64,000 bases of DNA from Odiellus spinosus (Eukaryota; Arthropoda; Arachnida; Opiliones; Phalangiidae). The stretch spans positions 7,123,424 through 7,187,423 of the forward strand of contig OY987231.1 of the NCBI GenBank assembly GCA_963920705.1, written 5' to 3'. The position numbers and the translations under genes are program-made. Below the pieces are notes generated by a model. The model was not told the DNA's origin and searched no databases. It saw only the letters and a list, made by a program, of their open reading frames with translations. Below are positions 1 through 64,000 of this stretch, piece by piece (within the stretch, counting starts at the first letter, position 1; every line of letters starts with the position of its first letter).

Positions 1-360
1 ATACTTCACCTCTAATTTGACTAAATGACTCACTAAATTAATGTCAAAACTAAACCAGTTTTTTTAAGTCACGTTTGAAAATTAATTTAACTTCCACATT
101 CGATGTTTATTACGTTAATAAATGATAATTTATTTGACTAAATTACTGATTTATGTTTTTCATTGTATGCTAATTTTTTTTTCTAGTTTTGTTTCGATTT
201 TATCTTAATAATATTGATTTTTCTATAATTTACATAATGAATTGTAGCCACGGTATGAACATTTTTATCTGTCTTATCTCGTCGTATATAAAATCTTAGC
301 AAAAAAGGCAGTATATAAGATTCAAATTAGACATATAACAAAAGTAGATGAAATGAATTT
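1..360. repeat. Higher-order spacer, copy 1 (truncated by the window edge)
   Basis: From about 28 this segment is nearly the same as 1342-1668, about 1.31 kb away. Together with the minisatellite blocks it forms a longer repeat period. Confidence 0.9.
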
Positions 361-1336
361 ATCTCATTTTAGTAGCCAAACGAGACCAGAGTTTGTCTAA
401 TTTTAGTAGCCAAACGAGACCAGAGTTTGTCTAATTTTAGTTGTCAAACGAGACCAGAGTTTGTCTAATTTTAGTTGTCAAACGAGACCAGAGTTTGTCT
501 AATTTTAGTAGCCAAACGAGACCAGAGTTTGTCTAATTTTAGTTGTCAAACGAGACCAGAGTTTGTCTAATTTTAGTAGCCAAACGAGACCAGAGTTTGT
601 CTAATTTTAGTTGTCAAACGAGACCAGAGTTTGTCTAATTTTAGTTGTCAAACGAGACCAGAGTTTGTCTAATTTTAGTTGTCAAACGAGACCAGAGTTT
701 GTCTAATTTTATTTGTCAAACGAGACCAGAGTTTGTCTAATTTTAGTTGTCAAACGATACCAGAGTTTGTCTAATTTTAGTTGTCAAACGAGACCAGAGT
801 TTGTCTAATTTTAGTTGTCAAACGAGACCAGAGTTTGTCTAATTTTAGTTGTCAAACGAGACCAGAGTTTGTCTAATTTTAGTTGTCAAACGAGACCAGA
901 GTTTGTCCAATTTTAGTTGTCCAACGAGACCAGAGTTTGTCTAATTTTAGTTGTCCAACGAGACCAGAGTTTGTCTAATTTTAGTTGTCAAACGAGATCA
1001 GAGTTTGTCTAATTTTAGTTGTCAAACGAGACCAGAGTTTGTCTAATTTTAGTTGTCAAACGAGACCAGAGTTTGTCTAATTTTAATTGTCAAACGAGAC
1101 CAGAGTTTGTCTAATTTTAGTTGTCAAACGAGACCAGAGTTTGTCTAATTTTACTTGTCAAACGAGACCAGAGTTTGTCTAATTTTACTTGTCAAACGAG
1201 ACCAGAGTTTGTCTAATTTTAGTTGTCAAACGAGACCAGAGTTTGTCTAATTTTAGTTGTCAAACGAGACCAGAGTTTGTCTAATTTTAGTTGTCAAACG
1301 AGACCAGAGTTTTTCTAATTTTAGTAGTCAAACTAG
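361..1336. repeat. 34-bp minisatellite, block 1 (about 29 copies)
   Basis: Tandem copies of a unit containing CAAACGAGACCAGAGTTTGT and CTAATTTTAGTTGT. Most copies differ by single bases (TTGTCAAAC, TAGCCAAAC, TTGTCCAAC). There is no spacer between units. Confidence 0.97.
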
Positions 1337-1710
1337 ACTAAACTCACTAAATTAATGTCAAAACTAAACCAGTTTTTTAAGTCACGTTTGAAAATTAATT
1401 TCACTTTCACATTCGATGTTTATTACGTTAATAAATGATAATTTATTTGACTATATTACAGATTTATGTTTTTATTGTATGCTAATTTTTTTTCTAGTTT
1501 TGTTTCGATTTTATCTTAATAATATTGATTTTTCTATAATTTACATAATGAATTGTAGCCACGGTATGAACATTTTTATCTGTCTTATCTCGTCGTATAT
1601 AAAATCTCAGCAAAAAAGGCAGTATAAGATTCAAATTAGACATATAACAAAAGTAGATAAAATGAAGTATGATATATACTTGTACCTTAAAAGTACCATT
1701 TCGTTGTATG
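1337..1710. repeat. Higher-order spacer, copy 2
   Basis: A near copy of 28-356, sitting between two minisatellite blocks. A 99-codon open frame across it has no coding character. Confidence 0.9.
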
Positions 1711-2137
1711 TTTAATTTTAGTTGTCAAACGAGACCAGAGTTTGTCCAATTTTAGTTGTCAAACGAGACCAGAGTTTGTCCAATTTTAGTTGTCAAACGA
1801 GACCAGAGTTTGTCTAATTTTAGTTGTCAAACGAGACCAGAGTTTGTCTAATTTTAGTAGTCTAACTAGACCAGAGCTTGTCTAATTTTAGTAGTCTAAC
1901 GAGACCAGAGTTTGTCTAATTTTAGTAGTCTAACGAGACCAGAGTTTGTCTAATTTTAGTAGTCTAACGAGACCAGAGTTTGTCTAATTTTAGTAGTCTA
2001 ACGAGACCAGAGTTTGTCTAATTTTAGTAGTCTAACGAGACCAGAGTTTGTCTAATTTTAGTAGTCTAACGAGACCAGAGTTTGTCTAATTTTAGTAGTC
2101 TAACGAGACCAGAGTTTGTCTAATTTTAGTAGTCTAA
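1711..2137. repeat. 34-bp minisatellite, block 2 (about 12-13 copies)
   Basis: Same unit as block 1. The first copies have TTGTCAAAC and the later ones TAGTCTAAC, so the sub-variants are grouped. Confidence 0.95.
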
Positions 2138-2291
2138 TACCCTCTTCAGACGAGGCGTAATTAGCCGTGGTTTAATCAGATTTAATCGAGGTTTACATAG
2201 CCTGTTCAGTTCAATAAACCTCGGTTTATTTTGAATAAACCATGGTTAAATCTGATTAAACCGGCTAGTTACGCCTCGTCTGAAAAGGGTA
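2138..2291. mobile_element. 154-bp miniature inverted-repeat transposon, PIF/Harbinger-like, inside the minisatellite
   Basis: The ends are inverted repeats starting TACCCTCTTCAGACGAGGCG (right end TACCCTTTTCAGACGAGGCG on the other strand), about 45 bp long. The element is flanked by TAA on both sides (2135-2137, 2292-2294), while an uninterrupted repeat unit has TAA once. A 3-bp TWA duplication is typical of PIF/Harbinger. It has no coding capacity. Confidence 0.85.
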
Positions 2292-2715
2292 TAACGAGAC
2301 CAGAGTTTGTCTAATTTTAGTAGTCTAACGAGACCAGAGTTTGTCTAATTTTAGTCTAACATGAAAAAACTCGCATCTAATTTTAGTAGCCTTTTATACC
2401 ATATTCACTCAGTATTCAGACGAGGCGTAATTATCAGCTGTTTATTCAGATTTAATCGAGGTAAGCGTTTGTCTAATTTTAGTATCTTACAACGAGGCAA
2501 GAGTGTCTAATTTTACAAAAATTCAACGAGAATGAAATATGTCTAATTTTCGTATAACGAAAGGGATTATAAGTCTAATTCTAATATCGTAACGAGACGG
2601 GAATTTTAGTTTTAGTTGCGTAACGAAACGGAATTTGTCTAATTTCAGTAGCCTATCGAGACGGGAATGTCTAATTTTATTGATCTTACGAGATGGGTTA
2701 GGCTGATTGATTAAA
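2292..2715. repeat. Two intact, then decayed minisatellite units, with a half copy of the TACCCT element
   Basis: Two normal units run to about 2365. Decayed units recognisable by GTCTAATTTT and AACGAGAC continue to about 2700. At 2414-2462 is the left half only of the element at 2138 (CAGACGAGGCGTAATTA...TTTAATCGAGG). Confidence 0.8.
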
Positions 2716-2734
2716 CCCAAATTCCTCTTGAAAC

Positions 2735-2950
2735 TAGGACTATTAACTACTAGATACCTATCTTAATAGGTTCATAAAGAGTCCTCGAACAACATACAGA
2801 GACCTATTCTTTATCCATAGCAGTCCCGCAAGAGGTTTTGTTAGTTCCTATACATTTACCTGCATTGTTTGCCGTTAAAGGACCCTTATCATGCTAGTCA
2901 GATTTTGTTATTCATCTTTATTAAGATAGGTGTCAATTACTAAATAGTCG
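2735..2950. mobile_element. F5 foldback element (ends with CACCTATCTTAATA)
   Basis: The left side has GATACCTATCTTAATAGG and the right side TCTTTATTAAGATAGGTGTC, an inverted pair. It shares TTGTTATTCATCTTTAT with the F5 copy at 31757. It is non-coding. Confidence 0.6.
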
Positions 2951-3719
2951 TAGGTTGAACACGAGTTAGCCCAGAGCAATTAGAGGTAAAAATTCTACTG
3001 GGACTTATTCTCTACTTTCCATAGAAATATTATTTTTAAGAAACTTAAGACACGATCTTTGAGAAATTTTGAAAATGGATTTCGAAACATTTTTGCTCTT
3101 ATTAAGCATGTCTCAGTAGAAAAATTATGTTTCCATTTGAATTAGCCTGTCCCTAATTGGTTCTAGGTCAACACCTAATTACCCTGACTAGTTATAGTAT
3201 GGTACGTCTCAAGTTGGCAGCAGAGGGCCAAACTAGGTTAACCCTTGTATATAGAATTTTCTAGTGTGTTGAAAATATTTGGGCAATTACAGTGTTAATC
3301 TCGACTTTAATATTTACTATTTAATTTTCTAAATTAAATTAAATTTTCACTACCGAGATTTTAGGTTTTTCTTTTAACAGGACTGCCACAAATTTTATAT
3401 TTTATAATTCGGACTTTTCCAGGTTTTTTTACTAGTGTAAAAAAGGTGTTTTTGTTAGACAACAAAAGAGCGGGCTAAAAAGTGAATTCTACATTGGCAC
3501 ATTGGCCATCTCTAAATTGTCCAAAAGTTCTGGGCAATGTTTGTAAAACCTTCCAGTCTAACCGACGAACAACCGTTTCCCTGAACTTTGGACAATTCCC
3601 TAACTATTACACACTTTTTCAAATTTATAGATTTTTCTTGATCAGTGTCAACCTCTTGTTGCAAGTACTCAAAGATCTTATAACGCTACGCTATAGAGAT
3701 ATGCTTCTTCGCACACCCT
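2951..3719. other. Intergenic, no feature recognised
   Basis: AT-rich DNA. An 89-codon open frame at 3482-3751 shows no recognisable protein and runs into the repeat at 3735. Confidence 0.6.
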
Positions 3720-3734
3720 CTATGTCGTCGACAA

Positions 3735-4035
3735 ACTGGAGCGCCATCTAAGAGTCGGGGATAATACGTGACTATGATAGCACCTCCCCCTTTCCAACTC
3801 ACATCGAGAATGGAGAACACTTGTGTGACGCGTGCGTCAACAATATGCAAATTGATCTAATATGACAAGTTCCGCGCATGTTTGAAATCTCTTAAGCCTT
3901 AAGAAAGATGTATTTGTGGGCGCTTACCCATTTTGATAGATGGCGCTGGCAGCTTTGCGAATAATTGACGGTTAGAGTGACAGAACCTATAAATGGAATT
4001 CTTGGTTTTTCCACCGATTATCCCCGTCTAGCTTA
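3735..4035. repeat. Inverted-repeat segment upstream of ACSL with two CTCF-like motifs
   Basis: AGTCGGGGATAA (from about 3753) is inverted at TTATCCCCGTCTA (about 4018). Inside are GCGCCATCTAA (about 3742) and TAGATGGCGCTGGCAG (about 3937), which face each other and resemble the AGATGGCGC core of CTCF sites. Confidence 0.5.
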
Positions 4036-4567
4036 TGGTACCACCCGTCTCTAGAAGTCACTTTTCCCCAAAAAGGCATATCTCTATAGGGAGTCAGCAA
4101 GGGAGATATTGATACGTCAGAGGTTTCTATCTCTCACCTCGGTATCATCCCCCTAAGTGAGGGAGTTACAGTATTCGCCCTTACAAAGCGCTCCACCAGT
4201 AAGGGGGTTCCATGAGGTCAGGCCTTCTTTCCCCCGTGGCTCTTTGCTCTCTCCTAATTGTAAAATCTTTGGAACCAACCTATTTAAAAAGGTATAGGTA
4301 TAATAGTGGTTGTTTTTCATAATTGGGTTTAAAATAAATCAAAGCGCAAAAATGTGGGGGCAAAAATCCCTTAAAACGAATAAAAGTAGTAAACCGTTAA
4401 CCATCAACTGATAAGATAAATCACTTTAAAGTGTCAACTCGAAATTTTATTTTATCAATACTTAGAGATATACACCCGTATTTTTAATAAAATAAAAATG
4501 AAATCACAAGGCGATCTTCTGGGCGATAAAAATTCCTACTACCAAGGTATTTCGACCTCGCGAAATA
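4036..4567. other. ACSL 5' flank
   Basis: No clear TATA box or initiator could be assigned. The transcription start and any noncoding first exon remain undefined. Confidence 0.4.
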
Positions 4568-4593
4568 ATTTTATCTATTTTTTATAGTTCAAA
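4568..4593 (+). promoter_or_regulatory. Probable 3' splice site and short 5' leader before the ACSL start
   Basis: A T-rich tract ends in TATAG at 4587, followed by TTCAAA and the ATG. This fits an acceptor joining an upstream noncoding exon that was not identified. It could instead be unspliced leader. Confidence 0.45.
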
Positions 4594-4740
4594 ATGGACC
4601 ACTACCTGCAATACGTCGGTGGAACAGTAGGAGCGGCTGTTATAACAGGGGCAGCGATATCTACAGCCATGTATCTAGCTTGTAAAGCGCAACCCATCAC
4701 CCCATTAGTGGACTTAGACAATCAAACTGATGAACTACCG
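4594..4740 (+). CDS. Acsl: ACSL coding exon 1 (residues 1-49)
   Basis: The exon encodes the membrane anchor ([17 protein letters not shown]) and the linker ending NQTDELP. The donor is GTTAGA at 4741, phase 0. A TTTTTTATAG acceptor-like site ends at 4587, six bases before the ATG, so a separate 5' UTR exon upstream is likely. Confidence 0.85.
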
Positions 4741-7700
4741 GTTAGAGAAATTTTAATGATAAACTTCAATAAAGGGAAACTTCATTAAATGGAAACTTTG
4801 AGCTAAAAATGGAACAGCTTTTGAATTTATTTTCGGAATCACCGTGCCAAAAAACCTATTCGAGAATTTTTTCGGAATTTTTAGACACGTTTTATGTTCG
4901 TTAAATTAATTTCAAAAGTTTGGCAAAATTTCTATAAAAGTAAATATAAATAAGCTACGGTCACACCAGCATTTCTAAATCGATTTGAAACGGTAAAATC
5001 AAAACGATATTCAAATCGCCCGCCAGGAATCGTTTTAAGCAACACGCATTATCTTTATAAATCGATTTATCGTAGCTTCATCCCATATCGGTTGTTAAAA
5101 CCGAATCGGTACGAAACTGGTTCATGAAGCAGTTTTAAGAATGAAATCGATTCGAGAAAAGACGGTTTCACGTTCACGCGACTCTAGAGAAACGTTTTGA
5201 AACGGTTTAAATCGATTCCAAGGCCTCGTATGAAAGCGGCTTTATTAGAGCCTCTTGTAATGTTCTTACATTAAAAGAATAGGTAGGCGTTTGATGCCCA
5301 ACATCTTAGGCGTCAAACTCAGGCCTATTCTTTTAATGTTAAGACATGCGCTGTTTAAGCCTGGAATAATACGATTGGTCCGAATTAAGTTATTTACTTT
5401 TATAGAAATTTTACCAATCTTTCGATATTAATTTAAACACCAAAAACGTGTAAATGTTTTAAAAATTCTCGAATAAGTTTTTTCCCATGGAGATTCTAAA
5501 AATAAATTCAAAAGCTGTTCCATTTTAAAATTTCTCTTTAAATATTAAATTACATTCGACATGAGATCAGAAGCCGATGAAACCCTCCTTTGAAGTCTAC
5601 TACTCTAATGTTCCATATAGTGCTCCTCTCTGTATGGGTAAAATTCCCAATTTTACGGGATCCGAGGGGTCCTATTTCATACTCCCCTGTACGTCTACGT
5701 AAAATTGGAAAATCTCTTTCCCCACATACGACGACGTTTGGTTGACGAACTCCAAGGTTGCTATAAATAATCGCTGGACGAACTCCCGCTCCGAAAATAT
5801 CTACCGTTAGGAGGCGTACGAATCGCGCTTTTTGAAACTAACCCATACCATGGGCCAAGAAACGATAAATCCAGGACGTGACTCTTCCCTGTTTGAGGGA
5901 ATAAAATTCTCGGTCGGCCAAACAAACAGCCTTCGTACAGCGTTTGACGTCATATGACGTCACTTTGCTCCCAAAACGCCATAGCTTTGACTGTACAAAC
6001 TTGATCGCAAAAAAAGCGTCATCACGGTACGGTGAAGACGTAGCCTGTTTCTTTTAGTAGACGCTAGAGTTATGTCCTGGATTTATCGTTTTTTGGCCCA
6101 TGCCCATACAGAGAGGGGTAGACAAGACCCGGGAGTAATAGACTTTAAACGGAGGGTTTTATCGGCTTCTGGTATAACGTTTAAATTTAACGTGTACATC
6201 AAACCTCTTACATTTTTCTCTGGGGCCTTTAAATAACTATAAACCCTAAAACTCCAGACGGAAACTTATGTTTAATCATGTCTATCTTTATATTTCGTTT
6301 TATTCTGTGGGGATATAATTCAAGAACATCCAAATTACGATGACTAACTTAAAGGGAAACTTAGAAACTAAAAATGAAACAGCTTTTGATTTTTTTTTGC
6401 GGAAACGTTTCTGGTGTTTAAATTAATTTGAACATTTGATAAAGTTTGGAAGAAGGCGGAAATTATATGATTGGCCCGAATTTATACTTACATTCAAACT
6501 TAACCAAACTTTAGAAATTAATTTAAACACCAAAACCGTGTCTAATAAAAAAGATCGATTTTTGGCATGGTGATTCCGAAAATAAATTCAAAAGCGACTG
6601 TCCCTTTTTTAGCTCCAAGTTTCCCTTTAAATAAATCGGCCCCTCTAAAATTAGTAGAGCCTGTATACTTTTCAAGACAGATAACACCTATTTTCAAAAA
6701 TAAGAGGCTGTGTTCTTATAAGGCCATTTCCAAAGATCCTGAACGTATTAAAGGGGCTATCTGCAATTTTTAAATCCCATTTCAAGTCGCCTTTTTTCTA
6801 GCTTAGCACACGACTGTACAGTCAAAGCTAGGCTGTGTGCAAAAGGGAAAAGCATTTTAAAGGGGAAATTTCAGAGCAGATAGGGCCTTTAAGAAGCTGC
6901 ATACAGCTGAACTATCAGCCTGCCTCAAAAGTTAACCCAATGCTTTGGTTATTTTAGGGCTACTCTTGGTTGAGTGGTTTTTAGATGATTTAATAGCAAC
7001 TTTTCGACCCTTCCATTTTCAAATTAAATGGAAAAAAGTTGATAATTTGGTTGCTCTAAAATTGTGTGGAAGTTGCCTATTTGTTGCGTTACATATTCGT
7101 TTTGGTACTCAAAAACTAAAGAGAAAAGGTGACGTCGTTTTGCTTTGGTCATGCCCGGTAGTTTAATTTTATCTATAACACTACTCTCGTTTAAAAATGG
7201 GTTTTAAAACAAAGAGTACATTTCAAAATCCTTATTCTTTTAAATTAACGTTAATTATTTAATAAATTATGGACGTTATAGAAATCGTCGAACGTCACCC
7301 ATTACAGGATTTCTCATTAGCTCCAGAGAAGCGCTGGCTAAAACCATCGGCCAATCAGCTTCGTTCACAATAGTTGAACATTTTCGTTTATTATATTTTA
7401 AACTATTAAAGGGAGAATGCAGCAGCTAACAATCGGGGATTCTTTTTCGATTCGTTTAAATAAGCCACCACGATAAATAAAAATTACGAAACACATTATG
7501 CTAGCATATCAATTTTCAACTTACTCGGAAAGTAGGCTTAACAAGGATCCTTGTGAAGTTAGAATGAATTAAGTCTCGGACCAATTTGCGAAAGCGCGTG
7601 CCAGTAGATAGTTTGAAAAGTAGACCTATATATTATTGTGGGAATAAAAGCAGGCGCTTCTCGTAAAAAGTTTTTTTTTTTTTTTTCTATTGGAATATAG

Positions 7701-10700
7701 CTGCGTTCACACGAGACTTCGAAACCGTTTTGGAATGGTAAAAATTTTAATTTTAAGGTCACCTGTAAAGATCGTTTATCAAAGAATGGAATTTTAACAT
7801 TCGAAATGGCATGAAAACCATTTCAAAGTTGCTAGTGTGAACGTAGCTCAATATCTGCTGACTCGATTGGGGCCGTGTCAAAATGATCTTGCGTCAAGCT
7901 CGTGAATTTAATCAAAAGAAATTGAAAAAATTCTCTAGTATGTTTTTACAAAGGCGTGACGTCGGTTCTACTTTTCATTTCAATGTGCTTCCCAATCGGC
8001 TTACCCAATGAGGAAAAAATCATCTAATTTCGTCAAAATGGTTCAAATAGTTGCTATCATAAGAGAGGAGCTTACTTATGGCATGCTGCCGTCGACGTCA
8101 TCAGCTACGTAATAGCTAGAAAAAACTCAGTGCTCGTGAGCACCGAGCATTTCCTATGCTTATTTTTTCTATATCCGTGTCAGCTCTCAAGGTCGGGTCT
8201 CTCTCGAGTGACTTCTGAGCTCTCTGACCCCTAGCGTTTTATGAAAACGGAAATAACTGTCCTATATAACCTTAGCGCCACGTGATTTCGTGACGTAGTT
8301 AGCAACATTCGAACAAGATGTCGCACCTACAACTTATTTTATAATATCAACTATTGGAAAATTTCAACAGAATTCGACCAAATAGATCAAACAATTTTAA
8401 ATTCAACAAAAATGATATTTTAGATTTTAGTTCACTTTTGTTGAATTCGGGTTATTTCATTGGATCTATTTAGTCGAATTTGGTTCGGATTTTCCAATTT
8501 GGACCATTTTAGACAAAATAGACTCTTTCCTGATTGGTAAAGCCAATTTCTATGATAATTCTATGGGAGCACATTGAAATGTAAAGTAAAACCGACGTCA
8601 CGCGTATTAAAAAACAAATTGCATCGCGTTTTTAATAAATTTCGTGTGATTAAATTCACCAGCTTAGCGCGATATCAATTTGACAAGGGTTGAATCGAGT
8701 TAGTAGTTGCGTTTGTCTACTTTAAGGCCTAAAATTCTTTTTTTAACTTAAAACTTAATTAATTTAGGGTCCAGATAAAGCCAGAATTTCGAGATTGTGC
8801 GACTCGAATAAATACATCAAGCGCCTTTATGATGATGTACAAACTTTATACGATATCATGTATAGCGGAATGAAAATTTCAAGTAAGTGCCAAATATTGA
8901 AATATTCTAAACATTCAACAACAAAAATAACTGAACTTAAAATGAATCTATCTTCGTAGATGATGGACCGTGTTTAGGTTCGAGACAGACGTTAGATTCG
9001 CCGTACGAATGGATTAGTTACAGTCAAGTTAGTCTCGAAACTATAATTATATAATTTAAAGGAAAACTTGGAGCTAAAAATGGAAAAGCTTTTGAAATTA
9101 TTTCCGGGATCACGATGACAAAAAACCTATTCGAGAATTTTCAAAACGATTATTAGACACGTTTTTGGTGTTTAAATTAATTTCTAAAGTTTGAATAAAA
9201 GTAAATATGAATTCGGGCCAATCATATTGTCCTAACATTAAAAGAATAGGCCGGCGCTTGATGCCTATGACTTTGGACGTCAAACGCTGGCCTATTCTTT
9301 TAATGTTAGGACATTATAAGCTCTGTTGAAGGCTGAAATAAAATGATTGGCCTGAATTTATATTTACATTTCTTCAAATTTTGCTAAACTTTAGAAATTA
9401 ATTTAAAAACCAAAAACGTGTCTAAAAATTCTTTTTTGGCATGGTGATTCCGGAAATAAATTCAAATGCTGATCCAATTTTAGATCCAAGTTTCCCTTTA
9501 ATTTTTCAGCCCTAATTTGAATTCTTTCTAAACTTTCTTAAGGTTTTGGAGAGATGCAGACGATTCGGGGCTGGTCTTTTACAGTGTAACTTAACCCCGA
9601 GCCCTACGACTTTCGTCGGTATTTTTGCTAAAAATTCCGTAGAGGTTTGTGCTCAATTCTCAAATTAACGTTTACATTATCACGCGACTATCGTTAATTG
9701 TTAATGTTTCTTCGTATGTTTTAAATTAGTGGGTTCTGACGGAAAATGCCTGCTACCATTACTCTATGGTAATCGTCCCATTATACGACACTTTAGGCCC
9801 CGAAGCCTGTTCATTTATAATTCAACAAGGTATTACTTCTATTTAATTTAAGAACGTAGGATCTCATTTAAATTCGCTTTTTTTAAGTTAACGACAAGAT
9901 GAGACCATGAACTACAAAATGTGATGATAAATAATAAAGTTACTAATTATTACTATTAGAGAATAATTAAAAAACCGCTTACACATGAGGAAAAAACTAC
10001 ATCGATTTCTTTTATCCATTATTAATAAAGGTCCATGTTATGTATGTTCACGGCTTCTAAGGCACAGATATTTACTGTTACTAGAGCTCGGAATTCGTAT
10101 AACTTTTGACCATCGTGAATGTCAATCAGATATAATCCGTTCGCGAAAATATATTAGTTTCTTATTCGAGTTAACGCATACCTGAATTTAAGGCAAACTT
10201 TTTATTCGTACTAATTGTTATAGGAAATTTATACTTATACGAAATATTCATTGGCCGATAAGAAACATTTGAAACTCTAGTTTCTTCGCGGATTTTAGCC
10301 CAAATTGAGATCTAAAAGCTAGAATCATAATGTAATGATTTAGTCGCTGTTCCTTTCAATTTAGATTAAAATATAATTATTATATTTCATTATACACTGA
10401 TTTCGAGAAACTTCATATTTTTATCTTCGCATTATCCGTTTGAATAAACGCGTAATTTGTATATTAATGAAGCTTAAATTTATCTCCGGATAATTCGTCT
10501 CCATTTAATGCGTTTGTTTATGTAATTTGTGGTTTTATATTAAGCAAACAATTTATCCAAGATTAATAAAATATCTGAAAAAAGCGTAGTTATCAATGGA
10601 TAATGAATGGAAGTTATTCATTATCCGATTCCGAGCTCTAACTGACACAGCCATAAACTGCTATTATCTGCAAATATTTCCACAAAACTTGAGAAACCCT

Positions 10701-13700
10701 CCTCTCCTTGTCCCCAAAGCCGTTACGTTCCTTAAGTACCGCCTCCAAAATTAAAACGTCTTAGTGGTCCTTTATACAACAGATATTATTATGAAGTATA
10801 CTTAATAATGTTACGTATTACTAACTTAAATTTTGTATAGGCGCCCATGTGGTGGTTGAAGGCAAGATGAGCACCGTTCATTTGCTAGAACACATGTGAC
10901 GTTTACTTCCCCACAAACAATACTACTCTATCATAAGTTTATAACTTATCTTCTAGAAGTTATGAACTTATGACTACTTATTTATTTTGGCCAGTTTTGA
11001 CGTAATTGGTCTCATTTTGAGGCTAACATTGAGCTCTACTATAATCTCGTTTACCAAAGATGTTATATTTAAATAACAGAGAGAATTGATTTGTAGTATC
11101 GACAAGAACTAGTTCAGCCTATTAGCTCTTGCAAAGGGAAACCAGAAACCACTTAACCCAAAGACCCAACATTAGAAAGAGAATGCAAAATTTACTTTCC
11201 AGAGTCACGTTTCAAATGGATTCTCTCTTGAATTGAGCCAATTAAGTGTCCAACACATTTACTCAATCTAATTAATTCATCCCAATTTTAATTTTCAGCA
11301 TCTATTTCGTTGGTAATTTGTGACGAAGAAGTGAAAGTCGAATCCATGTTGAAGCAGACATCGGAAACTCCATCCCTTAAAACGATAGTTTACATACAAG
11401 ACATATCTCCCGAAACAGTAGCTTTAGCCCAAGAAAAAGGGGTTGCTCTCTTGTCCTATCAAGAGGTTGAGGTAATTATAATTACTAAAACTTTGTCACG
11501 AGCGTGCATCGAAGCATAGGAGATCTACTATGGATCTTAAACTTTTAAAATCAGTTAATTTTAATCAATTTGGACTGTGAAAAGATTATCAAAACTCACA
11601 CCAAAGATTTCATGGTAATTCACGGTTTGATTATACATGTGGCGAACGGGACTCACTAAGCCTAAAAATACTCGAGAAGATGGAATTGAATTGCTGGTGC
11701 CAATGAAAGATGTTAAAAAAAAATGGCGCGAGAATCAAATTTAACTCTAAAGCTCAAGCAATTTTTAACAAGCACGGCTTTTGGTTCAACCGCCATTTCA
11801 AAGAAACTCTCATTGGTTTCAGAGTTTCAGAAATTATAGATTTCCAATCTGAAATTTCTTAAATTTTAATTTTGGAACTTTGATAATTAACCGCTGATTA
11901 ACAAGAAACTTGAGTTTGTAAAATGATTTAATAGATATCTGTAGTCTTAATTGTTTAAAAAGAACTTTCCAGATCTTAGTATCCATTTAACCCTTACTGA
12001 AAAAAGTTAGTTTGATCTGAAGAGGTCCTCAAGAACACTACAAAAGTCTTGGGGAAGTCTTTACAACTTCTCCAAGACTTCTTGACATAATGAAAGACTT
12101 CCCCAAGACCTCTTAAGACCAACTTTTTTTGGTAAGGGAAAGAGCTTTTAAAGGGACAATCTGCGATTTTTAAATCCCCTATAAAGTCGCCTTTTCTAGC
12201 TTAGCAGACGACACTGACCATAACAAATTGTACACTCAAAGCTAGCCTGTGTGCATAAGGGAAGAACATTTTAAAGCCTGGCAAATATCAAAGCAGATAG
12301 GGCCTTTAAAGGGGTCGTATTAGGATATGCAGTGGCTGTACCTATTTTAAGGCATTCAAGGTCAAATTATAAGGCAGATAATTAAGCTCCGCCCCCAGCA
12401 TGGCTCATTATGACACCTTTAACACATCTTGATCTTGAGGATATTTATTCGTAATTCTTATTTTTAAGTGGCCCTTTTTGAAGCAATTTAATCTTAATCT
12501 AAAGCTTGAATCAAAATCTAAAACTATTCAAAATTATTATAGGAACTAGGAAGAACAAATCCACACAAGGCTGTCGTAAGTTTACAGATTTTTTTTTGAC
12601 AACAGCGTGTTAAAAAATGACATTAAGAATGTCCTAGACTTCTAAAAGCCTTTTTCTGATGGAACTCTTTTAGGGTGTAGCCCAATTTCTTTCATATGTC
12701 ATTTCACGCGCATTAATTTTATATAAAAACCTTTCAAATCTAATCTTGTGTGTTTCATCACGGGGTCGTCGCTAGTTCCAATACCAACCCACAATGAGTT
12801 CCTTCATTTGGGGCTATGTACTAGATTACATTCCTAGAGTCATATCATATACTTGCATGGAGTGGTAAAATACTCAATGGTAATACATATATTTTTTTAA
12901 AAAATAGCCTCCGAAGCCTAGTGACTTGGCTACCGTCTGTTACACAAGTGGCACCACCGGGAACCCCAAGGGGGTTATGCTAACCCATGATAGTATCTTA
13001 ACATGCGTTTCAGCTGTCATGTACCAATTTGGTGAATTTGCTCCTCGACATGGAGATACCATGATGTCTTTTCTACCTTTGGCACACATGTTAGAACGCT
13101 GTTGCGAAGTAAGAACCAACTTCTGTTAAGTATCATTTATTCATGCATTAATTGTAAATTTCATATATTTTCTAACTCAGACTGCAGTTTATATGACGGG
13201 TGGACAGATTGGTTTCTATGGAGGCGATATCCGCTACTTAATGGACGACATGATAGCTTTAAGACCCACAATTACCCCTTGCGTACCAAGAATTTTGAAT
13301 AAAATTCACGACAAAGTGCATTCCAGCGTTAGCGGTAGCCGACTTAAAACCTGGCTGCTCAATACAGCTTTAAAAAATAAACAAGCTGAACTTGACAGGT
13401 ATTTTTTCTTAACTCGGGAGTAAAAGCGATTTATCCCACCCGCACCGAGTGAAGAACCCAACTAACAAACTAAATTCTATCCTTATATACTTAAGGCATG
13501 TCGTAACGAATAACGGTATTTGGGATCGAATAGTCTTCAAAAGAGTGAGAGACAGTTTAGGGGGACGAGTCAGACTAATGGTTGTCGGGTCTGCACCAAT
13601 CTCCAGTAACGTTCTCACTTTTGCGAGATGCGCTCTAGGTTGCATGGTAATTAACAACCGAAATTTTTGAACCTCAATGGATTCGACCATCCGCTACGCA

Positions 13701-15123
13701 AAACAAGCCCCTTGCTGATTGGCTAAAGTCGTCTGCTAATTTGATCTGCCATAATAAAGGGCATCAGCTGTTTGTCCAACAACTGACCAAATAAGCGGAC
13801 AACGTTGACGAATCATCATGGTACAAGCCTTTCATGGTGCCCTTTCTATAGTGGATGGTCCTTTTAATCCTGCCAAGTTATGGTCCGCCTACTTTGGTTC
13901 GGACTGTCAAGGACCTAAGGAAGAACTTCTTTGAAAATACTCCAGCTAGTTCAGAACCAAAACGGAAAGTTTGACATTTGCTCCGCTATTCTTGTTGGGA
14001 TAATTTGGTGTTAAATAAACCGTTTTGGTCCTGCAATAGTAGGGTATTTTCGAAGCTCCTCCTTCTATCCTAACCAGAGTAAATCGACCTGGCTTCAAGT
14101 AAGATAACATTTGGGGAAAAAAAAAACACATTTCAGATCGTGGAAGGCTATGGTCAAACAGAATGCGTTGCTCCCTGTACATTAACCATTCCAGGCGACA
14201 ATACAACGGGTCACGTTGGACCACCAATACCCTGTTGCCAGATAAAACTGGCCGATGTACCCGAAATGGAATACTACGCTTCAAATAGTCAAGGAGAGGT
14301 AGTGTTAATTCCTCATTTTTTTTACAAAACAAATATTATTTTAAACGTCATATTCTTTAGATTTGCGTCCAAGGACCAAACGTATTCCAAGGATATTTCA
14401 AGGACCCTGAAAAAACTGCGGAAACCATTGATTCCGAGGGATGGTTGCATACCGGTGATATTGGAATGTGGCTTCCCGTAAGTTCATATTATTATCTCAA
14501 GATTAATTCAAACCCAAGGATATTAAAAATCTGGTTTTACCAAGAGAAGATTAATGTAAACCCATGTGCATATATGAAAAAAAAAAAAAAAAACTCACTG
14601 AATTCTACTACTAGTGAAAATCTAACATAACACTGAATAGAAAATTTGGTAGTTCCAACCCTTTTTATGAACACAAGAGTTCAAATTGACACTAAATCTA
14701 AAACTGGTATAAACAAAAAAAAAAATTAATCTCCATGTTGCAACTACCATATTTCATATATAGAATAATGTTTTAAGGAAACTTGAAGCTCAAAATGGAA
14801 CAGCTTTTGAACTTATTTTCGGAATCATTATGCCAAAAAACGTATTCGAGAATTCAAACAATTTAGATACGTTTGGTGTTTAAATTAATTTCTAGAGTTT
14901 GGTTAAGTTTGAATAAAGTAAAGTATAAATTCCTGGGCTTGTAATGTCCTAGCATTAAAATAATAGCCCAGTGTTTAACATCTAAGGTCTTGGGCATCAA
15001 ACGCCGGCCTGTTCTCTTAATGTTAGGACATTACAAGCGCTAATAAAGGCTGAAATAATATGACTGGCCTGAATTCAAACTTAACCAAACTATAGAAATT
15101 AATTTATTCATTCAAAAGCTGTT

Positions 15124-15154
<31 letters not shown>

Positions 15155-16061
15155 CATAAATGCCCAAAGCAGGTTGACATCTTTTTATTTAAAGCCGAGT
15201 TCACACTAACACTTTTAAGCGATTTGGAAACTAAAGGTCAAATTAAGAAATTTCAGGGTTACGATTTAGTCCCTCAAAATTGATTTGAAAACGCCTTCAA
15301 AGTGTCAAGTGTCAACTTTGCATCCCTTTTGGCGAAACCCGATTGAACTAATAAAATTAATCCAAGTTTTATTTTATATAGAACGGTGCTCTTAAAGTTA
15401 TGGACAGAAAGAAACATATATTCAAATTGTCTCAGGGAGAATATATTGCGCCCGAAAAGATTGAAAATATTTATCAACGAAGTGTTTTTGTGTCTCATAT
15501 TTTTGTCTACGGAGAGAGCTTAAAAGTAATGCTTATAATTTACAGGAGGTTTATATTATAACTATATTTTAACCGTATTATACACAGTCTTGCCTAGTTG
15601 CCATCGTAGCTCCTGATAAGGAAGTACTAACCAACTGGTGTAACGAAAATGAAGTGCGAGGCAGCTGGTTACAAATTTGTGACAATAAGGTAAGAAATTT
15701 TATCAAATAACCAAAAATTATTATAATATCTAGAAAATTATTTGTAACTCATTATTTTTATGCATCTCAGGAAGTCAAAAAGGCTGTTATGAATGATATG
15801 ATTGCCGAGGGAAAGAAAACTGGTCTTAAATCGTTTGAGCAGGTAAATATTAACGGCGATTTAAATTTACGTCACTCACCCCGTAGTTAAACTAATTAAA
15901 ATTCGTTCAAAACTCCCTTTCAGGTGAAAGATATTTACTTGTACGACGGTGTATTTATGATTGAAAATGGGCTGCTTACACCCACACTCAAAACTAAGCG
16001 TCCAGAATGTAGAAAATTCTTTATGCCTCAAATTGAAGCCATGTACAGCTCACTCGATTAA
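4594..16061 (+). CDS. Acsl: Long-chain acyl-CoA synthetase, ACSL1/5/6 type (complete, 16 coding exons)
   Basis: This gene encodes an enzyme that activates long-chain fatty acids to acyl-CoA with ATP, normally on the ER, outer mitochondrial or peroxisomal membrane. Coding exons: 4594-4740, 8768-8882, 8960-9027, 9543-9644, 9730-9829, 11299-11471, 12543-12575, 12908-13108, 13181-13398, 13496-13646, 14137-14298, 14361-14477, 15382-15525, 15588-15689, 15771-15842 and 15924-16061. They sum to 2043 nt, 680 residues plus stop, close to the roughly 700 of animal ACSLs. Seen in the translation: a hydrophobic N-terminal anchor (about residues 5-30), the P-loop [11 protein letters not shown] (258-268), GYGQTE (440-445), GWLHTGDIG (517-525) running into [17 protein letters not shown] (537-553), and the C-terminal [12 protein letters not shown]. 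The SGTTG P-loop fits ACSL1/5/6 better than ACSL3/4. The start codon is the first Met, just before the anchor. Introns hold several transposon-like elements. Family assignment is firm; exon ends are inferred from splice consensus and frame. Confidence 0.95.
4789..5537. mobile_element. F1 foldback element, copy A, interrupted by a second element
   Basis: TTAA flanks both ends (4785-4788, 5538-5541). The arms carry GAGCTAAAAATGGAACAGCT and TAGACACGTTTT and their inverses. The centre is an inverted pair around CATTAAAAGAATAGG. The region about 4953-5240 is foreign to F1 and matches 41191-41490. Lies in ACSL intron 1, 48 bases after exon 1. Confidence 0.85.
4953..5240. mobile_element. F6-type element (TCGATTT subfamily), nested in F1 copy A
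   Basis: It starts AGCTACGGTCACACCAGCAT and holds several AAATCGATTT palindromic motifs. A reverse-orientation relative is at 41191-41490. The other F1 copies lack this insert, so it landed later. Confidence 0.75.
5568..6171. mobile_element. F10 foldback element, about 0.6 kb
   Basis: Ends AGAAGCCGATGAAACCCTCC and (right) GGAGGGTTTTATCGGCTTCT are inverted. An inner inverted pair, ATGGGCCAAGAAACGATAAA at 5850 and its partner near 6070-6103, makes it nested. It contains a double CRE palindrome at 5945. Only one copy was seen. Confidence 0.7.
5945..5962. promoter_or_regulatory. Perfect 18-bp palindrome of two CRE octamers
   Basis: TGACGTCATATGACGTCA reads the same on both strands and contains two full CREB/ATF octamers. 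It sits inside the F10 element; function is unknown. Confidence 0.5.
6353..6626. mobile_element. F1 foldback element, copy B (centre deleted)
   Basis: TTAA at 6349-6352 and 6627-6630. The ends AGGGAAACTTAGAAACTAAA and the inverse of AGCTCCAAGTTTCCCT match the other F1 copies. The 40-bp central palindrome is missing. Confidence 0.85.
6752..6888. mobile_element. F3 foldback element, copy a (137 bp)
   Basis: TTAA at 6748-6751 and 6889-6892. It starts AGGGGCTATCTGCAATTTTT and ends GAGCAGATAGGGCCT. The same sequence recurs at 12152, 26300 and 48805. Confidence 0.85.
7410..7560. mobile_element. F2-related element, left half
   Basis: Preceded by TTAA, it begins AGGGAGAATGCAGCAGCTAA and continues to the TAGGCTTAACAAGGATCCTT block shared with 19691-20007. 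The right arm is absent or decayed. Confidence 0.6.
7698..7849. mobile_element. F6 element (AGCTGCGTTCACAC ends)
   Basis: It starts AGCTGCGTTCACACGAGACT and ends GCTAGTGTGAACGTAGCT, an inverted pair. Related copies are at 15191, 40714, 41191 and 4953. Confidence 0.75.
7855..8706. mobile_element. F7 foldback element, about 0.85 kb, most complete copy
   Basis: Left arm motifs CTCGATTGGGGCCGTGTCAA, GTGAATTTAATCA and GACGTCGGTTCTACTTTTCA recur inverted on the right (GACGTCACGCG at 8595, TGATTAAATTCACC, TTGAATCGAGTTAG). The core contains CCACGTGATTTCGTGACGTA. Core copies lie at 35245 and 58612 in the opposite orientation. In ACSL intron 1. Confidence 0.8.
8768..8882 (+). CDS. Acsl: ACSL coding exon 2 (residues 50-88)
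   Basis: It starts after TTAATTTAG and reads [12 protein letters not shown] through [18 protein letters not shown]. The donor is GTAAGT at 8883, leaving one base of the next codon. It matches the ACSL segment before the NNGPCLG block. Confidence 0.9.
8960..9027 (+). CDS. Acsl: ACSL coding exon 3 (residues 88-110)
   Basis: It reads [10 protein letters not shown] then [10 protein letters not shown], the conserved NGPCLG...PYEWLSY block. The acceptor is TTCGTAG and the donor GTTAGT at 9028. Confidence 0.93.
9060..9497. mobile_element. F1 foldback element, copy C (438 bp, best preserved)
   Basis: TTAA at 9056-9059 and 9498-9501. The whole element is a long inverted repeat. The central arms are CCTAACATTAAAAGAATAGG and its inverse. 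It lies between ACSL exons 3 and 4. Confidence 0.9.
9543..9644 (+). CDS. Acsl: ACSL coding exon 4 (residues 111-144)
   Basis: It reads [14 protein letters not shown] through [11 protein letters not shown], aligned to the ACSL block ending GIFAQNRPEW. The donor GTTTGT is at 9645; reading past it hits a stop, which supports the junction. Confidence 0.9.
9730..9829 (+). CDS. Acsl: ACSL coding exon 5 (residues 145-178)
   Basis: It begins W-V-L directly after TTAAATTAG and carries the conserved [15 protein letters not shown] block. The donor is GTATTA at 9830, with one base of the split codon. Confidence 0.93.
10083..10639. mobile_element. F8 element, 557 bp, copy 1
   Basis: It starts AGAGCTCGGAATTCG and ends CGATTCCGAGCTCT, a short inverted repeat of about 12 bp. 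The body is closely matched in reverse orientation at 53689-54210. It has no coding potential. ACSL intron 5. Confidence 0.8.
10640..11298. other. Rest of ACSL intron 5
   Basis: No repeat or motif was recognised apart from the splice acceptor at the right end. Confidence 0.6.
11299..11471 (+). CDS. Acsl: ACSL coding exon 6 (residues 178-235)
   Basis: It follows the acceptor ATTTTCAG and completes the split codon (Ala). It reads [15 protein letters not shown] through [10 protein letters not shown]. The donor GTAATT is at 11472. This is a variable part of the family, so support is mainly frame and position. Confidence 0.88.
11998..12130. repeat. Foldback of about 130 bp in ACSL intron 6
   Basis: AAAAAAGTTAGTTTGATCTG on the left pairs with AGACCAACTTTTTTT on the right. 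CAAAAGTCTTGGGGAAGTCT pairs with AGACTTCCCCAAGACC, with inner AACTTCTCCAAGACTTC. The whole segment can form a branched stem. Confidence 0.75.
12152..12305. mobile_element. F3 foldback element, copy b
   Basis: TTAA at 12148-12151 and 12306-12309. Ends AGGGACAATCTGCG and AGCAGATAGGGCCT. The body matches 6752-6888, including TCTAGCTTAGCAGACGAC. Confidence 0.85.
12543..12575 (+). CDS. Acsl: ACSL coding exon 7, 33-nt micro-exon (residues 236-246)
   Basis: This micro-exon of 11 codons, [11 protein letters not shown], lies between TTATAG and GTAAGT. It matches the family's D/E-L-G-R-x-N motif before the AMP-binding domain. It is symmetric (phase 0/0), so skipping it would keep the frame. Confidence 0.85.
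12908..13108 (+). CDS. Acsl: ACSL coding exon 8, ATP/AMP-binding P-loop (residues 247-313)
   Basis: It encodes [19 protein letters not shown] (P-loop) and [16 protein letters not shown], both hallmarks of AMP-forming acyl-CoA synthetases. The acceptor is AAAATAG and the donor GTAAGA at 13109. Confidence 0.97.
13181..13398 (+). CDS. Acsl: ACSL coding exon 9 (residues 314-386)
   Basis: It reads [18 protein letters not shown] then [20 protein letters not shown], matching the family's GDIRLLMDD...PTVFPVVPRLLN block. It ends with two bases of an Arg codon before GTATTT. In animal ACSLs this gate-domain region is often an alternative exon; only one version was seen here. Confidence 0.95.
13496..13646 (+). 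CDS. Acsl: ACSL coding exon 10 (residues 386-436)
   Basis: It contains [20 protein letters not shown] and [16 protein letters not shown], conserved core of the adenylation domain. The acceptor is ACTTAAG and the donor GTAATT at 13647. Confidence 0.95.
14137..14298 (+). CDS. Acsl: ACSL coding exon 11 (residues 437-490)
   Basis: It contains [19 protein letters not shown] and GHVGPPIPC. The acidic residue of GYGQTE (E445) is in place. The acceptor is ACATTTCAG and the donor GTAGTG at 14299. Confidence 0.95.
14361..14477 (+). CDS. Acsl: ACSL coding exon 12 (residues 491-529)
   Basis: It reads [19 protein letters not shown] and [13 protein letters not shown], the first half of the fatty-acyl-CoA synthetase signature, including the ribose-binding Asp (D523). 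The donor is GTAAGT at 14478. Confidence 0.95.
14777..15132. mobile_element. F1 foldback element, copy D, with poly-T tail
   Basis: TTAA at 14773-14776. The arms and central CATTAAAATAATAG palindrome are recognisable. The right end stops at GCTGTTCCA followed by a long T run (to about 15154) instead of the usual TTTCCCTTTAA. ACSL intron 12. Confidence 0.8.
15191..15315. mobile_element. F6 element, partial
   Basis: It begins AAGCCGAGTTCACACTAACA and contains GCGATTTGGAAAC and TTGATTTGAAAACGCC. The right end fades into CAAAGTGTCAAGTGTCAAC. Confidence 0.6.
15382..15525 (+). CDS. Acsl: ACSL coding exon 13 (residues 530-577)
   Basis: It holds the second half of the signature: [20 protein letters not shown], then [11 protein letters not shown]. 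The acceptor is TTATATAG and the donor GTAATG at 15526. Confidence 0.95.
15588..15689 (+). CDS. Acsl: ACSL coding exon 14 (residues 578-611)
   Basis: It reads [18 protein letters not shown] through ICDNK, matching the IAIVVPD...LC block of the C-terminal subdomain. The acceptor is TACACAG and the donor GTAAGA at 15690. Confidence 0.92.
15771..15842 (+). CDS. Acsl: ACSL coding exon 15 (residues 612-635)
   Basis: It reads [20 protein letters not shown] then SFEQ, equivalent to the VKKAIL...GLKPFEQ block. The acceptor is CATCTCAG and the donor GTAAAT. Confidence 0.93.
15924..16061 (+). CDS. Acsl: ACSL coding exon 16 (residues 636-680 and stop)
   Basis: It contains [15 protein letters not shown], with the conserved C-terminal lysines, and ends MYSSLD followed by TAA. 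The acceptor is CCCTTTCAG. The terminus is complete. Confidence 0.95.
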   Translation: MKDIYLYDGVFMIENGLLTPTLKTKRPECRKFFMPQIEAMYSSLD

Positions 16062-16424
16062 ATAATCGAATAATTAGGTATAATTTAAGTTAACATTTTT
16101 AAACAAAAAAAAAAAAAAAAATAATAGGTCAAATTTTATTTGTGATAATTTAAAAGAAACTAATAATTTTCACCCTTTTCCACGCATTTTAAATAACCCT
16201 ACATCGTTTATTTGCGCAATTTATATTAGATAAATATTAAATTTTGAATGAAATGAGTTCCTATATCCCAAAATTCTTACTCTACCCATTTTTTTTTCGT
16301 TTTGTTTAATTTGTTCGTTATTATTTTTTTATATATTAAAACTTAAAAATCGAAAGAAAAATGAATAATGATCCTATCTAAAAGTTTTCCAGTTAAAATT
16401 TACGCCTCTAGATAACAAATTTGT

Positions 16425-16430
16425 AATAAA
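16425..16430 (+). terminator. Candidate ACSL polyadenylation signal
   Basis: This is the first canonical AATAAA after the ACSL stop, 364 bases downstream, followed by a T/G-rich stretch (TGGGTTTATTCGTGTGA). No transcript evidence is available. Confidence 0.5.
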
Positions 16431-19074
16431 ACCAACCATTTGGGTTTATTCGTGTGATATATGATAACAAATGATACGCAACCACTTCCGAGAAATTAAA
16501 TTAATTCCCATTTTCGTTTACCAAAATTAAGCATTCCCATTTAAAATACGTGATAAATACTAAAGCTTTCTAGGTCTACGTTCTTCATTATGAAAATTAG
16601 AAACTATAGGTAATAATGTATATGCTCGCGTACTGGAACTACAATGTAAAATGTAGATAAATCAGTTTCAATCTACGCTCCGAACAACCTAAATCTAGCG
16701 ATAGTCACCTACTACAGATCGTAATTGTAATGGCGTAACTATCTTAAATGGATTTCATAAATGGAACACTTAAAATTAACGTATAAAGTGTCTCTTAAAT
16801 AGCTTTCAATGGCAGTGTTCTATAAAATCTAGGCCTAGAATTCTATCACGATTAAATGGCAGTTCTTAATATATAAAATTGAGATTTAATATTTCGTTTG
16901 AACTTGACGCAGATATTTTGACGCGATTATCTAGCTAAATTAGTTAAAATAAAACATTTTGTAACAAATGTTACAAGAGAAAGAAAGCAGGGGGTACTTA
17001 CATTACATTAAGCCTTGGCGTTTCGACCACATTCCCATTGAAACTTCCCAATTACTACTTAAAACCATAATAATCAATGACAAAATGTTATCTTACCTTT
17101 GCTAGCTTCATAGAGATGAATTTATAGTTTAATCCACGTTATTTATTACATAACTAAAGCCATCCAGGCACGATTTATCAGCAGTAAAAGTCACAAAACT
17201 TGCTTCCTCACATTCGCGGCTTGGCGCGCGCCTTACTGGTGAAAAAAAACCTCGACTAGGCGAAAACCGGAAGTGGTGGGAAGATCACGTGAACTCCTAA
17301 TCCGGAAGTGGTTAAAAATAAAACCGCGAAAATATCAAAAATTCAAATTTCAAAGTTATAAAATTAGTCTCACACTAACAAAAAATTAACAGTATTCTTA
17401 CAATATAAAATGGGTGTTAAAAAAAAACCCCAATTTTTAAAGAGGTAACTCAATATTAAAGTATGACCTACCAATATAACCACCACGTGTATAAGAAACG
17501 TTTTCTCAAAGCACTCTCGAAACTTCGGAAGATATTTTGTAGAGAACAATAGACAAGGGATTTTAATAATGAAAAATTTCTGAAATTTTTAGTTTATAAT
17601 TTGGCCTAACACTAATTAAAATATTTTAATAGAATTTAGATATAGAATGTACATAAATGTACAAACTAAAAAATTAAATAAAACCTCAACGTTTAATTAT
17701 AGAGAAATTGAGTATGATTTCAATAGCTTCAAACAAATGTTTACGAAATCAAGAACAGATTGAAACACGCGAGAACATTGAAAGGTAACGTAGTCAATGG
17801 TCACTAGGCAGCAAGATCTCTGAATTCTTGCGAGGATAGTCTGCTACTATTTCATTGAAAATTTCTGAAAATTGGACTGTAGATAAGGATATTTTCTTTA
17901 GTAGTCTGCTTGACTAGTAAACCCCAGTACCTCTAAATATTCAGTTGTTACTATGAATTTTGAAATCGATTTGGCTGCAATACTGGTATATTCATGAAAA
18001 AATTTCAATAGTCAAAATGACCCTTCCCATATCGTGCAATATTTATAGTAGGCGAATGTTATGATTATGTACAGCCCTAGCCGAAACGCCCTTAAATATG
18101 TTTCTGGTGGAATTTAAATATTTTTTACACCTTTTCCCCAAATTTAGTGTTGGTCAAATTAATTTACATTCAAAAATATAGAACTTCGTAGCCTGTTTTC
18201 AATGTTTTCGCGCGTTTCTGTGGGTTTTTGACAAAAATGTAAAAAAAAAAAAATAATGATAATTAGGCCTAAGACTTAATCTGTTTATTTAAAATTTAGA
18301 GTTTGTGGAACTTATGAAAAATACTAGTTCAAGACTGTTTTTCCATGTACTCATAACTGAAAAATAAATTACAATTTTGTATTTAAAATTAATGGGGATT
18401 GAATACCTTATATAACGGTATATGTGTTTTGGTATTTTTTTTTTTTTTTTTTTTTACAAAATGCTGTACATTAGTTTATTTTAAACTCTTTTACAACATA
18501 TTTTCAGTTCTCTTTCTAAAAATGTCAACATGGGCTCACATGTACTGACGAATCAATTTTTTTTTTATTATTATTTTTTTTCTTTTTCTTTTAACAGTCA
18601 CAACAATTTCGATCGCGCTCCCTAAATTTTAAAAATAAGGTTAATTTACATATATAACGAGGCCAGAAGGGATGAATTACACAAACTAGCTAATTGAAAC
18701 TCGTTATCGACCAAGAGAATATATTTATTCGTAACCTAGAACAAATTGGATGCTTAAAAAGTATTATTCAAAAGAACTGAAATATCACTTGGTTTATGTA
18801 TTTTTTTTTAGTGCAGCCGATATTGTAATTTAACCGATACAGATATCGATATCAAGATTTAACAGATATCGATATGAAGAGTCTTAACCACTCTTGGTTT
18901 AACTAATCAAAGTTTTTATGTCTCTTCTAATTATGGCGGAAATTTTTTAAAAAATTAAAATTTTTGGCGCGAAATTTAAATGTTTTTTAAAATTGAAATT
19001 TCGCGTCAAAAAATTGACGTCACTCACGTCATCTATTTTAGAATATGGATATTGGTTAAATGTCGGCTTTTAAA
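16431..19074. other. Intergenic region between the two convergent genes
   Basis: AT-rich with several A and T runs and no open frame of note. It contains the paired ETS-like motifs at 17267-17311 and short GATATCGATATC repeats near 18843. Confidence 0.6.
17267..17311. promoter_or_regulatory. Two ETS-type sites (CCGGAAGTGG) around an E-box
   Basis: ACCGGAAGTGGT at 17266 and TCCGGAAGTGGT at 17301 lie 35 bp apart in the same orientation, with ATCACGTGAAC between them and a GGCGCGCGCC palindrome at 17223. This resembles a small promoter, but no transcript was identified. Confidence 0.4.
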
Positions 19075-19350
19075 CGCAATCAAACCTTAATATTAATAAA
19101 ATATCAGTTTTTAAAAACGATTAATCCTCGACATTGATAAATTCTTGTTTTTTAGATGCGATCAAACCTCGATATTGATAAATTTTCGGTTTTAAGACGC
19201 GATCAAACCACGATATTGGTACAATATAGGTTTTTAGACACGATCAAACCTCGATATTCATATTAAAACGGTTTTTAGACGCAATAAAACCTCGATATTC
19301 ATATTAAAACGGTTTTTAGACGCAATAAAACCTCGACCTTGGTAAAATCT
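19075..19350. repeat. Degenerate tandem repeat of about 40 bp (around 7 units)
   Basis: Units have the form CGATCAAACCTCGATATT, then TTTTAGACGC. The last units (CATATTAAAACGGTTTTTAG) are nearly identical to each other. Confidence 0.85.
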
Positions 19351-19690
19351 TGATATTGATAATCATATCAGGCCCCTCACTAATTTTTTTTTTTTTTTTA
19401 AATGGCACTGAGAACCTGATTTGATATAAAAAAAAAAATATTGAGCACGTTGGTACAAAGGAAACTGGTGTGCCTTAAAAAGAATGAATTGTTCTCCATA
19501 TCCAGAAAGCTATCAATTAACTTGAATTATTTATAAGGCTCCTAATAAGGATTAAAATTTATTGCTTGTTGAATTATTTTTGTAGTTTACCACACTTTTG
19601 GCACAATAATTATTGCACATTTATTTTTCATAAAAAAAGTTTAAAAAGAAGTTTTTTGATTTTATTTATAATTAAAAAAAACTTTCTTAA

Positions 19691-20007
19691 AGGGAGAATG
19701 CAGTAGTTGTTTTTCTATCGTTTAAAAGAGGCCTGATCAGCTCATTAAAAATTACAAACCAATGTTTAGCTAGAAAACCATTTTTAAATTACTAATACTC
19801 AAATTAGGCTTAGCAAGGATTCATTTGGGAGTCTTCGGCCAATCATGTTAGAAGCTTGTTTTCCTAGAATATTACGACAGTAAAACTATCTAAACTAGGC
19901 ATAAGTCTCGCGCGCTTACGCTAATTGGCGAGAGACGATATATCAAACACCCCACGAATCCTTGTTAAGCCTACTTTTAAAAATTAAAAAGTTAATTGCA
20001 GTCTCCC
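19691..20007. mobile_element. F2-related foldback element, 317 bp
   Basis: TTAA at 19687-19690 and 20008-20011. It starts AGGGAGAATGCAGTAG and ends TTGCAGTCTCCC. The inner blocks TTAGGCTTAGCAAGGATTC and GAATCCTTGTTAAGCCTA are inverted copies. Confidence 0.8.
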
Positions 20008-20179
20008 TTAAAAACATTCAAATAGGTTCATGCCGAAGGTAAAAATGATTAAAATTAAATTTTAAGCTTTTGATTTTGATTGTTTCGTACTTTTATACAA
20101 TATTGCTTTTTTGAGTATTAATATTTTTGCAGTAAAAATTAATTAAAATTCATTAAAATAGTTTAAATTAGCCACCGCG

Positions 20180-20185
20180 TTTATT
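20180..20185 (-). terminator. Candidate TCF polyadenylation signal
   Basis: This is the first minus-strand AATAAA below the TCF stop (TTTATT on +), implying a 3' UTR of roughly 0.8 kb. Others lie further away, so this is only a candidate. Confidence 0.35.
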
Positions 20186-20978
20186 CCTTTGTACCAAACT
20201 GTTTTAGGTTATTGTTTAAAAAAAAAAAAAAAAGGTTTAAAAAGTTGATGAAAATTTAACAGCATGCGATGAGAACTTCTTCGGTATAAATAATTAAAAA
20301 AAAAAAAACTTGGCAACATTTTAGCAATTAAATGCTTCTCGAACCCCAGAATTAAAAAAAAAAAAAAAACTTGATTTTTTTACATTTTAAATCAAGATTT
20401 CTACGAAATTATCGACCAAACAACTTGAATTTGGTCATATGATTAGCATTTTTAACAATTATTCGGAGGTAAATTTTTAAGTAGCTTTTTCTTTTTTGGC
20501 TTTTAAAAGCAGCTATATTTGTGTTTTGAGGTATAAGAACTCTAAAAAGGAACCAATCGCGATATTTCCCCTATGTATTAAAAACAGAATTATCGCTTTT
20601 ATAAACGAAGATGAAGAGCGCGAACGCTGAATCGTCTAACGCGGAACCAATGACGACAAAACTACGTATGGCTTTTTTCAAACGAAACGAAGAAATATTT
20701 AGCGCAGACGCAGATAGGAAGAAAAAGATGAAATCAAACATTAAAAAAAATGGTGGTCGAGTGGTTTTCTTTCTATACATCTTGAATTCCAATAAAAGAT
20801 CTGATGAGAAGAACGTCTTAGGAAAGGGGGAAATCTTATATATAACTTTCAAGTTTTTTTTTTACAAAGTTAATTTTTTTTTTTTTTTTTTTTTTTTTCA
20901 CGTCGAAAGCGTTATTAATGTCGCGTTCTTCAGTTTATATATTTGTAACTAGATAAATTTCCCCCTTCCCAACAACGA

Positions 20979-21543
20979 CTACGTAACGGTTAACATTGGA
21001 GGAGCGGCGCCAGTCGAAGAGTCTGTCGAGGGTGGCGTGGGCATTTGAGTAAGGTTCGTATCCATCTCGCAATTGTTATTATCGCGCGAACTTATTCCCG
21101 TATGGGATTGCGACAAATGATGTACGCTGAGTGGATGGTTAACGCGTAAAGGGCTACCGGATGTACGTAGGGTCAGGGATGGCGCCGTCGTAGTCGCCGA
21201 TAAATTGAGGTGGTGATTGCGGAGGTGCGCGGACATTGGACTATTTTGATGTAGATTGTGCAATTGGTATTGGTGGCGAAGAATCGCGCCCGAGTCCGAC
21301 AATAGCGGCTTTTGGTCAACGATATCACTAGGAACTGTGGGGGGACTGGAAAGACTGAGTTCGGAGGAGGTATGGACCAGTTCCCCGTCACTACCACCGC
21401 CGACGCTAGTACTGTCGTCGTCATCATCGTCCAAGGTACTTTTAGAATCGGGAGTCGGCGCCTCCGCACTCTCCACGCTTCCTATATTCTCCTCCTGAGA
21501 GTGGTCACCAACTTCGATATAACGAATACACTTCTTTTTTCTC
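20979..21543 (-). CDS. pan: TCF exon G: end of C-clamp and C-terminal tail with stop
   Basis: It follows TTTTATAG and completes the Arg codon, giving [20 protein letters not shown], which supplies the fourth C-clamp Cys. The tail has an acidic run (six Asp), Ser/Pro-rich and His/Asn/Gln-rich parts, and ends PPMLTVT before TAG. Confidence 0.94.
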
Positions 21544-24255
21544 CTATAAAACAGATATTAAAAGAAAACCGTATATTACATATCGGGTAATATTTCACTT
21601 AAAATAAAGTATAAAATGGTTCAGACTTAAAGGCCTAACTTCACTTCTCCCCGTCGAAAAAGGGTTCAAACATCTTTTTTGCTTCCCCTACTTTCCCCTC
21701 TATTGTAAGCTCGCTCTCCCGTCTTCGGGGCTCGAAGGGATTATATTTAGCTTCGTACCTGCTTGCCAAAAACTAGAGAGAATAGGTCACTTTTACGTTA
21801 AACGATCAATCTATCTTTGTAGCGCTTACGATATTGGCGACGAGAAAGGCGATTCATACCTTTCCGAGGAGATATCGGACTTCTTTTTTTCGAAAATAAA
21901 GCGTATATGGGTTTCAAATAAATAAAAATTATATAGGTAGGCTAAATAATTCTGGTAAAGTTTTGGTATGAAGCGAGAAAATGGTACTACAGCAGTGAAT
22001 CCGTGACCTTGGTCATTGTATTAGAGCAGCCGGGAACTCGATTGGGAGGCGGAGGAAAGGTTTCGAAAATAAAGCGTATATGCGTTTCAAATAAATAAAA
22101 AATATTTAGGTATATGCAAGAAAGAATAATTTAATGAAAATATATTCAGGTATATATAGGAAAGAATAAAAACGAAAATATATAAAAATTAGTAAAACTT
22201 GCCTTTCAAAATTTCAAACAAATTATTCAATAACTATTATTTAGTTTTTATATCATGAGTTGATATTTTATTATTTTATTACATTTCTCAAACGATCTAT
22301 CCGTTTTAGTTTGGTATATCTCACTACATGACAAAAATTATATCCTTTGTAGCAACCTTGAAAAAAGGCAACATCTTCTGTAGACGCGGGTTCTATTTAA
22401 CGGTTCTTTTTGTAAGTTTCAAGGTTGGTAAAAGTATAGAAAATCCTATACTTTGAACCAGCCTTGGAAAAAGGTAACATCTTCAATACAAACGGGTTCT
22501 TTTTAACGGCTCTTTTATTCATTTCCAAGGTTATTTTATGATAAGGCCTATTGATTTCAAATTCGTTGTATTTCACGGTGCTCGAGCTGTTTCGAGGAAA
22601 CTCAGGAAAGTACGAAAACACTGAATATAATGGACGATCGGGCGCCGAATTGACCGAAGTGGCATGGTGTAACCTTACCCCCGCCTCCCAATCGACTTCC
22701 CGGCCGCTCTAATACAATGACCAAGATCACGGATTCACTGCTGTAGTACCATTTTCTCGCCACATACCAAAACTTTACCAGAATTATTTAGCCTATATAA
22801 TATTTATTTATTTGAAATTCATTTACGCTTTATTTTCGAAAAAAGAAAGTCCTATTTCTCCTCGGAAAGGTAAGAATCGCCTTTCTCGTCGCCAATATCG
22901 TACGCGATACAAAGATAGATTGATAGTTTAACGTAAAAGTGACCTATTCTCTCTCGTTTTTGGTAAGCAGGTACGAAGCTAAATATAATCCCTTCGAGCC
23001 CCGAAGAAGGGAGAGCGAGCTTACAATAGAGGGGTAAGTAGGGGAAGCAAAAAAGATGTTTGAACCCTTTTTCGACGGGGAGAAGTGAAGTTAGGCCTTT
23101 AAGGGAGGTCGCGGTGGTTTAAACTTAAAGCAATCACGTTATTGTAATTTTCAATAGCAATTCAATAGCCAATCACGGAGCTTAACTAGTTATCAAAATA
23201 ACACTTTGACCAGTTAATTTCTATATATAAATATATTTCTAATCATTAATAAACCTAAACTATAATAATATGAACAACCGAAGCGAAAACGACATTATTT
23301 TAGTTATTACCAATGTAATGATTCAATTTTATACACAGAAAAACCCTATTTGATTTCACGCTAAGCCTAATTCGGGACTATTTACGTTTTAAAATAAAGA
23401 ACTTTAGAGCCGCGCACTTTTGGCGCGAACGTAGCCACAGTTACACTCTGATGAAGTGATGGGTGCCTAGGATGCGCGATACTCTACAATTGGCTGAATA
23501 GAGTTGAGTTGTTTTATTGATTTTGAGGGGTAAATATTGATATTTCGAACGAACCCTCTCAACTAAGTCTCAATTAGTGTATCTCTTAATTATTTAAATT
23601 CAGATTTGGTTCCAGGTTGAGAGAAAAAAATACTCTAAACATATTATGTTTGATATTCGATACACACTTACCTACAAGGCTTGCACCAACTGCTCTGCTT
23701 GTCTAGACCATATCTCGCTCGACATTTCTTCGGATTGTTGCCGTCTATGAAAAGTAAAATGTTTATATCTATATTAATTAAATAGAGATTTGATTAATAT
23801 TAATCGTATATACAATGATTTAAAATAAGGCTAAAAAAATAGAAAAACAAAAAAGTTAAGTCGCAAGCAAAAGATAAAAATATGCCATGAAATGAAAAAA
23901 AAAAAAAAAAAAAAAGTAATTAATTGATAATAAAAAATAAAGGAAAAACTATGATCGTTGCAGGAAGGGGCAAATCAGACAAACAACTGTCAATTATTAT
24001 TATTTTTTTTTTTCGGATCTGATTTCAAAAATTAATGCAGAAATTTTATGGTAATAATTTTTCCTTAAAACATATATTTAATAATTAGCTACTAAAATAA
24101 CTAAGTTTCTAAAAAACTACAAGTAATTTAAATTAAAAATAAATATGAATTAAAAAAAAAACAATCCCAAGGCAAAATATAAATAATGATATATATATTT
24201 AAATTAAAGTGGAAAATTAAAAGTGTGATTTCGTTATATAAAATTATATTTAAAA

Positions 24256-24290
<35 letters not shown>

Positions 24291-24966
24291 TAATTTCGGG
24301 TGAATATATCTACTTACACGGCACGGTCTGAACTACCCCTTGCTGCATGTTCGATTAAAATAAATAAAGAGCAACATGCCAATTTTAAAACTTATGTCGA
24401 AAGAGAAGAATTATTTTATTTTATTTATTTTTTCAGTTTTTTTTTTTTTTTTTTTTTTAATTTCGTCAAAATTAAAGCGGAAATAAAAGAATTAGACCAC
24501 AATAGTGAGTGAGCTTTCGAGATTATTTAAGAATACACGTTTATCATAAATTTCGGAATAGAGGTTATTTAAAGGGAAGATGAGAAAAACAATTTAAATT
24601 TACTACTAACCTCCATCGTGGGTTTTATCTTTTTTCCGTTTCTTCTTTTTACAACTCTGCGCGTAATTGTCCCTGGCGCTCCAACCCGGATATAATTGCA
24701 TGTGCAATTGCCTTTCTTTCCTCGCCATTTCGTAGTACTTGGCTTGTTCTTCCCTCGATAAACTGTGCCACTGTGAAAAGGAAAAAACAAAATTGTTACC
24801 GTTTTTATATTTCGATTCTAAACATTTCTCTTCGAGTCACTTCGTAAAATCAAGAAAAGTTTATCAACACCAATTTCAAGTTTTTTCGATAGAAATCGAC
24901 GTTCTAATTTTATTTAGAACTTTTATTTATTTGATGACGTCGTATCATTGTCACGCGCCAGTGGTT

Positions 24967-25006
<40 letters not shown>

Positions 25007-28000
25007 CTTTAAATTAATAAACGACTGTGGAAATTTTCTAACATTCGTACATCAGTGTTTCTTGTGGAAGATAAATAGAAGTAAATAGAACCGAGGTGCG
25101 AGCCACTTCCCTAAACTCTGTACATCGATTAGGCGATTACGGAAATGATTACAGCCTTTGGTAGTACTAAATACGTAGTCAGTAACGTAAACACTTTAGT
25201 ACAGACAAAGCTTCAAGCGTGTACACAGATTAAGGGGAGTGGTCAGCTCCTCGAATAGAAAAGGCGCCCCTTGGAAGTGTTCTATCCTTCGCAATTCAAT
25301 GTTTCTAGTGAGTAGTGAAGCTAGCCTTGAAAAGATTCTAAGAGAAATATTGGCTAGTCGATTTTAAATATCAAGTTCTCGAGTACTCACCCTTCTTCCT
25401 AGTATTTGGTTGATGGCGGCGCTTTCCTTGAGAGTACACTCGGCGACGACTTTGGCTCTCATTTCCTTCATGTAGAGCATGAAAGCGTTGAGGGGTTTCT
25501 TAATGTGATTGGAGTTTTTGGGCGCTTTCTTCTCGTAGTGGTGATGGTGGTGGTTCGAGTTGGACGAGGATGTGGAAGAAGGTCTAGCGCCGCTACCCGC
25601 GTTGCCGTGATTGTTGTGTTGGTGAGCGTGATGATTCTGGTGATTACTTCCGTGATGTTCTGACGACGGATGATGATTATTGTTATTGTGGTGGTGATTG
25701 CTGGGAGGCGATACGGCCCCACCAACTCCACCGCCTGTATTGCCGCCGCCCACGTGATTCGGAACCGACGATGACCCGTTTCCGGCGTTCCCGCCACCGC
25801 CGCCTCCGCTCGATTCGTTGGATTTAAGAAGCGGCTTCTGGTCCAGATTAAAAGCGCTATGCCTGCGGTAAAATTCCAGCGGGTCATTCGTCGTGGCGAG
25901 GCTAGCTAATCGGTGGACGGGTGAAACGTTATGGCCCCACCTGTTGTTATCCTGGCCGTGGTGCGGCACTTCTTGCTTGGGTCCCGGCGTGATGATGGCG
26001 TGATGCGAAAAACTTGGGTGGGCGGGCAAACCCGGGTGAGGCGGAATCAACGTCGGTGGGGCAAACCTCGGTAAACCCGACGCCGAAACGGGCAGCGTCG
26101 ACGGGTAAGAACCCCTGAAACCAGCCGACGTCATGGGGTACATTGATGGATTATGCCTCGAGAGCAAAGGCCTGAAAATAAACAAGAATAAAATTAACAA
26201 AACTTAATAAAATTAAACGATTCCTGTCAAGGTCCTTTTAGTTAGGACCTATTCTAACTTGGTGACCAAAAAGTCAAAGGAAAAATTAGGACAGTTCTCC
26301 GGCCTTATTTGCCCTGAAATTTGCCCCTTTAAAAATGCTCTTTCCTTATGTACACAGACTAGCTTTGACTGTATAGTTTGTTATGATCAACGTCGTCTGC
26401 TAAGCTAGAAGGGGATTTAAAATAAAAGAGCTACGTCATTCCAGGAGTGTTCTATCATTGGGGGATGATGATCCCAAATGCGTTTTATATTCGGGTATTT
26501 GTAATTATCCACGTGGGTAATTTAATTCAATCATCATTGTTGAATTCTTCGTTCGCGAATTTCGCGAACGAAGAATTCAACATTAAAAAATTAAACCTTC
26601 TCGAATCAAATCTTAAAAAGAAAGTGCCCTAAATACCAAATAAACCAAGCCGCAGTCGTTCGTCTTCGGAGAAGGGTTCGCTAATTTTTAAGAATGCAAT
26701 CCGCGTAATTAAGAAAATCTTGTTAGGCAAATTCCACCACAAATCCTTTCTTTCTTTTCCTCTTTCTCTTTTCCACCTTCGAATTAATCCTTTTGTGAAA
26801 AAGGGGCGAGAATGCAACCTCCCAAAAGTTCTCCTCTCAACCCTGACACTCCTACTTGGCCCTATACCTTTCCTTCTACGTGTCTAGAAGAAGAAGATGA
26901 AGAAGAGGAAGAAGAAGAAGAAGAAGAGGGCAGAAAACACTAATGGAGAAAGTGATATTAGAAAACGAGGAAAAGGGACTCGTCTCAGTAATTCTATTTA
27001 ACTTTCTCCATCTCACATACCCCCTGCCAACGTATCACTGACTAAGTTAAAGTGAGATTGAAAGGAAAGTTATTTTATAAAGATGTAAAAATAAAATTCA
27101 ATATTAGAGAGCCTAAGAAATAGATTAAATTCAAACTTCACAACATCTATATTCTCAAGAAATCTTTAAAACATCTAGAAGTATTTAACAATGGACAAGT
27201 ATCTTAATGCATAAAGTTAAGAAAACAAAACCTAGCGTTCATAACCGTCCTCCCACGGCAAATGAATTCCAGAAATAGTTGTATTAATCTTTATTTATTT
27301 TCAAAGAAAACTTAGTATTGAGTTAAGTTAAATAAATTAAAATAAAATGGTATTTATGGAAAGACTCAATAGAGGTCGTTAAAAGTTTATCACTGGAGAC
27401 AATTTCGCTAAGCCTAACTCTTGAATGAATAATCATATTTGAAGTTCATCAATGGCTCAATGCGAATATATTTTACAATTACGGTTCACTTAAGCCTAAT
27501 TTTTTCGGTTATTTATTTGCATTATCCTATCCCTTTCAAAGGAATAAAACCGCATCAGTTTAAAAGGTTCAAGTGTTTGCCACTCCCTCTTTAGCTTCGG
27601 CTAATTTTAGCGTTAGTTAAGTGGTTTGTTACGGGACCATCTCTGAAATTATGGGATATAAAAATAACTTGAACATTTCACGCTCCCTTTTGAGATAAGG
27701 TAGCGTCTCTAGCGACTGAAAGACTCATCAAGGTGCAAGAGAAAATACAACGTTGGAAACGTGTATATCGGAAACTTCATCAATAAGTCATAAAAAGAGC
27801 TAAACAAGCTTCGAAACGCTATTGGGAATTAAAAAGGGTACGAAAAGCAAAGACAGGAAGTGGAAGGAGTACTGGATTTTTGGGGAAAGGGAGTTTTCCC
27901 CCCAAAAAGATGAAATTAAGGCAAAACTGTAAGTTTAAAAACACTTCATTAATTTAAAACTTAGCGTCAGGCGTTAGGTAAAACAGTAAGAGGCCAAACA

Positions 28001-31000
28001 TTTGGTCTAGAGGGACCTTGTTAAAAGTTTCAAGAAGACGCCCATTTCCCAAAAGAACCGCCGGGTCCGATGGAAATAAAGCAATTTACTTTCTCTAAAT
28101 TTCCATTTACGGACTTTCTCTCGAAAACATAGACATTCGCTATCTCAAAAACATTATTTCCGTAGCTAAACGCTACGTTTTCCTACCATTAAACGAAGGC
28201 ATTTCCAAGCTTGTAAAGAACTATTTTAAATAAAGTAGAACCCTACTCTACTAGAATGACCATTAAAAAGGGAAGGAGAAAATGATATCACTGACAAGGC
28301 TTAGTGTATTTTACATATTTTCATGGCAGCTAACATTGAGACCAAAATTAACGTACTTTAAATGGAGAATGCAAAATATCAAAAAGTGATTTTTTATCTA
28401 TTCCTTATCGTTTAAATAGGCCTAATCTACCAGTAAAATATATTACACTAGAATTAAATGAAAATACTTTAATTCATGGCGATCCTGAACTCCCCATATA
28501 AGGACCATCCACCATATCCTATTTTCCGGGTAGTTTAATGTTTTTTTGTAATTTCTTCTGCTGTTGGATTAGGCCTATTTAAGCGATAAGGAATCGAATA
28601 AAAAAATCACTTGTTATTAGGTTGCATTCTCAATTTGAAACCCATTTCATTTCTAACTCGAATTTTCGAAGATTTATGAAGATTCCCCGTGGGACTCACA
28701 AATTGCGCGATAATTTGGCCAAGTCCTCATCTTAAATTTAAATTTCTCTCTCGAATAATCGGGTCTTGAAGCGAGTTTTATTTTTCTCCCGCGAAACGGT
28801 TAGATATTTTATTTAATTTTATACATTCATTTTTATACAATTCTACCCCAGCTGAATTTTTAACGCGCGCAAAGGAGGCTACGAACCTCGCTACGAACTT
28901 CTGTCCTTTTCATATAATTACTTTTGAAAAACGATTCAAAATATATATTCATATGCCATAGAAAAATTTACCGCGACAGTAAAAAATTCATAATGGCCTT
29001 TTTACGAAATTTTTAAAATAAATATTCCACGCGATACTACGTCCGAGGAGGCAGACACTCACGAACTTAGGTGTACAAAATTTTTGAACTCTTTGCACTA
29101 TCAAAGCTGAACTAAGAGTTCGAACTCAATGCTAAAAATATAATCCATTGACATTCGACAGCCACACTTTTAAGTTTATTAGCATCTTAAAGAGTTCTTA
29201 AAAATCAATTGAATTTTTATTTCATTCATCCTTTACGAATTTTCTCCCACTTTAAGCTCAACTATGGTCAATTTCACGTCAAGTTAGCACCTAGGACGAA
29301 GTTATATTCGGTCTATTTGTTAGTCAAAATTGAATATGTAAAACATGTAGCTTCGCTTCACGCTCGCTGTCAACTCGAGGCGGAACTAATAAGCAATCCC
29401 TAGGCGCGAAACATAACTAAGGCAAAAATTAGCAAAACGTATATTATTCGGAGAAATTTTTACCTCCCAGGGTGACCCCCGTAACCTTAATATAGACTGT
29501 ATTTATTCTTTATATATTCGTAATTAAGCTTTATAATATTCAACTTTATAAATTCTCTTTCCTTTGATTCTTACGAAATAAAAAAAAGAGTATAGTATAC
29601 GTTGGACCTTCCCACTGGTATATGGATAATTTAAATTAGGTTTACGTAGAAATATTTAGAAAATTTCATATATATGATATGAAAACGGCGGACATCCAAT
29701 GGGAATTTTAGATATATATAACAAGAGCGAAATAATTTATTAAAATGTTGAAACTACAGCGCCATACACTCGTTTAGGGGGAGAAAAGGGTTCGTGTAGT
29801 TTCCCTTTGATGTTGACAAGAGTAAGCGAAGTTTTAAAAACGTCGAAACAACGGATATAGGGTAATTATTTAAAATTTTATTAAATTTTTAAAAACATTT
29901 TTTATTTTTTTTTTTCCCCAAGAGTTTAGCCCCTAAGCTTTAGTTTCCTCGAGTAACGCGCGATCTTTTAGGACAGTCCACTTCCAGGAGGAAGTTGTTT
30001 TTTAATAGGAACAGATGATATTTTGCAACGACACAATCGTCACCGTCTAAGATTTAAGTTTACATGGCGAGATAAAGAGGTCTGATCTATTATTTTACAT
30101 ATTTTGAATCGTTTTTTTGTGAAAATGCTACTCAAATTTCATTTGCAACTCGTGCAAAAACCGTGAGAGCCTCACTTTAATATACTATAACTCGATGAAA
30201 ACTTCAAAATGAGATCAATCAATCAAAAATTAGACCATAAAAAAACAGATACGAATTAAATTGAAAGGATTAAAATTGGCTTGGCATCAAATATATTTTT
30301 CAGATTCTCGCGTAAACCGGATATACCGAAATAGAATTACGCAATATTTATTTTCAATTTAACGTAAAGAGCCTAGATATGGAATCATGGACAAATGATA
30401 CTGTAAGGGAACCAACCATAGAATTTCCAGAGGAAATAAATTTACCGACTATAATTTAGTTTGCCATAGAAATGGTGTAGATATATGTAGACGAAGAGGC
30501 TCAGGGAGTAGTTCACGAGTAGGATAAACTAGTGGGTCTTTGATCAAAAGCCTCGTTCATACTTGAGGGCATAATCGGTTCCTAAACCGGTGCGAAGAGT
30601 CTCACGTTTTACCTGTTTCACAGGGGCGAACGGCCGCGAACCGTCTTGACGGTTCGCGGCCGTTCGCCCCTTTTCGACCTAAACCAAGGCTTACCGTCGT
30701 TTTAAAAGGAACGTAATTTTAAAACAATAAATAATTATCTCAAACTAATTAGTAAATCGTGTTTGTCACTCGTTTAGTTAATAATTTTTGACAGAAACTA
30801 TAATTTTAATCGCGTTATTTTAAGATTTGTCGGCAAATACGCATCTCCAAGTCTCGTTATTTTCTTGGCGGTTTGAACCAAATTGCTTCCCGAAATAACA
30901 CGAACTGATTTCTCAACGTTGGTTTGAATGAACTCGGCTTAAGTGCCGAGCCGTGAAAAACTTTGCAGTATACTTGGTCCATGATCATAGCAATATGAAT

Positions 31001-34000
31001 TATTACAAATCTAGATGCGAGGTAATAGACGAGAGGAAATAAAACACTATTTGGCGCTTCTTCGCGTATCTCTCTTTCTCTGTCCCTCTAGGATTACGCC
31101 ACCAAAAAATCACACCTCTAATGGCTGCGTCCCTGTTTAAAAGATTCTTTGCCTTCTCAATAAATGATCTGTCTATAGATAATAAATAATAATAGAGCCA
31201 CCGCGAATTAAGAATGCGAGGAAATAAACGCTAAAAGTTTGCCAAGAGCTTGAAGAAGGCAAAAATTAGTCAAGCCAAACACCTAGGCTCGGCTATACGG
31301 TGTAGAGTGCGAGCTGATTACTCCGGGCGGGTCACTGTCGACCTCCGTTATAACACCCGTGAAAATATACTATACACTGATGTGTTCTCCGTGGCAGGGT
31401 GATTACGAGCGTGGATGAAAAACGTTTTGGAAACACTCCAAGATAAACGGTGCGGGAAAGAGAGTTACGTTAAAGTCAATGTGAAAAGGACAATTAGTAC
31501 TTCAATCAATTTTACTAATGTCAAAGATTGTCACGTAAAATTTAACGTGCGGTGAAGTATTGGAAAACTTGAATTGACGTTTGGAAAAATTCATAATTAA
31601 AATTCAGGGCGTCCCGTAGATTTTAAGACAGCGGATGCAAAAGAAATGACCACCCCACTCTTACGCCCAGTGTTTTGATTTATATGACTCTAATTTTTCA
31701 ACTTTATTTTTAAACTAAGAATTAGGGCGAATACCATAGGTTAGTTTGGACTACGACTATTAAATAAAGATGAATAACAAAATCTGGCGTTCATAAGCGT
31801 CACCTAACGGCCCAAACAGTAGTAACTAACAAAACCTATATTCTTTATTCACATAAAAGAAACGTCACGCACGAGGTTTTTGTTAGTACCTACTTTTTCC
31901 CGGACTATTTGGGAAATTAGAAGACGCTTATGAACGCCTACGTCTTTTGTTATTCATCTTTATCAATATTTAGAATTTAGTGTTCGTTCGGGGTTAAAAA
32001 ATCTCAGGGTCGGCGCCGAACTAAACCCCGAAAAAAAAAATCTGGTTCAGGATTAGACAGACTTTAAAAAAGTTGAAAATTCTAAAAAAAATAATTAATT
32101 TGGGTTATTAATATGCAATAATCTCAAAGCGGTACTGTTCCAATTGCGCAGTTCCCATGAGTTTTTCAGTTCCGCAGATTTCATTTCGGTTAGTGCCTTC
32201 AATTAAATTAATGGGAAAGTGCGCCAATGGAAAAATGCGGAAAACCCTTACGAACAGAAATCTAAACCCGAACGAAAACTCAACTTGATTTTAATCTTCG
32301 GTGAAGACAAAAGTTCAGGATCCCTTGTTTTCGAACACTAATTTAGATAGGTGTCCATTGTTATTATTGCTAGGTTTAAATATTATCTAAATCTAGTCAG
32401 AGTTGATGGTATCCGTTTTAAGACCGAAAAATTCGATAAAAAAATCGTTTTCTTTTTCCGGTTCCCTTTGAGAAGAGGGAGATGTCGGATTCGCGTCGTC
32501 GAATTTCGGTGAAGCGACCAGAAAAATACATCTATTCGTTTCCCACGAGGGCAAAAATATGAAAGACCCTAAACCCTAATCCTTTTAAAATAAGCGTGGC
32601 GGCAATCTATTTTAACCACCAATTAAAAAGCGCGGATATTTTTGAAACCTTTTGAGGATGGTAAATGGCTGGTAAGTGACTTGAGCACAGCGCAAGAGTT
32701 AAGAATTTGTTGGCAAAGCGAATTTTCAACTCGCACAAAGCTATATCGGCTTAAGAAGTCTAGTTTTAGTTTCTTACGGATATTGAAAGAACTTAAGGTC
32801 TGTTAAAAATTCAAATTAATATCTAAAAAAGCATTCTCCCAGAAAAAGCCTGACGAAAAACGATTTTCAATCGATTTAAAACGATATGAATTCAAAGTTT
32901 CAAACTTAACGGTAACGATGCTAAGCCTAACTTGCTCATTTATCAAACACTATTAAACAATTAGCATCCAGCAGTTCCAGCTAATCAATCAGCAGCGTCA
33001 TCTCGCCTTTGTCCCGCGCTTTTCGATATCCTTTTGTATCGCGCATTTCGTCGGGCGACGAGAGGAATAATCACGGTTGCGTTCAGCCAATCAGCCACAT
33101 GCTTTCGCCTTTGTCGTGAAGAAATGCGCGATACGAAAGGGCAGCGAAAAGCGCAGGAAAAAATGTAAAAGGACGCTACTGATTGGCTGGAGATATTATC
33201 CCCTTTGTCAGAAAAGAGTTAGGCCTACTTTCTCCTTGGTTAGGCTTAGCACCAAAACTTTGGTAACATATGGTTACGAGTTTACTCGCTTTTTAAAACC
33301 ATCTTATAAATTGTAAATCGATTCAGAAGACGGTGTTCTAACGAGTATTCTTTCATTAACAAATGCTTAACTTACCATTGAAGTTGTGACGCGAATTCGG
33401 AGGTGAAAAGATGAGGATATTGGCCCGGTGGCGTTAATGGATACATTGGCGGCCTAGCGATACCTGCCAAATAAATAAAACAAAAATGTCAATATCATGG
33501 GGTCAAAAGGTCATAAAATATAGGGAAGCGTTGATTTGAATCAATAGTTTCATCTCCAGAAGTAGAAGAGCCCCTCTGTTGGGGGAAAGTATGAGAAGTA
33601 TTTAACTAAGTTTCTTCGTAAAACTCTGCAGATTGAGACATCGCTTTACTCGCGTGAAAATAGTTTAGATGAATAAACTATTTTCGACATTGTTATTCTT
33701 AGACCGCGTCGCGTGAGAATTAGGGCTTTTTAACTCCCGATTCGAAGTTAAAACTTCAAGAAAGAGGTTGGTGTCAAAGATATTCAGTTGTTGGCGGAGT
33801 TTTAACGTTAGTTGTAAGAGAGCTTTCATACTTCCCCCCCAAGGGGTGTAAAGGAAAAATTATGATTCAGCTGTAAGTTTTGAGAGTACCATTGGCGTAA
33901 CGTTTTAAAACTAAGTAGGAGTAAAAAAATCTTAAGTTGGCCATTCTCATTGGACGTTAGACGTATGGTAAATCATAATATATTGATTTTAAACCGATTG

Positions 34001-37000
34001 ATTGTCACTCAAAGCCGGTTATAAGGTTACGTAACTGATTACAGAAGCCTTTGGTAATGTTTATCACTTAAGTATGGTCAGCTACACGCTTGTGCACCGA
34101 TTACGCGCAAGAGTAATCAACCCCTCGCTAGAACCTAAGACATTAACAATGAACTCGCACTATTTACCGTTAGAGGACGCTTATGAACGCTAGGTTTTAT
34201 TATTTACCTTTATCTATTAAAGGGAAAATGCAACCTTATATCGATTCCTTATCGTTTAAATAGGCCTAATCCACCAGTACAAAAAATTACAAAGAAATAT
34301 TAAACTAGAAATAAATTACCAGGAAAATAGGCTTAGCTGAATTCATGGCAATCCTGAACACTCCATAAGGATTGCTCGATGGTCCTAATATGGGGAGTTC
34401 AGGATTGCCATGAATTGAAGTTTTAAATTTAATTCTAATTTAATATTTGTATTTTTTAACTGCTGGATTAAACTAAAAGGAATCTATGTTAGGTTGCATT
34501 CTCCCTATAAGATAAGGGTCCAATGTTAATAGTACTAGCTCGAACGAACATTTATCATTGGTTTCACAGGCCGACCAGTCACCTCGTTCGATACACGACA
34601 CGTAAAGGGGGAAAAGGATTTTCGATTACAATAATTAAAATATTTAATCTGAAAAACTTTTTAAAAGTAAAATAATTTTTACTTTTTTATAGTTCGTCTA
34701 GTTACCTTTAATGATACTACATAATTTAAAACATTAATATTTAATAAATTAATGTTTCTTAGTCCTTAAAAGAAGAAGTAGAAGAAGGTGTATGTTGTCA
34801 AATAGTGTCTTAAGGATATAATCTCTATGGATGATTCTAACCTGGATGTTCCAGAACTTCTTTCCACGCAAATTGTTGAAAGGCAGCGTGGGCGGCCATT
34901 AATGGAATGCCTCCTGCTATGATAAAAATAACTCGGCTCAAATAACCAACGTAACAAAATCAAAATAATACAAAAATCATAAAAAAAAAACCAAAAATAA
35001 TCTAACTACTCAACCCTAATCTTAAAAATAAATAAACAGGGTACGTAAATATTAAAAACAAAATTAAAATTTAAAATATAAACGAAAAAATAATTATTTT
35101 AAAATGAAAATATGGGCGGAAAATAGGAATCCAGTTTCATTCGCGTCTTCGGTGAATTTGTTTTTTTATTATTTTTTTCGGAACAATCAGATAATTCAAA
35201 ATATCTTTGAAAATTAACGCATTTCCAATCAGTAGTTGGTATTATTAAAAAGCTTGTGGGTGCGACATCTCGTTCGAATGTTGCTAACTACGTCACGAAA
35301 TCACGTGGCGTTAAGTTTATACAGGGCAGTTATTTCCGTTTTCCTAAAACGCTAGGGGTCAGAGGGCTCAGAAGTCACTCGGGAGTGACCCGACCTTGAT
35401 AGCCGACACGAATATAGAAAAAATAAGCTTAAGAAATGCTCGGTGCTCATGAGCGCTACGAGCTTTACAAGCTATTACGTAGCTGATGACGTCGACGGCA
35501 ACATTCCCTAAGTAAGCTCCTCCTCTTTTATGATAACAACTTTTTGTAAATTCGTTTTTTGTTTCATTTGGTCTTGGTCAAATTCTGTTGGAGGTTGCAA
35601 CTTTGGACCCCTTTAAACCCAATTAGAAGATATTACTTATTATTGGGAAAGCCGATATCTTTCGTTATTCTAGATGGGAGATCATTGAAATGAAGATGAA
35701 GAGTAAAACCGATATCACGCGTATGGTGAAAAAGCCCCGCGAATTATTTCAATTTCATTGTGATTAATTTAGCGGGAAATAAATTCGACGAGACCCGAAT
35801 CGAGTCAAGTTCCATATTCAACTTACAGTTGTCCTTTAACATTGTCTTATATTGGATGAATAGATCCAATAAGGGAGTGGGCCACGCGCTCTCGTTACCG
35901 GAGTGCCCTGATAGGTTTATTAGGCTTACGGGAAAGGATGTAGAGGAAAACTGCGATGGCGCGAACGAACGAACGGAGTAAACGCGATAATTTCATTTGG
36001 GACGAAAGATAGAAGATCAACCACCTGCGTACCAACTCAACACGCGCCTTATATTACAAATTGGGTACCAATTCCCGCCAAAAAGTTTGCCATAGTTTCT
36101 ATCAGATTTACTCCCGTTTTAACGGCTGACCGTCTAGTTATAACCCTTCCTATACCTATACCACTCTATGTTCATCTAACGAGCTAACGTTTTACAATCC
36201 TTGGTAATGGTAAGCTTAATTAAAGACGGTATCGCGATCTTTTGATCTTAAAAATCAAACGTCATTATCCTAAAATGCAATATAAAATAGGTTACCAATT
36301 TGAAATTCTAAGTTTTTCTTTCGCTTTCCAAAATTATTGTATGTTATGGTAAAAAATACAATATTTGTTAGACTTTAAAGGTAGAATGCAACCTAACAAC
36401 AAATGATTTTTACGATTCCTTATCTTTGAAATAGGCCTAACCCACCAGTATCTTTTTTACTAGAAATAAATTTAAAACTAACAATAAAAATAGGCTAAGT
36501 TGATTCATGGTGATCCTGAATGAGATTGGTCGATGGTCATTATATGGGGTGTTCAGGATCGCCATGAATTAAAGTTTTAAATTTATTTCTAGTTAAATAC
36601 TTGTTTTTAATATTTTTAGTGGTGGATTAGGTCTATTTAAACGATAACGAATCGATAAAAAAAGCACTTGGTGTTAGGTTGCATTCTCCCTTTAATAGGA
36701 TAAAAATTAAGATTCCAAAAACGTTAGAAACATCCTCAAAAAACCGTTTTAATAATTCAACGCGACCTCGAAATCCCATTTTTTTTCTCTCTATCTTGAG
36801 AAACTTAATTTTGTCATTTAATTCTTTATGTAACCCTTTTCCTATTTCTTTCCCTTTTTTTTTAGCAAAAAATGCCGTTAAAATATTCTTTATTTATATA
36901 TTTTTTCGGTAATTTTAATCTTCGTCGGTTTTTTAAAATAGTAATTTTCTTTATTGGCTTTTAAGTTTGAACTTACCGGTCTTGGGATCAATATGAACGG

Positions 37001-37115
37001 GAGGTATGCCCATATGCGCGGGAGGTGGTTGGGCAAATGCGTCGGAATTGTACATCATGAAGGGGATAGGTGAAGCGGGATGATGAGGTTGGGGAACCAT
37101 CGATACTTTGTTCGC
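20979..37115 (-). CDS. pan: TCF/LEF transcription factor (pangolin/TCF7L2-like), partial: HMG box, C-clamp and C-terminus
   Basis: This is the nuclear effector of Wnt/beta-catenin signalling: it binds CTTTGA-type sites through the HMG box and GC-rich helper sites through the C-clamp. Exons in transcript order: 37115-36977, 34916-34842, 33463-33376, 26171-25391, 24770-24611, 23744-23672 and 21543-20979. They give 1881 nt in one frame (626 residues plus TAG). Seen: DPKTG-like and RPPMYPL/PSMYPM segments typical of TCF/LEF middles; a long Gly, Asn, His and Ser-rich linker; the HMG box from [19 protein letters not shown] to [12 protein letters not shown]; a KKKKRKKDK nuclear-localisation run; the C-clamp with its four Cys; and an acidic then Ser/Pro-rich tail. 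The N-terminal beta-catenin-binding exons were not found in the 27 kb upstream and probably lie outside the window. Several introns carry foldback elements. Confidence 0.95.
21631..23098. mobile_element. F4: 1.47-kb foldback element with arms of about 430 bp, in the last TCF intron
   Basis: TTAA flanks both ends (21627-21630, 23099-23102). The left arm starts AGGCCTAACTTCACTTCTCC and reads on to about 22065. The same sequence appears inverted from about 22660 to 23098 with scattered substitutions. The middle (22300-22560) has two tandem units of about 110 bp, each with a run like TTTTTAACGG and AACATCTTC. No transposase reading frame was seen. Confidence 0.93.
22340..22555. repeat. Two direct repeats of about 110 bp in the F4 loop
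   Basis: CCTTGAAAAAAGGCAACATC at 22356 and CCTTGGAAAAAGGTAACATC near 22462. Both are followed by GGGTTC, TTTAACGG and TTCAAGG or TTCCAAGG. Confidence 0.75.
23672..23744 (-). CDS. pan: TCF exon F: C-clamp, first part
   Basis: It follows TTTTCATAG, completes an Asp codon, and reads [20 protein letters not shown] then KPCR. It carries three of the four C-clamp cysteines. The donor is GTAAGT. Confidence 0.95.
24258..24289. repeat. Poly-T run (32 T)
   Basis: An uninterrupted T tract in the TCF intron between exons E and F, A-rich on the transcribed strand. Confidence 0.95.
24611..24770 (-). CDS. pan: TCF exon E: second half of HMG box and basic tail
   Basis: It follows CTTTTCACAG and reads [39 protein letters not shown] and [14 protein letters not shown]. 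It is nearly identical to TCF family HMG boxes. The donor is GTTAGT, leaving one base. Confidence 0.98.
24969..25006. repeat. Poly-T run (38 T)
   Basis: An uninterrupted T tract in the intron that splits the HMG box, the longest homopolymer noticed in the window. Confidence 0.95.
25391..26171 (-). CDS. pan: TCF exon D: proline-rich segment, low-complexity linker, first half of HMG box
   Basis: It follows ATTTTCAG and reads [20 protein letters not shown] and [11 protein letters not shown], as in TCF/LEF. About 100 residues rich in Gly, Asn, His and Ser follow, then [19 protein letters not shown] and [12 protein letters not shown]. The donor GTGAGT sits exactly at the conserved GRR/WH boundary of the HMG box. 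The linker is unusually long and His-rich, in DNA locally much richer in G+C than the surrounding intron. Confidence 0.96.
26300..26428. mobile_element. F3 element, copy c, reversed and incomplete
   Basis: The reverse of the F3 body (TTGCCCCTTTAAAAATGCTC, ACTAGCTTTGACTGTA, TCTGCTAAGCTAGAAGGGGA). The terminal CAGATAG block is not recognisable. Confidence 0.7.
26538..26582. repeat. Perfect 22-bp inverted repeat with one central base
   Basis: TGTTGAATTCTTCGTTCGCG plus AA, a single T at 26560, then the exact inverse to 26582. It lies in the large TCF intron and does not belong to any other repeat seen here. Confidence 0.95.
26887..26930. repeat. GAA-type microsatellite
   Basis: An imperfect run of GAA/GAT/GAG triplets. 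It is open in one frame but has no coding context. Confidence 0.9.
26931..28361. other. TCF intron DNA, little recognised
   Basis: It contains F5-like CTAGCGTTCATAACCGTC near 27231 and TAAGCCTAA motifs near 27411 and 27491. No coding signal. Confidence 0.55.
28362..28633. mobile_element. F2 foldback element, copy a
   Basis: TTAA at 28358-28361. Arms contain ATTCCTTATCGTTTAAATAG and its inverse, and TTAGGTTGCATTCTC on the right. The last few bases at the right end differ from the consensus. Confidence 0.82.
28634..30530. other. TCF intron DNA with an F9-like segment
   Basis: 28913-29175 matches part of 54590-55037 (ACGAAATTTTTAAAATAAA, ATCCATTGACATTCGA, then GACAGCCACACTTTTA). The rest shows no feature. 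Confidence 0.5.
30623..30670. repeat. GC-rich perfect palindrome: 23-bp stem, 2-base loop
   Basis: GGGGCGAACGGCCGCGAACC plus GTC (30623-30645), TT, then the exact inverse (30648-30670). It is far richer in G+C than its surroundings. Flanks AAGCCTCGTTCATACTTGAG and CCAAGGCTTACC suggest it may be the core of an F6-like element. Confidence 0.97.
31757..31967. mobile_element. F5 foldback element
   Basis: AAAGATGAATAACAAAATCT and GGCGTTCATAAGCGTC on the left; GACGCTTATGAACGCC and GTTATTCATCTTTAT inverted on the right. Partial relatives lie near 27231, 34180 and 54215. Confidence 0.75.
32140..32250. repeat. Dispersed GCGCAGTT element, decayed copy
   Basis: TTGCGCAGTTCCCATGAG through ATTAAATTAATGGGAAAGTG and AATGCGGAAAAC. 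It resembles the segments at 43495 and 60305. Confidence 0.5.
33376..33463 (-). CDS. pan: TCF exon C
   Basis: It follows TTTGGCAG and reads [20 protein letters not shown] then [10 protein letters not shown]. It matches the RPPMYPL segment of TCF/LEF proteins. The donor is GTAAGT, and the Trp codon is completed by exon D. Confidence 0.9.
34150..34216. repeat. F5 element fragment
   Basis: GGACGCTTATGAACGCTAGG then TTTATTATTTACCTTTAT. The F2 copy at 34221 directly follows and may have inserted into it, since GGGTCCAATGTTAATAG resumes at about 34516. Confidence 0.6.
34221..34506. mobile_element. F2 foldback element, copy b
   Basis: TTAA at 34217-34220. Arms contain ATCGATTCCTTATCGTTTAA. CATGGCAATCCTGAAC and GTTCAGGATTGCCATG form inner inverted repeats. 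Confidence 0.85.
34842..34916 (-). CDS. pan: TCF exon B with tandem (NAGNAG) acceptor
   Basis: It reads (A)[17 protein letters not shown] then KEVLEHP, and the donor is GTTAGA. The acceptor is TAGCAG, so the exon can start at 34916 or 34913, adding or dropping one Ala in frame. No match to vertebrate TCFs was recognised; it may be lineage-specific or alternative. The open frame and matching phases on both sides support it. Confidence 0.75.
35245..35815. mobile_element. F7 element, reverse orientation
   Basis: GTTGCTAACTACGTCACGAA and ATCACGTGGCG through TTATTTCCGTTTTC and AAAAAATAAGCTTAAGAAAT match the inverse of 8049-8340. The right part has GAGTAAAACCGATATCACGC and GAATCGAGTCAAG. In the TCF intron between exons A and B. 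Confidence 0.78.
36379..36691. mobile_element. F2 foldback element, copy c (313 bp, both TTAA flanks)
   Basis: TTAA at 36375-36378 and 36692-36695. Starts AGGTAGAATGCAACCTAACA and ends TTAGGTTGCATTCTCCCT. It ends 282 bases from TCF exon A. Confidence 0.9.
36977..37115 (-). CDS. pan: TCF exon A (first one recognised)
   Basis: It starts after TTTTTAATAG, phase 0, and reads [19 protein letters not shown] then [17 protein letters not shown]. This aligns with the TCF7L2 block containing SNKVPVVQHPHH and ending DPKTG. The donor is GTAAGT, with one base of the next codon. The Met at codon 6 could serve as a start in a short isoform. Confidence 0.88.
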
Positions 37116-37189
37116 CTATTAAAAAAGAGAAAAGGAAAAAACATTCGTTAAGATAAAATTGTTTTAAACATTTTCAAGTTATCGGTACC

Positions 37190-37335
37190 CTTAAAGGCCT
37201 TTTACGTCTGTCTGTCACCCTTGAAACAGACTCACCTTCCAGGCTTTTTCTTGCCTTGCTACCCAAAAGGGAAAGCTCAGAAGGCGAGCCCACTTCACGT
37301 GAAACAGGCAGGTGACAGGCAGAAGAAATCCTACG
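37190..37335. repeat. Short imperfect foldback just upstream of TCF exon A
   Basis: GTCTGTCTGTCACCCTTGAA pairs loosely with TTCACGTGAAACAGGCAGGT and GACAGGCAGAAG. Confidence 0.45.
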
Positions 37336-39671
37336 GCTTATTTGCTATTAATTATCATTTTTGTTTAAAGGTAGCGGCGAGTGTTTAAGGTTGCCTTTCG
37401 ATATAGCCTTTAGCAAAATAAAGATTGTCAAAAATCGAAATGGCTTTTAGAGTTAAAACTAGGCTGAAAATGTGTCTTTAGAACCATAGAGTCAATTACC
37501 AAAATAATCAAATCTCTAGCTTTATTCAAACGGAAGTTATTCAAGTATTTGTAAAAGTGTTCCTGAGTTGCCAGACCCTATACTTAATCAAAACGAAAAA
37601 ATTTATTTTGAATTTATTTTCAAATTTGATCTTTACTTAAACATTATTTCACAATTTTTAGGAGTATTTCGTATTTATGATGTGACTGTTTATTGGATTA
37701 AAATACCATAAACATAGATTTAATAATTTTTTGTACATTTTGCAGATCTTTCCTCGAATGTTACTCAAATTTCATTTGAATCGCGTGAGATCAAATCAAG
37801 TTAAACAATTAAATACATTTTCACAATTAGATATAAGGCTCTATAGAGAGTTAGGCTTAGTAAAATCCCAGTGTGAAAATAAACAAATAAAAGTTGCGCC
37901 TATAAATACATCTAAATAACCAATAATAAATCTAAACAACCAATGTCAAACGTTAAAATCGCAGCGACAAAAACAAAACAAAAAACTTAATTTCAGTGTT
38001 ATTTAAACAGTAGGAAATACCGAAAAATTTCGAGCCTTCATACTTAAAGCCCCCCCCCCCCCCTAATCAGCTCTAAACCCCAATATTTTCCCGCGTTTTC
38101 GAAACATAATCTTACTGCAGGTTTATATATTCGCTTGGGACTTTTGGAATTTGGAAAATTTCGTCCCGGGCGCATTGGAATCATTACATCTAAGGAAGAC
38201 AGAGCCCGTAAAGTCGTATAAGAGTCTCCATAATATTGACTTTCAGTATAAAATCGTACAACGGACGTAATTTTCATCGGATAGAAACTTATCTCGAAGA
38301 AAATTATTCGTTTAATGCCAATAGAAGTTGTTGTAATCTCCAAATGACTTCTCGAAAACGTATATATAACCTTGGGAATTCAAAAGGAATGGAATTGGCT
38401 TTATTTGGTAAACGAGCCAAAAGGGGGATGAATGGAGAGAGAGGGGGCAAGCGACTAGTTCTTGGGCGGGCGAGAGCCCACCTATAAAGCGCCGACAATC
38501 TAGCCCCCACCCGAATGACGAAAGGAATGGGCCCGTTTAATAGCTAGATACACGAGTCGAAGCTTTCGGGCTTTTGGAAAACCGTTGATCCAAAGAGAAG
38601 CCCGCGGTTTACGTACGTTAGTAGGGATCTTGCGGTATACGTAATCTTCCTAGTCTTATAGAGCGAGATAGTCCTTAAGCCTAGGTTTTAGGACGACGAG
38701 AGATAAAGCTATAGAGACGGGACGAGGTGGAGAGAGAGAGAGAGGGAGAGAGAGAGGGAGAGAGAGAGGGAGAGAGAGAGAGGTTGTTTCCCCCCTCCAT
38801 AGTAATGCCTCATCCTCGCGCGCGGATCTAGATGATAGTTTTGGACTCGGAAATACTTATTTGCACATCGCGCGGTGGATTGATTTAACGGGAAGAGATC
38901 CTTCCCTCTTTGATGTTAGCCGACGTTACGTATTTGTAGGGTATATATGGTGGAAAGGATGCTAGAATCTATTCTATAGGGTGGCGGGAATGGAACGTCA
39001 TGGAAGGAGGAGAAGGAGAGACGTTGGAGTGCGCACGCCCGTGTACGTTACGTTACGCGCCAAACACCCATCTCACCCTGGATTTATCCTTACGTATATC
39101 CTGGCCTCGTTAAAGCCACCTTTTCCTCGTACACCTCTTTCCTTCCTTCTATCTTTATACGCTTCTGTACAGCTTCTTCTACTTCCCACGATTTCCCTTA
39201 CAACCAAAGACACGCCCCTTATTATTACCCCTTTTTGTTTAAGGCTAAATACGCGCTAACTTACGAAGGTTTTTTTCCAGAAAATCCCTAGACTTTTTAA
39301 GGTGTTTACTCCTTACCAGATTTTGATCGTTTTTAAGGAAATTTTAAGTTTCCTTGATTGATAATCTAATCTGACTTTTCCCTGAGTTTCATGACACCGA
39401 TTTAGTTTTGTTTCGTTTATTCGTTTATCCCTAATTATCTACTTTAATTAAAAATCTCTCCATTTTTCCCTAATTTTCACGATTTTATTAATTATCCATC
39501 TAATTTATTTTTTACCAAAATTAAAAATTGTTAGTTTTTCTCTTCACCATCTGGTAGAATTTTCGATTACCCCTGGCTGTCTGACCTAATTATCAAAATT
39601 TCCTAGGCCATCTAGCCTAATTTTTTTTTTTTTTTTTTTTGGCTGATAATTCAACGACATCACCAGAACAA
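37336..39671. other. No gene recognised; GA microsatellite at 38729-38782
   Basis: A run of 13 C at about 38051. A somewhat GC-richer part (38380-39060) has a GAGAGGGA microsatellite. No TCF N-terminal exon was recognised here on the minus strand. Confidence 0.5.
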
Positions 39672-39676
39672 ACTCT

Positions 39677-40120
39677 TTTTCCCAAAGAGTCTGGCCTTAA
39701 CCCATAGTTTTGTAAATTTTCCCAAAGAGTCTGGCCTTAATTCATAGTTTTGTAAATTTTCCCAAAGAGTCTGGCCTTAATTCATAATTTTTTGTAAATG
39801 TTCCCAATGAGTCTGGCCTCAATTCATAGTTTTGTAAATTTTCCCAAAGAGTCTGGCCTTAATTCAGTTTTGTAAATTTTCCCAAAGAGTCTGGCCTTAA
39901 TTCTAATTTTTTGTAAATGTTCCCAATGAGTCTGGCCTTAATTCATAATTTTTATAAATTTTCCCAAGAGTCTGGCCTTAATTCATAATGTTTATAAATT
40001 TACCCAAGAGTCTGGCCTTAATTCATAATTTTTGTATATTTTCCAAAAGTGTCTGGCCTTAATCCATATTTTTTTTTAAATTTTCCCAAAGAGTCTGGCC
40101 TTAATTCATAATTTTTGTAA
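39677..40120. repeat. Minisatellite of about 40 bp, around 11 units
   Basis: Units contain CCCAAAGAGTCTGGCCTTAA then TTCATAGTTTTGTAAATTTT. Later units have AATTTTT and GTTCCCAATGAG variants. Confidence 0.92.
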
Positions 40121-40713
40121 AAATGAACCTGACCATCTGACCTAAATTTCAGCTTCCCTGCCTTTGTTTTAAAATAAATATTAAAATTACTTTAAAGCAA
40201 TGCCTAGTACTCAGTCCATCAAGCTTAGAATCACCTCTTCTACCCAAAAAATAACAACTACTCGTCCATAACGTGATAACCGGATAGGTACCAAGGTTGC
40301 AAAACAGAAGAGAAACTTAATCCAAATATATAACTTATAAATTTCCAATAAAATATTACTTACAACATATTGGAAATCGAAATATAATTTTTTTAAGCAT
40401 TTCCACTCCCACTTGGGAAGGTGACTAAAAACGGTAAAGTAGAAAAATTCTTGGGATCTGCGCTTGTGCGGGAGCTATACCATCATTCAAGATATATTTT
40501 CAGGAAGGACTATAAATTGAAATTTGAGTCGCTATATATTACCGAGAAAAGAAGGATGGAGTCGAAGGTTTTGAGGGGTTTAAACCTTAAAAGGGAAAGT
40601 GACAAGCAAATTTGGGCATATTATTGTTTTATTTTAACGTTTAAAGGCAATAGTATGATGACTAATCATATTGTACGGTTATCGACAGGTGTGCGACTGT
40701 GCGCGTATAGTCC

Positions 40714-40905
40714 TAAGCCGCGTTCACACTGCAAACTTTGAAACCATTTTAAACCGTTTTGGAAAGGTCAAATTATAGAATTCAGAGGTCACCCGTGTAG
40801 AACTTCGACCAAAAAAAAAAAACAAAATTAATAGCTAGAAAAATCGATTTAAACATTCAAAACGGTTTAAAAACGTTTCCAAAGTGTCAAGTTAAATTTC
40901 AAACC
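40714..40905. mobile_element. F6 element
   Basis: It starts AAGCCGCGTTCACACTGCAA. The arms carry TTTAAACCGTTTTGGAAAGG and AAAACGGTTTAAAAACG with TTTCCAAAGTGTC. The open frame upstream (from 40421) runs into this element. Confidence 0.7.
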
Positions 40906-41190
40906 AATTTAAATTAATAGAATCGAATAATTGATTTGAAATAAGCGAATATTAATCGAACAATCGGTTAATTATTCTACAAACGTCTCTCGATTGATTC
41001 GATAAGAAAATCGACTTTCTAAATTCCGAGCTGTACCCATTTGATGACGTCATATCATTGGCTCTCGAAAGAAAATCGAAAGTGGAAGCTTTTAATTACT
41101 TTTTCTAATAATTAAGTAACAAACTGATGACTAAAATAATATATTAATGTAACAAATGAAGCAGCGCTAAATTTTAAATCAGGGAGATTT

Positions 41191-41490
41191 AAGCCGCGTA
41201 TATACTAGGCCTTGGAATCGATTTAAATCGTTTCAAAACCTTTCTCTAGTCTAGAGTCGTGTGAACGGGAAGCCATCTTTTCTCGAATCGATTTGAATCG
41301 ATTTCTCGAAACTGCTTCGGGAACCAGTTTCATACCGATTCGGTTTCAACAATCGATAGATGAAGCTACGATAAATCGATTTATACAGAAAATGCGTGAA
41401 CACGTGACGCTTAAAACGATTCCTGGTGACTGGATATCGGTTTTGGTTTTATCGTTTCAAACCAATTAAGAAATGCTAGTGTGACCGGCA
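41191..41490. mobile_element. F6-type element, TCGATTT subfamily, second copy
   Basis: AAGCCGCGTATATACTAGGC at the left and GCTAGTGTGACCGGC at the right. The body is the inverse of 4953-5240 (AATCGATTTAAATCG, TTTTCTCGAATCGATTTGAA, GAAGCTACGATAAATCGATT). Confidence 0.8.
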
Positions 41491-43494
41491 AATAAGTGAT
41501 CGTATAACGTCATAGTATTGTCGTATATTACTCGTGCTATCTTCGGGGTCGATTTCAAATGAAAGTGCGGCGATTATTTGCAGATTGCGGTGCTACATAA
41601 TATCTCTTTAAAATGTACTTCATCTTTAAGGTATTGGGATCATGTTGGGTGCGGATGTTGTAAAAAGAGAAAAATTTGTTCGCTACTTTGAACGTCGAGT
41701 TGAAAGTGGTTTTTCAGGTGAGGAAAATATTGCAAAATAGGTACTTTAAAAAGAATAAAATACGCCGTTTTTGAATGAGATCGAGAGAGACTCGCTTCCG
41801 GGATAATTTTTGAGTCGGCATAGCGGGAGTTTTTGAATTTTCTTAACCGAAAATATTTAGAAAAAACATTTGGTTTAAATTTATTCGGGGAGAAATATTT
41901 AGAATGAAAGGAAGTAGAAAGCTCAAGTTCTCTCTTTTAGCATTTTACACACCATTTCCGGTTTTAGCGTAGGTGCATGACGCACGGAAATAGACACGAA
42001 AATAGAACAGGTTAAATTGGCCCTTGAGTTATTCTACGAGTTGCCGAGTTTAAATGAGTGAAAATGACACTATTTAAACGAGAAATTAAGGATATAATTA
42101 AGGACACTTGAGGATCTTAAAACTTTAATTTCATATTTCTTCAAAAACAAAATTATATATTCATATTCATTTGTAATTCTATTTTCTAAAGACCCACATA
42201 TAAATCTGTCTCAAGCTGAAGGGGATATCCTTTATAAAGACATTATTAGTATTCGTATTATTATTATTAACAAAAGTCTATCACTTTATTCCTTAAAAGT
42301 AAACAACTCTCCGTAGCTTAATACTATCAGCAAAGTTCCAGGTACATGTACCGGCAGATTCTGATTCGAGACACTCTAGCGGTCGCCGTGTAAATAGTGA
42401 AATCGGAAAGGCCACTCTTTGGAGAAATTCCAGAGTTGGTAGCGCGGCCCGCCTAAATTCCTTCCCTCTCTCCCGACTCAAAATATCGAGGAAGAGCCCA
42501 AATCACTCGAGCCAGACAGGGGTGATGACTTTTTTGGCTATTTTTAAGTGATGGGCTATGACTTAAAATGTACCTTTGCTGATAGTATTAAGTTACAGGG
42601 TGCTGTTTACTTTTATGGAATAAATTGATAGACTTTTGGTTAAACAATGGCGTTAACATTTACCGCAAAATTTTGAATTTAAAATTCTCAAATTTTCAAA
42701 TATGTTTTCCATGATCACAGATTTAAAATTCGCTGACTTTTCGAGGTTTTTTCCTGATCTGTGGCAAGTTAAATCACCAATTACATAAATTCCTACTAAA
42801 GCTTACATATTAGGACTTAAGCTGACATATTAGAACTTAAGCTGACATATTAGGGCTAAAGCTAATTAAGAGGCGGATCCTGTGAGTACAAAATGGCATA
42901 TACCTTTTCTCTTACTTTTGGTGCATTATATTAAGCCTTGGTTTTATTACGTAGAAGCTGATAGAAGCTATATAAGTCTTACGAGACGCGGTGGTGGGTA
43001 AGCGAAGAAGGACACTACATATAGTGGTTTTCGTGTAACATCCATTAAATCAACCCTAAAGCCGCTTGGGCTCGTTGTTGAGAGTTTGAGTTAAGGTTTC
43101 TCTCTCTCCTCTCCTCATCCCATACCCTCCTCCTCCATACTATGAACTAAATCAGCTCTCGAATTCGTCCTAATGCCATTTGGGACACACCGATTTTTCC
43201 CTTTGCGAGGTTTACGTGGCATATGGGTTTCGATAAAGAGGCAAATATACGGTTTTATTTCGGACTAACTTGTAAGTAAGACTTCGTAAAAATCAAAACA
43301 CCCATCACCAGAAGTTCATGGTTTAAATTAAAACTGTGCACATCAAATATTTTCGTAGTTATATTAATTTACCCAAAATTTTCTAACATTTTTCATTGAA
43401 CTATAATTTTAATTTTTCGATTCTTCTGAAAAATTATCTTTATCTTTATTATTTGTTTTTGCCTTGAAAACCACCCAGTCGAGACGTTAATGCT
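41491..43494. other. No feature recognised
   Basis: AT-rich DNA. GACATATTAGRRCTTAAGCT-like short repeats occur at 42800-42862 (three units of about 22-24 bp). A foldback around CTTAATACTATCAGCAAAG (42317) and CTTTGCTGATAGTATTAAG (42573) spans about 300 bp. Confidence 0.5.
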
Positions 43495-43655
43495 CCCGTT
43501 TGCGCAGTTTCTCTTTGCGCAGTTTTCCCTTTTTGCTCAGTTTTCCCTTTGCCAAGTTTCCCTTTGCGCATTTGCAGTCCCGCAGTTGTCCATTTAGGTT
43601 AGGTTATTGCGTACAAATAAATTAATGGTAAACTGTACATACGGAAAACCGTAAA
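43495..43655. repeat. Dispersed GCGCAGTTTCCCTTT element
   Basis: About five imperfect units of TTTGCGCAGTTTTCCC, then GTCCATTTAGGTTAGGTTAT and ACAAATAAATTAATGGTAAA. The same order of motifs appears inverted beside the satellite at 60305-60470. Confidence 0.75.
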
Positions 43656-44492
43656 AATTACCGAAAAGTAGGAATTGCTGATGTCATTATTTGGTACGGA
43701 GTCATTTTTTACACTGACAACAAGTTTTGCGACCTAATTTACGGATCTTATATTCTAATTTTCAAATCCCTGATTTCACAAGGTTTTCCATGTACATATT
43801 GATCATTGGAAACCCCGCTTTTCATTACCCCTTTATGGAAAATTCGCCAAATGGGGGGAATAAGATGAATATAGTCTGTTCTACCCTATTAACGCGCGGC
43901 AATCTTTAACGTGTTGAAGAGGAATCCTGTTTTAGTCATCCTTAAGCCTCGTCGTATACATATACGTACTTTTCCCTTATTTTGTTTACGATATTCGAGT
44001 TATTCGAGCCAATAGAGACATTTTAGGAGACACAGTGAAAACAGGTAGGCAACGCTTATAATACCAAATCCGAGCCCTCCAATTTGGCAATAATTGTATC
44101 AAATACGCCGAACAGTTCTATCTATACCTGTCCAAAGCTCGAAACGACCCTTCCATCCCCTTCACAGTGGTTCCTTTGAGAGTTCGGGGTTGATTCTTGA
44201 TTCTGATGGGGCTATTGCCCCTCCTCTTCTAATCCTCTCGATCCCTCTCTCTCTCTCTCGCTAGTTAATACGATGCTAGTAAGGGGAAATGAATTTCCGA
44301 AGGCACTAATTATCATTGCATAATGAAACATCTAATTTAGTTCGACCGATTCCTTGCCCGCAGAATCGCGCTGAGTTAAAGGCAAACTCTAATAAAATAC
44401 CATATCAAAATGTAACGCTGCGTTAAATAAGGATTTGTCGGTATTAAAACTGTAGATGCATGTTGCTTTAATAAGAGTTTTAGGTAAATAAG

Positions 44493-44910
44493 CACGCGCT
44501 GCCATCTAGAAGTAAACTAAAAAGTAGTCCAAATTATGTTCTATTCTGATCCGGTAAATATCACGCGCTACCATTTAGATAAAAACAGGACTGATCCCAA
44601 GTGGTTAGCTTAATGTTTAGCCCTGATTCATCAAAAATAACTCGCTGCCATCTAGCAGTGAACTTACAAAAAGGCCAGGCTATGTTCAACCATCATCCAG
44701 AAAAATCTCGCGCTGCCATCTTGCTCTAAACATGCAGACATGGTTCTTATAAGTTGTAAATAATGTACGCCTTATATTCTCTCCCGCGTCTCGTGACCCC
44801 TGTCGCCTTTCCGAACAACTGTGGCTAGAGAGGTCCCAATTTTAACTACGCTTGAGTTTGCCGGTTCCAATAAGTTCATGCGTAAAGATGACACTGCTGA
44901 CATCTAGCAA
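44493..44910. repeat. Five CTCF-like GCTGCCATCTAG motifs in a degenerate 70-80 bp tandem repeat
   Basis: CACGCGCTGCCATCTAGAAG at 44493, TCACGCGCTACCATTTAGAT at 44561, CTCGCTGCCATCTAGCAGTG at 44641, TCTCGCGCTGCCATCTTGCT at 44707 and CACTGCTGACATCTAGCAAT at 44892. All have the same orientation. The opposite strand reads CTAGATGGCAGCGC, similar to a CTCF core. Confidence 0.7.
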
Positions 44911-46573
44911 TAAACTAACAAAAATCACTGATCAAGGCTTATTCAACGTACAATTTATATGATCAGCCCTATTTACTGAACTCTTAAGGCAGGCTTAGTG
45001 TTGAAAAAAGATAGGGAAAACATTCCAATTCGCGCAGTTTCCCTTTGAAGGAGAGGATAAAGGCGCGCCTAACTCCGCGTAAGTTCATTGGATGGGTGTT
45101 TTAATTATGTTTTAGCGCGAAAGCCCCAGTCTTATTTCGTCGAAAGCTATTGATTGAAAGTTTCCAAAAATAGGCTTAGAAGTTTTAAAGCCCAATTTCG
45201 AGATTACGCGTATATATTTTTGATGAGTGTATTCTTAGGCCTAATTATTGTAATTTGTCGACATTTAAATTCGGAAGTGGGGAAATATATTTTGATTCGA
45301 ATATATATTATATATACGTAGTCTAAGAGATAGTAACTTCCATCCTAATTACACTAAATAATTCGCGTGCTTTCGTAAAAAAAAAAAAGAAATGGAACTT
45401 GAATTTGGCGAGTTACGCACGAAGTTGCATTTCCGGAGGCGGGATCTACAAATCGCGCGATATTTTATGAATATTTTTAACTAGGAAAACATTTTAAATG
45501 CCATGAGCATTTTTTGATTATTAAAAAACAACGATTTAGAGACAATTTCGTAATGAATGTTCATAAAAGATGACGTACAGGTTGAACGATTTTATAATTA
45601 GAATAAAGCGTTTTGTTGGTAGTTTACGAAGAAAGTTCAGAGATGTGGATACCGTTAGAAAAATTGCGGTTGGTAGTACGAGGCCAAGAGAGAATTAGGC
45701 CTTAAATAGGCTAATTGACGTAATTTCGGGTGTTTTTAACTATTTATCTTTCAATTTCTATTTATTTAGCGTATTAAGTTAAAATATTTAATAACATACG
45801 AGTTTCAATGTAATCTAGTATGTTTTTGACAAATTACAAATCCTAATAAACCACTTTTAAACTCAGAAAAATCATTGAAAAAGCATTGAGCGCCTGTAAA
45901 AATGTTCCAACCTTGGTACAACGGTGTCCGGGGCAGAGTAGCCCACCAGGGGAGAATCTCATTTTTTTTTTCCACCAAATTCAACATCTATTTTTAAAAG
46001 GCATCCCGTAAAAACATGGATGACAAATCCGGCTAGACATAACCCAGATGGTTCCGTAGTTTTTTTGTATTTTTAATATCATTCGTACCAACGAAGCGAG
46101 CGAGCAGGCAGACATTTCTAACAATAATAGGGTTCGCTAGAGCCCTATGATTATCATTTCATTTTACGTGTGGCTCCCATTCCATTGAAGCGTAAGGAAT
46201 TCCCGCCGATTTACAGAGAGAGAGAGAGAGAGAGATTGAGTGAGGAAGTAGGACCCCTATTAGAGCTAGGTTCACACATAGACAACATCAAAATGGTTTA
46301 GATTTAAATAAATTCGAATAAAATTAATCAGAGAAAAATTTCAGGCAATTTCAGTTTTTGAAATTAATATTAGAGATTATGATAAAAATAATTTGACTTA
46401 ATAAACAAAAATACCCCTAAGTTTACGTTCAAAATTGATATTTAACTTAATATTTGATGGTGAATTTTTAAGTGGTGAATCGATTTAGGTCCAAGTGATT
46501 AAACGAATGAATTGAGTTAAAAACTTGCCTAAACTAACCTTGAATAAGTTATTTCCAATTATTTGAAAGTCGA
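44911..46573. other. No gene recognised; AG microsatellite at 46215-46235
   Basis: AT-rich. Contains a GCGCAGTTTCCCTTTGAAGG fragment near 45031, an F6-like GCTAGGTTCACAC near 46266 and an (AG)n run. No coding signal. Confidence 0.5.
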
Positions 46574-48034
46574 TCCATTGGACAAAGTCCCTTGCTAGAT
46601 CCATTGGACAAAGTCCCTTGCTAGATCAATTGGACAAAGTCCCTTGCTAGATCAATTGGACAAAGTCCCTTGCTAGATCAATTGGACAAAGTCCCTTGCT
46701 AGATCAATTGGACAAAGTCCCTTGCTAGATCAATTGGACAAAGTCCCTTGCTAGATCAATTGGACAAAGTCCCTTGCTAGATCAATTGGACAAAGTCCCT
46801 TGCTAGATCAATTGGACAAAGTCCCTTGCTAGATCAATTGGACAAAGTCCCTTGTTAGATCAATTGGACAAAGTCCCTTGCTAGATCAATTGGACAAAGT
46901 CCCTTGCTAGATCAATTGGACAAAGTCCCTTGCTAGATCAATTGGACAAAGTCCCTTGCTAGATCAATTGGACAAAGTCCCTTGCTAGATCAATTGGACA
47001 AAGTCCCTTGCTAGATCAATTGGACAAAGTCCCTTGCTAGATCAATTGGACAAAGTCCCTTGCTAGATCAATTGGACAAAGTCCCTTGCTAGATCAATTG
47101 GACAAAGTCCCTTGCTAGATCAATTGGACAAAGTCCCTTGCTAGATCAATTGGACAAAGTCCCTTGCTAGATCAATTGGACAAAGTCCCTTGCTAGATCA
47201 ATTGGACAAAGTCCCTTGCTAGATCAATTGGACAAAGTCCCTTGCTAGATCAATTGGACAAAGTCCCTTGCTAGATCAATTGGACAAAGTCCCTTGCTAG
47301 ATCAATTGGACAAAGTCCCTTGCTAGATCAATTGGACAAAGTCCCTTGCTAGATCAATTGGACAAAGTCCCTTGCTAGATCAATTGGACAAAGTCCCTTG
47401 CTAGATCAATTGGACAAAGTCCCTTGCTAGATCAATTGGACAAAGTCCCTTGCTAGATCAATTGGACAAAGTCCCTTGCTAGATCAATTGGACAAAGTCC
47501 CTTGCTAGATCAATTGGACAAAGTCCCTTGCTAGATCAATTGGACAAAGTCCCTTGCTAGATCAATTGGACAAAGTCCCTTGCTAGATCAATTGGACAAA
47601 GTCCCTTGCTAGATCAATTGGACAAAGTCCCTTGCTAGATCAATTGGACAAAGTCCCTTGCTAGATCAATTGGACAAAGTCCCTTGCTAGATCAATTGGA
47701 CAAAGTCCCTTGCTAGATCAATTGGACAAAGTCCCTTGCTAGATCAATTGGACAAAGTCAATTGCTAGATCAATTGGACAAAGTCCCTTGCTAGATCAAT
47801 TGGACAAAGTCTCTTGCTAGATCAATTGGACAAAGTCTCTTGCTAGATCAATTGGACAAAGTCTCTTGCTAGATCAATTGGACAAAGTCTCTTGCTAGAT
47901 CAATTGGACAAAGTCTCTTGCTAGATCAATTGGACAAAGTCTCTTGCTAGATCAATTGGACAAAGTCTCTTGCTAGATCAATTGGACAAAGTCTCTTGCT
48001 AGATCAATTGGACAAAGTCCCTTGTTAGATCAAA
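46574..48034. repeat. 26-bp satellite, about 56 copies
   Basis: Unit TGGACAAAGTCCCTTGCTAG plus ATCAAT. Nearly all copies are identical. The first two have ATCCAT, one has TTGTTAG, one has GTCAATTGC, and about eight consecutive copies (about 47805-48003) have GTCTCTTGC. Confidence 0.98.
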
Positions 48035-48310
48035 TTGGATATTGAAGCCCCTTGTATTGACGCCATTTGGCGATCAGTTAGACAACACTACTTGTCGATC
48101 ATTTGAAAATCAATCAATTGTACAAAATCCCCCTTATCGATCATTTCAAAGTCGATCGATTGGACAAAAGTTATTGTAAATCTTTTCAAAGTTGATCAAT
48201 ATGGCAAAACTCCTTCTCGATAATGTCCATCAATTGGACAAAACCTCTTGTTGGATCAATTAAACAAAACCCATTGTTAATCATTTTAAAAGTCAATCAA
48301 TTGTATTTGT
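48035..48310. repeat. Decayed edge of the 26-bp satellite
   Basis: Irregular units keep GATCAATTGGACAAA-like words (ATCAATTGTACAAAATCCCC, GTCGATCGATTGGACAAAAG). They probably represent older units escaping homogenisation. Confidence 0.75.
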
Positions 48311-48804
48311 TTTTTGATTTATTTTTGATTTTTTATTCAGGTGTGAATGTACCTCTCATTGCTTCGAATGAAGACAAAATAAGATATATAAATAAAAAAA
48401 TATAGGGTAGTACGTTGGGGGGGGGAGGCGGCTTTTAAGCCGATGGCCTAAGTGCGCTCCGGATTGCGCCCTGGAACAATAATGTATTACCAGATACGAG
48501 TTTGTTCAATTCGCATCAAACGATGTTACGAGGTATATACGATATTGGCGTGGTATTTCCTAATAAACGAGTTTCTTGATTTTTACACTCATTCCCCGGT
48601 TTATCTCTATTAACTCGGATACATCAAACGGTCTATAAAACATAACGCAATCTGTTCAATTCATTACAGTTAATAAAGGGATAGTAGGGAAGTAGAAAAC
48701 GAGGTAGAGTGTTACCCCTAAAAGAAACAGTACCACGTGAAATATGCTTAACATTTTAAACTCGTGCAAGGTGACGTTGTATCACAGAGATATAGGCCTA
48801 TTAA

Positions 48805-48945
48805 AGATACTACCTGCGATTTTTAAATCCCCTTTAAAGTCGCCTTCTTTTCTAGCTTTGCAGACGACGTTGACTATAAAAACTGTACAGTCAAAGCTAG
48901 GTTGTGCTCATTTTAAAGGGGAAAATTGTAGAGCAGATAGGGCCT
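48805..48945. mobile_element. F3 foldback element, copy d
   Basis: TTAA at 48801-48804. ACCTGCGATTTTTAAATCCC at the left and GAGCAGATAGGGCCT at the right. Confidence 0.8.
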
Positions 48946-48957
48946 AAATTTAAAGTG

Positions 48958-49215
48958 GACAACACATCTGGCGACTCGATTAGGGCCTTGTCAAATTAAT
49001 CTAACCCGAATTCAACAAAAGTTCAGCAAATTAAATTTAAATTTTGTTCCCTGTTAAAATCTGGGTTATTTCATTTGGCCTATTTGATCAAATTATGTCC
49101 CAATTACTTATTTATAACATTTTTGTACAAATTAGAAGATTTTGAAATAAATAAATTGGATATTTGGCGATACAAGTTACGGGAATTAGTGTGATTAAGG
49201 TGGTTTTCAATAAGA
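48958..49215. mobile_element. F7-like fragment (uncertain)
   Basis: CTCGATTAGGGCCTTGTCAA resembles the F7 left end at about 7861. The rest is weakly similar. Confidence 0.4.
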
Positions 49216-49901
49216 TTTATTAAATGAAAACAAAGTGCCTAAAATCTCGTGGCTACTACCACTTTAAGTAATTCAAATCGGCACTAACATCGTACGAATT
49301 ACTGAAATGAAAACGAACAAGCCATATTAGTGGAGTTTATAGACTAAGAGATGTCGAGAGGAGCAAAAAAGAATAAAAAAAACTCAAATGTACTCGTTGT
49401 AGTGGAAATAAAATAGGAGTACGGGTCAGAGATGGATAGAAGGAGGAGGAGGAGAAGAAGGATTTAAAAAACGGTAAAATTGCACTACGGTATTGTACTC
49501 TTTCAATAACGGAAATGGTACAAGGGGAGGATTTCTCTCTCGCTCTCTCGACCTCGCGTGAGTTTTTCAAGTATTTTTAACCGTTGGGACTCTTTTTTTA
49601 GGGGAACTAGAAGAGCTATTGGAAATTTGAGAATCCCGCGCGTGGATATAGAATGAGATTGGAATTGTAATGAAGGACGAAATGAGGGATTTTACTATTG
49701 AGAGGATTAGGCTTAGCGAATGTTAGGGTTAAGCTTATACGTTGATATTTTTTTATTACATTTCAATGTAAAGGATGAAATTGTATCATCGTGTTACGAA
49801 TTGGGGGAAACATTCTTAACAAATGTTACGTAGTGATAACAACATTTATGTTCGGTTGAAAATTTTCCGATTAATTTTCGTGTTTCACCTAGGATTATTA
49901 A

Positions 49902-50333
49902 AGAGGAACTTGGAGCTGTACCAAAAAAAACGTATCGAGAGTTTTCAATTAACTTTTAGACACGTTTTTGTTGTTTAAATTAATATCTAAAGTTTGGTAA
50001 AATTGAATAAAAGAAAATATAAAATCGGGCAGATTCAACAGCGCTTGTAATGTCCTAACATTAAAAGAATAGGCCGGCGTTTGATGCCTAATACCTTGGC
50101 CGAAAAACGCCGGCCTATTCTTTTAATTTTGGACATTACAAGCGCTATTGAAGGCTAAAACAATAATAATAATGCCCAGAATTTAAATTTAGTTTCATTC
50201 AAACTTTACCTAAATTTATAAATTAATTTAAAGATCAAAATCGTGCCTAATAATTGTTTGAAACGTACGTTTTTTGACATGGTGAGTCCGAAAATAAATT
50301 CAAAAGCTGTTCCATTTTTAGCTCCTTTCCATT
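49902..50333. mobile_element. F1 foldback element, copy E
   Basis: TTAA at 49898-49901 and 50334-50337. Central arms TAACATTAAAAGAATAGGCC and GGCCTATTCTTTTAATTTTG. The terminal bases are more diverged than in copy C. Confidence 0.85.
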
Positions 50334-50337
50334 TTAA

Positions 50338-51739
50338 CAATCTATTTTCATACTATTTGAATAGATAAATATATAAAAAGCTCAGTTCGGCTTGATCAAC
50401 TTGTTAGTTTAGCGGTCGCGTCACTGTAGACGTCACTCATCCCCTAGAGTTCCGGATGTATAAAGAGCGCAGGCGCGGTGAAAGCAGGCGTTAAGCTTGA
50501 GAGTGAAACTAGAGATCTTTAGAATTTTGTCATTTTGACTGCGGGCGCCGTGTTTCTGTACAAGAAACGTCACAGGTGACGTCGACGCTCAACTTACGAA
50601 AAAGGACTCCTCCCTTTTATATATTTATCTATTTATAGTCCTGTCATTATTAAGCTATACAATTATTTACCCTCTGGGCGAAATCACGGAAAAAGCCCCC
50701 ACCAAATTTAACTAAATCTCACTATATAGAAAGCGAAATTCCTGTAAACATAAACTCATAATCATATTATACAATATATCTTTAATATTTTATATATTTG
50801 TATATATAGTATAATACAATTTTTATCATATAACCATCTACATAATGGGTATTATTACTACATATATATACTCGGGGAGTGGGGCATTGTTGGTAGTTTC
50901 CCCTTCTTCCACTCCTACCCACCCTCCATGGTATATATATATATATGTTGCGCAAACTGAAAGGTGGGTTATGTAAACAGGAGGTTTTACGACAATCTAC
51001 ACGTGTATTTTCAATAGCACATCACTCTCAGCAGAGCCCACTCTCTCCGTTCTCTCTAATCCGCGATCCACGAAGCCAATTCAAGCGGAAACCTCGGCAC
51101 CCAAATCCGTACACGTGACCCGGGGGTTGATCCTACACTGTATCCTCTAGTGCATCAAATACTCCGTCTTCTCTTTCTCGCAAGCAACGTGCTCAAAACT
51201 GGTGGAGCTTTAATTCTCTACTGGATCTGTATCCAAGTTTTATCTTTCCCTTTAACGTTTATTCGTCGGTTCAGTTACGATAAACGGAATGTAGAGAGCT
51301 AGGGCACCCGACCGAGACAGATTAAGATGACAATGATACAATAGATAAGGCGTGCGCGCCCCGGATAAAGCTAGATATCCTAACCCCCAGTCCATCATCC
51401 CCCATCTCTCGATCATATGTTTATATAAGGAATGACGCGAATATGATGACGTACCAGAGGGAAGATGGGAATGTTTGTTTTTATTAGCGTGTATTATTGT
51501 GTAATCTAGTACACGCGTAAGTATAGCCTACGTTCGAATAAATCAAAGCATCATTTTTAACTGATTTTAATTTTATATGATTGAGTATTTTAACGACTTA
51601 ATTATTAATTAAACTCCAGAGCGTGATAACTAAATTAATATATATTTTCATCTTAAGATTTTTCATAACATTTCAGAAAGCCTTTTACAGGACAATATCC
51701 TTTCATTTTTTTCCTAACCTTTTAAAGATTAATTTTTCA
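50338..51739. other. No gene recognised; moderately GC-rich part at 51000-51480
   Basis: 50400-50630 has GTGACGTCGACGCTCAACTT-like words reminiscent of F7. 51000-51480 is richer in G+C, with a TATATAAACA box on the minus strand near 51420, but no coding exon could be read. Confidence 0.4.
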
Positions 51740-52935
51740 CTAATTATTAGCTCAGTTTTGAAATTCCCAGACTTTCCCTCATCAATTTAGCCTAATTTTA
51801 AAATTCCCAGACTTTCCCTCATCAATTTAGCCTAATTTTAAAATTCCCAGATATTTCCCTAATTAATTTAGCCCAGTTTTATAATTCCCAGACTTTCCCA
51901 AACCTAAATAGTTTAGTCCAATTTTTAAATTCTCAAGTTTTTATTTCGACAATCAATTTACTCAAATTTTGAAATTCAGACTTTCCCTAATAAATTTAGT
52001 CCAATTCTGAAATTCCCAGACATTGACCTAATCAATTCAGTCTAATTTTCAAATTACCAGACATTTTCCTAATCAATTTAGTCCAATTTTGAAATTCCCA
52101 GACATTCCCTAATCAATTTAGCTCAGTTTTGAAATTATAAGATATTTCCCTAGTCAATTTAGTCCAATTATGAAATTACCAGATATTTTCTTATTAATTT
52201 AGCTGAGTTTTGAAATTCCCAGACATTTCCTAATCAATTTAGCTCAGTTTTGAAATTCCTCGATAATTCCATAATTAATTTAGCTCAAATTGAAATTCCC
52301 AGACATTTCCCTAATCAATTTAATCAAATTTTAAAATTCTCAGACATTTCCCTAATCAATTTAATCCAATTTTAAAATTCTCAGACATTTAACTAATCAA
52401 TTTAATCAAATTTTAAAATTGTCAGACTTTCCCAAATCAATTTAATCAAATTTTAAAATTCTCGGACATTTCCCTAATCAATTAAATCTAATTTTAAAAT
52501 TTTCAGACATTTCCCTAATCAATTTAATCAAATTTTAAAATTCTCGGACATTTCCCTAATCAATTTAATCAAATTTTAAAATTTTCAGACATTTCCCTAA
52601 TCAACTTAATCAAATTTTAAAATTGTCAGACATTTCCCTAATCAATTTAATCAAATTTTAAAATTCTCAGACTTTCCCTAATCAATTTCATCATATTTTA
52701 AAATTCTCAGACTTTCCCTAATCAATTTCATCATATTAGGGAAAGTCTCAGACTTTTCCTAATCAACTTAATCAAATTTTAAAATTCTCGGACATTTCCC
52801 TAATCAATTAAATCTAATTTTAAAATTGTCAGACTTTTCCCTAATCAATTTAATCCAATTTTAAAATTCCCAGCCATTTCATTAATAAATATAATGCAAT
52901 TTTAAAATTCCCAGACAATTCCTTAATAAATATAG
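51740..52935. repeat. Degenerate minisatellite of about 41 bp, nearly 30 units
   Basis: Units read CCCTAATCAATTTAATCAAA then TTTTAAAATTCTCAGACATT. They are more divergent at the left (TAGCTCAGTTTTGAAATTCC) and more uniform in the centre. Confidence 0.92.
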
Positions 52936-53410
52936 CTTTCTAGGCTAAATCTCTCCTAAATTTCCATTTGAAGTTGATGAAAAATCCGTGACCACATTGC
53001 ACTTTTAAATTCAATTAAACAAAACCTTGCAAAAATTAGTCACCAAAATAAATTAAAATTATTACTTATATATTGAGGCAGTAACAAAATTAAGGAAACA
53101 CCATGGTTTGAACTTTGCGCTATTGCTATGACAATTTGTTAAAAAAAATTAAAATTCAATATGCGCGTAAACTTGTAAAAACACAAGTCAAAGTCCTTTA
53201 GAAATTCCACGGTTTTATTTTTCTTTTTTTTTTTTTTCTTTTTAAATGTTTTTTTTTAAATTATATGAAAATACGCCCTCCAAAAACTTGTCCAATCAGT
53301 ATGGAAATTCAACGTTTATAAACTAAAGTTAGCTTTTATTTCAAAAGAAACAGGATGGCTGAGAAAATACAGCGAACGAATTTTCTAAAAGATGAAAACT
53401 CTGAACTAAG

Positions 53411-53440
<30 letters not shown>
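53411..53440. repeat. Poly-A run (30 A)
   Basis: An uninterrupted A tract with no adjacent gene-like or SINE-like body. Confidence 0.95.
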
Positions 53441-53442
<2 letters not shown>

Positions 53443-53688
53443 TTCGCCGCGTAAAACCTACTTTGAAATTCAAAACATATGTAAATATTTCAACTACACG
53501 GCTACCGGAAGAATATTACAGCGCTCAAACTTAATAATAATAAAAAAAATAAACTGGTTAAGATTTTAACATATTTCTCTACGAAATTAAGGTTAACCTA
53601 AAATTAATAATATTTAATTTGGTTTATAATTTAATAAAGTTAAAGGTGAAGTATCATCTAAAATTGACCATGATATTGAAATAGAACT

Positions 53689-54210
53689 AGAGCTCGGAAT
53701 TGGATAATGAATAACTTAGGATATCCTTTGATAACAAGGCTTTTTTCAGATATTTTTAATCTCGGATAAATTGTTAATATAAAATCATAAATTATATAAA
53801 CAATTATACGGAGATAAAATTTTAAGCTTGATTAATAAACAAATTACGCGTTTATTCGAACGGATAATGCGAAGATAAAAATATGACGTTTCTGGAAATC
53901 CGTGTAGAATGAAATATAATAATTAGATTTTAATCTAAATTGAAAGGAACAGCGACTAAATTACTACATTCTAGCTTCGTTATCTCGATTTGGGTTAAAT
54001 CCGCGAAGAAACTTAGTTTCAAATTGTTCTTATCGGCGAATGAATAACGTATCAATTTCCTATAACAATGAGTGCGAATAAAAAGTTTGCTTTATATTCG
54101 GATACGTTAACTCGAATAAGAAATGGATATCTTTCGCGACCGGATAATATCTGGTTGACATTCACGATGGTCTTATTCAATTAATAAAAGTTACACGAAT
54201 TCCGAAGCTG
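53689..54210. mobile_element. F8 element, copy 2, reverse orientation
   Basis: Starts AGAGCTCGGAATTGG and ends GAATTCCGAAGCTGT. The body is closely similar to the inverse of 10083-10639. Confidence 0.8.
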
Positions 54211-54551
54211 TACGCTTATGAACACCAGAAGGTTTTATTATTCATCTTTACGCATTAAGAATGGTGTCCAATGTTAATAGCCATAGATAAGAGCGACTAA
54301 ATGAGGCCCTGAACTCCAATATAGGCTCATAAATAATTAACTTTCAAAACATAATTAAAGTTTATTCAAAGACTAGGTATACCACTGAACCAAGAGTTAA
54401 ACTATTTCCGTACAAAACATGGTATTGGGGAGACAGTAAAAGACTAAAGGAAAGGGAAAAGAAGGCACGATCTCACGTATCTAATTAAATCAAAACTTAA
54501 TTTGAAATAGGACCTGTCCTTATTTAAATTGATGTAATGTTTGAAGATTTT

Positions 54552-55037
54552 AAAGTGAGGCTGTCAATGATTTTCCATTAACTACAAATGGAAAATGAGT
54601 ATCATTTTCAAAAAGATTGTTAAAACACGAATAAAAATATATATACATATCGCATCGAAAAGATTAACGCGAAAGTAAAAATACATATTTTATAATCGAC
54701 ATTTACGAAATTTTTAAAATAAAAATTCTCCGCAATCTACGTCATCACTATATGGTCGCGTGACTATTGTAGAGCCTACAGTTGATTTTCGCGCTTTCTG
54801 ACACGTGATAAGATCGCATTCGCGCGTTCTTTTTCGTAAAAGTACTTAATCCAGAAAGTCGTATGAAAATTATCGTTAATTACGTTCCAGAAATACATAT
54901 TTTTGAAATTTTAATTTCTTAAGAATAAGAAAGCTCAACCCAGAGTTGTAAAATTTGGAATATTGCGTTTTAAAAGTATGATAAAACGAAAAATTTAATC
55001 CATAGACATTCGAAAAAATGGTGACAGCCTCACTTTA
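54552..55037. mobile_element. F9 element with AAAGTGAGGCTGTCA ends
   Basis: AAAGTGAGGCTGTCAATGAT at the left and TGACAGCCTCACTTTA at the right are inverted. Related pieces are at 28913-29175, near 30166 and near 56259. Confidence 0.7.
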
Positions 55038-55351
55038 TATTTTAAAATCAGTTTTTTCTATGGCGTTTCCCACGCGTTATACGGGTCATAAAATTTGTTA
55101 TGGAAAATGTCACACCCTTTGTAATGAAGCTAAAAGAGGGGCGTTTAAAAAGCTTTTGAAAATTGTAATTTGGCAAAAGAAGCCGATAAGAATACGGTAG
55201 CGAACTTTGAAGACACTTTTTCAAGCCCACGAATGATAGATATAAGCGTATATAAGGGGCGAAATGAGGTGATTTTGACAACCTACGTTGGAAATCTGAA
55301 GTTTAAAACAAGTGAATGGAAAATTTAATATTCTATATTATGGCCTCTTAA

Positions 55352-55642
55352 AGTTATGGGCTTAAATTGAAAATACTAGTTACAAATGAAACTCGGAATC
55401 ACCAAGCCAAAGAAATGTATTCCGAAGACACGTTTTTGATGTTTAAATTAATTTCTGAAGTTTGGTAAACTTTGAATAAAAGTAAATATATTTTTACAAA
55501 CATTGTTGAAGGCTGAAATAATATGATTGGCTTGAATTTATATTTGCTTTACCAAGCTTTGGAAATAACTTTAAACACCAAAAACTTGTCTAAAAATCGT
55601 CTGAAAAAATCCTCGAATACATTTTAATCTCCAATTTCCCCT
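55352..55642. mobile_element. F1 foldback element, copy F (centre lost)
   Basis: TTAA at 55348-55351 and 55643-55646. GAAACTCGGAATCACCAAGC and TAGACACGTTTT-type blocks are recognisable. Both arms are decayed and the central palindrome is gone. Confidence 0.75.
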
Positions 55643-55646
55643 TTAA

Positions 55647-57313
55647 ATAATACCAAAAAAAAAACCCTACATTAATGCTTGAAAATATTCCCGACAGGTA
55701 ACGCTAGTTCCTCGAAGAACGCAATCCGATATAAAAATAAAAAAAACCCTAGAAAGTGGAGACTAGTCTGAAAGACTATACTGCAAGATCGTTGCTTACG
55801 ACGCGTGCAAAATTAATTTTCTTTTTCTTATTATCATTCGAGATTATATATTTCTTTTTTATTTAAGATTGTTTTAATAGTTTTTTTATTCCCATTGTGA
55901 TAAATATTTCAAAAAAGAAAACTCGATGGTTAAATTTTGATTCCCGAAAAATTTGGCTTTACAAAAGACTCTAAAATTAACGATGCAGGACTGTCGACAT
56001 CTCGTTAGAAATGACAATAAAAGGCTTTCGTGAAATGAATGGATTAACTAACGTACCAGAAAAAAAAATGCCTCATTTCGTTACGTTCGATTTAATCGAG
56101 AAGTTGAAAATCGCGAGACAAATAGTAATAAAAATTTGGGGAAAGAACTATTATTTTTAGTATATTGGTTTTTATCCCTATTCGTGGTAAACCAACGCAT
56201 TTATCATATATATTTTATAAAGGGTTAGTTACGCTCGATGAAATATTTTATTGTTAAAGTGAGGTTGCCAAGGATTTCATGCTTCAAGTTTACAACAAAG
56301 CATATTATGATTGGTATGTTGTTCTGACAGTTTTGTCGTCAGATCTGAGCTTTCGCCCAAGGAGAGAGGAAAAAATCCGAAAACTCTAAACGATCGAGAT
56401 ACGGAATTCGAAATTGCCCTCTCTAGCGGTTGAGATTGGAACTAAGTAGGCGGTGAAAATATTGCGCTGAACTTTCTAGACGTTTACGGGGGTGAAAATG
56501 TATCGACGGAAAACAACTCTCCCCTCTCTCGAGAAACGAAGGAGCGTGTCTCGCTCGGCCGTCGCGATTTCGAGTCTGATTTACTCTAGAAAGAATATAA
56601 CAGGCCTGGCCGCCCTTCTGTACAAATCGGAATACTTATGGTGAATACCATGGACTGAGAAAATCGGACTCACTTCATTGTCACCCGCAGTATGTCCTCT
56701 TATAAACTTGAAGGATGATTTACATGTGATAATAAATATATAGTTACCGGAATTTTCATTTCCTAAGTTGCGTATTTTAAACCCTAAAAGAGACCTCGAT
56801 TAAGGTATGTTTTATCCAATAGGAGCTGATAAAACGGGAAAAAGGTGGGGCGGAGTGATACAAGACGTTAAATCCGATAGATAAGAAAGTAGGTACGGCG
56901 AACTCTAATTGAAACGTCCATAAAGAGGAAATTTACAATAAAAATTATCTCGAAAACTATCTTCACGGATGATTGAATCAAAATTAGTTTTATTTCGCCG
57001 GATCTTATCCTTTTTTTTATTTTATACGGGTGGGTTCAAACCTAATATAGACGCGATAGACACGGGTTTAAGGTTTAGTACGATACTTAAACGATGACAT
57101 TGAAAACTCGAACATTATCCATTACAAATAAATTGGTATATACCACAGGAAACTGAGACAGGTTGAATTTTAGAAATGATTACGTAACAGGTAGAAAGTA
57201 ATATTCCAAAACCGAGTTTCATAGAGTAAAACTACACTGATATTAACTAAACCTAGGAGTAATACAAGCCACCATGGCACCCAATAAAGATACGAAGCCA
57301 CTAAGGTTGTCAA
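55647..57313. other. No feature recognised
   Basis: AT-rich; a somewhat GC-richer patch at 56370-56600 has no readable exon. An F9-like AAAGTGAGGTTGCCAAGGAT is near 56259. Confidence 0.5.
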
Positions 57314-57657
57314 AGGGACAATGCAATCTAATAACAAGTGATTTTCTATCGATTCCTTATTGTTTAAATAGGCCTAATCCAACAGTAAAGAAAAAACTAG
57401 AAATAAATTTAAAACTTACCAGTAAAATAGGCTTAGCTGGATTCATGGCGATCACCTGTACTCCCCATATAAGGAGTATCGACCAATGATATTAGTCGAT
57501 GGTCCTTATAAAGGGAGTTCAAGATTGCCACGAAGTTTTAAATAGATTTCTAGTTTAATATTTGTTAGTATTTTTTTTTTACATTTGGATTAGGCCTATT
57601 TAAAAGATAAAGAATCTATACAAAAAAAATCACTTGTTGTTAGGTTGCATTCTCCCT
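57314..57657. mobile_element. F2 foldback element, copy d
   Basis: Right TTAA at 57658-57661; the left flank is GTCA, probably mutated. ATCGATTCCTTATTGTTTAA, TAGGCTTAGCTGGATTCATG and TTAGGTTGCATTCTCCCT match the family. Confidence 0.85.
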
Positions 57658-58611
57658 TTAATATAACAGTTATCATACAAGCCAGGGAGCCCAGTCATAA
57701 TTGCAGATTTCTAATTTATACCATTTTTGATTAAAATATTTTTATATTTTTTTCCTGATTGGAAATGCCGATATCTTATGACTCAGTTATAATGTAAACA
57801 TTGGTCTCCTTATCAAGTGAATTTCATTTCTAGAACTTCTTCGAATAAGACTATTACAACAAAATATCCTTTTTTCATTGGATTGGATAACAATATATTA
57901 ATCCCATTTTTCATTTCTCAAGAAAAAAAATTGCGAATCCATTGTAAAAAAAAAAAAACTCCTCCGAAAAACCGCTAAGTTGGTTTCTTAAGAGGTGTAT
58001 ATATACATTCTGGGATATGTTTCGCAACGAGACCACTCGAATTTTCCTTGGGGGATATACTTTTGTGTCGACTCTTAATCCTTTCACCAAAAATTTTGGG
58101 TCATAAGCCACTTGTCCTCGTAGCTCTTCTCGTCGTAACCCCAAAATTTCTCAGCCCTTACCCCTTCCCGACTCCATTTTATGGAAATACAATGTCTTCG
58201 CGTAATTCACTTATAATAGAAATCCCCCCAACCGTTCACGCCAACTTGATTTCAACTCCCGTGATCAGGGCTCAACTTTCTTCCGGTCAAGAAGTGTTTG
58301 CCTAATATAAAAGGCTAAATGCGTATTGATACACGTGTGTTAAACCTCATACGCTAAAAAATAGATACCAATTAATCTTCAATAAGAGTAGATTCAAAAT
58401 CATACTCAATTTTCATCCTGTTCAAACTTTAACTATCACTAAAGGTTGAGTCACAATAAAATTCACTTTTTTTGGTTAGCGATCGAGACATCCCAGTAGT
58501 TTTTTAGATATTTCAGATTATTTTTATTCATAATTTGAAATTATCCATAAAAGTCTACGATAAATCCAACGCAATCAAAATATTTTACTGATTATTATTA
58601 ATAATAATCGT

Positions 58612-58895
58612 TGGTATTATAAAAGAAGTTGTGGTTTGTTCGATTGTTGCTAACTACGTCACGAAATCACGTGGCGTTAAGGTTATGCAGGGCAGTTATT
58701 TCCATTTTCATAAAACACTAGGGATCAGAGAGGTCAGAAGTTACTCAGGAGAGATCCGAACTTGATAGCAGACACGGATATAGAAAAAATAAGCTTAAGA
58801 AATGCTCGATGCTCACGAGCGCTATGAACTTTACAAGCTATGACGGCAACATTCCCTAAGTAAGCTCCTCCTCTTTTATGATAGCAACTCTTAAC
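58612..58895. mobile_element. F7 element core, third copy
   Basis: GTTGCTAACTACGTCACGAA through AAAAAATAAGCTTAAGAAAT and TCCTCCTCTTTTATGATAGC match 35270-35545 closely. The CTACGTAGC stretch present there is shortened here. Confidence 0.8.
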
Positions 58896-59854
58896 TGATT
58901 ATCCAAATAATTGTGGATTGCCTTGTCCAAAAACGAGGAAATAAAATGGTTAAATGAGACTTAACCTTTAAGAAATCATATCGTATCATCCGGGTGTCTA
59001 TAGTTTAAAACGTATTGAAAACAGAAACTAATCTGATGTAATTCGCGAGAACTATTTTATCCTATATGTAGGTGTAACGTGGCGTATCTGTCCGCCATGG
59101 TTTTCGTTTAGTTTGCAAACTCGTCTTAATCCAGCGTTGAAAAGGGAATAGGTTGGAGCCCTCGGGGCTAAGGGTGAAACCCCACCCTTCGTCCCCTCTA
59201 CCTCGCTCAGTTTTGCATTTTTTATGCCCTTTAGCTAGTAATATTCAAATTTCATTCTCATCTCCGCTTCTCCGATCTCTTCCGTGTCTAAGTTCAGTTC
59301 AGTTACTCCGACCTCTCCACCGACTTCCTCCTCTCTCCGGAACAAAAAAAAGCTATCCCTTTCCGAGTCAAGTGGTTGACTGCGAAAACTCCTTGTCAGG
59401 AGAACTATATATAAGGTATGGTGCACCTTTGGAAAACATCTCTTGTTACAGATAGAAAGAAAAAAGAAAACTGGTTTTTTGAAATAAAATAGAGAATGAA
59501 ATTCAATTTTTATCACATTTCCTATTAGGCCTAATTTAAATTTTAAAATGGATCTATATAATTAAAAATGATTTAATATCGGGATTGGTTTGTGAAACAA
59601 TTTGGAAGAAACTAGCTATTATAAATGAAGGAAAACGTTATAATCTCCAAAGCATTTAATAATTAAATTACTCTTCGTATTAGGCTTAATCAACGTTTGA
59701 AATAAAGTGAGTGACTCGAGCCTCGCGATAATACGATGAACATTTGCAACAGGGTTTATCATAGTAAATCTAGCATTGCGTCACCATTTTAGCGTTCCCC
59801 ACAGACAGACAGACGTACATAGAATTATTTCAAAGATATTTATATCCCCGTGGA

Positions 59855-59968
59855 TTGTGTTAAGCCTAATTTCCTGGATTGCGTTAAGCCTAATTTCCGA
59901 GATTGCGTTAAGCCTAATTTCCTGGATTGCGTTAAGCCTAATTTCCTGGATTGCGTTAAGCCTAATTT
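59855..59968. repeat. 24-bp tandem repeat, five units
   Basis: Unit TTAAGCCTAATTTCCTGGAT plus TGCG. One unit has CCGAGATT. 24 is a multiple of 3, so an open frame crosses it; that frame is not taken as coding. Confidence 0.93.
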
Positions 59969-60304
59969 CATTATTTTTTTTCCAATGGTCTAAATATATG
60001 GATTATATACGAAATTAAGCTTATTTTAAAGATAATAGAAAGAAAATCATTTGTGGACGAAATTCATTCTCTACTTCAACCAAAATCAAAGTATATGGAA
60101 GCTCACTACGAACTATACATTAACCTTTCCACATTGCGCAGACAATACGAACAAAACTAGTTAGTTCCCCAAACATTCCAATCTAATTTTAAATCATTCC
60201 CATTCTTGGAGGAGAAAACTAAATATTATGGAGTAGAAAAATTACCCAGACACATCTGCGGTATTATATTTCGAACGAAAGCTTTTTAAGACACCGTGGC
60301 TGAG

Positions 60305-60440
60305 TTCACTTTCCATTTGCGCAGTTTCATTTGCACAGTTTACCATTAATTTATTTGTAGGTACTAGCCTAACCTAAATGATATATGCATAAATGGAAAA
60401 CTGCGCAAGTCCAAGGACTTATAGGAATTGCGCAAAGAGA
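60305..60440. repeat. GCGCAG dispersed element beside the satellite
   Basis: TTTGCGCAGTTTCATTTGCA, TTTACCATTAATTTATTTGT, then TAACCTAAATG and AAATGGAAAACTGCGCAAG form an inverted structure like 43495-43655. It grades into the satellite units that follow. Confidence 0.7.
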
Positions 60441-61335
60441 TACTGCGCATTTACGCAAAGAGGAACTGCGCATTTACGCAAAGAGGAACTGCGCATTTAC
60501 GCAAAGAAGAACTGCGCATTTACGCAAAGAAGAATAGCGCAACTGCGTAAAGAGGAATAGCGCAACTGCGTAAAGAGGAATAGCGCAACTGCGTAAAGAG
60601 GAATAGCGCAACTGCGTAAAGAGGAATAGCGCAACTGCGTAAAGAGGAATAGCGCAACTGCGTAAAGAGGAATAGCGCAACTGCGTAAAGAGGAATAGCG
60701 CAACTGCGTAAAGAGGAATAGCGCAACTGCGTAAAGAGGAATAGCGCAACTGCGTAAAGAGGAATAGCGCAACTGCGTAAAGAGGAATAGCGCAACTGCG
60801 TAAAGAGGAATAGCGCAACTGCGTAAAGAGGAATAGCGCAACTGCGTAAAGAGGAATAGCGCAACTGCGTAAAGAGGAATAGCGCAACTGCGTAAAGAGG
60901 AATAGCGCAACTGCGTAAAGAGGAATAGCGCAACTGCGTAAAGAGGAATAGCGCAACTGCGTAAAGAGGAATAGCGCAACTGCGTAAAGAGGAATAGCGC
61001 AACTGCGTAAAGAGGAATAGCGCAACTGCGTAAAGAGGAATAGCGCAACTGCGTAAAGAGGAATAGCGCAACTGCGTAAAGAGGAATAGCGCAACTGCGT
61101 AAAGAGGAATAGCGCAACTGCGTAAAGAGGAATAGCGCAACTGCGTAAAGAGGAATAGCGCAACTGCGTAAAGAGGAATAGCGCAACTGCGTAAAGAGGA
61201 ATAGCGCAACTGCGTAAAGAGGAATAGCGCAACTGCGTAAAGAGGAATAGCGCAACTGCGTAAAGAGGAATAGCGCAACTGCGTAAAGAGGAATAGCGCA
61301 ACTGCGTAAAGAGGAATAGCGCAACTGCGTAAAGA
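60441..61335. repeat. 23-bp satellite, about 39 copies
   Basis: The first units read GAGGAACTGCGCATTTACGC plus AAA. From about 60530 there are about 35 almost identical units GAGGAATAGCGCAACTGCGT plus AAA. No unit contains a minus-strand stop, so all three frames stay open. Confidence 0.97.
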
Positions 61336-61765
61336 GGAAGTTGAGGAACTGCGCAATTGCGTAAAGAGGAAGTTGAGGAACTGCGCAATTGCGTAAAGAG
61401 GAAGTTGAGGAACTGCGCAATTGCGTAAAGAGGAAGTTGAGGAACTGCGCAATTGCGTAAAGAGGAAGTTGAGGAACTGCGCAATTGCGTAAAGAGGAAG
61501 TTGAGGAACTGCGCAATTGCGTAAAGAGGAAGTTGAGGAACTGCGCAATTGCGTAAAGAGGAAGTTGAGGAACTGCGCAATTGCGTAAAGAGGAAGTTGA
61601 GGAAATGCGCAATTGCGTAAAGAGGAAGTTGAACTGCGCAATTGCGTAAAGAGGAAGTTGAGGAACTGCGCAATTGCGTAAAGAGGAAGTTGAGGAACTG
61701 CGCAATTGCGTAAAGAGGAAGTTGAGGAACTGCGCAATTGCGTAAAGAGGAACCGCGCAATTGAG
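61336..61765. repeat. 32-bp satellite derived from the 23-bp unit, about 13 copies
   Basis: Unit GAGGAAGTTGAGGAACTGCG plus CAATTGCGTAAA, with one shortened copy near 61628. It follows the 23-bp block directly and shares GAGGAA and TGCGTAAA. Confidence 0.95.
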
Positions 61766-62805
61766 CAAAGAGGAATTGCGCAATTGGAACATTTGTGACG
61801 TTTTATCAAGAAAGGCATTCATATTTTATTCAACCGCCCATGTCCTAAATTGTCCTCTCTAGAATACAAAGTTATTTTCTCCAAGACCCCGAACACACTA
61901 CTACTATCCTAGTTTTTCCAAGTATCCACTTTAAGCCCCGATTCCGGAGTTAGTACATTGTACCTTACCGATGTCGAACTCTCCCTCGTTTTAAAAAGAT
62001 CGGTAAGGCTTAGTGTTTTTATCGATTTCTCAATACAGCCTTAGGTGAAAACTTTGCAATTGAAAACGTATAGATGACGGAAGGGTGAATTTTGGGTAGG
62101 AGAGTTTTAGTTGTAGTTGTAGGTCTTGTATATTTTAAATTTTTCCATCGAAGATGGAGTAGGGGTATCAGGGTCAGAGTTAAAGCGAATAAAAAGGGGT
62201 GGATATCAAGCGTATATTATTAAGGGAAGGGAGCGAGGAGTACCTTAGGTTTTCGGATAATTGCGCCTATATTCGGGTTATTTCCACTGCAGATATTTCA
62301 CGAGTGGATTTTTCGAGATCAGGAGGGAGGCGAGGGGACTGCAGACGGAGTCTGAAGACTTTTAGAGTTATTTTCTAGACAAGGGTTTCGTTCAAATTGT
62401 AATTCGTTAAATCCCTTAACCACGAGCGACACTAACTGTAAGAAAGAAGAAAAAAAAAAGCTCGGTTTTATTTTTAAATTGGATTTTTACTGAATCCATT
62501 TATCGAGATTTAATCTGACTTCGCGTAACGAAATATTTTTGAACTGGTTATAATTTTAAATCACGTTGGAAAAGGATTAACTAAATTAAGATAGAGTCGG
62601 ATTCTAGCTTTATTCGAAGTAAGATGATTGGCAAGACCATTTCAGAAACAATTACAACATTAAAATTTGAATGCAGCCAAAATTGTATTTTGATATTTCT
62701 CCTCTTCACTGTCTTATCTGGAAATCAGATTCGTACAGTAGGAAAGCCGAAAATACATGGATACGCGACTAAACGAATATTGCGATACTGAATTATCGGG
62801 ATTTG
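61766..62805. other. No feature recognised
   Basis: Mixed-composition DNA with no readable exon or repeat. An AAGGCTTAGTG motif lies near 62005. Confidence 0.5.
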
Positions 62806-62810
62806 GTTGC

Positions 62811-63160
62811 TCGATGCCTGAATTTGGCCCAATTGATGCCTAAATTTGGCCCAATTGATGCCTAAATTTGGCCCGATTGATGCCTAAATTTGGCCCGATT
62901 GATGCCTAAATTTGGCCCGATTGATGCCTAAATTTGACCCAATTGATGCCTAAATTTGGCCCAATTGATGCCTAAATTTGGCCAAATTGATGCCTAAATT
63001 TGGCCAAATTGATGCCTAAATTTGGCCCAATTGATGCCTAAATTTGGCCCAATTGATGACTAAATTTGGCCCAATTGATGACTAAATTTGGCCCAATTGA
63101 TGACTAAATTTGGCCCAATTGATACCCAAATTTTGTACAATTGATGCTCAAATTTGGATT
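62811..63160. repeat. 22-bp tandem array (TTGATGCCTAAATTTGGCCC)
   Basis: About 15 units of TTGATGCCTAAATTTGGCCC plus AA, with CCCGA, CCAAA and GATGACT variants in runs. Confidence 0.95.
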
Positions 63161-63440
63161 GATGAATATATTTGGCCCAATCGATGACTATATAAATTTG
63201 GCCCAATCGATGACTATATAAATTTGGCCCAATCGATGACTATATAAATTTGGCCCAATCGATGACTATATAAATTTGGCCCAATCGATGACTATATAAA
63301 TTTGGCCCAATCGATGACTATATAAATTTGGCCCAATCGATGACTATATAAATTTGGCCCAATCGATGACTATATAAATTTGGCCCAATCGATGACTATA
63401 TAAATTTGGCCCAATCGATGACTATATAAATTTGGCCCAA
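63161..63440. repeat. 26-bp tandem array (GGCCCAATCGATGACTATAT)
   Basis: About 10 nearly identical units TTTGGCCCAATCGATGACTA plus TATAAA. The array continues directly from the 22-bp block. Confidence 0.95.
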
Positions 63441-63528
63441 TCGATGTCGTAATTTGGCCCAATCGATGTCGTAATTTCGCCCAATCGATGTCGTAATTTC
63501 GCCCAATCGATGTCGTAATTTCGCCCAA
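63441..63528. repeat. 22-bp tandem array (CAATCGATGTCGTAATTTCG)
   Basis: Four units with TCGATGTCGTAATTTCGCCC. They link the 26-bp and 20-bp arrays by shared CCCAATCGATG and AATTTCGCCC. Confidence 0.92.
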
Positions 63529-63915
63529 GATTTCCTAATTTCGCCCAAGATTTCCTAATTTCGCCCAAGATTTCCTAATTTCGCCCAAGATTTCCTAATT
63601 TCGCCCAAGATTTCCTAATTTCGCCCAAGATTTCCTAATTTCGCCCAAGATTTCCTAATTTCGCCCAAGATTTCCTAATTTCGCCCAAGATTTCTTAATT
63701 TCGCCCAAGATTTCTTAATTTCGCCCAAGATTTCCTAATTTCGCCCAAGATTTCCTAATTTCGCCCAAGATTTCCTAATTTCGCCCAAGATTTCTTAATT
63801 TCGACCAAGATTTCTTAATTTCGACCAAGATTTCTTAATTTCGACCAAGATTTCTTAATTTCGACCAAGATTTCTTAATTTCGACCAAGATTTCTTAATT
63901 TCGACCAAGATTTCT
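63529..63915. repeat. 20-bp tandem array (AGATTTCCTAATTTCGCCCA)
   Basis: About 19 units. The variants TTCTTAAT and CGACC are clustered toward the right end. Confidence 0.95.
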
Positions 63916-64000
63916 GAAATATTTGGGGATTTCACCACCTAATACACTGATTCGGGTACGCGGAATACGTCTTCAACAGTATCCCTTCGCGACCAGCAGA

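Follow-up and report, generated by a model that had tools for sequence, protein, structure and literature searches.

Genes and foldback elements in the window

The stretch of DNA that we analyzed, referred to here as the window, is 64 kb long (C7:7123424-7187423 within a 443-Mb assembly) and, by eye, has the character of animal DNA. It contains two open reading frames with protein-domain matches and copies of four foldback families, F1 to F4, together with two lone ends that resemble F3. These features are given below by position in the window; foldback copies have no strand assigned unless one is shown.

13130-14478 (+): open reading frame matching AMP-binding enzymes (for AMP-binding, one of two over the cut-off)
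25367-26203 (-): open reading frame matching the HMG box
4785-5541: F1, both flanks TTAA, tips ATGG and AGAG, with an unrelated repeat nested at about 4958-5242
6349-6630: F1, both ends TTAA-AGGG
9056-9501: F1, ends TTAA-AGGA and TTAA-AGGG, central palindrome at about 9225-9320; query for the F1 genome search
14772-15131: F1, left end decayed (TTTA), right end lost in an A/T run
49925-50336: F1, left end lost, right end decayed (TAAA)
55393-55646: F1, left end lost, right end TTAA-AGGG
6748-6892: F2, ends TTAA-AGGG and TTAA-AGGC
12148-12309: F2, ends TTAA-AGGG and TTAA-AGGC
26301-26410 (-): F2, ends decayed, the readable end being TCTC
48801-48949: F2, left end TTAA-AGAT, right end decayed (ATTT)
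28358-28638: F3, left end TTAA-ATGG, right end decayed (TCAA)
34217-34510: F3, lying in another repeat, left flank TTAA, right flank TTAT
36375-36695: F3, both flanks TTAA; query for the F3 genome search
57310-57661: F3, left flank TCAA, right end TTAA-AGGG; tips closest to Kolobok element A (described below)
7406-7456 (+): lone F3-like end, TTAA-AGGG
19687-19776 (+): lone F3-like end, TTAA-AGGG
21627-23102: F4, TTAA-AGGCCT at both ends, arms of about 437 bp that are 94% alike

For the gene with the AMP-binding match, a possible earlier exon was seen by eye near 8770-9030; with such an exon, the F1 copy at 9056-9501 and the F2 copy at 12148-12309 would be intronic. Several long tandem arrays also occur in the 64 kb (219-1470, 46416 to about 48000, 51707-52925, and 60334-63988), and their units differ in length (34, 26, 40-41, 23, 32, 22, 26, and 20 bases). 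The repeat nested in the first F1 copy (4958-5242) has a second copy at 41191-41487; the two are 80% alike and unrelated to F1. Other dispersed repeats lie at 8044-8356, 35230-35546, and 58606-58892 and at 10088-10640 and 53688-54205, and neither set showed TTAA-AGG ends at its printed edges. A third dispersed repeat is present at 27204-27263, 31758-31810, and 54212-54280, and two of its copies are used as empty sites below. A search of the window against Rfam gave 0 matches at the gathering score.

A first-pass annotation of this DNA had counted six copies of F1, about six of F2, four of F3, and one of F4. Three of these counts stand, whereas F2 has four clear BLAST matches in the window. We rejected the reading of 34217-36695 as a single 2.5-kb F3 element, as this interval holds two separate copies, the first ending at 34510. 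The bodies of the four families had been described as unrelated; however, the tips of F1 and F3 match at 15 of 30 positions, and these two families may therefore be not wholly unrelated.

TTAA and AGG at element ends

We used homology to reference copies of the families to place the ends in the window and read the four bases present at every expected position; ends that have been lost (F1 at 15151, 49861, and 55345; F2 at 26456) were left out. Among the 28 ends read, TTAA was found at 21, AGG at 21, and both at 17, in agreement with the TTAA flanks and AGG ends reported in the first-pass annotation. TTAA occurs at 887 positions in the window (1.4% of positions), giving a binomial P of about 1e-33 for TTAA at the located ends, a value that is somewhat flattering because the reference copies contain their own ends and because the end itself contributed to the detection of the two lone ends (7406 and 19687). 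Pairs of the form TTAA-AGG...CCT-TTAA with matching tips no more than 2 kb apart number four in the window; a set of 100 third-order Markov sequences contained no such pair.

TTAA is present on both sides in three of six F1 copies, two of four F2 copies, one of four F3 copies (plus the two lone ends), and the single F4 copy. Across the window, TTAA flanks both sides of 7 of the 15 copies, and both ends read TTAA-AGG in 6 of the 15; the remainder are decayed or cut. The pattern is real, but many copies have decayed.

TTAA as a duplicated target site

We searched the 443-Mb genome with F1, F3, and F4, scoring the best 40 of 4411, 4484, and 1738 first-look candidates, respectively; all three families are dispersed in the genome. 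TTAA was found at 33 of 34 ends in 17 full copies of F1 and at 33 of 36 ends in 18 full copies of F3, all chosen for matches spanning the query end to end, a selection that favors intact ends. At less selected ends, taken from F1, F2, and F3 matches inside other loci and counted by eye, TTAA was found at 10 of 14 distinct ends (F1, 0 of 1; F2, 2 of 3; F3, 8 of 10). AGG is weaker than TTAA in the F1 genome copies (22 of 34 ends). For F4, TTAA occurs on both sides at 28 of 30 genome loci, with the window copy counted and with L017 and L021 as the two misses. Among the 40 candidates scored for F4, identity to the window copy is as high as 99%, suggesting that this family is young, whereas the full-length F1 and F3 genome copies in our counts are 71-80% similar to the window copy, and these families look older.

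Just beyond TTAA, from position -5 outward, conservation among the F1 and F3 genome copies is at background, and the commonest base one position outside TTAA drops to a frequency of 0.33-0.47; TTAA therefore does not belong to a longer end common to the copies. The first-pass annotation had proposed that a longer conserved end containing TTAA would count against its reading; for F1, F3, and F4, conservation stops at TTAA. An exact-pattern search for the F3 end in viral contigs gave 0 matches.

Empty sites, which had been proposed as a check, were found for F3 and F4. The F3 copy at 34217 is inserted in a host repeat, and when its flanks were joined so as to retain the four bases once, paralogous copies of that repeat at 27175-27263 (-) and 54212-54280 (+) each showed a single TTAA; two further copies of the host repeat align up to the junction and no farther. 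Three F4 copies elsewhere in the genome (L018, L022, and L026) are inserted in tandem arrays, in which the sister units provide natural empty-site tests. For L018 and L022, the sister units align without gaps across a single TTAA, which is present in 7 of 8 alignment rows for L018 (the other row has TTCA) and in 14 of 14 close rows for L022. Other F4 comparisons gave mixed results: the flanks of L028 align to L020, a weaker paralogue (58/84), with TTAA; the sister units of L026 have TTTA and TATA; and the comparisons of L004 and of L020 with L028 are gapped, with TAAA and GTTA, respectively. We excluded L008 as evidence, as its alignment, made with a shortened flank, is to itself.

TTAA is the duplicated target of F3 and F4, based on empty sites, and of F1, based on its flanks; it is probably also that of F2, judged by flanks in the window. 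None of the four families carries a recognized transposase. Taken together, the end counts, the edge of conservation, and the F3 and F4 empty sites bear out the earlier view of F1 to F4 as non-autonomous elements flanked by a TTAA target-site duplication.

Kolobok elements in the same genome

The first-pass annotation had also proposed a search for a full-length, transposase-bearing element with the same kind of ends, and the genome contains two such multi-copy elements with TTAA-AGGG termini, which we call A and B. Element A (C1:15103759-15109838) is 6080 bp long including both TTAA sequences, and its two arms show no difference across 496 bp, TTAA included (492 bp without it). Its left end reads TTAA|AGGGATAATGAAAGGG in 14 of 14 loci examined. 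The right tip is present in 16 of 18 further regions, with TTAA in all 16, as well as in the element that was read whole. A comparison over 2.3 kb showed the copies of A to be about 100% alike, and A may therefore be active. Element B (C7:6737205-6741807) is 4603 bp long and reads TTAA|AGGGTTACCGACAG at both ends; TTAA|AGGG was also found at 20 of 20 further ends from 10 copies.

Both elements encode a THAP domain over the cut-off (PF05485), followed by a motif order that would fit a DDE transposase: W-SQP, D, D, DxxH, HxxHx6CxH (an H2CH finger), and E; the first D in element B (ADGRCDSPG) was read by eye in printed frames. On the opposite strand, each encodes a protein matching P2RX7_C (PF20478) over the cut-off, corresponding to KolX. 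When lists of matches were compared by eye, THAP exons of the A type had a KolX partner about 3-4 kb away in 18 of 19 cases, and those of the B type in 11 of 11. The termini of A and B (AGGG...CCCT) have the 5'-RR...YY-3' form of Kolobok elements. Every Kolobok feature that we checked was found in both, and, judged by their predicted proteins and termini, A and B are Kolobok elements of the Kol0 lineage.

The THAP domain gave at least 150 genome matches (150 of 638 candidates scored), including several multi-copy sets. A third tip, TTAA-AGGGGTCCTTCGGA, lies close to KolX genes at four loci (one end seen per locus), and two of these loci have a flank in common. TTAA-AGGG ends are thus found in two full-length Kolobok families and, probably, a third. 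An element with an 801-aa THAP protein (L064) had no TTAA-bounded inverted pair (at least 16/24, more than 800 bases apart) within 8 kb. The Pfam “Mutator” model PF20700 gave 74 genome matches, which we presume could represent KolobokE or another Kolobok lineage.

Relationship of the foldback families to A and B

We compared the 41 bases that follow the shared AGGG, in register, between the foldback tips and the ends of A and B, using 5000 shuffles across 54 comparisons. The F3 copy at 57310-57661 is closest to A, with 25 of 41 matches at 57310 and 23 of 41 at 57661, and 0 of 5000 shuffles reach either value. The remaining F3 ends match A at 14-19 positions (p 0.007-0.21), and F3 compared with the right end of B gave p 0.011-0.012 among the 54 comparisons. 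The tips of F1, F2, and F4 have no match to A or B beyond AGG(G), with a best p of 0.014 among the same 54 comparisons. No close derivatives of A or B were found among the window elements, and an incomplete search identified no element that combines F1, F2, or F4 ends with a transposase. Based on these tip alignments, F3 was probably moved by A or a relative of A, and other Kolobok families were probably the movers of F1, F2, and F4. The first-pass annotation had one transposase moving all four families; of these, F3 alone has tips similar to those of one of the full-length elements.

Origin of the TTAA-AGG pattern

One account of the pattern would be that TTAA belongs to the element end itself or that the pattern arises by chance in AT-rich DNA. 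The DNA is indeed AT-rich, and F2 tips hold an internal CCCCTTTAA, so TTAA words recur; however, the single TTAA at paralogous empty sites and the binomial P for the located ends speak against this account, as does the genome-wide count of TTAAAGGG...CCCTTTAA, which occurs 1390 times compared with 83 for the pattern read backwards (mostly F2-like tips among the matches listed). We give this account practically no credence. The enzyme proposed in the first-pass annotation was of the piggyBac type, which would here need an unusual preference for AGGG ends. A TTAA target is common to piggyBac, and one piggyBac-like fragment is present in the genome; yet this fragment (L031, C89:21948-22319) is a partial match, covering positions 2-129 of 349 at 42.7 bits, and it is alone in 443 Mb for the one piggyBac model used (PF13843). 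Within its 3.4-kb locus, TTAA is nowhere followed by AGG on the forward reading, and no inverted pair bounded by TTAA reaches 19/24; we therefore rejected piggyBac as the mover. The same locus has a cysteine-rich open reading frame downstream in a different frame. The ends of piggyBac, given as CC[C/T]T in a passage of PMC2872659, are absent here, the tips of F1 to F4 reading mostly AGG, and AGGG-type ends belong instead to multi-copy Kolobok elements. The piggyBac mover is largely refuted, and we regard a piggyBac origin as very improbable.

F1 to F4 are instead very likely non-autonomous (MITE or foldback) elements of Kolobok type, moved into TTAA by Kolobok DDE transposases, and their Kolobok-type designation is well supported. 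The transposase would bind near the AGG tips, probably through its THAP domain, excise the element, and paste it into a TTAA site, leaving TTAA on both sides; the transposases of A and B, or relatives of these, would have been the ones to move F1 to F4. A narrower version of this explanation, which does not contradict it, holds that every foldback family had a separate Kolobok family with private termini as its mover, AGG being a trait of the superfamily, without cross-mobilization. Past AGGG, F1, F2, and F4 show no convincing similarity to A or B, and there are several candidate families (A, B, the elements with the third tip, and other THAP sets). Against this, the search, though incomplete, gave no private autonomous partner for F1, F2, or F4, and we lean only slightly towards private movers. 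That one Kolobok transposase instead reads little beyond AGGG and TTAA, and so mobilizes several families with unrelated ends while the foldback arms help to pair those ends, appears unlikely. Cross-mobilization of this kind is open to a simple test, as likely sources and foldbacks occur in one genome.

With F1 to F4 very likely of Kolobok origin, abundant foldback repeats are linked to a known transposase superfamily, and their likely source elements persist in the same genome. More generally, TTAA alone does not imply piggyBac, and the terminal bases help to decide.

Comparison with known systems

Passages in PMC9587614 state that the RR/YY ends set Kolobok apart from piggyBac, whereas the C/DxxH motif is common to both, and that KolX, a protein resembling the C-terminal ballast of P2X7, is found in the Kol0 lineage. 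KolX is not exclusive to Kolobok, as the same passages mention a small number of piggyBac families with a protein similar to the C-terminal part of KolX. A and B share with Kol0 Kolobok elements the TTAA target-site duplication, the RR/YY ends, a predicted DDE transposase with DxxH, KolX, the THAP domain, and the H2CH finger; the long perfect arms of element A (492 bp without TTAA) and the lack of a recognized transposase in F1 to F4 are differences. Part of PMC6004289 describes Kolobok elements as having a TTAA target, RR ends, and transposases usually with DDE, THAP, and H2CH motifs, and a table in that source gives ten full-length elements with ends starting in AG and with TTAA flanking all but one end. 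Kolobok is also listed among insect MITE superfamilies in a portion of PMC5199201.

Based on the section of PMC2872659 that describes them, the coral CMITEs, like piggyBac, have the TTAA duplication in common with F1 to F4, and CMITEs are thought to be moved in trans; however, their ends read CC[C/T]T rather than AGG. The Xenopus T2-MITEs offer a comparison at the level of the foldbacks: in the relevant part of PMC6004289, these have a TTAA target, terminal AGGRR, and 16 major subfamilies named, and Kolobok transposases of their own genome are the presumed movers. Like F1 to F4, T2-MITEs comprise several subfamilies at TTAA, and AGGRR fits the commonest F1 and F3 tips and the left ends of F2 at 6748 and 12148; unlike AGGRR, F4 and the right ends of F2 read AGGCC. 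As very likely non-autonomous members of Kolobok, F1 to F4 are of a known kind, represented by the T2-MITEs of frogs.
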